NCBI GenBank assembly: GCA_963920705.1
Contig: OY987238.1
Coordinates: forward strand, 744,001 to 808,000
Direction: 5' to 3'
Source: Odiellus spinosus
Taxonomy: Eukaryota > Arthropoda > Arachnida > Opiliones > Phalangiidae
DNA length: 64,000 bases
Below, piece by piece: positions 1 through 64,000 of the stretch; position 1 is the first letter of the stretch; every line of letters starts with the position of its first letter. Below the pieces are notes generated by a model, which saw only the letters and a program-made list of their open reading frames with translations, made no database searches and was not told the DNA's origin. Both the position numbers and the translations under genes were made by a program.

Positions 1-1127
1 AGTATAGATTCACAAATTTCCGAAGTATAGATTCACAAATTTCCCAAGTATAGATCCACAAATTTCCCAAGTATAGATTGACAAATTTCACATGTATAGA
101 TTCACAAATTTTCCAAGTAAAGATTCACAAATTTCCCAAGTATAGATCCACCAATTATCCAAGTATAGATTCACAAATTTTCAAAGTATAGATTCACAAA
201 TTTTCCAAGTATAGATTCACAAATTTCCCAAGTATAGATTCACAAATTTCCCAAGTATAGATTCACAAATTTTCCAAGTATAGATTCACAAATTTTCCAA
301 GTATAGATTCACAAATTTTCCAAGTATAGATTCACAAATTTCCCAAGTATAGATTCACAAATTTCCCAAGTATAGATCCACCAATTTCCCAAGTATAGAT
401 TCACATATTTCCCAAGTATAGATTCACAAATTTCCCAAGTATAGATTCACAAATTTCCGAAGTATAGATTCACAAATTTTCCAAGTATGGATTCACAAAT
501 TTTCCAAGTATAGATTCACAAATTTCCCAAGCATAGATTCACAAATTTTCCAAGTATAGGTTCACAAATTTTCCAAGTATAGATTCACAAATTTCCCAAG
601 CATAGATTCATAAATTTCCCAAGTAGAGATTCACAAATTTCCCAAGCATAGATTCATAAATTTCCCAAGTAGAGATTCACAAATTTTCCAAGTATAGATT
701 CACAAATTTCCCAAGTATAGATTCACAAATTTGCAAAGTATAGATCCACCAATTTCCCAAGTATAGATTCACAAATTTTCCAAGTATAGATTCACAAATT
801 TTCCAAGTATAGATTCACAAATTTTCCAAGTATAGATTCACAAATTTCCCAAGCATAGATTCACAAATTTTCCAAGTATAGATTCACAAATTTCCCAAGT
901 AGAGATTCACAAATTTTTCAAGTATAGATTCACAAATTTCCCAAGTATAGATTCACAAATTTGCAAAGTATAGATCCACCAATTTCCCAAGTATAGATCC
1001 ACCAATTTCCCAAGTATAGATTCACAAATTTTCCAAGTATAGATTCACAAATTTTCCAAGTATAGATTCACAAATTTCCCAAATTTAGATTCACAAATTT
1101 TCCAAGTATAGATTCACAAATTTCCCA
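1..1127 (+). repeat. HOR block 1, type 1 (49 units)
   Basis: This block is exactly 49 x 23 bp. It opens with a TTCCGAAG unit (CpG at 21), then GATCCAC and GATTGAC units, then TTTCACATG. Type-1 markers are GTAAAG at about 118, TATGG at about 487, and AAATTTAG at 1,081 (block offset 1,080). The same markers recur in the blocks at 3,888, 6,993 and 10,811. Confidence 0.9.
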
Positions 1128-2737
1128 AGTATAGATTCACAAATTTCCGAAGTATAGATTCACAAATTTCCCAAGTATAGATCCACAAATTTCCCAAGTA
1201 TAGATTGACAAATTTCACATGTATAGATTCACAAATTTTCCAAGTATAGATTCACAAATTTCCCAAGTATAGATCCACCAATTATCCAAGTATAGATTCA
1301 CAAATTTTCAAAGTATAGATTCACAAATTTTCCAAGTATAGATTCACAAATTTCCCAAGTATAGATTCACAAATTTCCCAAGTATAGATTCACAAATTTT
1401 CCAAGTATAGATTCACAAACTTTCCAAGTATAGATTCACAAATTTTCCAAGTATAGATTCACAAATTTCCCAAGTATAGATTCACAAATTTCCCAAGTAT
1501 AGATCCACCAATTTCCCAAGTATAGATTCACATATTTCCCAAGTATAGATTCACAAATTTCCCAAGTATAGATTCACAAATTTCCGAAGTATAGATTCAC
1601 AAATTTTCCAAGCATAGATTCACAAATTTTCCAAGTATAGATTCACAAATTTCCCAAGCATAGATTCACAAATTTTCCAAGTATAGGTTCACAAATTTTC
1701 CAAGTATAGATTCACAAATTTCCCAAGCATAGATTCATAAATTTCACAAGTAGAGATTCACAAATTTCCCAAGCATAGATTCATAAATTTCCCAAGTAGA
1801 GATTCACAAATTTTCCAAGTATAGATTCACAAATTTCCCAAGTATAGATTCACAAATTTGCAAAGTATAGATCCACATATTTCCCAAGTATAGATTCACA
1901 AATTTTCCAAGTATAGATTCACAAATTTTCCAAGTATAGATTCACAAATTTTCCAAGTATAGATTCACAAATTTCCCAAGCATAGATTCACAAATTTTCC
2001 AAGTATAGATTCACAAATTTCCCAAGTAGAGATTCACAAATTTTCCAAGTATAGATTCACAAATTTCCCAAGTATAGATTCACAAATTTGCAAAGTATAG
2101 ATCCACCAATTTCCCAAGTATAGATCCACCAATTTCCCAAGTATAGATTCACAAATTTTCCAAGTATAGATTCACAAATTTTCCAAGTATAGATTCACAA
2201 ATTTCCCAAATATAGATTCACAAATTTTCCAAGTATAGATTCACAAATTTCCCAAGTATAGATCCACCAATTTCCCAAGTATAGATTCACCAATTTCCCA
2301 AGTATAGATTCACAAATTTCCCAAGTATAGATTCACAAATTTCCGAAGTATAGATTCACAAATTTCCCAAGTAGAGATTCACAAATTTTCCAAGTATAGA
2401 TTCACAAATTTCCCAAGTATAGATTCACAAATTTGCAAAGTATAGATCCACCAATTTCCCAAGTATAGATCCACCAATTTCCCAAGTATAGATTCACAAA
2501 TTTTCCAAGTATAGATCCACCAATTTCCCAAGTATAGATTCACAAATTTTCCAAGTATAGATTCACAAATTTTCCAAGTATAGATTCACAAATTTCCCAA
2601 ATATAGATTCACAAATTTTCCAAGTATAGATTCACAAATTTCCCAAGTATAGATTCACAAATTTCCGAAGTATAGATTAACAAATTTCCCAAGTATAGAT
2701 CCACAAATTTCCCAAGTATAGATTGACAAATTTCCCA
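1128..2737 (+). repeat. HOR block 2, type 2, extended (70 units)
   Basis: This is a type-2 block, marked by CAAACTTTCC with the variant C at 1,420 (offset 292) and by GCAAAG followed by GATCCACATATTT near 1,865. It is 1,610 bp (70 units), that is a 49-unit block plus a 21-unit (483-bp) extension at about 2,255-2,737. The extension carries GATTCACCAATTT units and an extra TTCCGAAG, a unit order also seen near 16,890-17,250. Confidence 0.88.
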
Positions 2738-3887
2738 AGTATAGATTCACAAATTTCCGAAGTATAGATTCACAAATTTCCCAAGTATAGATCCACAAAT
2801 TTCCCAAGTATAGATTGACAAATTTCACAAGTATAGATTCACAAATTTTCCAAGTATAGATTCACAAATTTCCCAAGTATAGATCCACCAATTATCCAAG
2901 TATAGATTCACAAATTTTCAAAGTATAGATTCACAAATTTTCCAAGTATAGATTCACAAATTTCCCAAGTATAGATTCACAAATTTCCCAAGTATAGATT
3001 CACAAATTTTCCAAGTATAGATTCACAAATTTTCCAAGTATAGATTCACAAATTTTCCAAGTATAGATTCACAAATTTCCCAAGTATAGATTCACAAATT
3101 TCCCAAGTATAGATCCACCAATTTCCCAAGTATAGATTCACATATTTCCCAAGTATAGATTGACAAATTTCCCAAGTATAGATTCACAAATTTCCGAAGT
3201 ATAGATTCACAAATTTTCCAAGTATAGATTCACAAATTTTCCAAGTATAGATTCACAAATTTCCCAAGCATAGATTCACAAATTTTCCAAGTATAGGTTC
3301 ACAAATTTTCCAAGTATAGATTCACAAATTTCCCAAGCATAGATTCATAAATTTCCCAAGTAGAGATTCACAAATTTCCCAAGCATAGATTCATAAATTT
3401 CCCAAGTAGAGATTCACAAATTTTCCAAGTATAGATTCACAAATTTCCCAAGTATAGATTCACAAATTTGCAAAGTATAGATCCACCAATTTCCCAAGTA
3501 TAGATCCACCAATTTCCCAAGTATAGATTCACAAATTTTCCAAGTATAGATTCACAAATTTTCCAAGTATAGATTCACAAATTTTCCAAGTATAGATTCA
3601 CAAATTTCCCAAGCATAGATTCACAAATTTTCCAAGTATAGATTCACAAATTTCCCAAGTAGAGATTCACAAATTTTTCAAGTATAGATTCACAAATTTC
3701 CCAAGTATAGATTCACAAATTTGCAAAGTTTAGATCCACCAATTTCCCAAGTATAGATCCACCAATTTCCCAAGTATAGATTCACAAATTTTCCAAGTAT
3801 AGATTCACAAATTTTCCAAGTATAGATTCACAAATTTCCCAAATATAGATTCACAAATTTTCCAAGTATAGATTCACAAATTTCCCA
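2738..3887 (+). repeat. HOR block 3, type 3 (50 units)
   Basis: This block is 1,150 bp. It has TTTCACAAG after GATTGAC at 2,813, where types 1, 2 and 4 have TTTCACATG. Its preceding block ends with a second GATCCAC-GATTGAC pair near 2,700-2,740, including a GATTAAC unit. GCAAAGTTTAG occurs near 3,725. Its counterpart is the block at 9,753. Confidence 0.88.
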
Positions 3888-5014
3888 AGTATAGATTCAC
3901 AAATTTCCGAAGTATAGATTCACAAATTTCCCAAGTATAGATCCACAAATTTCCCAAGTATAGATTGACAAATTTCACATGTATAGATTCACAAATTTTC
4001 CAAGTAAAGATTCACAAATTTCCCAAGTATAGATCCACCAATTATCCAAGTATAGATTCACAAATTTTCAAAGTATAGATTCACAAATTTTCCAAGTATA
4101 GATTCACAAATTTCCCAAGTATAGATTCACAAATTTCCCAAGTATAGATTCACAAATTTTCCAAGTATAGATTCACAAATTTTCCAAGTATAGATTCACA
4201 AATTTTCCAAGTATAGATTCACAAATTTCCCAAGTATAGATTCACAAATTTCCCAAGTATAGATCCACCAATTTCCCAAGTATAGATTCACATATTTCCC
4301 AAGTATAGATTCACAAATTTCCCAAGTATAGATTCACAAATTTCCGAAGTATAGATTCACAAATTTTCCAAGTATGGATTCACAAATTTTCCAAGTATAG
4401 ATTCACAAATTTCCCAAGCATAGATTCACAAATTTTCCAAGTATAGGTTCACAAATTTTCCAAGTATAGATTCACAAATTTCCCAAGCATAGATTCATAA
4501 ATTTCCCAAGTAGAGATTCACAAATTTCCCAAGCATAGATTCATAAATTTCCCAAGTAGAGATTCACAAATTTTCCAAGTATAGATTCACAAATTTCCCA
4601 AGTATAGATTCACAAATTTGCAAAGTATAGATCCACCAATTTCCCAAGTATAGATTCACAAATTTTCCAAGTATAGATTCACAAATTTTCCAAGTATAGA
4701 TTCACAAATTTTCCAAGTATAGATTCACAAATTTCCCAAGCATAGATTCACAAATTTTCCAAGTATAGATTCACAAATTTCCCAAGTAGAGATTCACAAA
4801 TTTTTCAAGTATAGATTCACAAATTTCCCAAGTATAGATTCACAAATTTGCAAAGTATAGATCCACCAATTTCCCAAGTATAGATCCACCAATTTCCCAA
4901 GTATAGATTCACAAATTTTCCAAGTATAGATTCACAAATTTTCCAAGTATAGATTCACAAATTTCCCAAATTTAGATTCACAAATTTTCCAAGTATAGAT
5001 TCACAAATTTCCCA
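3888..5014 (+). repeat. HOR block 4, type 1 (49 units)
   Basis: Near-copy of 1-1,127 at an offset of 3,887 bp (169 units). GTAAAG lies near 4,005, TATGG near 4,374, and AAATTTAG at 4,968, which is block offset 1,080 exactly as in block 1. Confidence 0.9.
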
Positions 5015-6141
5015 AGTATAGATTCACAAATTTCCGAAGTATAGATTCACAAATTTCCCAAGTATAGATCCACAAATTTCCCAAGTATAGATTGACAAAT
5101 TTCACATGTATAGATTCACAAATTTTCCAAGTATAGATTCACAAATTTCCCAAGTATAGATCCACCAATTATCCAAGTATAGATTCACAAATTTTCAAAG
5201 TATAGATTCACAAATTTTCCAAGTATAGATTCACAAATTTCCCAAGTATAGATTCACAAATTTCCCAAGTATAGATTCACAAATTTTCCAAGTATAGATT
5301 CACAAACTTTCCAAGTATAGATTCACAAATTTTCCAAGTATAGATTCACAAATTTCCCAAGTATAGATTCACAAATTTCCCAAGTATAGATCCACCAATT
5401 TCCCAAGTATAGATTCACATATTTCCCAAGTATAGATTCACAAATTTCCCAAGTATAGATTCACAAATTTCCGAAGTATAGATTCACAAATTTTCCAAGC
5501 ATAGATTCACAAATTTTCCAAGTATAGATTCACAAATTTCCCAAGCATAGATTCACAAATTTTCCAAGTATAGGTTCACAAATTTTCCAAGTATAGATTC
5601 ACAAATTTCCCAAGCATAGATTCATAAATTTCCAAAGTAGAGATTCACAAATTTCCCAAGCATAGATTCATAAATTTCCCAAGTAGAGATTCACAAATTT
5701 TCCAAGTATAGATTCACAAATTTCCCAAGTATAGATTCACAAATTTGCAAAGTATAGATCCACATATTTCCCAAGTATAGATTCACAAATTTTCCAAGTA
5801 TAGATTCACAAATTTTCCAAGTATAGATTCACAAATTTTCCAAGTATAGATTCACAAATTTCCCAAGCATAGATTCACAAATTTTCCAAGTATAGATTCA
5901 CAAATTTCCCAAGTAGAGATTCACAAATTTTTCAAGTATAGATTCACAAATTTCCCAAGTATAGATTCACAAATTTGCAAAGTATAGATCCACCAATTTC
6001 CCAAGTATAGATCCACCAATTTCCCAAGTATAGATTCACAAATTTTCCAAGTATAGATTCACAAATTTTCCAAGTATAGATTCACAAATTTCCCAAATAT
6101 AGATTCACAAATTTTCCAAGTATAGATTCACAAATTTCCCA
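5015..6141 (+). repeat. HOR block 5, type 2 (49 units)
   Basis: Type-2 marker CAAACTTTCC has its variant C at 5,307 (offset 292). GCAAAG followed by GATCCACATATTT is near 5,750. Unlike the blocks at 1,128 and 8,143 it lacks the 21-unit extension, so it keeps the basic 1,127-bp length. Confidence 0.9.
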
Positions 6142-6992
6142 AGTATAGATTCACAAATTTCCGAAGTATAGATTCACAAATTTCCCAAGTATAGATCCAC
6201 AAATTTCCCAAGTATAGATTGACAAATTTCACATGTATAGATTCACAAATTTTCCAAGTATAGATTCACAAATTTCCCAAGTATAGATCCACCAATTATC
6301 CAAGTATAGATTCACAAATTTTCAAAGTATAGATTCACAAATTTTCCAAGTATAGATTCACAAATTTCCCAAGTATAGATTCACAAATTTCCCAAGTATA
6401 GATTCACAAATTTTCCAAGTATAGATTCACAAATTTTCCAAGTATAGATTCACAAATTTTCCAAGTATAGATTCACAAATTTCCCAAGTATAGATTCACA
6501 AATTTCCCAAGTATAGATCCACCAATTTCCCAAGTATAGATTCACATATTTCCCAAGTATAGATTCACAAATTTCCCAAGTATAGATTCACAAATTTCCG
6601 AAGTATAGATTCACAAATTTTCCAAGTATAGATTCACAAATTTTCCAAGTATAGATTCACAAATTTCCCAAGCATAGATTCACAAATTTTCCAAGTATAG
6701 GTTCACAAATTTTCCAAGTATAGATTCACAAATTTCCCAAGCATAGATTCATAAATTTCCCAAGTAGAGATTCACAAATTTTTCAAGTATAGATTCACAA
6801 ATTTCCCAAGTATAGATTCACAAATTTGCAAAGTATAGATCCACCAATTTCCCAAGTATAGATCCACCAATTTCCCAAGTATAGATTCACAAATTTTCCA
6901 AGTATAGATTCACAAATTTTCCAAGTATAGATTCACAAATTTCCCAAATATAGATTCACAAATTTTCCAAGTATAGATTCACAAATTTCCCA
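6142..6992 (+). repeat. HOR block 6, type 4, short (37 units)
   Basis: This block is 851 bp, 12 units shorter than the standard 49-unit block. It opens like the others (TTCCGAAG, GATCCAC, GATTGAC with TTTCACATG at 6,217). The order around 6,760-6,840 jumps from the GTAGAG unit straight to the GCAAAG units, so an internal deletion is likely. The block at 13,065 has a similar shortened order. Confidence 0.87.
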
Positions 6993-8142
6993 AGTATAGA
7001 TTCACAAATTTCCGAAGTATAGATTCACAAATTTCCCAAGTATAGATCCACAAATTTCCCAAGTATAGATTGACAAATTTCACATGTATAGATTCACAAA
7101 TTTTCCAAGTAAAGATTCACAAATTTCCCAAGTATAGATCCACCAATTATCCAAGTATAGATTCACAAATTTTCAAAGTATAGATTCACAAATTTTCCAA
7201 GTATAGATTCACAAATTTCCCAAGTATAGATTCACAAATTTCCCAAGTATAGATTCACAAATTTTCCAAGTATAGATTCACAAATTTTCCAAGTATAGAT
7301 TCACAAATTTTCCAAGTATAGATTCACAAATTTCCCAAGTATAGATTCACAAATTTCCCAAGTATAGATCCACCAATTTCCCAAGTATAGATTCACATAT
7401 TTCCCAAGTATAGATTCACAAATTTCCCAAGTATAGATTCACAAATTTCCGAAGTATAGATTCACAAATTTTCCAAGTATGGATTCACAAATTTTCCAAG
7501 TATAGATTCACAAATTTCCCAAGCATAGATTCACAAATTTTCCAAGTATAGGTTCACAAATTTTCCAAGTATAGATTCACAAATTTCCCAAGCATAGATT
7601 CATAAATTTCCCAAGTAGAGATTCACAAATTTCCCAAGCATAGATTCATAAATTTCCCAAGTAGAGATTCACAAATTTTCCAAGTATAGATTCACAAATT
7701 TCCCAAGTATAGATTCACAAATTTGCAAAGTATAGATCCACCAATTTCCCAAGTATAGATTCACAAATTTTCCAAGTATAGATTCACAAATTTTCCAAGT
7801 ATAGATTCACAAATTTTCCAAGTATAGATTCACAAATTTCCCAAGCATAGATTCACAAATTTTCCAAGTATAGATTCACAAATTTCCCAAGTAGAGATTC
7901 ACAAATTTTTCAAGTATAGATTCACAAATTTCCCAAGTATAGATTCACAAATTTGCAAAGTATAGATCCACCAATTTCCCAAGTATAGATCCACCAATTT
8001 CCCAAGTATAGATTCACAAATTTTCCAAGTATAGATTCACAAATTTTCCAAGTATAGATTCACAAATTTTCCAAGTATAGATTCACAAATTTCCCAAATT
8101 TAGATTCACAAATTTTCCAAGTATAGATTCACAAATTTCCCA
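6993..8142 (+). repeat. HOR block 7, type 1 (50 units)
   Basis: This is a type-1 block with one extra unit inserted before its AAATTTAG marker (8,096, offset 1,103 instead of 1,080). GTAAAG is near 7,109 and TATGG near 7,479. Confidence 0.9.
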
Positions 8143-9752
8143 AGTATAGATTCACAAATTTCCGAAGTATAGATTCACAAATTTCCCAAGTATAGATCCA
8201 AAAATTTCCCAAGTATAGATTGACAAATTTCACATGTATAGATTCACAAATTTTCCAAGTATAGATTCACAAATTTCCCAAGTATAGATCCACCAATTAT
8301 CCAAGTATAGATTCACAAATTTTCAAAGTATAGATTCACAAATTTTCCAAGTATAGATTCACAAATTTCCCAAGTATAGATTCACAAATTTCCCAAGTAT
8401 AGATTCACAAATTTTCCAAGTATAGATTCACAAACTTTCCAAGTATAGATTCACAAATTTTCCAAGTATAGATTCACAAATTTCCCAAGTATAGATTCAC
8501 AAATTTCCCAAGTATAGATCCACCAATTTCCCAAGTATAGATTCACATATTTCCCAAGTATAGATTCACAAATTTCCCAAGTATAGATTCACAAATTTCC
8601 GAAGTATAGATTCACAAATTTTCCAAGCATAGATTCACAAATTTTCCAAGTATAGATTCACAAATTTCCCAAGCATAGATTCACAAATTTTCCAAGTATA
8701 GGTTCACAAATTTTCCAAGTATAGATTCACAAATTTCCCAAGCATAGATTCATAAATTTCCCAAGTAGAGATTCACAAATTTCCCAAGCATAGATTCATA
8801 AATTTCCCAAGTAGAGATTCACAAATTTTCCAAGTATAGATTCACAAATTTCCCAAGTATAGATTCACAAATTTGCAAAGTATAGATCCACATATTTCCC
8901 AAGTATAGATTCACAAATTTTCCAAGTATAGATTCACAAATTTTCCAAGTATAGATTCACAAATTTTCCAAGTATAGATTCACAAATTTCCCAAGCATAG
9001 ATTCACAAATTTTCCAAGTATAGATTCACAAATTTCCCAAGTAGAGATTCACAAATTTTCCAAGTATAGATTCACAAATTTCCCAAGTATAGATTCACAA
9101 ATTTGCAAAGTATAGATCCACCAATTTCCCAAGTATAGATCCACCAATTTCCCAAGTATAGATTCACAAATTTTCCAAGTATAGATTCACAAATTTTCCA
9201 AGTATAGATTCACAAATTTCCCAAATATAGATTCACAAATTTTCCAAGTATAGATTCACAAATTTCCCAAGTATAGATCCACCAATTTCCCAAGTATAGA
9301 TTCACCAATTTCCCAAGTATAGATTCACAAATTTCCCAAGTATAGATTCACAAATTTCCGAAGTATAGATTCACAAATTTCCCAAGTAGAGATTCACAAA
9401 TTTTCCAAGTATAGATTCACAAATTTCCCAAGTATAGATTCACAAATTTGCAAAGTATAGATCCACCAATTTCCCAAGTATAGATCCACCAATTTCCCAA
9501 GTATAGATTCACAAATTTTCCAAGTATAGATCCACCAATTTCCCAAGTATAGATTCACAAATTTTCCAAGTATAGATTCACAAATTTTCCAAGTATAGAT
9601 TCACAAATTTCCCAAATATAGATTCACAAATTTTCCAAGTATAGATTCACAAATTTCCCAAGTATAGATTCACAAATTTCCGAAGTATAGATTAACAAAT
9701 TTCCCAAGTATAGATCCACAAATTTCCCAAGTATAGATTGACAAATTTCCCA
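8143..9752 (+). repeat. HOR block 8, type 2, extended (70 units)
   Basis: Counterpart of 1,128-2,737 at offset 7,015. CAAACTTTCC has its variant C at 8,435 (offset 292), and the same 21-unit extension is present (about 9,270-9,752). A private change near 8,200 turns GATCCACAAA into GATCCAAAAA. Confidence 0.9.
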
Positions 9753-10810
9753 AGTATAGATTCACAAATTTCCGAAGTATAGATTCACAAATTTCCCAAG
9801 TATAGATCCACAAATTTCCCAAGTATAGATTGACAAATTTCACAAGTATAGATTCACAAATTTTCCAAGTATAGATTCACAAATTTCCCAAGTATAGATC
9901 CACCAATTATCCAAGTATAGATTCACAAATTTTCAAAGTATAGATTCACAAATTTTCCAAGTATAGATTCACAAATTTCCCAAGTATAGATTCACAAATT
10001 TCCCAAGTATAGATTCACAAATTTTCCAAGTATAGATTCACAAATTTTCCAAGTATAGATTCACAAATTTTCCAAGTATAGATTCACAAATTTCCCAAGT
10101 ATAGATTCACAAATTTCCCAAGTATAGATCCACCAATTTCCCAAGTATAGATTCACATATTTCCCAAGTATAGATTGACAAATTTCCCAAGTATAGATTC
10201 ACAAATTTCCGAAGTATAGATTCACAAATTTTCCAAGTATAGATTCACAAATTTTCCAAGTATAGATTCACAAATTTCCCAAGCATAGATTCATAAATTT
10301 CCCAAGTAGAGATTCACAAATTTCCCAAGCATAGATTCATAAATTTCCCAAGTAGAGATTCACAAATTTTCCAAGTATAGATTCACAAATTTCCCAAGTA
10401 TAGACTCACAAATTTGCAAAGTATAGATCCACCAATTTCCCAAGTATAGATCCACCAATTTCCCAAGTATAGATTCACAAATTTTCCAAGTATAGATTCA
10501 CAAATTTTCCAAGTATAGATTCACAAATTTTCCAAGTATAGATTCACAAATTTCCCAAGCATAGATTCACAAATTTTCCAAGTATAGATTCACAAATTTC
10601 CCAAGTAGAGATTCACAAATTTTTCAAGTATAGATTCACAAATTTCCCAAGTATAGATTCACAAATTTGCAAAGTTTAGATCCACCAATTTCCCAAGTAT
10701 AGATCCACCAATTTCCCAAGTATAGATTCACAAATTTTCCAAGTATAGATTCACAAATTTTCCAAGTATAGATTCACAAATTTCCCAAATATAGATTCAC
10801 AAATTTTCCA
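9753..10810 (+). repeat. HOR block 9, type 3 with 4-unit loss (46 units)
   Basis: Counterpart of 2,738-3,887 but 92 bp shorter. Three units, including the GTATAGG variant, are absent near 10,280, and one unit is absent near 10,805. Both losses are exact 23-bp multiples, as expected from out-of-register exchange or slippage. Confidence 0.88.
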
Positions 10811-11937
10811 AGTATAGATTCACAAATTTCCGAAGTATAGATTCACAAATTTCCCAAGTATAGATCCACAAATTTCCCAAGTATAGATTGACAAATTTCA
10901 CATGTATAGATTCACAAATTTTCCAAGTAAAGATTCACAAATTTCCCAAGTATAGATCCACCAATTATCCAAGTATAGATTCACAAATTTTCAAAGTATA
11001 GATTCACAAATTTTCCAAGTATAGATTCACAAATTTCCCAAGTATAGATTCACAAATTTCCCAAGTATAGATTCACAAATTTTCCAAGTATAGATTCACA
11101 AATTTTCCAAGTATAGATTCACAAATTTTCCAAGTATAGATTCACAAATTTCCCAAGTATAGATTCACAAATTTCCCAAGTATAGATCCACCAATTTCCC
11201 AAGTATAGATTCACATATTTCCCAAGTATAGATTCACAAATTTCCCAAGTATAGATTCACAAATTTCCGAAGTATAGATTCACAAATTTTCCAAGTATGG
11301 ATTCACAAATTTTCCAAGTATAGATTCACAAATTTCCCAAGCATAGATTCACAAATTTTCCAAGTATAGGTTCACAAATTTTCCAAGTATAGATTCACAA
11401 ATTTCCCAAGCATAGATTCATAAATTTCCCAAGTAGAGATTCACAAATTTCCCAAGCATAGATTCATAAATTTCCCAAGTAGAGATTCACAAATTTTCCA
11501 AGTATAGATTCACAAATTTCCCAAGTATAGATTCACAAATTTGCAAAGTATAGATCCACCAATTTCCCAAGTATAGATTCACAAATTTTCCAAGTATAGA
11601 TTCACAAATTTTCCAAGTATAGATTCACAAATTTTCCAAGTATAGATTCACAAATTTCCCAAGCATAGATTCACAAATTTTCCAAGTATAGATTCACAAA
11701 TTTCCCAAGTAGAGATTCACAAATTTTTCAAGTATAGATTCACAAATTTCCCAAGTATAGATTCACAAATTTGCAAAGTATAGATCCACCAATTTCCCAA
11801 GTATAGATCCACCAATTTCCCAAGTATAGATTCACAAATTTTCCAAGTATAGATTCACAAATTTTCCAAGTATAGATTCACAAATTTCCCAAATTTAGAT
11901 TCACAAATTTTCCAAGTATAGATTCACAAATTTCCCA
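10811..11937 (+). repeat. HOR block 10, type 1 (49 units)
   Basis: Carries GTAAAG near 10,928, TATGG near 11,297 and AAATTTAG at 11,891 (offset 1,080). The register is identical to the blocks at 1 and 3,888. Confidence 0.9.
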
Positions 11938-13064
11938 AGTATAGATTCACAAATTTCCGAAGTATAGATTCACAAATTTCCCAAGTATAGATCCACAAAT
12001 TTCCCAAGTATAGATTGACAAATTTCACATGTATAGATTCACAAATTTTCCAAGTATAGATTCACAAATTTCCCAAGTATAGATCCACCAATTATCCAAG
12101 TATAGATTCACAAATTTTCAAAGTATAGATTCACAAATTTTCCAAGTATAGATTCACAAATTTCCCAAGTATAGATTCACAAATTTCCCAAGTATAGATT
12201 CACAAATTTTCCAAGTATAGATTCACAAACTTTCCAAGTATAGATTCACAAATTTTCCAAGTATAGATTCACAAATTTCCCAAGTATAGATTCACAAATT
12301 TCCCAAGTATAGATCCACCAATTTCCCAAGTATAGATTCACATATTTCCCAAGTATAGATTCACAAATTTCCCAAGTATAGATTCACAAATTTCCGAAGT
12401 ATAGATTCACAAATTTTCCAAGCATAGATTCACAAATTTTCCAAGTATAGATTCACAAATTTCACAAGCATAGATTCACAAATTTTCCAAGTATAGGTTC
12501 ACAAATTTTCCAAGTATAGATTCACAAATTTCCCAAGCATAGATTCATAAATTTCCCAAGTAGAGATTCACAAATTTCCCAAGCATAGATTCATAAATTT
12601 CCCAAGTAGAGATTCACAAATTTTCCAAGTATAGATTCACAAATTTCCCAAGTATAGATTCACAAATTTGCAAAGTATAGATCCACATATTTCCCAAGTA
12701 TAGATTCACAAATTTTCCAAGTATAGATTCACAAATTTTCCAAGTATAGATTCACAAATTTTCCAAGTATAGATTCACAAATTTCCCAAGCATAGATTCA
12801 CAAATTTTCCAAGTATAGATTCACAAATTTCCCAAGTAGAGATTCACAAATTTTTCAAGTATAGATTCACAAATTTCCCAAGTATAGATTCACAAATTTG
12901 CAAAGTATAGATCCACCAATTTCCCAAGTATAGATCCACCAATTTCCCAAGTATAGATTCACAAATTTTCCAAGTATAGATTCACAAATTTTCCAAGTAT
13001 AGATTCACAAATTTCCCAAATATAGATTCACAAATTTTCCAAGTATAGATTCACAAATTTCCCA
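11938..13064 (+). repeat. HOR block 11, type 2 (49 units)
   Basis: CAAACTTTCC has its variant C at 12,230 (offset 292). GCAAAG then GATCCACATATTT lies near 12,675. A private TTTCACAAGCATAG variant is near 12,462. Confidence 0.9.
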
Positions 13065-13868
13065 AGTATAGATTCACAAATTTCCGAAGTATAGATTCAC
13101 AAATTTCCCAAGTATAGATCCACAAATTTCCCAAGTATAGATTGACAAATTTCACATGTATAGATTCACAAATTTTCCAAGTATAGATTCACAAATTTCC
13201 CAAGTATAGATCCACCAATTATCCAAGTATAGATTCACAAATTTTCAAAGTATAGATTCACAAATTTTCCAAGTATAGATTCACAAATTTCCCAAGTATA
13301 GATTCACAAATTTCCCAAGTATAGATTCACAAATTTTCCAAGTATAGATTCACAAATTTTCCAAGTATAGATTCACAAATTTTCCAAGTATAGATTCACA
13401 AATTTCCCAAGTATAGATTCACAAATTTCCCAAGTATAGATCCACCAATTTCCCAAGTATAGATTCACATATTTCCCAAGTATAGATTCACAAATTTCCC
13501 AAGTATAGATTCACAAATTTCCGAAGTATAGATTCACAAATTTTCCAAGTATAGATTCACAAATTTTCCAAGTATAGATTCACAAATTTCCCAAGCATAG
13601 ATTCACAAATTTTCCAAGTATAGGTTCACAAATTTTCCAAGTATAGATTCACAAATTTCCCAAGCATAGATTCATAAATTTCCCAAGTAGAGATTCACAA
13701 ATTTTCCAAGTATAGATTCACAAATTTCCCAAGTATAGATTCACAAATTTGCAAAGTATAGATCCACCAATTTCCCAAGTATAGATCCACCAATTTCCCA
13801 AGTATAGATTCACAAATTTTCCAAGTATAGATTCACAAATTTTCCAAGTATAGATTCACAAATTTCCC
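13065..13868 (+). repeat. HOR block 12, type 4, partial
   Basis: Opens like the block at 6,142 and keeps its shortened order. It then departs from it near 13,868, where the insert-bearing HOR family begins. The last matching units are the paired GATCCACC units near 13,758-13,800. Confidence 0.8.
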
Positions 13869-14974
13869 AAGTATAGATTCACAAATTTCCCAAGTATAGA
13901 TCCCCCAATTATCCAAGTATAGATTCACAAATTTTCAAAGTATAGATTCACAAATTTTCCAAGTATAGATTCACATATTTCCCAAGAATAGATTCACAAA
14001 TTTCCCAAGTATAGATTCACAAATTTTCCAAGTATAGATTCACAAATTTTCCAAGTATAGATTCACAAATTTTCCAAGTATAGATTCACAAATTTCCCAA
14101 GTATAGATTCTCAAATTTCCCAAGTATAGATCCACCAATTTCCCAAGTATAGATTCACATATTTCCCAAGTATAGATTCACAAATTTCCCATGTATAGAT
14201 TCACAAATTTTCCAAGTATAGATTCACAAATTTTCCAAGTATAGATTCACAAATTTCCCAAGCATAGATTCACAAATTTTCCAAGTATAGATTCACAAAT
14301 TTCCCAAGCATAGATTCATAAATTTCCCAAGTAGAGATTCACAAATTTCCAAGTATAGATTCACAAATTTCCCAAGTATAGATACACAAATTTGCAAAGT
14401 ATAGATCCACCAATTTCCCAAGTATAGATCCACCAATTTCCCAAGTATAGATTCACAAATTTGCAAAGTATAGATCCACCAATTTCCCAAGTATAGATCC
14501 ACCAATTTCCCAAGTATAGATTCACAAATTTTCCAAGTATAGATTCACAAATTTTCCAAGTATAGATTCACAAATTTCCCAAATATAGATTCACAAATTT
14601 TCCAAGTATAGATTCACAAATTTCCCAAGTATAGATTCACAAATTTCCGAAGCATAGATTCACAAATTTCCCAAGTATAGATCGACAAATTTCCCAAGTT
14701 TAGATTCACAAATTTTCCAAGTATAGATTCACAAATTTTCCAAGTATAGATTCACAAATTTCCCAAGTATAGATTCACAAATTTCCCAAGTATAGATCCA
14801 CCAATTTCCCAAATATATCCACATATTTCCCAAGTATTCAATTCAATTCAATTCAATTTAATTAAGTCCAACTTTGATACACTTCAGGTTATACAGTTCA
14901 AATATAACACATATTTCCCAAGTATAGATTCACATATTTCCCAAGTTTAGATTCACAAATTTTCCAAGTATAGA
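13869..14974 (+). repeat. Transition segment to the insert-bearing HOR family
   Basis: Satellite units with a different variant order from 1-13,868. Features are GATCCCCC near 13,900, CATATTT units, a 22-bp unit near 14,350, the GATACAC marker at 14,381 and a GATCGAC unit near 14,683. The first non-satellite insert follows. Marker-to-insert distance is 456 bp, one unit less than the 479 bp seen in seven other copies. On the - strand 14,293-14,505 is open for 70 codons by chance; see rejected items. Confidence 0.85.
14837..14907 (+). repeat. Non-satellite insert, copy 1 (71 bp)
   Basis: Four TTCAA-type pentamers lead into TTTAATTAAG (containing the palindrome TTAATTAA), then GTCCAACTTTGATACAC, TTCAGGTTATACAG and TTCAAATATAA. 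It replaces the TAGATT of a unit between AAGTA and CACATATTTCCC. A 21-bp unit with AAATATATCC precedes it. Origin unknown; no coding potential. Confidence 0.95.
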
Positions 14975-15083
14975 TTCACAAATTTTCCAAGTATAGATTC
15001 ACAAATTTCCCAAGTATAGATTCACAAATTTCCCAAGTATAGATCCACCAATTTCCCAAATATATCCACATATTTCCCAAGTA

Positions 15084-15154
15084 TTCAATTCAATTCAATT
15101 CAATTTAATTAAGTCCAACTTTGATACACTTCAGGTTATACAGTTCAAATATAA
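15084..15154 (+). repeat. Non-satellite insert, copy 2 (71 bp)
   Basis: Same 71 bases as the copy 247 bp upstream, within the same flanks (AAATATATCCACATATTT before, CACATATTTCCC after). Only 176 bp of satellite separate the two, far closer than any other pair, which points to a local duplication of one insert with its flank. Confidence 0.95.
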
Positions 15155-15949
15155 CACATATTTCCCAAGTATAGATTCACATATTTCCCAAGTATAGATT
15201 CACAAATTTCCGAAGCATAGATTCACAAATTTTCCAAGTATAGATTCACAAATTTTCCAAGTATAGATTCACAAATTTCCCAAATATAGATTCACAAATA
15301 TCCCAAGTATAGATTCCAAAATTTTCCAAGTATAGATTCACAAATTTCCCAAGCATAGATTCATAAATTTCCCAAGTAGAGATTCACAAATTTTCCAAGT
15401 ATAGATTCACAAATTTCCCAAGTATAGATACACAAATTTGCAAAGTATAGATCCACCAATTTCCCAAGTATAGATCCACCAATTTCCCAAGTATAGATTC
15501 ACAAATTTGCAAAGTATAGATCCACCAATTTCCCAAGTATAGATCCACCAATTTCCCAAGTATAGATTCACAAATTTTCCAAGTATAGATTCACAAATTT
15601 TCCAAGTATAGATTCACAAATTTCCCAAATATAGATTCACAAATTTTCCAAGTATAGATTCACAAATTTCCCAAGTATAGATTCACAAATTTCCGAAGCA
15701 TAGATTCACAAATTTTCCAAGTATAGATTGACAAATTTCCCAAGTATAGATTCACAAATTTTCCAAGTATAGATTCACAAATTTCCCAAGTATAGATTCA
15801 CAAATTTTCAAAGTTTAGATTCACAAATTTTCCAAGTATAGATTCACAAATTTTCCAAGTATAGATTCACAAATTTCCCAAGTATAGATTCACAAATTTC
15901 CCAAGTATAGATCCACCAATTTCAAATATATACACATATTTCCCAAGTA

Positions 15950-16020
15950 TTCAATTCAATTCAATTCAATTTAATTAAGTCCAACTTTGATACACTTCAG
16001 GTTATACAGTTCAAATATAA
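15950..16020 (+). repeat. Non-satellite insert, copy 3 (71 bp)
   Basis: Full 71-bp form. Its upstream flank is the variant TTTCAAATATATACAC, shared only with the copy at 20,122, which is its partner in the 4,172-bp duplication. Confidence 0.95.
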
Positions 16021-19000
16021 CACATATTTCCCAAGTATAGATTCACATATTTCCCAAGTATAGATTCACAAATTTCCGAAGCATAGATTCACAAATTTTC
16101 CAAGTATAGATTCACAAATTTTCCAAGTATAGATTCACAAATTTCCCAAATATAGATTCACAAATTTCCCAAGTATAGATTCCAAAATTTTCCAAGTATA
16201 GATTCACAAATTATCCAAGTATAGATTCACAAATTATCCAAGTATAGATTCACAAATTTTCAAAGTATAGATTCACAAATTTTCCAAGTATAGATTCACA
16301 AATTTCCCAAGTATAGATTCACAAATTTCCCAAGTATAGATTCACAAATTTTCCAAGTATAGATTCACAAATTTTTCAAGTATAGATTCACAAATTTTCC
16401 AAGTATAGATTCACAAATTTCCCAAGTATAGATTCACAAATTTCCCAAGTATAGATCCACCAATTTCCCAAGTATAGATTCACCAATTTCCCAAGTATAG
16501 ATTCACAAATTTCCCAAGTATAGATTCACAAATTTCCGAAGTATAGATTCACAAATTTTCCAAGTATAGATTCACAAATTTTCCAAGTATAGATTCACAA
16601 ATTTCCCAAGCATAGATTCACAAATTTTCCAAGTTTAGATTCACAAATTTCCCAAGTAGAGATTCACAAATTTTCCAAGTATAGATTCACAAATTTCCCA
16701 AGTATAGATTCAAAAATTTGCAAAGTATAGATCCACCAATTTCCCAAGTATAGATCCACCAATTTCCCAAGTATAGATTCACAAATTTTCCAAGTATAGA
16801 TTCACAAATTTTCCAAGTATAGATTCACAAATTTCCCAAATATAGATTCACAAATTTTCCAAGTATAGATTCACAAATTTCCCAAGTATAGATCCACCAA
16901 TTTCCCAAGTATAGATTCACCAATTTCCCAAGTATAGATTCACAAATTTCCCAAGTATAGATTCACAAATTTCCGAAGTATAGATTCACAAATTTCCCAA
17001 GTAGAGATTCACAAATTTTCCAAGTATAGATTCACAAATTTCCCAAGTATAGATTCACAAATTTGCTAAGTATAGATCCACCAATTTCCCAAGTATAGAT
17101 CCACCAATTTCCCAAGTATAGATCCACCAATTTCCCAAGTATAGATTCACAAATTTTCCAAGTATAGATCCACCAATTTCCCAAGTATAGATTCACAAAT
17201 TTTCCAAGTATAGATTCACAAATTTCCCAAATATAGATTCACAAATTTTCCAAGTATAGATTCACAAATTTCCCAAATATAGATTCACAAATTTCCCAAG
17301 TATAGATTCCAAAATTTTCCAAGTATAGATTCACAAATTATCCAAGTATAGATTCACAAATTATCCAAGTATAGATTCACAAATTTTCAAAGTATAGATT
17401 CACAAATTTTCCAAGTATAGATTCACAAATTTCCCAAGTATAGATTCACAAATTTTCCAAGTATAGATTCACAAATTTTTCAAGTATAGATTCACAAATT
17501 TTCCAAGTATAGATTCACAAATTTCCCAAGTATAGATTCACAAATTTCCCAAGTATAGATCCACCAATTTCCCAAGTATAGATTCACCAATTTCCCAAGT
17601 ATAGATTCACAAATTTCCCAAGTATAGATTCACAAATTTCCGAAGTATAGATTCACAAATTTTCCAAGTATAGATTCACAAATTTTCCAAGTATAGATTC
17701 ACAAATTTCCCAAGCATAGATTCACAAATTTTCCAAGTATAGATTCACAAATTTCCCAAGTAGAGATTCACAAATTTTCCAAGTATAGATTCACAAATTT
17801 CCCAAGTATAGATTCAAAAATTTGCAAAGTATAGATCCACCAATTTCCCAAGTATAGATCCACCAATTTCCCAAGTATAGATTCACAAATTTTCCAAGTA
17901 TAGATTCACAAATTTTCCAAGTATAGATTCACAAATTTCCCAAATATAGATTCACAAATTTTCCAAGTATAGATTCACAAATTTCCCAAGTATAGATCCA
18001 CCAATTTCCCAAGTATAGATTCACCAATTTCCCAAGTATAGATTCACAAATTTCCCAAGTATAGATTCACAAATTTCCGAAGTATAGATTCACAAATTTC
18101 CCAAGTAGAGATTCACAAATTTTCCAAGTATAGATTCACAAATTTCCCAAGTATAGATTCACAAATTTGCTAAGTATAGATCCACCAATTTCCCAAGTAT
18201 AGATCCACCAATTTCCCAAGTATAGATCCACCAATTTCCCAAGTATAGATTCACAAATTTTCCAAGTATAGATCCACCAATTTCCCAAGTATAGATTCAC
18301 AAATTTTCCAAGTATAGATTCACAAATTTTCCAAGTATAGATTCACAAATTTCCCAAATATAGATTCACAAATTTTCCAAGTATAGATTCACAAATTTCC
18401 CAAATATAGATTCACAAATTTCCCAAGTATAGATTCCAAAATTTTCCAAGTATAGATTCACAAATTATCCAAGTATAGATTCACAAATTATCCAAGTATA
18501 GATTCACAAATTTTCAAAGTATAGATTCACAAATTTTCCAAGTATAGATTCACAAATTTCCCAAGTATAGATTCACAAATTTCCCAAGTATAGATTCACA
18601 AATTTGCAAAGTATAGATCCACCAATTTCCCAAGTATAGATCCACCAATTTCCCAAGTATAGATTCACAAATTTTCCAAGTATAGATTCACAAATTTTCC
18701 AAGTATAGATTCACAAATTTCCCAAGTATAGATTCACAAATTTCCCAAGTATAGATCCACCAATTATCCAAGTATAGATTCCCAAATTTTCAAAGTATAG
18801 ATTCACAAATTTTCCAAGTATAGATTGACATATTTCCCAAGTATAGATTCACAAATTTCCCAAGTATAGATTCACAAATTTTCCAAGTATAGATTCACAA
18901 ATTTTCCAAGTATAGATTCACAAATTTTCCAAGTATAGATTCACAAATTTCCCAAGTATAGATTCTCAAATTTCCCAAGTATAGATCCACCAATTTCCCA

Positions 19001-19255
19001 AGTATAGATTCACATATTTCCCAAGTATAGATTCACAAATTTCCCAAGTATAGATTCACAAATTTCCCAAGTATAGATTCACAAATTTTCCAAGTATAGA
19101 TTCACAAATTTTCCAAGTATAGATTCACAAATTTCCCAAGCATAGATTCACAAATTTTCCAAGTATAGATTCACAAATTTCCCAAGTATAGATTCACAAA
19201 TTTCCCAAGTATAGATCCACCAATTTCCCAAATATATCCACATATTTCCCAAGTA

Positions 19256-19326
19256 TTCAATTCAATTCAATTCAATTTAATTAAGTCCAACTTTGATACA
19301 CTTCAGGTTATACAGTTCAAATATAA
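19256..19326 (+). repeat. Non-satellite insert, copy 4 (71 bp)
   Basis: Partner of the copy at 15,084 in the 4,172-bp duplication, with identical length and AAATATATCCACATATTT upstream flank. Confidence 0.95.
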
Positions 19327-20121
19327 CACATATTTCCCAAGTATAGATTCACATATTTCCCAAGTATAGATTCACAAATTTCCGAAGCATAGATTCACAA
19401 ATTTTCCAAGTATAGATTCACAAATTTTCCAAGTATAGATTCACAAATTTCCCAAATATAGATTCACAAATATCCCAAGTATAGATTCCAAAATTTTCCA
19501 AGTATAGATTCACAAATTTCCCAAGCATAGATTCATAAATTTCCCAAGTAGAGATTCACAAATTTTCCAAGTATAGATTCACAAATTTCCCAAGTATAGA
19601 TACACAAATTTGCAAAGTATAGATCCACCAATTTCCCAAGTATAGATCCACCAATTTCCCAAGTATAGATTCACAAATTTGCAAAGTATAGATCCACCAA
19701 TTTCCCAAGTATAGATCCACCAATTTCCCAAGTATAGATTCACAAATTTTCCAAGTATAGATTCACAAATTTTCCAAGTATAGATTCACAAATTTCCCAA
19801 ATATAGATTCACAAATTTTCCAAGTATAGATTCACAAATTTCCCAAGTATAGATTCACAAATTTCCGAAGCATAGATTCACAAATTTTCCAAGTATAGAT
19901 TGACAAATTTCCCAAGTATAGATTCACAAATTTTCCAAGTATAGATTCACAAATTTCCCAAGTATAGATTCACAAATTTTCAAAGTTTAGATTCACAAAT
20001 TTTCCAAGTATAGATTCACAAATTTTCCAAGTATAGATTCACAAATTTCCCAAGTATAGATTCACAAATTTCCCAAGTATAGATCCACCAATTTCAAATA
20101 TATACACATATTTCCCAAGTA

Positions 20122-20192
20122 TTCAATTCAATTCAATTCAATTTAATTAAGTCCAACTTTGATACACTTCAGGTTATACAGTTCAAATATAA
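20122..20192 (+). repeat. Non-satellite insert, copy 5 (71 bp)
   Basis: Partner of the copy at 15,950, sharing its unusual TTTCAAATATATACAC flank. Confidence 0.95.
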
Positions 20193-23100
20193 CACATATT
20201 TCCCAAGTATAGATTCACATATTTCCCAAGTATAGATTCACAAATTTCCGAAGCATAGATTCACAAATTTTCCAAGTATAGATTCACAAATTTTCCAAGT
20301 ATAGATTCACAAATTTCCCAAATATAGATTCACAAATTTCCCAAGTATAGATTCCAAAATTTTCCAAGTATAGATTCACAAATTATCCAAGTATAGATTC
20401 ACAAATTATCCAAGTATAGATTCACAAATTTTCAAAGTATAGATTCACAAATTTTCCAAGTATAGATTCACAAATTTCCCAAGTATAGATTCACAAATTT
20501 CCCAAGTATAGATTCACAAATTTTCCAAGTATAGATTCACAAATTTTTCAAGTATAGATTCACAAATTTTCCAAGTATAGATTCACAAATTTCCCAAGTA
20601 TAGATTCACAAATTTCCCAAGTATAGATCCACCAATTTCCCAAGTATAGATTCACCAATTTCCCAAGTATAGATTCACAAATTTCCCAAGTATAGATTCA
20701 CAAATTTCCGAAGTATAGATTCACAAATTTTCCAAGTATAGATTCACAAATTTTCCAAGTATAGATTCACAAATTTCCCAAGCATAGATTCACAAATTTT
20801 CCAAGTTTAGATTCACAAATTTCCCAAGTAGAGATTCACAAATTTTCCAAGTATAGATTCACAAATTTCCCAAGTATAGATTCAAAAATTTGCAAAGTAT
20901 AGATCCACCAATTTCCCAAGTATAGATCCACCAATTTCCCAAGTATAGATTCACAAATTTTCCAAGTATAGATTCACAAATTTTCCAAGTATAGATTCAC
21001 AAATTTCCCAAATATAGATTCACAAATTTTCCAAGTATAGATTCACAAATTTCCCAAGTATAGATCCACCAATTTCCCAAGTATAGATTCACCAATTTCC
21101 CAAGTATAGATTCACAAATTTCCCAAGTATAGATTCACAAATTTCCGAAGTATAGATTCACAAATTTCCCAAGTAGAGATTCACAAATTTTCCAAGTATA
21201 GATTCACAAATTTCCCAAGTATAGATTCACAAATTTGCTAAGTATAGATCCACCAATTTCCCAAGTATAGATCCACCAATTTCCCAAGTATAGATCCACC
21301 AATTTCCCAAGTATAGATTCACAAATTTTCCAAGTATAGATCCACCAATTTCCCAAGTATAGATTCACAAATTTTCCAAGTATAGATTCACAAATTTCCC
21401 AAATATAGATTCACAAATTTTCCAAGTATAGATTCACAAATTTCCCAAATATAGATTCACAAATTTCCCAAGTATAGATTCCAAAATTTTCCAAGTATAG
21501 ATTCACAAATTATCCAAGTATAGATTCACAAATTATCCAAGTATAGATTCACAAATTTTCAAAGTATAGATTCACAAATTTTCCAAGTATAGATTCACAA
21601 ATTTCCCAAGTATAGATTCACAAATTTTCCAAGTATAGATTCACAAATTTTTCAAGTATAGATTCACAAATTTTCCAAGTATAGATTCACAAATTTCCCA
21701 AGTATAGATTCACAAATTTCCCAAGTATAGATCCACCAATTTCCCAAGTATAGATTCACCAATTTCCCAAGTATAGATTCACAAATTTCCCAAGTATAGA
21801 TTCACAAATTTCCGAAGTATAGATTCACAAATTTTCCAAGTATAGATTCACAAATTTTCCAAGTATAGATTCACAAATTTCCCAAGCATAGATTCACAAA
21901 TTTTCCAAGTATAGATTCACAAATTTCCCAAGTAGAGATTCACAAATTTTCCAAGTATAGATTCACAAATTTCCCAAGTATAGATTCAAAAATTTGCAAA
22001 GTATAGATCCACCAATTTCCCAAGTATAGATCCACCAATTTCCCAAGTATAGATTCACAAATTTTCCAAGTATAGATTCACAAATTTTCCAAGTATAGAT
22101 TCACAAATTTCCCAAATATAGATTCACAAATTTTCCAAGTATAGATTCACAAATTTCCCAAGTATAGATCCACCAATTTCCCAAGTATAGATTCACCAAT
22201 TTCCCAAGTATAGATTCACAAATTTCCCAAGTATAGATTCACAAATTTCCGAAGTATAGATTCACAAATTTCCCAAGTAGAGATTCACAAATTTTCCAAG
22301 TATAGATTCACAAATTTCCCAAGTATAGATTCACAAATTTGCTAAGTATAGATCCACCAATTTCCCAAGTATAGATCCACCAATTTCCCAAGTATAGATC
22401 CACCAATTTCCCAAGTATAGATTCACAAATTTTCCAAGTATAGATCCACCAATTTCCCAAGTATAGATTCACAAATTTTCCAAGTATAGATTCACAAATT
22501 TTCCAAGTATAGATTCACAAATTTCCCAAATATAGATTCACAAATTTTCCAAGTATAGATTCACAAATTTCCCAAATATAGATTCACAAATTTCCCAAGT
22601 ATAGATTCCAAAATTTTCCAAGTATAGATTCACAAATTATCCAAGTATAGATTCACAAATTATCCAAGTATAGATTCACAAATTTTCAAAGTATAGATTC
22701 ACAAATTTTCCAAGTATAGATTCACAAATTTCCCAAGTATAGATTCACAAATTTCCCAAGTATAGATTCACAAATTTGCAAAGTATAGATCCACCAATTT
22801 CCCAAGTATAGATCCACCAATTTCCCAAGTATAGATTCACAAATTTTCCAAGTATAGATTCACAAATTTTCCAAGTATAGATTCACAAGTTTCCCAAGTA
22901 TAGATTCACAAATTTCCCAAGTATAGATCCACCAATTATCCAAGTATAGATTCCCAAATTTTCAAAGTATAGATTCACAAATTTTCCAAGTATAGATTCA
23001 CATATTTCCCAAGTATAGATTCACAAATTTCCCAAGTATAGATTCACAAATTTTCCAAGTATAGATTCACAAATTTTCCAAGTATAGATTCACAAATTTT

Positions 23101-23910
23101 CCAAGTATAGATTCACAAATTTCCCAAGTATAGATTCTCAAATTTCCCAAGTATAGATCCACCAATTTCCCAAGTATAGATTCACATATTTCCCAAGTAT
23201 AGATTCACAAATTTCCCAAGTATAGATTCACAAATTTCCCAAGTATAGATTCACAAATTTTCCAAGTATAGATTCACAAATTTTCCAAGTATAGATTCAC
23301 AAATTTCCCAAGCATAGATTCACAAATTTTCCAAGTATAGATTCACAAATTTCCCAAGCATAGATTCATAAATTTCCCAAGTAGAGATTCACAAATTTTC
23401 CAAGTATAGATTCACAAATTTCCCAAGTATAGATACACAAATTTGCAAAGTATAGATCCACCAATTTCCCAAGTATAGATCCACCAATTTCCCAAGTATA
23501 GATTCACAAATTTGCAAAGTATAGATCCACCAATTTCCCAAGTATAGATCCACCAATTTCCCAGGTATAGATTCACAAATTTTCCAAGTATAGATTCACA
23601 AATTTTCCAAGTATAGATTCACAAATTTCCCAAATATAGATTCACAAATTTTCCAAGTATAGATTCACAAATTTCCCAAGTATAGATTCACAAATTTCCG
23701 AAGCATAGATTCACAAATTTCCCAAGTATAGATCCACAAATTTCCCAAGTATAGATTGACAAATTTCCCAAGTATAGATTCACAAATTTTCCAAGTATAG
23801 ATTCACAAATTTTCCAAGTATAGATTCACAAATTTCCCAAGTATAGATTCACAAATTTCCCAAGTATAGATCCACCAATTTCCCAAATATATCCACATAT
23901 TTCCCAAGTA

Positions 23911-23981
23911 TTCAATTCAATTCAATTCAATTTAATTAAGTCCAACTTTGATACACTTCAGGTTATACAGTTCAAATATAA
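23911..23981 (+). repeat. Non-satellite insert, copy 6 (71 bp)
   Basis: 71-bp form, exactly 479 bp downstream of the GATACAC marker at 23,432, with the AAATATATCCACATATTT flank of copies 1, 2, 4 and 7. Confidence 0.95.
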
Positions 23982-25813
23982 CACATATTTCCCAAGTATA
24001 GATTCACATATTTCCCAAGTATAGATTCACAAATTTCCGAAGCATAGATTCACAAATTTTCCAAGTATAGATTCACAAATTTTCCAAGTATAGATTCACA
24101 AATTTCCCAAATATAGATTCACAAATTTCCCAAGTATAGATTCCAAAATTTTCCAAGTATAGATTCACAAATTATCCAAGTATAGATTCACAAATTATCC
24201 AAGTATAGATTCACAAATTTTCAAAGTATAGATTCACAAATTTTCCAAGTATAGATTCACAAATTTCCCAAGTATAGATTCACAAATTTCCCAAGTATAG
24301 ATTCACAAATTTTCCAAGTATAGATTCACAAATTTTTCAAGTATAGATTCACAAATTTTCCAAGTATAGATTCACAAATTTCCCAAGTATAGATTCACAA
24401 ATTTCCCAAGTATAGATCCACCAATTTCCCAAGTATAGATTCACCAATTTCCCAAGTATAGATTCACAAATTTCCCAAGTATAGATTCACAAATTTCCGA
24501 AGTATAGATTCACAAATTTTCCAAGTATAGATTCACAAATTTTCCAAGTATAGATTCACAAATTTCCCAAGCATAGATTCACAAATTTTCCAAGTATAGA
24601 TTCACAAATTTCCCAAGCAGAGATTCACAAATTTTCCAAGTATAGATTCACAAATTTCCCAAGTATAGATTCAAAAATTTGCAAAGTATAGATCCACCAA
24701 TTTCCCAAGTATAGATCCACCAATTTCCCAAGTATAGATTCACAAATTTTCCAAGTATAGATTCACAAATTTTCCAAGTATAGATTCACAAATTTCCCAA
24801 GTATAGATTCACAAATTTTCCAAGTATAGATTCACAAATTTCCCAAGTATAGATCCACCAATTATCCAAGTATAGATTCACAAATTTTCAAAGTATAGAT
24901 TCACAAATTTTCCAAGTATAGATTCACATATTTCCCAAGTATAGATTCACAAATTTCCCAAGTATAGATTCACAAATTTTCCAAGTATAGATTCACAAAT
25001 TTTCCAAGTATAGATTCACAAATTTTCCAAGTATAGATTCACAAATTTCCCAAGTATAGATTCTCAAATTTCCCAAGTATAGATCCACCAATTTCCCAAG
25101 TATAGATTCACATATTTCCCAAGTATAGATTCACAAATTTCCCAAGTATAGATTCACAAATTTCCCAAGTATAGATTCACAAATTTTCCAAGTATAGATT
25201 CACAAATTTTCCAAGTATAGATTCACAAATTTCCCAAGCATAGATTCACAAATTTTCCAAGTATAGATTCACAAATTTCCCAAATATAGATACACAAATT
25301 TGCAAAGTATAGATCCACCAATTTCCCAAGTATAGATCCACCAATTTCCCAAGTATAGATTCACAAATTTGCAAAGTATAGATCCACCAATTTCCCAAGT
25401 ATAGATCCACCAATTTCCCAAGTATAGATTCACAAATTTTCCAAGTATAGATTCCCAAATTTCCCAAATATAGATTCACAAATTTTCCAAGTATAGATTC
25501 ACAAATTTCCCAAGTATAGATTCACAAATTTCCGAAGCATAGATTCACAAATTTCCCAAGTATAGATCCACAAATTTCCCAAGTATAGATTGACAAATTT
25601 CCCAAGTATAGATTCACAAATTTTCCAAGTATAGATTCACAAATTTCCCAAGTATAGATTCACAAATTTTCAAAGTTTAGATTCACAAATTTTCAAAGTA
25701 TAGATTCACAAATTTTCAAAGTATAGATTCACAAATTTCCCAAGTATAGATTCACAAATTTTCCAAGTATAGATCCACCAATTTCCCAAATATATCCACA
25801 TATTTCCCAAGTA

Positions 25814-25884
25814 TTCAATTCAATTCAATTCAATTTAATTAAGTCCAACTTTGATACACTTCAGGTTATACAGTTCAAATATAA
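25814..25884 (+). repeat. Non-satellite insert, copy 7 (71 bp)
   Basis: 71-bp form with the AAATATATCCACATATTT flank. It is the last copy before the inverted block and the last with this flank type. Confidence 0.95.
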
Positions 25885-26316
25885 CACATATTTCCCAAGT
25901 ATAGATTCACATATTTCCCAAGTATAGATTCACAAATTTCCGAAGCATAGATTCACAAATTTTCCAAGTATAGATTCACAAATTTTCCAAGTAGAGATTC
26001 ACAAATTTCCCAAATATAGATTCACAAATTTCCCAAGTATAGATTCCAAAATTTTCCAAGTATAGATTCACAAATTATCCAAGTATAGATTCACAAATTA
26101 TCCAAGTATAGATTCACAAATTTTCAAAGTATAGATTCACAAATTTTCCAAGTATAGATTCACAAATTTCCCAAGTATAGATTCACAAATTTCCCAAGTA
26201 TAGATTCACAAATTTTCCAAGTATAGATTCACAAATTTCCCAAGTATAGATCCACCAATTTCCCAAGTATAGATTCACCAATTTCCCAAGTATAGATTCA
26301 CAAATTTCCCAAGTAT

Positions 26317-26867
26317 ACCTGGAAAATTTGTGAATCTATACTTGGGAAATTTGTGAATCTATACTTGGGAAATATGTGAATCTATACTTGGAAAATTTGT
26401 GAATCTATACTTTGAAAATTTGTGAATCTATACTTGGATAATTGGTGGATCTATACTTGGGAAATTTGTGAATCTATACTTGGAAAATTTGTGAATCTAT
26501 ATTTGGGAAATTTGTGAATCTATACTTGGAAAATTTGTGAATCTATACTTGGAAAATTTGTGAATCTATACTTGGGAAATTGGTGGATCTATACTTGGGA
26601 AATTGGTGGATCTATACTTTGCAAATTTTTGAATCTATACTTGGGAAATTTGTGAATCTATACTTGGAAAATTTGTGAATCTCTGCTTGGGAAATTTGTG
26701 AATCTATTCTTGGAAAATTTGTGAATCTATGCTTTGGAAATTTGTGAATCTATACTTGGAAAATTTGTGAATCTATACTTGGAAAATTTGTGAATCTATA
26801 CTTTGGAAATTGGTGAATCTATACTTGGGAAATTGGTGGATCTATACTTGGGAAATTTGTGAATCTA
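26317..26867 (-). repeat. Inverted satellite block (~24 units)
   Basis: Between about 26,317 and 26,867 the + strand carries the reverse complement of the unit (TTTGTGAATCTATACTTGG). The left junction reads AAGTATA then CCTGGAAAATTTG. The right junction reads GAATCTA then CTTTCCGAAGTATAG. Reverse-complemented, its unit order follows about 24,395-24,978: CAGAG unit, GATTCAAAAATTTGCAAAG, paired GATCCACC, ATTATCC, TTTTCAAAG, CATATTT. It lacks about two units relative to that segment. It is the only orientation switch in the window. Confidence 0.93.
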
Positions 26868-29000
26868 CTTTCCGAAGTATAGATTCACAAATTTCCCAAG
26901 TAGAGATTCACAAATTTTCCAAGTATAGATTCACAAATTTCCCAAGTATAGATTCACAAATTTGCAAAGTATAGATCCACCAATTTCCCAAGTATAGATC
27001 CACCAATTTCCCAAGTATAGATTCACAAATTTTCCAAGTATAGATCCACCAATTTCCCAAGTATAGATTCACAAATTTTCCAAGTATAGATTCACAAATT
27101 TCCCAAATATAGATTCACAAATTTTCCAAGTATAGATTCACAAATTTCCCAAGTATAGATTCACAAATTTCCGAAGTATAGATTAACAAATTTCCCAAGT
27201 ATAGATCCACAAATTTCCCAAGTATAGATTGACAAATTTCCCAAGTATAGATTCACAAATTTTCCAAGTATAGATTCACAAATTTCCCAAGTATAGATTC
27301 ACAAATTTTCCAAGTATAGATTCACAAATTTTCCAAGTATAGATTCACAAATTTCCCAAGTATAGATCCACCAATTTCCCAAGTATAGATTCACCAATTT
27401 CCCAAGTATAGATTCACAAATTTCCCAAGTATAGATTCACAAATTTCCCAAATATAGATTCACAAATTTTCCAAGTATAGATTCACAAATTTCCCAAGTA
27501 TAGATCCACCAATTTCCCAAGTATAGATTCACCAATTTCCCAAGTATAGATTCACAAATTTCCCAAGTATAGATTCACAAATTTCCGAAGTATAGATTCA
27601 CAAATTTCCCAAGTATAGATTCACAAATTTCCCAAGTATAGATTCACAAATTTGCAAAGTATAGATCCACCAATTTCCCAAGTATAGATTCACAAATTTT
27701 CCAAGTATAGATCCACCAATTTCCCAAGTATAGATTCACAAATTTTCCAAGTATAGATTCACAAATTTTCCAAGTATAGATTCACAAATTTCCCAAATAT
27801 AGATTCACAAATTTTCCAAGTATAGATTCACAAATTTCCCAAGTATAGATTCACAAATTTCCGAGGTATAGATCCACAAATTTCCCAAGTATAGATTGAC
27901 AAATTTCCCAAGCATAGATTCACAAATTTTCCAAGTATAGATTCACAAATTTTCCAAGTATAGATTCACAAATTTCCCAAGTATAGATCCACAAATTTTC
28001 CAAGTATAGATTCACCAATTTCCCAAGTATAGATTCACAAATTTCCCAAGTATAGATTCACAAATTTCCGAAGTATAGATTCACAAATTTCCCAAGTAGA
28101 GATTCACAAATTTTCCAAGTATAGATTCACAAATTTCCCAAGTATAGATTCACAAATTTGCAAAGTATAGATCCACCAATTTCCCAAGTATAGATCCACC
28201 AATTTCCCAAGTATAGATTCACAAATTTTCCAAGTATAGATTCACAAATTTTCCAAGTATAGATTGACAAATTTCCCAAGTTAAGATTCACAAATTTTCC
28301 AAGTATAGATTCACAAATTTCCCAAGTATAGATTCACAAATTTTCAAAGTTTAGATTCACAAATTTTCCAAGTATAGATTCACAAATTTTCTAAGTATAG
28401 ATTCACAAATTTCCCAAGCAGAGATTCACAAATTTTCCAAGTATAGATTCACAAATTTCCCAAGTATAGATTCAAAAATTTGCAAAGTATAGATCCACCA
28501 ATTTCCCAAGTATAGATCCACCAATTTCCCAAGTATAGATTCACAAATTTTCCAAGTATAGATTCACAAATTTCCCAAGTATAGATCCACCAATTATCCA
28601 AGTATAGATTCACAAATTTTCAAAGTATAGATTCACAAATTTTCCAAGTATAGATTCACAAATTTCCCAAGTATAGATTCACAAATTTCCCAAGTATAGA
28701 TTCACAAATTTCCCAAGTATAGATCCACCAAATTCCCAAGTATAGATTCACATATTTCCCAAGTATAGATTCACAAATTTCCCAAGTATAGATTCACAAA
28801 TTTCCCAAGTATAGATTCACAAATTTTCCAAGTATAGATTCACAAATTTCCCAAGTATAGATTCACAAATTTCCCAAGTATAGATTCACAAATTTTCCAA
28901 GTATAGATTCACAAATTTCCCAAGTATAGATTCACAAATTTCCCAAGTATAGATTCACAAATTTCCCAAGTATAGATCCACCAATTTCCCAAGTATAGAT
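26868..29000 (+). repeat. Insert-free satellite stretch after the inversion
   Basis: Normal + orientation units resume with TTTCCGAAG. The order includes repeated GATCCACC/GATTCACC pairs, a GATTAAC unit near 27,183, TTCCGAGG near 27,865, AGTTAAG near 28,281 and a second CAGAG unit near 28,427. The unit GATCCACCAAATTCCC near 28,725 recurs near 34,845. No insert and no gene. Confidence 0.85.
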
Positions 29001-29729
29001 TCACATATTTCCCAAGTATAGATTCACAAATTTCCCAAGTATAGATTCACAAATTTCCCAAGTATAGATTCACAAATTTTCCAAGTATAGATTCACAAAT
29101 TTTCCAAGTATAGATTCACAAATTTCCCAAGCATAGATTCACAAATTTTCCAAGTATAGATTCAAAAATTTCCCAAGCATAGATTCATAAATTTCCCAAG
29201 TAGAGATTCACAAATTTTCCAAGTATAGATTCACAAATTTCCCAAGTATAGATACACAAATTTGCAAAGTATAGATCCACCAATTTCCCAAGTATAGATC
29301 CACCAATTTCCCAAGTATAGATTCACAAATTTTCCAAGTATAGATTCACAAATTTTCCAAGTATAGATTCACAAATTTCCCAAATATAGATTCACGAATT
29401 TTCCAAGTATAGATTCACAAATTTCCCAAGTATAGATTCACAAATTTCCGAAGTATAGATTCACAAATTTCCCAAGTATAGATCCACAAATTTCCCAAGT
29501 ATAGATTGACAAATTTCTCAAGTATAGATTCACAAATTTTCCAAGTATAGATTCACAAATTTCCCAAGTATAGATTCACAAATTTTCAAAGTTTAGATTC
29601 AAAAATTTTCCAAGTATAGATTCACAAATTTTCCAAGTATAGATTCACAAATTTCCCAAGTATAGATTCACAAATTTCCCAAGTATAGATCCACCAATTT
29701 CACAAATATATCCACCAATTTCCCAAGTA

Positions 29730-29800
29730 TTCAATTCAATTCAATTCAATTTAATTAAGTCCAACTTTGATACACTTCAGGTTATACAGTTCAAATATAA
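29730..29800 (+). repeat. Non-satellite insert, copy 8 (71 bp)
   Basis: 71-bp form with the new upstream flank TTTCACAAATATATCCACC and the downstream 2-bp deletion (CACATTTCCC). Confidence 0.95.
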
Positions 29801-31308
29801 CACATTTCCCAAGTATAGATTCACATATTTCCCAAGTATAGATTCACAAATTTCCGAAGCATAGATTCACAAATTTTCCAAGTATAGATTCACAAATTTT
29901 CCAAGTATAGATTCACAAATTTCCCAAATATAGATTCACAAATTTCCCAAGTATAGATTCCAAAATTTTCCAAGTATAGATTCACAAATTATCCAAGTAT
30001 AGATTCACAAATTATCCAAGTATAGATTCACAAATTTTCAAAGTATAGATTCACAAATTTTCCAAGCATAGATTCACATATTTCCCAAGTATAGATTCAC
30101 AAATTTCCCAAGTATAGATCCACCAATTTCCCAAGTATAGATTTACCAATTTCCCAAGTATAGATTCACAAATTTCCCAAGTATAGATTCACAAATTTCC
30201 GAAGTATAGATTCACAAATTTTCCAAGTATAGATTCACAAATTTTCCAAGTATAGATTCACAAATTTTCCAAGTATAGATTCTCAAATTTCCCAAGTATA
30301 GATTCACAAATTTCCCAAGTAGAGATTCACAAATTTTCCAAGTATAGATTCACAAATTTCCCAAGTATAGATTCACAAATTTGCAAAGTATAGATCCACC
30401 AATTTCCCAAGTATAGATCCACCAATTTCCCAAGTATAGATTCACAAATTTTCCAAGTATAGATTCACAAATTTTCCAAGTATAGATTCACAAATTTCCC
30501 AAATATAGATTCACAAATTTCCCAAGTATAGATTCACAAATTTCCCAAGTATAGATCCACCAATTTCCCAAGTATAGATTCACATATTTCCCAAGTATAG
30601 ATTCACAAATTTCCCAAGTATAGATTCACAAATTTCCCAAGTATAGATTCACAAATTTTCCAAGTATAGATTCACAAATTTTCCAAGTATAGATTCACAA
30701 ATTTCACAAGCATAGATTCACAAATTTTCCAAGTATAGATTCACAAATTTCCCAAGCATAGATTCATAAATTTCCCAAGTAGAGATTCACAAATTTTCCA
30801 AGTATAGATTCACAAATTTCCCAAGTATAGATACACAAATTTGCAAAGTATAGATCCACCAATTTCCCAAGTATAGATCCACCAATTTCCCAAGTATAGA
30901 TTCACAAATTTTCCAAGTATAGATTCACAAATTTTCCAAGTATAGATTCACAAATTTCCCAAATATAGATTCACAAATTTTCCAAGTATAGATTCACAAA
31001 TTTCCCAAGTATAGATTCACAAATTTCCGAAGTATAGATTCACAAATTTCCCAAGTATAGATCCACAAATTTCCCAAGTATAGATTGACAAATTTCTCAA
31101 GTATAGATTCACAAATTTTCCAAGTATAGATTCACAAATTTCCCAAGTATAGATTCACAAATTTTCAAAGTTTAGATTCACAAATTTTCCAAGTATAGAT
31201 TCACAAATTTTCCAAGTATAGATTCACAAATTTCCCAAGTATAGATTCACAAATTTCCCAAGTATAGATCCACCAATTTCACAAATATATCCACCAATTT
31301 CCCAAGTA

Positions 31309-31374
31309 TTCAATTCAATTCAATTTAATTAAGTCCAACTTTGATACACTTCAGGTTATACAGTTCAAATATAA
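31309..31374 (+). repeat. Non-satellite insert, copy 9 (66 bp)
   Basis: One TTCAA pentamer fewer than the 71-bp form; the rest is unchanged. It shares the CACATTTCCC deletion with copies 8 and 10. Confidence 0.95.
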
Positions 31375-34300
31375 CACATTTCCCAAGTATAGATTCACAT
31401 ATTTCCCAAGTATAGATTCACAAATTTCCGAAGCATAGATTCACAAATTTTCCAAGTATAGATTCACAAATTTTCCAAGTATAGATTCACAAATTTCCCA
31501 AATATAGATTCACAAATTTCCCAAGTATAGATTCCAAAATTTTCCAAGTATAGATTCACAAATTATCCAAGTATAGATTCACAAATTATCCAAGTATAGA
31601 TTCACAAATTTTCAAAGTATAGATTCACAAATTTTCCAAGCATAGATTCACAAATTTCCCAAGTATAGATTCACAAATTTCCCAAGTATAGATCCACCAA
31701 TTTCCCAAGTATAGATTTACCAATTTCCCAAGTATAGATTCACAAATTTCCCAAGTATAGATTCACAAATTTCCGAAGTATAGATTCACAAATTTTCCAA
31801 GTATAGATTCACAAATTTTCCAAGTATAGATTCACAAATTTTCCAAGTATAGATTCACAAATTTCCCAAGTAGAGATTCACAAATTTTCCAAGTATAGAT
31901 TCACAAATTTCCCAAGTATAGATTCACAAATTTGCAAAGTATAGATCCACCAATTTCCCAAGTATAGATCCACCAATTTCCCAAGTATAGATTCACAAAT
32001 TTTCCAAGTATAGATTCACAAATTTTCCAAGTATAGATTCACAAATTTCCCAAATATAGATTCACAAATTTCCCAAGTATAGATTCACAAATTTCCCAAG
32101 TATAGATCCACCAATTTCCCAAGTATAGATTCACATATTTCCCAAGTATAGATTCACAAATTTCCCAAGTATAGATTCACAAATTTCCCAAGTATAGATT
32201 CACAAATTTTCCAAGTATAGATTCACAAATTTTCCAAGTATAGATTCACAAATTTCCCAAGCATAGATTCACAAATTTTCCAAGTATAGATTCACAAATT
32301 TCCCAAGCATAGATTCATAAATTTCCCAAGTAGAGATTCACAAATTTTCCAAGTATAGATTCACAAATTTCCCAAGTATAGATACACAAATTTGCAAAGT
32401 ATAGATCCACTAATTTCCCTATTATAGATCCACCAATTTCCCAAGTATAGATTCACAAATTTTCCAAGTATAGATTCACAAATTTTCCAAGTACAGATTC
32501 ACAAATTTCCCAAATATAGATTCACAAATTTTCCAAGTATAGATTCACAAATTTCTCAAGTATAGATTCACAAATTTCCGAAGTATAGATTCACAAATTT
32601 CCCAAGTATAGATCCACAAATTTCCCAAGTATAGATTGACAAATTTCCCAAGTTAAGATTCACAAATTTTCCAAGTATAGATTCACAAATTTCCCAAGTA
32701 TAGATTCACAAATTTTCAAAGTTTAGATTCACAAATTTTCCAAGTATAGATTCACAAATTTTCTAAGTATAGATTCACAAATTTCCCAAGCAGAGATTCA
32801 CAAATTTTCCAAGTATAGATTCACAAATTTCCCAAGTATAGATTCAAAAATTTGCAAAGTATAGATCCACCAATTTCCCAAGTATAGATCCACCAATTTC
32901 CCAAGTATAGATTCACAAATTTTCCAAGTATAGATTCACAAATTTTCCAAGTATAGATTCACAAATTTCCCAAATATAGATTCACAAATTTTCCAAGTAT
33001 AGATTCACAAATTTCCCAAGTATAGATCCACCAATTTCCCAAGTATAGATTCACCAATTTCCCAAGTATAGATTCACAAATTTCCCAAGTATAGATTCAC
33101 AAATTTCCGAAGTATAGATTCACAAATTTCCCAAGTAGAGATTCACAAATTTTCCAAGTATAGATTCACAAATTTCCCAAGTATAGATTCACAAATTTGC
33201 AAAGTATAGATCCACCAATTTCCAAAGTATAGATCCACCAATTTCCCAAGTATAGATTCACAAATTTTCCAAGTATAGATTCACAAATTTTCCAAGTATA
33301 GATTCACAAATTTCCCAAGTATAGATTCACAAATTTTCCTAGTATAGATTCACAAATTTTCCAAGTATAGATTCACAAATTTCCCAAGTATAGATCCACC
33401 AATTTCCCAAGTATAGATTCACCAATTTCCCAAGTATAGATTCACAAATTTCCCAAGTATAGATTCACAAATTTCCCAAATATAGATTCACAAATTTTCC
33501 AAGTATAGATTCACAAATTTCCCAAGTATAGATCCACCAATTTCCCAAGTATAGATTCACCAATTTCCCAAGTATAGATTCACAAATTTCCCAAGTATAG
33601 ATTCACAAATTTCCGAAGTATAGATTCACAAATTTCCCAAGTATAGATTCACAAATTTCCCAAGTATAGATTCACAAATTTGCAAAGTATAGATCCACCA
33701 ATTTCCCAAGTATAGATCCACCAATTTCCCAAGTATAGATTCACAAATTTTCCAAGTATAGATCCACCAATTTCCCAAGTATAGATTCACAAATTTTCCA
33801 AGTATAGATTCACAAATTTTCCAAGTATAGATTCACAAATTTCCCAAATATAGATTCACAAATTTTCCAAGTATAGATTCACAAATTTCCCAAGTATAGA
33901 TTCACAAATTTCCGAAGTATAGATCCACAAATTTCCCAAGTATAGATTGACAAATTTCCCAAGTATAGATTCACAAATTTTCCAAGTATAGATTCACAAA
34001 TTTCCCAAGTATAGATTCACAAATTTTCCAAGTATAGATTCACAAATTTTCCAAGTATAGATTCACAAATTTCCCAAGTATAGATCCACCAATTTCCCAA
34101 GTATAGATTCACCAATTTCCCAAGTATAGATTCACAAATTTCCCAAGTATAGATTCACAAATTTCCGAAGTATAGATTCACAAATTTCCGAAGTATAGAT
34201 TCACAAATTTCCCAAGTAGAGATTCACAAATTTTCCAAGTATAGATTCACAAATTTCCCAAGTATAGATTCACAAATTTGCAAAGTATAGATCCACCAAT

Positions 34301-35779
34301 TTCCCAAGTATAGATCCACCAATTTCCCAAGTATAGATTCACAAATTTTCCAAGTATAGATTCACAAATTTTCCAAGTATAGATTCACAAATTTCCCAAA
34401 TATAGATTCACAAATTTTCCAAGTATAGATTCACAAATTTCCCAAGTATAGATTCACTAATTTCCGAAGTATAGATTCAAAAATTTCCCAAGTATAGATC
34501 CACAAATTTCCCAAGTATATATTGACAAATTTCCCAAGTATAGATTCTCAAATTTTCCAAGTATAGATTCTCAAATTTCCCAAGTATAGATTCACAAATT
34601 TTCCAAGTATAGATTCACAAATTTTCCAAGTATAGATTCACAAATTTTCCAAGTATAGATTCACAAATTTCCCAAGTATAGATTCACAAATTTCCCAAGT
34701 ATAGATCCACCAATTATCCAAGTATAGATTCACAAATTTTCAAAGTATAGATTCACAAATTTTCCAAGTATAGATTCACAAATTTCCCAAGTATAGATTC
34801 ACAAATTTCCCAAGTATAGATTCACAAATTTCCCAAGTATAGATCCACCAAATTCCCAAGTATAGATTCACATATTTCCCAAGTATAGATTCACAAATTT
34901 CCCAAGTATAGATTCACAAATTTCCCAAGTATAGATTCACAAATTTTCCAGTATAGATTCACAAATTTCCCAAGTATAGATTCACAAATTTCCCAAGTAT
35001 AGATTCACAAATTTTCCAAGTATAGATTCACAAATTTCCCAAGTATAGATTCACAAATTTCCCAAGTATAGATTCACAAATTTCCCAAGTATAGATCCAC
35101 CAATTTTCCAAGTATAGATTCACAAATTTTTCAAGTATAGATTCACAAATTTCCCAAGCATAGATTCACAAATTTTCCAAGTATAGATTCACAAATTTCC
35201 CAAGCATAGATTCATAAATTTCCCAAGTAGAGATTCACAAATTTTCCAAGTATAGATTCACAAATTTCCCAAGTATAGATACACAAATTTGCAAAGTATA
35301 GATCCACCAATTTCCCAAGTATAGATCCACCAATTTCCCAAGTATAGATTCACAAATTTTCCAAGTATAGATTCACAAATTTTCCAAGTATAGATTCACA
35401 AATTTCCCAAATATAGATTCACAAAGTTTCCAAGTATAGATTCACAAATTTCCCAAGTATAGATTCACAAATTTTCAAAGTATAGATTCACAAATTTTCC
35501 AAGTATAGATTCACAAATTTCCCAAATATAGATTCACAAATTTCCCAAGTATAGATTCCAAAATTTTCCAAGTATAGATTCACAAATTATCCAAGTATAG
35601 ATTCACAAATTTCCCAAGTATAGATTCACAAATTTTCAAAGTTTAGATTCACAAATTTTCCAAGTATAGATTCACAAATTTTCCAAGTATAGATTCACAA
35701 ATTTCCCAAGTATAGATTCACAAATTTCCCTAGTATAGATCCACCAATTTCACAAATATATCCACCAATTTCCCAAGTA

Positions 35780-35845
35780 TTCAATTCAATTCAATTTAAT
35801 TAAGTCCAACTTTGATACACTTCAGGTTATACAGTTCAAATATAA
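35780..35845 (+). repeat. Non-satellite insert, copy 10 (66 bp)
   Basis: Same 66-bp form and same CACATTTCCC downstream deletion as the copy at 31,309. Confidence 0.95.
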
Positions 35846-36454
35846 CACATTTCCCAAGTATAGATTCACATATTTCCCAAGTATAGATTCACAAATTTCC
35901 GAAGCATAGATTCACAAATTTTCCAAGTATAGATTCACAAATTTTCCAAGTATAGATTCACAAATTTCCCAAATATAGATTCACAAATTTCCCAAGTATA
36001 GATTCCAAAATTTTCCAAGTATAGATTCACAAATTATCCAAGTATAGATTCACAAATTATCCAAGTATAGATTCACAAATTTTCAAAGTATAGATTCACA
36101 AATTTTCCAAGCATAGATTCACAAATTTCCCAAGTATAGATTCACAAATTTCCCAAGTATAGATCCACCAATTTCCCAAGTATAGATTTACCAATTTCCC
36201 AAGTATAGATTCACAAATTTCCCAAGTATAGATTCACAAATTTCCGAAGTATAGATTCACAAATTTTCCAAGTATAGATTCACAAATTTTCCAAGTATAG
36301 ATTCACAAATTTTCCAAGTATAGATTCTCAAATTTCCCAAGTATAGATTCACAAATTTCCCAAGTAGAGATTCACAAATTTTCCAAGTATAGATTCACAA
36401 ATTTCCCAAGTATAGATTCACAAATTTGCAAAGTATAGATCCACCAATTTCCCA

Positions 36455-37810
36455 AGTATAGATCCACCAATTTCCCAAGTATAGATTCACAAATTTTCCA
36501 AGTATAGATTCACAAATTTTCCAAGTATAGATTCACAAATTTCCCAAATATAGATTCACAAATTTCCCAAGTATAGATTCACAAATTTCCCAAGTATAGA
36601 TCCACCAATTTCCCAAGTATAGATTCACATATTTCCCAAGTATAGATTCACAAATTTCCCAAGTATAGATTCACAAATTTCCCAAGTATAGATTCACAAA
36701 TTTTCCAAGTATAGATTCACAAATTTTCCAAGTATAGATTCACAAATTTCCCAAGCATAGATTCACAAATTTTCCAAGTATAGATTCACAAATTTCCCAA
36801 GCATAGATTCATAAATTTCCCAAGTAGAGATTCACAAATTTTCCAAGTATAGATTCACAAATTTCCCAAGTATAGATACACAAATTTGCAAAGTATAGAT
36901 CCACCAATTTCCCTATTATAGATCCACCAATTTCCCAAGTATAGATTCACAAATTTTCCAAGTATAGATTCACAAATTTTCCAAGTATAGATTCACAAAT
37001 TTCCCAAATATAGATTCACAAATTTTCCAAGTATAGATTCACAAATTTCTCAAGTATAGATTCACAAATTTCCGAAGTATAGATTCACAAATTTCCCAAG
37101 TATAGATCCACAAATTTCCCAAGTATAGATTGACAAATTTCCCAAGTTAAGATTCACAAATTTTCCAAGTATAGATTCACAAATTTCCCAAGTATAGATT
37201 CACAAATTTTCAAAGTTTAGAATCACAAATTTTCCAAGTATAGATTCACAAATTTTCCAAGTATAGATTCACAAATTTCCCAAGTATAGATTCACAAATT
37301 TCCCAAGTATAGATCCACCAATTTCACAAATATATCCACCAATTTCCCAAGTATTCAATTCAATTCAATTCAATTTAATTTAATTAAGTCCAACTTTGAT
37401 ACACTTCAGGTTATACAGTTCAAATATAACACATATTTCCCAAGTATAGATTCACATATTTCCCAAGTATAGATTCACAAATTTCCGAAGCATAGATTCA
37501 CAAATTTTCCAAGTATAGATTCACAAATTTTCCAAGTATAGATTCACAAATTTCCCAAATATAGATTCACAAATTTCCCAAGTATAGATTCCAAAATTTT
37601 CCAAGTATAGATTCACAAATTATCCAAGTATAAATTCACAAATTATCCAAGTATAGATTCACAAATTTTCAAAGTATAGATTCACAAATTTTCCAAGTAT
37701 AGATTCACAAATTTCCCAAGTATAGATTCACAAATTTCCCAAGTATAGATTCACAAATTTTCCAAGTATAGATTCACAAATTTTCCAAGTATAGATTCAC
37801 AAATTTTCCA
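36455..37810 (+). repeat. 1,356-bp tandem duplication, copy A
   Basis: Repeats at 37,811 with offset 1,356 bp up to the insert and 1,361 after it, because copy B's insert is 5 bp longer. Shared rare units include CCCTATTATAG (36,911 and 38,267) and AGTTAAG. Differences include TTTAGAATCAC near 37,218, absent in copy B. Confidence 0.85.
37354..37429 (+). repeat. Non-satellite insert, copy 11 (76 bp)
   Basis: 76-bp form: a second TTTAA step gives TTTAATTTAATTAAG. The downstream flank is the intact CACATATTTCCC. It lies 479 bp after the GATACAC marker at 36,875. Confidence 0.95.
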
Positions 37811-39171
37811 AGTATAGATTCACCAATTTCCCAAGTATAGATTCACAAATTTTCCAAGTATAGATTCACAAATTTTCCAAGTAAAGATTCACAAATTTCC
37901 CAAATATAGATTCACAAATTTCCCAAGTATAGATTCACAAATTTCCCAAGTATAGATCCACCAATTTCCCAAGTATAGATTCACATATTTCCCAAGTATA
38001 GATTCACAAATTTCCCAAGTATAGATTCACAAATTTCCCAAGTATAGATTCACAAATTTTCCAAGTATAGATTCACAAATTTTCCAAGTATAGATTCACA
38101 AATTTCCCAAGCATAGATTCACAAATTTTCCAAGTATAGATTCACAAATTTCCCAAGCATAGATTCATAAATTTCCCAAGTAGAGATTCACAAATTATCC
38201 AAGCATAGATTCACAAATTTCCCAAGTATAGATACACAAATTTGCAAAGTATAGATCCACCAATTTCCCTATTATAGATCCACCAATTTCCCAAGTATAG
38301 ATTCACAAATTTTCCAAGTATAGATTCACAAATTTTCCAAGTATAGATTCACAAATTTCCCAAATATAGATTCACAAATTTTCCAAGTATAGATTCACAA
38401 ATTTCTCAAGTATAGATTCACAAATTTCCGAAGTATAGATTCACAAATTTCCCAAGTATAGATCCACAAATTTCCCAAGTATAGATTGACAAATTTCCCA
38501 AGTTAAGATTCACAAATTTTCCAAGTATAGATTCACAAATTTCCCAAGTATAGATTCACAAATTTTCAAAGTTTAGATTCACAAATTTTCCAAGTATAGA
38601 TTCACAAATTTTCCAAGTATAGATTCACAAATTTCCCAAGTATAGATTCACAAATTTCCCAAGTATAGATCCACCAATTTCACAAATATATCCACCAATT
38701 TCCCAAGTATTCAATTCAATTCAATTCAATTCAATTTAATTTAATTAAGTCCAACTTTGATACACTTCAGGTTATACAGTTCAAATATAACACATATTTC
38801 CCAAGTATAGATTCACATATTTCCCAAGTATAGATTCACAAATTTCCGAAGCATAGATTCACAAATTTTCCAAGTATAGATTCACAAATTTTCCAAGTAT
38901 AGATTCACAAATTTCCCAAATATAGATTCACAAATTTCCCAAGTATAGATTCCAAAATTTTCCAAGTATAGATTCACAAATTATCCAAGTATAAATTCAC
39001 AAATTATCCAAGTATAGATTCACAAATTTTCAAAGTATAGATTCACAAATTTTCCAAGTATAGATTCACAAATTTCCCAAGTATAGATTCACAAATTTCC
39101 CAAGTATAGATTCACAAATTTTCCAAGTATAGATTCACAAATTTTCCAAGTATAGATTCACAAATTTTCCA
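37811..39171 (+). repeat. 1,356-bp tandem duplication, copy B
   Basis: Second copy of 36,455-37,810. It carries GTAAAG near 37,883 and ATTATCCAAGCATAG near 38,195 as private changes. Its insert gained one further TTCAA pentamer. Confidence 0.85.
38710..38790 (+). repeat. Non-satellite insert, copy 12 (81 bp)
   Basis: Longest form: five leading TTCAA-type pentamers and the doubled TTTAA. It lies 479 bp after the GATACAC marker at 38,231. Confidence 0.95.
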
Positions 39172-42100
39172 AGTATAGATTCACAAATTTCCCAAGTATA
39201 GATTCACAAATTTCCCAAGTATAGATCCACCAATTTCCCAAGTATAGATTCACCAATTTCCCAAGTATAGATTCACAAATTTCCCAAGTATAGATTCACA
39301 AATTTCCGAAGTATAGATTCACAAATTTCCCAAGCATAGATTCACAAATTTTCCAAGTATTGATTCATAAATTTCCCAAGTAGAGATTCACAAATTTTCC
39401 AAGTATAGATTCACAAATTTCCCAAGTATAGATTCACAAATTTGCAAAGTATAGATCCACCAATTTCCCAAATATAGATCCACCAATTTCCCAAGTATAT
39501 ATTGACAAATTTCCCAAGTATAGATTCACAAATTTTCCAAGTATAGATTCTCAAATTTCCCAAGTATAGATTCACAAATTTTCCAAGTATATATTCACAA
39601 ATTTTCCAAGTATAGATTCACAAATTTTCCAAGTATAGATTCACAAATTTCCCAAGTATAGATTCACAAATTTCCCAAGTATAGATCCACCAATTATCCA
39701 AGTATAGATTCACAAATTTTCAAAGTATAGATTCACAAATTTTCCAAGTATAGATTCACAAATTTCCCAAGTATAGATCCACCAATTTCCCAAGTATAGA
39801 TTCACATATTTCCCAAGTATAGATTCACAAATTTCCCAAGTATAGATTCACAAATTTCCCAAGTATAGATTCACAAATTTTCCAAGTATAGATTCACAAA
39901 TTTTCCAAGTATAGATTCACAAATTTCCCAAGCATAGATTCACAAATTTCCCAAGCATAGATTCAGAAATTTCCCAAGTAGAGATTCACAAATTTTCCAA
40001 GTATAGATTCACAAATTTCCCAAGTATAGATACACAAATTTGCAAAGTATAGATCCACCAATTTCCCAAGTATAGATCCACCAATTTCCCAAGTATAGAT
40101 TCACAAATTTTCCAAGTATAGATTCACAAATTTTCCAAGTATAGATTCACAAATTTCCCAAATATAGATTCACAAATTTTCCAAGTATAGATTCACAAAT
40201 TTCCCAAGTATAGATTCACAAATTTCCGAAGCATAGATTCACAAATTTCCCAAGTATAGATCCACAAATTTCCCAAGTATAGATTGACAAATTTCCCAAG
40301 TATAGATTCACAAATTTTCCAAGTATAGATTCACAAATTTTCAAAGTTTAGATTCACAAATTTTCCAAGTATAGATTCACAAATTTTCCAAGTATTGATT
40401 CACAAATTTACCAAGTATAGATTCACAAATTTCCCAAGTATAGATCCACCAATTTCACAAATATATCCACCAATTTCCCAAGTATTCAATTCAATTCAAT
40501 TTAATTAAGTCCAACTTTGATACACTTCAGGTTATACAGTTCAAATATAACACATATTTCCCAAGTATAGATTCACATATTTCCCAAGTATAGATTCACA
40601 AATTTCCGAAGCATAGATTCACAAATTTTCCAAGTATAGATTCACAAATTTTCCAAGTATAGATTCACAAATTTCCCAAATATAGATTCACAAATTTCCC
40701 AAGTATAGATTCCAAAATTTTCCAAGTATAGATTCACAAATTATCCAAGTATAGATTCACAAATTATCCAAGTATAGATTCACAAATTTTCAAAGTATAG
40801 ATTCACAAATTTTCCAAGTATAGATTCACAAATTTCCCAAGTATAGATTCACAAATTTTCCAAGTATAGATTCACAAATTTCCCAAGCATAGATTCACAA
40901 ATTTTCCAAGTATAGATTCATAAATTTCCCAAGTAGAGATTCACAAATTTTCCAAGTATAGATTCACAAATTTCCCAAGTATAGATTCACAAATTTGCAA
41001 AGTATAGATCCACCAATTTCCCAAGTATAGATCCACCAATTTCCCAAGTATATATTGACAAATTTCCCAAGTATAGATTCACAAATTTTCCAAGTATAGA
41101 TTCTCAAATTTCCCAAGTATAGATTCACAAATTTTCCAAGTATAGATTCACAAATTTTCCAAGTATAGATTCACAAATTTTCCAAGTATAGATTCACAAA
41201 TTTCCCACGTATAGATTCACAAATTTCCCAAGTATAGATCCACCAATTATCCAAGTATAGATTCACAAATTTTCAAAGTATAGATTCACAAATTTTCCAA
41301 GTATAGATTCACAAATTTCCCAAGTATAGATCCACCAATTTCCCAAGTATAGATTCACATATTTCCCAAGTATAGATTCACAAATTTCCCAAGTATAGAT
41401 TCACAAATTTCCCAAGTATAGATTCACAAATTTTCCAAGTATAGATTCACAAATTTTCCAAGTATAGATTCACAAATTTCCCAAGCATAGATTCACAAAT
41501 TTTCCAAGTATAGATTCACAAATTTCCCAAGCATAGATTCATAAATTTCCCAAGTAGAGATTCACAAATTTTCCAAGTATAGATTCACAAATTTCCCAAG
41601 TATAGATACACAAATTTGCAAAGTATAGATCCACCAATTTCCCAAGTATAGATCCACCAATTTCCCAAGTATAGATTCACAAATTTTCCAAGTATAGATT
41701 CACAAATTTCCGAAGCATAGATTCACAAATTTTCCAAGTATAGATTCACAAATTTTCCAAGTATAGATTCACAAATTTCCCAAATATAGATTCACAAATT
41801 TCCCAAGTATAGATTCCAAAATTTTCCAAGTATAGATTCACAAATTATCCAAGTATAGATTCACAAATTATCCAAGTATAGATTCACAAATTTTCAAAGT
41901 ATAGATTCACAAATTTTCCAAGTATAGATTCACAAATTTCCCAAGTATAGATTCACAAATTTCCCAAGTATAGATCCACCAATTTCCCAAGTATAGATTT
42001 ACCAATTTCCCAAGTATAGATTCACAAATTTCCCAAGTATAGATTCACAAATTTCCGAAGTATAGATTCACAAATTTTCCAAGTATAGATTCACAAATTT

Positions 42101-42199
42101 TCCAAGTATAGATTCACAAATTTTCCAAGTATAGATTCTCAAATTTCCCAAGTATAGATTCACAAATTTCCCAAGTAGAGATTCACAAATTTTCCAAGT
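39172..42199 (+). repeat. Insert-bearing HORs, mixed order
   Basis: Satellite units with one insert (40,485) and GATACAC markers near 40,029 and 41,605. Local features are GTATTGATTC near 39,360 and 40,395, GTATATATTGAC near 39,497 and 41,049, and a CpG in CCCACGTATAG near 41,207. The GATTCCAAAATTTTCC marker recurs at 40,710 and 41,814. No gene. Confidence 0.85.
40485..40550 (+). repeat. Non-satellite insert, copy 13 (66 bp)
   Basis: 66-bp form but with the intact CACATATTTCCC downstream flank, unlike the other 66-bp copies. It lies 456 bp after the marker at 40,029 (one unit short of the usual 479). Confidence 0.95.
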
Positions 42200-43279
42200 A
42201 TAGATTCACAAATTTCCCAAGTATAGATTCACAAATTTCCCAAGTATAGATTCACAAATTTGCAAAGAATAGATCCACCAATTTCCCAAGTATAGATCCA
42301 CCAATTTCCCAAGTATAGATTCACAAATTTTCCAAGTATAGATTCACAAATTTTCCAAGTATAGATTCACAAATTTCCCAAATATAGATTCACAAATTTC
42401 CCAAGTATAGATTCACAAATTTACCAAGTATAGATCCACCAATTTCCCAAGTATAGATTCACATATTTCCCAAGTATAGATTCACAAATTTCCCAAGTAT
42501 AGATTCACAAATTTCCCAAGTATAGATTCACAAATTTTCCAAGTATAGATTCACAAATTTTCCAAGTATAGATTCACAAATTTCCCAAGCATAGATTCAC
42601 AAATTTTCCAAGTATAGATTCACAAATTTCCCAAGCATAGATTCATAAATTTCCCAAGTAGAGATTCACAAATTTTCCAAGTATAGATTCACAAATTTCC
42701 CAAGTATAGATACACAAATTTGCAAAGTATAGATCCACCAATTTCCCTATTATAGATCCACCAATTTCCCAAGTATAGATTCACAAATTTTCCAAGTATA
42801 GATTCACAAATTTTCCAAGTATAGATTCACAAATTTCCCAAATATAGATTCACAAATTTTCCAAGTATAGATTCACAAATTTCTCAAGTATAGATTCACA
42901 AATTTCCGAAGCATAGATTCACAAATTTCCCAAGTATAGATCCACAAATTTCCCAAGTATAGATTGACAAATTTCCCAAGTATAGATTCACAAATTTTCC
43001 AAGTATAGATTCACAAATTTCCCAAGTATAGATTCACAAATTTTCAAAGTTTAGATTCACAAATTTTCCAAGTATAGATTCACAAATTTTCCAAGTATAG
43101 ATTCACAAATTTCCCAAGTATAGATTCACAAATTTCCCAAGTATAGATCCACCAATTTCACAAATATATCCACCAATTTCCCAAGTATTCAATTCAATTC
43201 AATTCAATTTAATTTAATTAAGTCCAACTTTGATACACTTCAGGTTATACAGTTCAAATATAACACATATTTCCCAAGT
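42200..43279 (+). repeat. 1,080-bp tandem duplication, copy A
   Basis: Line-by-line comparison with 43,280-44,359 shows one difference (42,476 A against 43,556 G). It carries CAAAGAATAG, CCCTATTATAG, the GATACAC marker at 42,709 and a 76-bp insert. Near identity implies a very recent duplication, or an assembly artefact. Confidence 0.93.
43188..43263 (+). repeat. Non-satellite insert, copy 14 (76 bp)
   Basis: 76-bp form, 479 bp after the GATACAC marker at 42,709, identical to the copy 1,080 bp downstream. Confidence 0.95.
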
Positions 43280-44359
43280 ATAGATTCACAAATTTCCCAA
43301 GTATAGATTCACAAATTTCCCAAGTATAGATTCACAAATTTGCAAAGAATAGATCCACCAATTTCCCAAGTATAGATCCACCAATTTCCCAAGTATAGAT
43401 TCACAAATTTTCCAAGTATAGATTCACAAATTTTCCAAGTATAGATTCACAAATTTCCCAAATATAGATTCACAAATTTCCCAAGTATAGATTCACAAAT
43501 TTACCAAGTATAGATCCACCAATTTCCCAAGTATAGATTCACATATTTCCCAAGTGTAGATTCACAAATTTCCCAAGTATAGATTCACAAATTTCCCAAG
43601 TATAGATTCACAAATTTTCCAAGTATAGATTCACAAATTTTCCAAGTATAGATTCACAAATTTCCCAAGCATAGATTCACAAATTTTCCAAGTATAGATT
43701 CACAAATTTCCCAAGCATAGATTCATAAATTTCCCAAGTAGAGATTCACAAATTTTCCAAGTATAGATTCACAAATTTCCCAAGTATAGATACACAAATT
43801 TGCAAAGTATAGATCCACCAATTTCCCTATTATAGATCCACCAATTTCCCAAGTATAGATTCACAAATTTTCCAAGTATAGATTCACAAATTTTCCAAGT
43901 ATAGATTCACAAATTTCCCAAATATAGATTCACAAATTTTCCAAGTATAGATTCACAAATTTCTCAAGTATAGATTCACAAATTTCCGAAGCATAGATTC
44001 ACAAATTTCCCAAGTATAGATCCACAAATTTCCCAAGTATAGATTGACAAATTTCCCAAGTATAGATTCACAAATTTTCCAAGTATAGATTCACAAATTT
44101 CCCAAGTATAGATTCACAAATTTTCAAAGTTTAGATTCACAAATTTTCCAAGTATAGATTCACAAATTTTCCAAGTATAGATTCACAAATTTCCCAAGTA
44201 TAGATTCACAAATTTCCCAAGTATAGATCCACCAATTTCACAAATATATCCACCAATTTCCCAAGTATTCAATTCAATTCAATTCAATTTAATTTAATTA
44301 AGTCCAACTTTGATACACTTCAGGTTATACAGTTCAAATATAACACATATTTCCCAAGT
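43280..44359 (+). repeat. 1,080-bp tandem duplication, copy B
   Basis: Second copy; carries CAAGTGTAG at 43,551-43,559 as the one difference found. It ends at the insert at 44,268-44,343 and its flank, after which GATTCACATATTT replaces GATTCACAAATTT. Confidence 0.93.
44268..44343 (+). repeat. Non-satellite insert, copy 15 (76 bp), the last one
   Basis: 76-bp form, 479 bp after the GATACAC marker at 43,789. No further insert occurs in the remaining 19.6 kb. Confidence 0.95.
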
Positions 44360-47300
44360 ATAGATTCACATATTTCCCAAGTATAGATTCACAAATTTCC
44401 GAAGCATAGATTCACAAATTTTCCAAGTATAGATTCACAAATTTTCCAAGTATAGATTCACAAATTTCCCAAATATAGATTCACAAATTTCCCAAGTATA
44501 GATTCCAAAAATTTCCAAGTATAGATTCACAAATTATCCAAGTATAAATTCACAAATTATCCAAGTATAGATTCACAAATTTTCAAAGTATAGATTCACA
44601 AATTTTCCAAGTATAGATTCACAAATTTTACAAGTATAGATTCACCAATTTCCCAAGTATAGATTCACAAATTTCCCAAGTATAGATTCACAAATTTCCG
44701 AAGTATAGATTCACAAATTTCCCAAGCATAGATTCACAAATTTTCCAAGTATAGATTCATAAATTTCCCAAGTAGAGATTCACAAATTTTCCAAGTATAG
44801 ATTCACAAATTTCCCAAGTATAGATTCACAAATTTGCAAAGTATAGATCCACCAATTTCCCAAGTATAGATCCACCAATTTCCCAAGTATATATTCACAA
44901 ATTTTCCAAGTATAGATTCACAAATTTTCCAAGTATAGATTCACAAATTTTCCAAGTATAGATTCACAAATTTCCCAAATATAGATTCACAAATTTTCCA
45001 AGTATAGATTCACAAATTTCCCAAGTATAGATTCTCAAATTTCCGAAGTATAGATTCACAAATTTCCCAAGTATAGATTGACAAATTTCCCAAGTATAGA
45101 TTCACAAATTATCCAAGTATAAATTCACAAATTATCCAAGTATAGATTCACAAATTTTCAAAGTATAGATTCACAAATTTTCCAAGTAGAGATTCACAAA
45201 TTTTCCAAGTATAGATTCACAAATTTTCCAAGTATAGATTCACAAATTCCCCAAGTATAGATTCACATATTTCCGAAGTATAGATTCACAAATTTTCCAA
45301 GTATAGATTCACAAATTTTCCAAGTATAGATTCACAAATTTCCCAAGTATAGATTCCAAAATTTTCCAAGTATAGATTCACAAATTATCCAAGTATAGAT
45401 TCACAAATTATCCAAGTATAGATTCACAAATTTTCAAAGTATAGATTCACAAATTTTCTTAGTATAGATTCACAAATTTCCCAAGTATAGATTCACAAAT
45501 TTCCCAAGTATAGATTCACAAATTTTCCAAGTATAGATTCACAAATTTTCCAAGTATAGATTCACAAATTTACCAAGTATAGATTCACAAATTTCCCAAG
45601 TATAGATTCACAAATTTCCCAAGTATAGATCCACCAATTTCCCATATATAGATTCACCAATTTCCCAAGAATAGATTCACAAATTTCCCAAGTATAGATT
45701 CACAAATTTCCGAAGTATAGATTCACAAATTTTCCAAGTATAGATTCACAAATTTCCCAAGTATAGATCCACCAATTTCCCAAGTATAGATTCACCAATT
45801 TCCCAAGTATAGATTCACAAATTTCCCAAGTATAGATTCACAAATTTCCGAAGTATAGATTCACAAATTTTCCAAGTATAGATTCACAAATTTTCCAAGT
45901 ATAGATTCACAAATTTCTCAAGTAGAGATTCACAAATTTTCCAAGTATAGATTCACAAATTTCCCAAGTATAGATTCACAAATTTGCAAAGTATAGATCC
46001 ACCAATTTCCCAAAAATAGATCCACCAATTTCCCAAGTATAGATTCACAAATTTTCCAAGTATAGATTCACAAATTTTCCAAGTATAGATTTACAAATTT
46101 CCCAAATATAGATTCACAAATTTTCCAAGTATAGATTCACAAATTTCCCAAGTATAGATTCACAAATTTCCGAAGTATAGATTCACAAATTTCCCAAGTA
46201 TAGATCCACAAATTTCCCAAGTATATATTGACAAATTTCCCAAGTATAGATTCACAAATTTTCAAAGTTTAGATTCACAAATTTTCCAAGTATAGATCCA
46301 CAAATTTTCCAAGTATAGATTCACAAATTTCCCAAGTATAGATTCACAAATTTCCCAAGTATAGATCCACCAATTATCCAAGAATAGATTCACAAATTTT
46401 CAAAGTATAGATTCACAAATTTTCCAAGTATAGATTCACAAATTTCCCAAGTATAGATTCACAAATTTCCCAAGTATAGATTCACAAATTTTCCAAGTAG
46501 AGATTCACAAATTTTCCAAGTATAGATTCACAAATTTTCCAAGTATAGATTCACAAATTCCCCAAGTATAGATTCACATATTTCCGAAGTATAGATTCAC
46601 AAATTTTCCAAGTATAGATTCACAAATTTTCCAAGTATAGATTCACAAATTTCCCAAGTATAGATTCCAAAATTTTCCAAGTATAGATTCACAAATTATC
46701 CAAGTATAGATTCACAAATTATCCAAGTATAGATTCACAAATTTTCAAAGTATAGATTCACAAATTTTCTTAGTATAGATTCACAAATTTCCCAAGTATA
46801 GATTCACAAATTTCCCAAGTATAGATTCACAAATTTTCCAAGTATAGATTCACAAATTTTCCAAGTATAGATTCACAAATTTACCAAGTATAGATTCACA
46901 AATTTCCCAAGTATAGATTCACAAATTTCCCAAGTATAGATCCACCAATTTCCCATATATAGATTTCACCAATTTCCCAAGAATAGATTCACAAATTTCC
47001 CAAGTATAGATTCACAAATTTCCGAAGTATAGATTCACAAATTTTCCAAGTATAGATTCACAAATTTCCCAAGCATAGATTCACAAATTTTCCAAGTATA
47101 GATTCACAAATTTCCCAAGTAGAGATTCACAAATTTTTCAAGTATAGATTCACAAATTTCCCAAGTATAGATTCACAAATTTGCAAAGTATAGATCCACC
47201 AATTTCCCAAGTATAGATCCACCAATTTCCCAAGTATAGATTCACAAATTTTCCAAGTATAGATTCACAAATTTTCCAAGTATAGATTCACAAATTTCCC

Positions 47301-47600
47301 AAATATAGATTCACAAATTTTCCAAGTATAGATTCACAAATTTCCCAAGTATAGATTCACAAATTTCCGAAGTATAGATTCACAAATTTCCCAAGTATAG
47401 ATCCACAAATTTCCCAAGTATAGATTGACAAATTTCACAAGTATAGATTCACAAATTTTACAAGTATAGATTCACAAATTTCCCAAGTATAGATCCCTCA
47501 ATTATCAAAGTATAGATTCACAAATTTTCAAAGTATAGATTCACAAATTTTCCAAGTATAGATTCACAAATTTCCCAAGTATAGATTCACAAATTTCCCA
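44360..47600 (+). repeat. Insert-free HORs with TTTTCTTAG marker
   Basis: A new variant, TTTTCTTAGTATAG, appears at 45,459 and 46,770 (1,311 bp, 57 units apart). It follows the GATTCCAAAATTTTCC, ATTATCC, ATTATCC, TTTTCAAAG series. Other local variants are CCCATATATAG, CAAGAATAG and AATTCCCCAAG. A 24-bp unit (AGATTTCACC) near 46,962 breaks the 23-bp register by +1. No insert, no gene. Confidence 0.87.
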
Positions 47601-50600
47601 AGTATAGATTCACAAATTTTCCAAGTATAGATTCACAAATTTTCCAAGTATAGATTCACAAATTTTCCAAGTATAGATTCACAAATTTCCCAAGTATAGA
47701 TTCACAAATTTCCCAAGTATAGATCCACCAATTTCCCAAGTATAGATTCACAAATTTCCCAAGTATAGATTCACAAATTTTCAAAGTATAGATTCACAAA
47801 TTTCCCAAGTATAGATTCACAAATTTCCCAAGTATAGATTCACAAATTTTCAAAGTTTAGATTCACAAATTTTCCAAGTATAGATTCACAAATTTTCCAA
47901 GTATAGATTCACAAATTTCCCAAGTATAGATTCACAAATTTCCCAAGTATAGATCCACCAATTATCCAAGAATAGATTCACAAATTTTCAAAGTATAGAT
48001 TCACAAATTTTCCAAGTATAGATTCACAAATTTCCCAAGTATAGATTCACAAATTTCCCAAGTATAGATTCACAAATTTTCCAAGTAGAGATTCACAAAT
48101 TTTCCAAGTATAGATTCACAAATTTTCCAAGTATAGATTCACAAATTCCCCAAGTATAGATTCACATATTTCCGAAGTATAGATTCAAAAATTTTCCAAG
48201 TATAGATTCACAAATTTTCCAAGTATTGATTCACAAATTTTCCAAGTATAGATTCACAAATTTCCCAAGTATAGATTCCAAAATTTTCCAAGTATAGATT
48301 CACAAATTATCCAAGTATAGATTCACAAATTATCCAAGTATAGATTAACAAATTTTCAAAGTATAGATTCACAAATTTTCTTAGTATAGATTCACAAATT
48401 TCCCAAGTATAGATTCACAAATTTCCCAAGTATAGATTCACAAATTTTCCAAGTATAGATTCACAAATTTTCCAAGTATAGATTCACAAATTTACCAAGT
48501 ATAGATTCACAAATTTCCCAAGTATAGATTCACAAATTTCCCAAGTATAGATCCACCAATTTCCCATATATAGATTCACCAATTTCCCAAGAATAGATTC
48601 ACAAATTTCCCAAGTATAGATTCACAAATTTCCGAAGTATAGATTCACAAATTTTCCAAGTATAGATTCACAAATTTTCCAAGTATAGATTCACAAATTT
48701 CCCAAGCATAGATTCACAAATTTTCCAAGTATAGATTCACAAATTTCCCAAGTAGAGATTCACAAATTTTTCAAGTATAGATTCACAAATTTCCCAAGTA
48801 TAGATTCACAAATTTGCAAAGTATAGATCCACCAATTTCCCAAGTATAGATCCACCAATTTCCCAAGTATAGATTCACAAATTTTCCAAGTATAGATTCA
48901 CAAATTTTCCAAGTATAGATTCACAAATTTCCCAAATATAGATTCACAAATTTTCCAAGTATAGATTCACAAATTTCCCAAGTATAGATTCACAAATTTC
49001 CGAAGTATAGATTCACAAATTTCCCAAGTATAGATCCACAAATTTCCCAAGTATAGATTGACAAATTTCACAAGTATAGATTCACAAATTTTCCAAGTAT
49101 AGATTCACAAATTTACCAAGTATAGATCCCTCAATTATCCAAGTATAGATTCACAAATTTTCAAAGTATAGATTCACAAATTTTCCAAGTATAGATTCAC
49201 AAATTTCCCAAGTATAGATTCACAAATTTCCCAAGTATAGATTCACAAATTTTCCAAGTATAGATTCACAAATTTTCCAAGTATAGATTCACAAATTTTC
49301 CAAGTATAGATTCACAAATTTTCCAAGTATAGATTCACAAATTTCCCAAGTATAGATTCACAAATTTCCCAAGTATAGATCCACCAATTTCCCAAGTATA
49401 GATTCACATATTTCCCAAGTATAGATTCACAAATTTCCCAAGTATAGATTCACAAATTTCCGAAGTATAGATTCACAAATTTTCCAAGTATAGATTCAAA
49501 AATTTTCCAAGTATAGATTCACAAATTTCCCAAGCATAGATTCACAAATTTTCCAAGTATAGATTCACAAATTTTCCAAGTATAGATTCACAAATTTCCC
49601 AAGCATAGATTCATAAATTTCCCAAGTAGAGATTCACAAATTTTCCAAGTATAGATTCACAAATTTCCCAAGTATAGATTCACAAATTTGCAAAGTATAG
49701 ATCCACCAATTTCCCAAGTATAGATCCACCAATTTCCCAAGTATAGATTCACAAATTTTCCAAGTATAGATTCACAAATTTCCCAAGTATGGATTCACAA
49801 ATTTCCCAAGTATAGATCCACCAATTATCCAAGTATAGATTCACAAATTTTCAAAGTATAGATTCACAAATTTTCCAAGTATAGATTCACAAATTTCCCA
49901 AGTAGAGATTCACAAATTTTTCAAGTATAGACTCACAAATTTCCCAAGTATAGATTCACAAATTTTCAAAGTATAGATTCACAAATTTCCCAAGTATAGA
50001 TTCACAAATTTCCCAAGTATAGATTCACAAATTTTCAAAGTTTAGATTCACAAATTTTCCAAGTATAGATTCACAAATTTTCCAAGTATAGATTCACAAA
50101 TTTCCCAAGTATAGATTCACAAATTTCCCAAGTATAGATCCACCAATTATCCAAGAATAGATTCACAAATTTTCAAAGTATAGATTCACAAATTTTTCAA
50201 GTATAGATTCACAAATTTCCCAAGTATAGATTCACAAATTTCCCAAGTATAGATTCACAAATTTTCCAAGTAGAGATTCACAAATTTTCCAAGTATAGAT
50301 TCACAAATTTTCCAAGTATAGATTCACAAATTCCCCAAGTATAGATTCACATATTTCCGAAGTATAGATTCACAAATTTTCCAAGTATAGATTCACAAAT
50401 TTTCCAAGTATAGATTCACAAATTTCCCAAGTATAGATTCCAAAATTTTCCAAGTATAGATTCACAAATTATCCAAGTATAGATTCACAAATTATCCAAG
50501 TATAGATTCACAAATTTTCAAAGTATAGATTCACAAATTTTCTTAGTATAGATTCACAAATTTCCCAAGTATAGATTCACAAATTTCCCAAGTATAGATT

Positions 50601-50820
50601 CACAAATTTTCCAAGTATAGATTCACAAATTTTCCAAGTATAGATTCACAAATTTACCAAGTATAGATTCACAAATTTCCCAAGTATAGATTCACAAATT
50701 TCCCAAGTATAGATCCACCAATTTCCCATATATAGATTCACCAATTTCCCAAGAATAGATTCACAAATTTCCCAAGTATAGATTCACAAATTTCCGAAGT
50801 ATAGATTCACAAATTTTCCA
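47601..50820 (+). repeat. 3,220-bp tandem duplication, copy A (140 units)
   Basis: Matches 50,821-54,040 at exactly 3,220 bp. About twenty lines compared base by base were identical, including rare units GATTAAC (48,341/51,561), GTATTGATTC, TATGGATTC (ggattc at 49,791/53,011), GATCCCTCAATTATCC, TAGACTCAC and TTTTCTTAG (50,543/53,763). The 5' edge is near 47,600, where upstream identity fails. Confidence 0.92.
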
Positions 50821-53800
50821 AGTATAGATTCACAAATTTTCCAAGTATAGATTCACAAATTTTCCAAGTATAGATTCACAAATTTTCCAAGTATAGATTC
50901 ACAAATTTCCCAAGTATAGATTCACAAATTTCCCAAGTATAGATCCACCAATTTCCCAAGTATAGATTCACAAATTTCCCAAGTATAGATTCACAAATTT
51001 TCAAAGTATAGATTCACAAATTTCCCAAGTATAGATTCACAAATTTCCCAAGTATAGATTCACAAATTTTCAAAGTTTAGATTCACAAATTTTCCAAGTA
51101 TAGATTCACAAATTTTCCAAGTATAGATTCACAAATTTCCCAAGTATAGATTCACAAATTTCCCAAGTATAGATCCACCAATTATCCAAGAATAGATTCA
51201 CAAATTTTCAAAGTATAGATTCACAAATTTTCCAAGTATAGATTCACAAATTTCCCAAGTATAGATTCACAAATTTCCCAAGTATAGATTCACAAATTTT
51301 CCAAGTAGAGATTCACAAATTTTCCAAGTATAGATTCACAAATTTTCCAAGTATAGATTCACAAATTCCCCAAGTATAGATTCACATATTTCCGAAGTAT
51401 AGATTCAAAAATTTTCCAAGTATAGATTCACAAATTTTCCAAGTATTGATTCACAAATTTTCCAAGTATAGATTCACAAATTTCCCAAGTATAGATTCCA
51501 AAATTTTCCAAGTATAGATTCACAAATTATCCAAGTATAGATTCACAAATTATCCAAGTATAGATTAACAAATTTTCAAAGTATAGATTCACAAATTTTC
51601 TTAGTATAGATTCACAAATTTCCCAAGTATAGATTCACAAATTTCCCAAGTATAGATTCACAAATTTTCCAAGTATAGATTCACAAATTTTCCAAGTATA
51701 GATTCACAAATTTACCAAGTATAGATTCACAAATTTCCCAAGTATAGATTCACAAATTTCCCAAGTATAGATCCACCAATTTCCCATATATAGATTCACC
51801 AATTTCCCAAGAATAGATTCACAAATTTCCCAAGTATAGATTCACAAATTTCCGAAGTATAGATTCACAAATTTTCCAAGTATAGATTCACAAATTTTCC
51901 AAGTATAGATTCACAAATTTCCCAAGCATAGATTCACAAATTTTCCAAGTATAGATTCACAAATTTCCCAAGTAGAGATTCACAAATTTTTCAAGTATAG
52001 ATTCACAAATTTCCCAAGTATAGATTCACAAATTTGCAAAGTATAGATCCACCAATTTCCCAAGTATAGATCCACCAATTTCCCAAGTATAGATTCACAA
52101 ATTTTCCAAGTATAGATTCACAAATTTTCCAAGTATAGATTCACAAATTTCCCAAATATAGATTCACAAATTTTCCAAGTATAGATTCACAAATTTCCCA
52201 AGTATAGATTCACAAATTTCCGAAGTATAGATTCACAAATTTCCCAAGTATAGATCCACAAATTTCCCAAGTATAGATTGACAAATTTCACAAGTATAGA
52301 TTCACAAATTTTCCAAGTATAGATTCACAAATTTACCAAGTATAGATCCCTCAATTATCCAAGTATAGATTCACAAATTTTCAAAGTATAGATTCACAAA
52401 TTTTCCAAGTATAGATTCACAAATTTCCCAAGTATAGATTCACAAATTTCCCAAGTATAGATTCACAAATTTTCCAAGTATAGATTCACAAATTTTCCAA
52501 GTATAGATTCACAAATTTTCCAAGTATAGATTCACAAATTTTCCAAGTATAGATTCACAAATTTCCCAAGTATAGATTCACAAATTTCCCAAGTATAGAT
52601 CCACCAATTTCCCAAGTATAGATTCACATATTTCCCAAGTATAGATTCACAAATTTCCCAAGTATAGATTCACAAATTTCCGAAGTATAGATTCACAAAT
52701 TTTCCAAGTATAGATTCAAAAATTTTCCAAGTATAGATTCACAAATTTCCCAAGCATAGATTCACAAATTTTCCAAGTATAGATTCACAAATTTTCCAAG
52801 TATAGATTCACAAATTTCCCAAGCATAGATTCATAAATTTCCCAAGTAGAGATTCACAAATTTTCCAAGTATAGATTCACAAATTTCCCAAGTATAGATT
52901 CACAAATTTGCAAAGTATAGATCCACCAATTTCCCAAGTATAGATCCACCAATTTCCCAAGTATAGATTCACAAATTTTCCAAGTATAGATTCACAAATT
53001 TCCCAAGTATGGATTCACAAATTTCCCAAGTATAGATCCACCAATTATCCAAGTATAGATTCACAAATTTTCAAAGTATAGATTCACAAATTTTCCAAGT
53101 ATAGATTCACAAATTTCCCAAGTAGAGATTCACAAATTTTTCAAGTATAGACTCACAAATTTCCCAAGTATAGATTCACAAATTTTCAAAGTATAGATTC
53201 ACAAATTTCCCAAGTATAGATTCACAAATTTCCCAAGTATAGATTCACAAATTTTCAAAGTTTAGATTCACAAATTTTCCAAGTATAGATTCACAAATTT
53301 TCCAAGTATAGATTCACAAATTTCCCAAGTATAGATTCACAAATTTCCCAAGTATAGATCCACCAATTATCCAAGAATAGATTCACAAATTTTCAAAGTA
53401 TAGATTCACAAATTTTTCAAGTATAGATTCACAAATTTCCCAAGTATAGATTCACAAATTTCCCAAGTATAGATTCACAAATTTTCCAAGTAGAGATTCA
53501 CAAATTTTCCAAGTATAGATTCACAAATTTTCCAAGTATAGATTCACAAATTCCCCAAGTATAGATTCACATATTTCCGAAGTATAGATTCACAAATTTT
53601 CCAAGTATAGATTCACAAATTTTCCAAGTATAGATTCACAAATTTCCCAAGTATAGATTCCAAAATTTTCCAAGTATAGATTCACAAATTATCCAAGTAT
53701 AGATTCACAAATTATCCAAGTATAGATTCACAAATTTTCAAAGTATAGATTCACAAATTTTCTTAGTATAGATTCACAAATTTCCCAAGTATAGATTCAC

Positions 53801-54040
53801 AAATTTCCCAAGTATAGATTCACAAATTTTCCAAGTATAGATTCACAAATTTTCCAAGTATAGATTCACAAATTTACCAAGTATAGATTCACAAATTTCC
53901 CAAGTATAGATTCACAAATTTCCCAAGTATAGATCCACCAATTTCCCATATATAGATTCACCAATTTCCCAAGAATAGATTCACAAATTTCCCAAGTATA
54001 GATTCACAAATTTCCGAAGTATAGATTCACAAATTTTCCA
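50821..54040 (+). repeat. 3,220-bp tandem duplication, copy B (140 units)
   Basis: Second copy of 47,601-50,820. Divergence from what follows copy A begins at about 54,071, where TTTCCCAAGCATAG replaces TTTTCCAAGTATAG, so the true edge lies between 54,040 and 54,075. Confidence 0.92.
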
Positions 54041-56200
54041 AGTATAGATTCACAAATTTTCCAAGTATAGATTCACAAATTTCCCAAGCATAGATTCACA
54101 AATTTTCCAAGTATAGATTCACAAATTTCCCAAGTAGAGATTCACAAATTTTTCAAGTATAGATTCACAAATTTCCCAAGTATAGATTCACAAATTTGCA
54201 AAGTATAGATCCACCAATTTCCCAAGTATAGATCCACCAATTTCCCAAGTATAGATTCACAAATTTTCCAAGTATAGATTCACAAATTTTCCAAGTATAG
54301 ATTCACAAATTTCCCAAATATAGATTCACAAATTTTCCAAGTATAGATTCACAAATTTCCCAAGTATAGATTCACAAATTTCCGAAGTATAGATTCACAA
54401 ATTTTCCAAGTATAGATCCACAAATTTCCCAAGTATAGATTGACAAATTTCACAAGTATAGATTCACAAATTTTCCAAGTATAGATTCACAAATTTCCCA
54501 AGTATAGATCCCTCAATTATCCAAGTATAGATTCACAAATTTTCAAAGTATAGATTCACAAATTTTCCAAGTATAGATTCACAAATTTCCCAAGTATAGA
54601 TTCACAAATTTCCCAAGTATAGATTCACAAATTTTCCAAGTATAGATTCACAAATTTTCCAAGTATAGATTCACAAATTTTCCAAGTATAGATTCACAAA
54701 TTTTCCAAGTATAGATTCACAAATTTCCCAAGTATAGATTCACAAATTTCCCAAGTATAGATCCACCAATTTCCCAAGTATAGATTCACATATTTCCCAA
54801 GTATAGATTCACAAATTTCCCAAGTATAGATTCACAAATTTCCGAAGTATAGATTCACAAATTTTCCAAGTATAGATTCAAAAATTTTCCAAGTATAGAT
54901 TCACAAATTTCCCAAGCATAGATTCACAAATTTTCCAAGTATAGATTCACAAATTTTCCAAGTATAGATTCACAAATTTCCCAAGCATAGATTCATAAAT
55001 TTCCCAAGTAGAGATTCACAAATTTTCCAAGTATAGATTCACAAATTTCCCAAGTATAGATTCACAAATTTGCAAAGTATAGATCCACCAATTTCCCAAG
55101 TATAGATCCACCAATTTCCCAAGTATAGATTCACAAATTTTCCAAGTATAGATTCACAAATTTCCCAAGTATGGATTCACAAATTTCCCAAGTATAGATC
55201 CACCAATTATCCAAGTATAGATTCACAAATTTTCAAAGTATAGATTCACAAATTTTCCAAGTATAGATTCACAAATTTCCCAAGTATAGATTCACAAATT
55301 TCCCAAGTATAGATTCACAAATTTTCCAAGTATAGATTCACAAATTTTCCAAGTATAGATTCACAAATTTTCCAAGTATAGATTCACAAATTTTCCAAGT
55401 ATAGATTCACAAATTTCCCAAGTATAGATACACAAATTTCCCAAGTATAGATCCACCAATTTCCCAAGTATAGATTCACATATTTCCCAAGTATAGATTC
55501 ACAAATTTCCCAAGTATAGATTCACAAATTTCCGAAGTATAGATTCACAAATTTTCCAAGTATAGATTCACAAATTATCCAAGTATAGATTCACAAATTA
55601 TCCAAGTATAGATTCACAAATTTTCCAAGTATAGATTCACAAATTTTCCAAGTATTGATTCACAAATTTCCCAATTATAGATTCATAAATTTCCCAAGTA
55701 TAGATTCACAAATTTTCCAAGTATAGATTCAAAAATTTTCCAAGTATAGATTCACAAATTTTCCAAGTATAGATTCACAAATTTTCCAAGTATAGATTCA
55801 CAAATTTCCCAAGTATAGATTCACAAATTTCCCAATATAGATCCACCAATTTCCCAAGTACAGATTCACCAATTTCCAAGTATAGATTCACATATTTCCC
55901 AAGTATAGATTTACAAATTTCCCAAGTATAGATTCACAAATTTCCGAAGTATAGATTCACAAATTTTCCAAGTATAGATTCACAAATTTTCCAAGTATAG
56001 ATTCACAAATTTCTGGAGCATAGATTCACAAATTTTCCAAGTATAGATTCACAAATTTCCCAAGTAGAGATTCACAAATTTCCCAAGCATAGATTCACAA
56101 ATTTCCCAAGTATAGATTCACAAATTTCCCAAGTATAGATCCAAAAATTTCCCAAGTATAGATCCACCAATTTCCCAAGTATATATTCACAAATTTCCCA
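54041..56200 (+). repeat. HOR continuing from 3,220-bp copy, then degenerating
   Basis: To about 55,167 the order resembles the HOR also found at 61,570-63,300. Beyond 55,550 irregular units become frequent: 21-bp (CCCAATATAG near 55,834), 22-bp (TTTCCAAG near 55,875), CTGGAGCATAG near 56,014, GTACAG near 55,860 and CCAATTATAG near 55,674. No gene. Confidence 0.85.
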
Positions 56201-57689
56201 AGCATAGATTCACAAATTTTCCAAGTATAGATTCACAAATTTCCCAAGTATAGATTCACAAATTTCCCAAGTATAGATCCACCAATTTCCCAAATATATC
56301 CACCAATTTCCCAAGTATAGATTCACATATTTCCCAAGTATAGATTCAAATATTTCCCAAGTATAGATTCACAAATTTACCAAGTATAGATCCACCAATT
56401 TCCCAAATATATCCACCAATTTCCCAAGTATAGATTCACATATTTCTTAAGTATAGATTCACAAATTTCCCAAGTATAGATTCACAAATTTCCCAAGTAT
56501 AGATCCACCAATCTCCCAAGTATTGATCCACAAATTTTCCAAGTATAGATTCACAAATTTTCCAAGTATAGATTCACAAATTTCCCAAATATAGATTCAC
56601 AAATTTTGTAAGTATAGATTCACAAATTTCCCAAGTATAGATTCACAAATTTCCGAAGTATAGATTCACAAATTTCCCAAGTATAGATCCACAAATTTCC
56701 CAAGTATAGATTGACAAATTTCCCAAGTATAGATTCACAAATTTTCCAAGTATGGATTGACAAATTTCCCAAGTATAGATTCACAAATTTTCCAAGTATA
56801 GATTCACAAATTTCCCAAGTATAGATTCACAAATTTTCCAAGTATAGATTCACAAATTTTCCAAGTATAGAATCACAAATTTTCCAAGTATAGATTCACA
56901 AATTTCCCAAGTATAGATTCACAAATTTCCCAAGTATAGATCCACCAATTTCCCAAATATATCCACCAATTTCCCAAGTATAGATTCACATATTTCCCAA
57001 GTATTGATCCACAAATTTTCCAAGTATAGATTGACAAATTTCCCAAGTATAGATTCACAAATTTTCCAAGTATAGATTCACAAATTTCCCAAGTATAGAT
57101 TCACAAATTTTCCAAGTATAGATTCACAAATTTTCCAAGTATAGATTCACAAATTTCCCAAGTAGAGATTCACAAATTTCCCAAGTATAGATTCACAAAT
57201 TTCACAAGTATAGATTCACAAATTTCCCAAGTATAGATCCACCAATTTCCCAAGTATAGATCCACCAATTTCCCAACTATATATTCACAAATTTTCCAAG
57301 TATAGATTCACAAATTTTCCAAGTATAGATTCACAAATTTCCCAAATATAGATTCACAAATTTTGTAAGTATAGATTCACAAATTTCCCAAGTATAGATT
57401 CACAAATTTCCGAAGTATAGATTCACAAATTTCCCAAGTATAGATCCACAAATTTACCAAGTATAGATTGAGAAATTTCCCAAGTATAGATTCACAAATT
57501 TTCCAAGTATAGATTGACAAATTTCCCAAGTATAGATTCACAAATTTTCCAAGTATAGATTCACAAATTTCCCAAGTATAGATTCACAAATTTTCCAAGT
57601 ATAGATTCACAAATTTTCCAAGTATAGATTCACAAATTTTCTAAGTATAGATTCACAAATTTCCCAAGTATAGATTCACAAATTTCCCA

Positions 57690-57925
57690 AGTATAGATCC
57701 ACCAATTTCCCAAATATATCCACCAATTTCCCAAGTATAGATTCACATATTTGCCAAGTATAGATTCACATATTTCCCAAGTATAGATTCACAAATTTTC
57801 CAAGTATAGATCCACCAATTTCCCAAATATATCCACCAATTTCCCAAGTATAGATTCACATATTTCTTAAGTATAGATTCACAAATTTCCCAAGTATAGA
57901 TTCACAAATTTCCCAAGTATAGATT
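57690..57925 (+). repeat. CATATTTGCC module, copy 1
   Basis: The variant CATATTTGCC (TGCC at 57,752), then CATATTTCCC, a GATCCACC/AAATATATCC pair and TTCTTAAGTATAG, recurs with TGCC at 58,551, 61,115 and 63,846. Confidence 0.8.
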
Positions 57926-58488
57926 CACAAATTTTCCAAGTATAGATTCACAAATTTCCCAAATATAGATTCACAAATTTTTTAAGTATAGATTCACAAA
58001 TTTCCCAAGTATAGATTCACAAATTTCCGAAGTATAGATTCACAAATTTCCCAAGTATAGATCCACAAATTTCCCAAGTATAGATTGACAAATCTCCCAA
58101 GTATAGATTCACAAATTTTCCAAGTATAGATTGACAAATTTCCCAAGTATAGATTCACAATATTTCCAAGTATAGATTCACAAATTTCCCAAGTATAGAT
58201 TCACAAATTTTCCAAGTATAGATTCACATATTTCCCAAGTATAGATTCACAAATTTTCCAAGTATAGATTCACATATTTCCCAAGTACATATTCACATAT
58301 TTCCCAAGTATAGATTCACAAATTTCCCAAGTATAGATCCACCAATTTCCCAAATATATCCACCAATTTTCCAAGTGTAGATTCACATATTTCTTAAATA
58401 TAGATTCACATATTTCTTAAATATAGATTCACATATTTCTTAAATATAGATTCACAAATTTCCCAAGTATAGATTCACAAATTTCCCA

Positions 58489-59035
58489 AGTATAGATCCA
58501 CCAATTTCCCAAATATATCCACCAATTTCCCAAGTATAGATTCACATATTTGCCAAGTATAGATTCACATATTTCCCAAGTATAGATTCACAAATTTTCC
58601 AAGTATAGATCCACCAATTTCCCAAATATATCCACCAATTTCCCAAGTATAGATTCACATATTTCTTAAGTATAGATTCACAAATTTCCCAAGTATAGAT
58701 TCACAAATTTCCCAAGTATAGATTCACAAATTTCCCAATATAGATCCACCAATTTCCCAAGTATAGATTCACCAATTTCCAAGTATAGATTCACATATTT
58801 CCCAAGTATAGATTCACAAATTTCCCAAGTATAGATTCACAAATTTCCGAAGTATAGATTCACAAATTTCCCAAGTATAGATCCACAAATTTCCCAAGTA
58901 TAGATTGACAAATTTCCCAAGTATAGATTCATAAATTTCCCAAGTATAGATCCACAAATTTTCCAAGTATAGATTCACAAATTTCCCAAGTATAGATTCA
59001 CAAATTTTCCAAGTATAGATTCACAAATTTTCCAA
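58489..59035 (+). repeat. CATATTTGCC module, copy 2 with 2,564-bp partner
   Basis: The same module as 799 bp upstream. It also matches 61,053-61,600 at an offset of 2,564 bp, including CCCAATATAG, a 22-bp TTTCCAAG unit and the GATTGAC then GATTCATAAA pair (58,931/61,495). Confidence 0.82.
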
Positions 59036-60450
59036 GTATAGATTCACAAATTTCCCAAGTATACATCCACCAATTTCCCAAGTATATCCACCAATTTCCC
59101 AAGTATAGATTCACATATTTCCCAAGTATAGATTTACAAATTTCCCAAGTATAGATTCACAAATTTTCCAAGTATAGATTCACAAATTTTCCAAGTATAG
59201 ATTCACAAATTTCCCAAGCATAGATTCACAAATTTTTAAAAGTATAGATTCACAAATTTCCGAAGTATAGATTGACAAATTTCCCAAGTATAGATTCACA
59301 AATTTTCCAAGTATAGATCCACCAATTTCCCAAGTATATCCACCAATTTCCCAAGTATAGATTCACATATTTCCCAAGTATAGATTCACAAATTTCCCAA
59401 GTATAGATTCACAAATTTCCCAAGTATAGATTCACAAATTTTCCAAGTATAGATTCTCAAATTTTCCAAGTATAGATTCACAAATTTCCCAAGCATAGAT
59501 TCACAAATTTTCCAAGTATAGATTCACAAATTTCCCAAGTAGAGATTCACAAATTTCCCAAGTATAGATTCACAAATTTCACAAGCATAGATTCACAAAT
59601 TTCCCAAGTATAGATCCACCAATTTCCCAAGTATAGATCCACCAATTTCCCAAGTATAGATTCACAAATTATCCAAGTATAGATTCACAAATTTTCCAAG
59701 TATAGATTCACAAATTTTCCAAGTATAGATTCACAAATTATCCAAGTAAAGATTCACAAATTATCCAAGTATAGATTCACAAATTTTCCAAGTATAGATT
59801 CACAAATTTTCCAAGTATAGATTCACAAATTTCCGAAGTATAGATTCACAAATTTCCCAAGTATAGATCCACAAATTTCCCAAGTATAGATTCACAAATT
59901 TTCCAAGTATAGATTCACAAATTTCCCAAGTATAGATCCACAAATTTCCCAAGTATAGATTGACAAATTTCCCAAGTATAGATTCACAAATTTTCCAAGT
60001 ATAGATTCACAAATTTCCCAAGTATAGATTCACAAATTTTCCAAGTATAGATTCACAAATTTTGCAAGTATAGATTCACAAATTTTCCAAGTATAGATTC
60101 ACAAATTTCCAAGTATACATCCACCAATTTCCCAAGTATATGCACCAATTTCCCAAGTATAGATTCACATATTTCCCAAGTATAGATTTACAAATTTCCC
60201 AAGTATAGATTCACAAATTTCCGAAGTATAGATTCACAAATTTTCCAAGTATAGATTCACAAATTTTCCAAGTATAGATTCACAAATTTCCCAAGCATAG
60301 ATTCACAAATTTTCCAAGTATAGATTCACAAATTTCCCAAGTAGAGATTCACAAATTTCCCAAGTATAGTTTCACAAATTTCCCAAGTATAGATTCACAA
60401 ATTACCCAAGTATAGATCCACCGATTTCCCAAGTATAGATCCACCAATTT

Positions 60451-61004
60451 CCCAAGTAGAGATTCACAAATTTTCCAAGTATAGATTCACAAATTTCCCA
60501 AGTATAGATTCACAAATTTGCAAAGTATAGATCCACCAATTTCCCAAGTATAGATCCACCAATTTCCCAAGTATAGATTCACAAATTTTCCAAGTATAGA
60601 TTCACAAATTTCCCAAGTATGGATTCACAAATTTCCCAAGTATAGATCCACCAATTATCCAAGTATAGATTCACAAATTTTCAAAGTATAGATTCACAAA
60701 TTTTCCAAGTATAGATTCACAAATTTCCCAAGTAGAGATTCACAAATTTTTCAAGTATAGACTCACAAATTTCCCAAGTATAGATTCACAAATTTTCAAA
60801 GTATAGATTCACAAATTTCCCAAGTATAGATTCACAAATTTCCCAAGTATAGATTCACAAATTTTCAAAGTTTAGATTCACAAATTTTCCAAGTATAGAT
60901 TCACAAATTTTCCAAGTATAGATTCACAAATTTCCCAAGTATAGATTCACAAATTTCCCAAGTATAGATCCACCAATTATCCAAGAATAGATTCACAAAT
61001 TTTC
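60451..61004 (+). repeat. Segment shared with the 3,220-bp repeat
   Basis: Matches 52,841-53,394 at offset 7,610 bp (and copy A at 10,830), including TATGGATTC (ggattc at 60,621), TAGACTCAC and CAAGAATAG. The offset is not a multiple of 23 because irregular units lie between. Identity stops where TTTTCAAAG is replaced by TTTTCCAAG. Confidence 0.83.
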
Positions 61005-61269
61005 CAAGTATAGATTCACAAATTTTCCAAGTATAGATTCACAAATTTCCCAAGTATAGATCCACCAATTTCCCAAATATATCCACCAATTTCCCAAGTA
61101 TAGATTCACATATTTGCCAAGTATAGATTCACATATTTCCCAAGTATAGATTCACAAATTTTCCAAGTATAGATCCACCAATTTCCCAAATATATCCACC
61201 AATTTCCCAAGTATAGATTCACATATTTCTTAAGTATAGATTCACAAATTTCCCAAGTATAGATTCACA
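60690..61269 (+). repeat. 580-bp segment, copy 1 of a 2,731-bp-offset pair
   Basis: Matches 63,421-64,000 at offset 2,731: TAGACTCAC (60,760/63,491) and CATATTTGCC (61,115/63,846). The left edge is sharp: upstream of 60,690 the unit is TTTTCAAAG here but CATATTTCCC in the second copy. Confidence 0.85.
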
Positions 61270-61569
61270 AATTTCCCAAGTATAGATTCACAAATTTCCC
61301 AATATAGATCCACCAATTTCCCAAGTATAGATTCACCAATTTCCAAGTATAGATTCACATATTTCCCAAGTATAGATTCACAAATTTCCCAAGTATAGAT
61401 TCACAAATTTCCGAAGTATAGATTCACAAATTTCCCAAGTATAGATCCACAAATTTCCCAAGTATAGATTGACAAATTTCCCAAGTATAGATTCATAAAT
61501 TTCCCAAGTATAGATCCACAAATTTTCCAAGTATAGATTCACAAATTTCCCAAGTATAGATTCACAAAT

Positions 61570-63300
61570 TTTCCAAGTATAGATTCACAAATTTCCCAAG
61601 TATAGATTCACAAATTTCCCAAGTATAGATTCACAAATTTTCCAAGTAGAGATTCACAAATTTTCCAAGTATAGATTCACAAATTTTCCAAGTATAGATT
61701 CACAAATTCCCCAAGTATAGATTCACATATTTCCGAAGTATAGATTCACAAATTTTCCAAGTATAGATTCACAAATTTTCCAAGTATAGATTCACAAATT
61801 TCCCAAGTATAGATTCCAAAATTTTCCAAGTATAGATTCACAAATTATCCAAGTATAGATTCACAAATTATCCAAGTATAGATTCACAAATTTTCTTAGT
61901 ATAGATTCACAAATTTCCCAAGTATAGATTCACAAATTTCCCAAGTATAGATTCACAAATTTTCCAAGTATAGATTCACAAATTTTCCAAGTATAGATTC
62001 ACAAATTTACCAAGTATAGATTCACAAATTTCCCAAGTATAGATTCACAAATTTCCCAAGTATAGATCCACCAATTTCCCATATATAGATTCACCAATTT
62101 CCCAAGAATAGATTCACAAATTTCCCAAGTATAGATTCACAAATTTCCGAAGTATAGATTCACAAATTTTCCAAGTATAGATTCACAAATTTTCCAAGTA
62201 TAGATTCACAAATTTCCCAAGCATAGATTCACAAATTTTCCAAGTATAGATTCACAAATTTCCCAAGTAGAGATTCACAAATTTTTCAAGTATAGATTCA
62301 CAAATTTCCCAAGTATAGATTCACAAATTTGCAAAGTATAGATCCACCAATTTCCCAAGTATAGATCCACCAATTTCCCAAGTATAGATTCACAAATTTT
62401 CCAAGTATAGATTCACAAATTTTCCAAGTATAGATTCACAAATTTCCCAAATATAGATTCACAAATTTTCCAAGTATAGATTCACAAATTTCCCAAGTAT
62501 AGATTCACAAATTTCCGAAGTATAGATTCACAAATTTTCCAAGTATAGATCCACAAATTTCCCAAGTATAGATTGACAAATTTCACAAGTATAGATTCAC
62601 AAATTTTCCAAGTATAGATTCACAAATTTCCCAAGTATAGATCCCTCAATTATCCAAGTATAGATTCACAAATTTTCAAAGTATAGATTCACAAATTTTC
62701 CAAGTATAGATTCACAAATTTCCCAAGTATAGATTCACAAATTTCCCAAGTATAGATTCACAAATTTTCCAAGTATAGATTCACAAATTTTCCAAGTATA
62801 GATTCACAAATTTTCCAAATATAGATTCACAAATTTTCCAAGTATAGATTCACAAATTTCCCAAGTATAGATTCACAAATTTCCCAAGTATAGATCCACC
62901 AATTTCCCAAGTATAGATTCACATATTTCCCAAGTATAGATTCACAAATTTCCCAAGTATAGATTCACAAATTTCCGAAGTATAGATTCACAAATTTTCC
63001 AAGTATAGATTCAAAAATTTTCCAAGTATAGATTCACAAATTTCCCAAGCATAGATTCACAAATTTTCCAAGTATAGATTCACAAATTTTCCAAGTATAG
63101 ATTCACAAATTTCCCAAGCATAGATTCATAAATTTCCCAAGTAGAGATTCACAAATTTTCCAAGTATAGATTCACAAATTTCCCAAGTATAGATTCACAA
63201 ATTTGCAAAGTATAGATCCACCAATTTCCCAAGTATAGATCCACCAATTTCCCAAGTATAGATTCACAAATTTTCCAAGTATAGATTCACAAATTTCCCA
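61570..63300 (+). repeat. Copy of 53.41-55.17 kb HOR, one unit shorter
   Basis: Offset is 8,156 bp at the GTAGAG unit (53,491/61,647) and 8,133 bp at GATCCCTC (54,510/62,643). The 23-bp change is the loss of the TTTTCAAAG unit before TTTTCTTAG near 61,885. It carries AATTCCCCAAG, CCCATATATAG and CAAGAATAG as in the 44-54 kb HORs. Confidence 0.85.
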
Positions 63301-63420
63301 AGTATAGATTCACAAATTTTCCAAGTATAGATTCACAAATTTCCCAAGTATAGATACACAAATTTCCCAAGTATAGATCCACCAATTTCCCAAGTATAGA
63401 TTCACATATTTCCCAAGTAT

Positions 63421-64000
63421 AGATTCACAAATTTTCCAAGTATAGATTCACAAATTTCCCAAGTAGAGATTCACAAATTTTTCAAGTATAGACTCACAAA
63501 TTTCCCAAGTATAGATTCACAAATTTTCAAAGTATAGATTCACAAATTTCCCAAGTATAGATTCACAAATTTCCCAAGTATAGATTCACAAATTTTCAAA
63601 GTTTAGATTCACAAATTTTCCAAGTATAGATTCACAAATTTTCCAAGTATAGATTCACAAATTTCCCAAGTATAGATTCACAAATTTCCCAAGTATAGAT
63701 CCACCAATTATCCAAGAATAGATTCACAAATTTTCCAAGTATAGATTCACAAATTTTCCAAGTATAGATTCACAAATTTCCCAAGTATAGATCCACCAAT
63801 TTCCCAAATATATCCACCAATTTCCCAAGTATAGATTCACATATTTGCCAAGTATAGATTCACATATTTCCCAAGTATAGATTCACAAATTTTCCAAGTA
63901 TAGATCCACCAATTTCCCAAATATATCCACCAATTTCCCAAGTATAGATTCACATATTTCTTAAGTATAGATTCACAAATTTCCCAAGTATAGATTCACA
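63421..64000 (+). repeat. 580-bp segment, copy 2, cut by the window end
   Basis: Second copy of 60,690-61,269; the array clearly continues past the last base. It includes two unfilled AAATATATCCACC sites near 63,805 and 63,920. Confidence 0.85.

Follow-up and report, generated by a model that had tools for sequence, protein, structure and literature searches.

The fifteen copies of a short foreign sequence found in a 23-bp satellite array very probably descend from one event, in which a fragment was joined once to an existing array and its copies were afterwards carried as passengers of block duplication. We infer this single insertion from the one flanking context, the common phase and orientation, the identical core, the exact duplications around the copies and the presence of insert-free sites elsewhere in the window (the whole 64-kb stretch of DNA that was analysed). 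No evidence against a single origin with co-duplication was found. The count of fifteen given by the earlier note is thus correct, but they should not be regarded as fifteen separate inserts, since they are most likely the descendants of one insertion.

The 64-kb window consists of one tandem array on the forward strand, with the unit AGTATAGATTCACAAATTTCCCA and a period of 23 across positions 1–64000 according to TRF, and its G+C content is about 29.5% (base counts over the whole window). Decomposition into monomers by wraparound alignment gave 2,760 monomers or monomer pieces in 165 forms, together with the 15 inserts. The variant monomers recur as long ordered strings, with an identity of 0.95 at a lag of 1,127 bp in positions 1–13,800, and these recurring strings indicate a higher-order block structure of the array. 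No ORF of at least 100 amino acids, no tRNA gene (ARAGORN) and no Rfam family at its gathering score was found in the 64-kb window; seven Rfam matches at E values up to 10 were obtained in 14,700–16,200, all of them far below the gathering scores. The array is best interpreted as a eukaryotic satellite.

The inserts are 71 bp long in eight copies, 66 bp in three, 76 bp in three and 81 bp in one, and all the starts and the length range reported previously proved exact. The last 51 bp form a core (TTTAATTAAG...TTCAAATATAA) which occurs 15 times with 0 mismatches, always on the forward strand, and which is absent from the reverse strand of the window even when up to 15 mismatches are allowed. Searching with only the first 20 bases of the core and up to three mismatches also returned 15 matches, against 0.02 expected from 100 shuffles. 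The copies differ solely in the (TTCAA)n run to the left of the core, in which TTCAA is repeated three to five times; four of the 15 copies also have an extra TTTAA there. The insert was said to have no resemblance to the satellite unit, and this is borne out: local alignment of the 71-bp insert to the 23-bp unit scores 7, while the mean of shuffled sequences is 9.3 and 479 of 500 shuffles score at least as high as the insert. The insert was also described as the only foreign sequence in 64 kb, which is correct as far as our resolution reaches; a foreign stretch of a few bases would escape it. Altogether 42 stretches in the window fit the unit poorly (on neither strand does any rotation of it match at 15 or more of the 23 positions); 15 of these are the inserts, and we read the remaining 27 as monomers that are variant or truncated, or as the end of an inverted block of the array, which lies at 26,309–26,876.

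We then looked for relatives of the insert. Exact-pattern scans with the insert found nothing in viral contigs (one pattern of 31 bases and two of 24) or prokaryotic contigs (24 bases), and scans with the satellite unit found nothing in viral or prokaryotic contigs either. By blastn, the 71-bp insert has no match among phages. Six weak records were obtained among plasmids, with E values from 0.01 to 0.5 and none covering 80% of the query; all six take in part of the pentamer run, and we took them as chance matches. A literature search by the unit and insert strings, and for 23-bp satellites, identified no source.

All 15 copies lie on the forward strand and can be divided by the left flank into two types, here referred to as q and T. 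The seven q-type copies are each 71 bp long and are located at 14837–14907, 15084–15154, 15950–16020, 19256–19326, 20122–20192, 23911–23981 and 25814–25884. The second of them lies 247 bp past the first as a local duplication (exact over 258 bp), while the fourth and fifth are the counterparts of the second and third, respectively, in an exact repeat of 3,747 bp. The eight T-type copies are more variable in length. Those at 29730–29800 (71 bp), 31309–31374 (66 bp) and 35780–35845 (66 bp) have a right flank that lacks 2 bp (CACATTTCCCA in place of CACATATTTCCCA). They are followed by copies at 37354–37429 (76 bp, with an extra TTTAA), 38710–38790 (81 bp, with an extra TTTAA and an extra TTCAA), 40485–40550 (66 bp), 43188–43263 (76 bp, with an extra TTTAA and a right flank unlike that of most copies) and 44268–44343 (76 bp, with an extra TTTAA). 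Six forms of copy can be distinguished when length, right-flank gap and left flank are taken together. Neighbouring copies are unevenly spaced, 176 to 4,405 bp apart. All 15 starts fall within 29.4 kb, and only 24 of 200,000 uniform placements were as tight; the insert domain spans 14.8–44.3 kb, and more than half of the window is insert-free.

The site of insertion is the same in every copy. All 15 inserts interrupt the unit at the same phase, after a variant monomer of the form AATATAT(C/A)CAC... followed by AGTA, and are followed on the right by CACATATTTCCCA or, in the three copies mentioned above, by the shorter form (together CACAT(AT)TTCCCA). The two left-flank types are sorted by position, with q at 14.8–25.9 kb and T at 29.7–44.3 kb. 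There is thus a single switch along the array, which only one of 20,000 shuffles of the labels equalled. The q monomer occurs seven times in the window, each time beside an insert. The T-type monomer is also found away from the inserts: in the forward-strand region 56293–63940, the monomer contexts revealed 15 insert-free sites in which a T-type monomer is followed by a CACATATTT monomer (positions 56293, 56406, 56956, 57713, 57826, 58353, 58512, 58625, 59081, 59333, 60135, 61076, 61189, 63807 and 63920). In 11 of the 15 the T monomer is letter for letter the one at the filled T-type sites, and in all 15 the next monomer reads AGT[AG]TAGATTCACATATTT, that is, AGTATAGATTCACATATTT or, once, AGTGTAGATTCACATATTT. 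The window therefore contains the same site in both states, filled and empty. Because the insert-free versions persist at 56–64 kb, the insert seems younger than the array, and so tells little about the origin of the 23-bp unit.

Exact duplications run through the inserts. Pairwise flank extents were uninformative, because any 23-bp unit aligns with any other, and we used exact repeats and monomer contexts in their place. The longest exact repeat that contains inserts is the 3,747-bp block at 14970–18716, whose second copy lies at 19142–22888 on the same strand, with two inserts in each. An 814-bp exact repeat within 42477–44370 (forward strand; copies at 42,477–43,290 and 43,557–44,370, 1,080 bp apart) carries one insert per copy, and further repeats of 702, 702 and 596 bp also run through inserts. 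Over the 105 pairs of insert copies, the median length of the exact repeat is 162 bp and the shortest is 58 bp; many pairs share only short exact stretches, which suggests that the older block history has been blurred by later recombination. Exact repeats of comparable length, the largest 3,265 bp (at 47,598 and 50,818), are present in the insert-free parts too. In the MAFFT alignment of the copies, the far-right end was left out, where the insert neighbouring copy 1 was set against satellite, and so was the far-left end, where copy 2 shows a misalignment with its neighbouring insert.

The position-sorted flanks and the duplication blocks are the pattern expected from spread by local duplication. 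We propose that a fragment of about 60–70 bp joined one monomer of the existing 23-bp array, at ...AATATATCCACCAATTTCCCA AGTA/TAGATT/CACATATTT..., and that array blocks between some hundreds of bp and several kb in length would then have been duplicated in place, by unequal exchange or replication-based repair, with the inserts as passengers. The (TTCAA)n run would later have varied by slippage, and the insert itself would do nothing needed for array growth. That a mobile element was instead inserted fifteen times independently, or that the copies were multiplied by an assembly error, is extremely improbable. Many copies do occur in a short space and some blocks are exactly repeated, as either of these explanations would have it, but independent insertions would not agree in orientation and phase, nor in the monomers and variants of their flanks, and a simple assembly repeat would not yield six forms of copy.

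How the fragment first arrived is a separate question, and here the probabilities are closer. On the left the satellite breaks off at AGTA, and on the right it picks up again with CACATATTT; in a 23-bp array such a junction means that either 6 bp (TAGATT) were lost or 17 bp (CACATATTTCCCAAGTA) were duplicated. We favour the loss, and consider that the first joining was probably an end-joining event with filler DNA in which TAGATT was lost. This suits the eight T-type copies, which share their left monomer with 11 of the 15 empty sites. For it to hold, a T monomer must be followed by a CACATATTT monomer and then by an exact AGTATAGATTCACATATTTCCCA, an order present at four of the 15 insert-free sites, in which the first CACATATTT-type monomer reads TTTGCCA, one base off. 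Against it stands the 17-bp direct repeat CACATATTTCCCAAGTA on either side of the insert in the seven q-type copies, as would be expected if the target had been duplicated. Retroposition of a 5'-truncated LINE or SINE on the reverse strand, followed by the same co-amplification, is a less likely origin, though one with an appreciable chance: the left and right flanks have all 17 of these bases in common in seven of the 15 copies, the length-variable pentamer run lies where the 3' tail would be expected and on the reverse strand reads as a (TTGAA)n microsatellite tail, and, as in a retroposon, there are no terminal inverted repeats (none of 5–19 bp starting within 5 bp of the insert ends, at up to 15% mismatch). 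However, a 17-bp duplication and a 6-bp deletion produce the same phase shift in a 23-bp array, and the left flank of the other eight copies reads CACCAATTT, as at the insert-free sites, so that the 17-bp match may come from later conversion. Retroposition would also require that a q monomer was there before the insertion and was subsequently replaced in the T lineage, and in this window q occurs only beside inserts. The pentamer run may be slippage of an ordinary run, and no relative of the insert turned up in the viral, prokaryotic and plasmid collections searched. No tRNA-like or known RNA head of a LINE or SINE was detected by ARAGORN or Rfam, and a truncated copy would be without one. The lack of terminal inverted repeats speaks against a short DNA transposon (MITE). 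A match to a known short transposon would alter our view of how the fragment arrived more than of how the fifteen copies arose.

The earlier note also held the insert to be the best handle on the array's origin or on a bound protein. It does mark one domain and its duplication blocks, but little speaks for protein binding. It is very unlikely that the insert has been kept by a bound protein (as a CENP-B-like box, an origin or a boundary element) and spread by selection or biased conversion, and equally so that it is a captured sequence-specific element which marks a functional sub-domain and for that reason was multiplied with its core letter-perfect. What such readings have in their favour is the contrast between the core, in which none of the 51 columns is variable in any of the 15 copies, and its surroundings: the pentamer run varies, three of the first 25 left-flank columns vary among the 15 copies, and in the right flank of the 12 ungapped copies two of the first 50 and eight of the next 50 columns vary. 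However, the variation on the left is mostly the difference between q and T, with none of the first 46 columns variable among the eight T-type copies; on the right, none of the first 100 columns and two of the next 50 vary among ten copies (the three with the 2-bp gap were left out, as were those at 14837 and 43188, which seem to have exchanged flanks). We therefore do not take the invariance of the core as proof of selection, since the flanks also have few changes and the 51 columns of the core are too few to demonstrate it; recent common descent together with exchange of flanks is enough to account for it. The CENP-B box has the consensus TTCGNNNNANNCGGG, and no CENP-B-like box with up to two mismatches overlaps any insert; the whole window contains one match with two mismatches, at 25,454, against 38.8 expected. 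When two insert copies, one of them on both strands, and one flank were folded as DNA, no fold was better than those of shuffled sequences. The irregular spacing of the copies and the absence of the insert from more than half of the window also argue against a bound protein.

About as improbable is the idea that the insert promotes rearrangement, as a hot spot of breakage or recombination that drives duplication around it. Ends of exact repeats of at least 200 bp do lie within 115 bp of an insert somewhat more often than random positions (60 of 458, or 0.131, versus 0.103; 26 further ends inside the inserts were excluded, as pentamer differences cut exact matches there), but 149 of 2,000 random placements reach the observed value and the excess is not significant. 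For repeats of at least 400 bp, nine of 59 ends are so placed, which 259 of 2,000 placements reach, and the insert-free domains carry exact repeats of similar size. We rejected the hot spot on these grounds. No sign of a function of the insert's own was found, and what is observed is ordinary satellite biology.

A standard model, that of Smith, has satellites grow through unequal exchange and the amplification of blocks, as outlined in PMC8122249. As in the arrays with higher-order repeats described there, blocks of variant monomers are duplicated in register here and a rare variant spreads with its block; in our array, unlike those, the spreading variant includes foreign DNA by which its copies are traceable. 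For the 500-bp pericentromeric repeat of Arabidopsis, the same source reports a proposed origin from half of a pAL1 unit and a foreign element (PMC8122249). In both cases a foreign piece would have been joined to a satellite unit and amplified together with it, but the composite is itself the repeat unit in Arabidopsis (PMC8122249), whereas the copies here are irregularly spaced, 176–4,405 bp apart. In Lathyrus sativus, Ogre transposons are reported in the expanded satellite arrays FabTR-51 and FabTR-52 (PMC7004042), which are likewise foreign DNA within a satellite array; Ogre elements, however, have long terminal repeats and protein-coding domains (PMC7004042), whereas the insert measures 66–81 bp. 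The present case is a further example of known array turnover and indicates no new mechanism. A unique tag within a satellite makes it possible to count and order duplication events that would otherwise be hidden in near-identical repeats, and the insert may serve as a useful marker for the study of array turnover or as a check on assembly. In this 64-kb stretch, the tag makes readable an apparent single insertion, the two lineages of flanks, the duplicated blocks and the sites that lack the insert.

In a scan of the 64-kb window for stretches with fewer than 15 of 23 matches to any rotation of the satellite unit on either strand, the sole reverse-oriented block detected was a 568-bp part of the array at 26309-26876. 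Once reverse-complemented, it aligns with positions 24,436-24,989 at 98.4% identity across 554 bp, and it is therefore a copy, in inverted orientation, of either a neighbouring block or a close relative.

Two domains of the array without the 66-81 bp non-satellite insert also contain long repeats. The domain at 1-13800 has a regular higher-order structure: at a lag of 1,127 bp, which corresponds to 49 units, identity is 0.95, and two of its exact repeats measure 1,745 bp and 1,656 bp. The other carries, at 47598-54082, an exact repeat of 3,265 bp, whose copies lie 3,220 bp apart and which is in effect tandem. Moreover, variant monomers ending in CACATATTTCTTA are found consecutively at 58353-58500, at least three in succession, and this run is a small local expansion of a single form.
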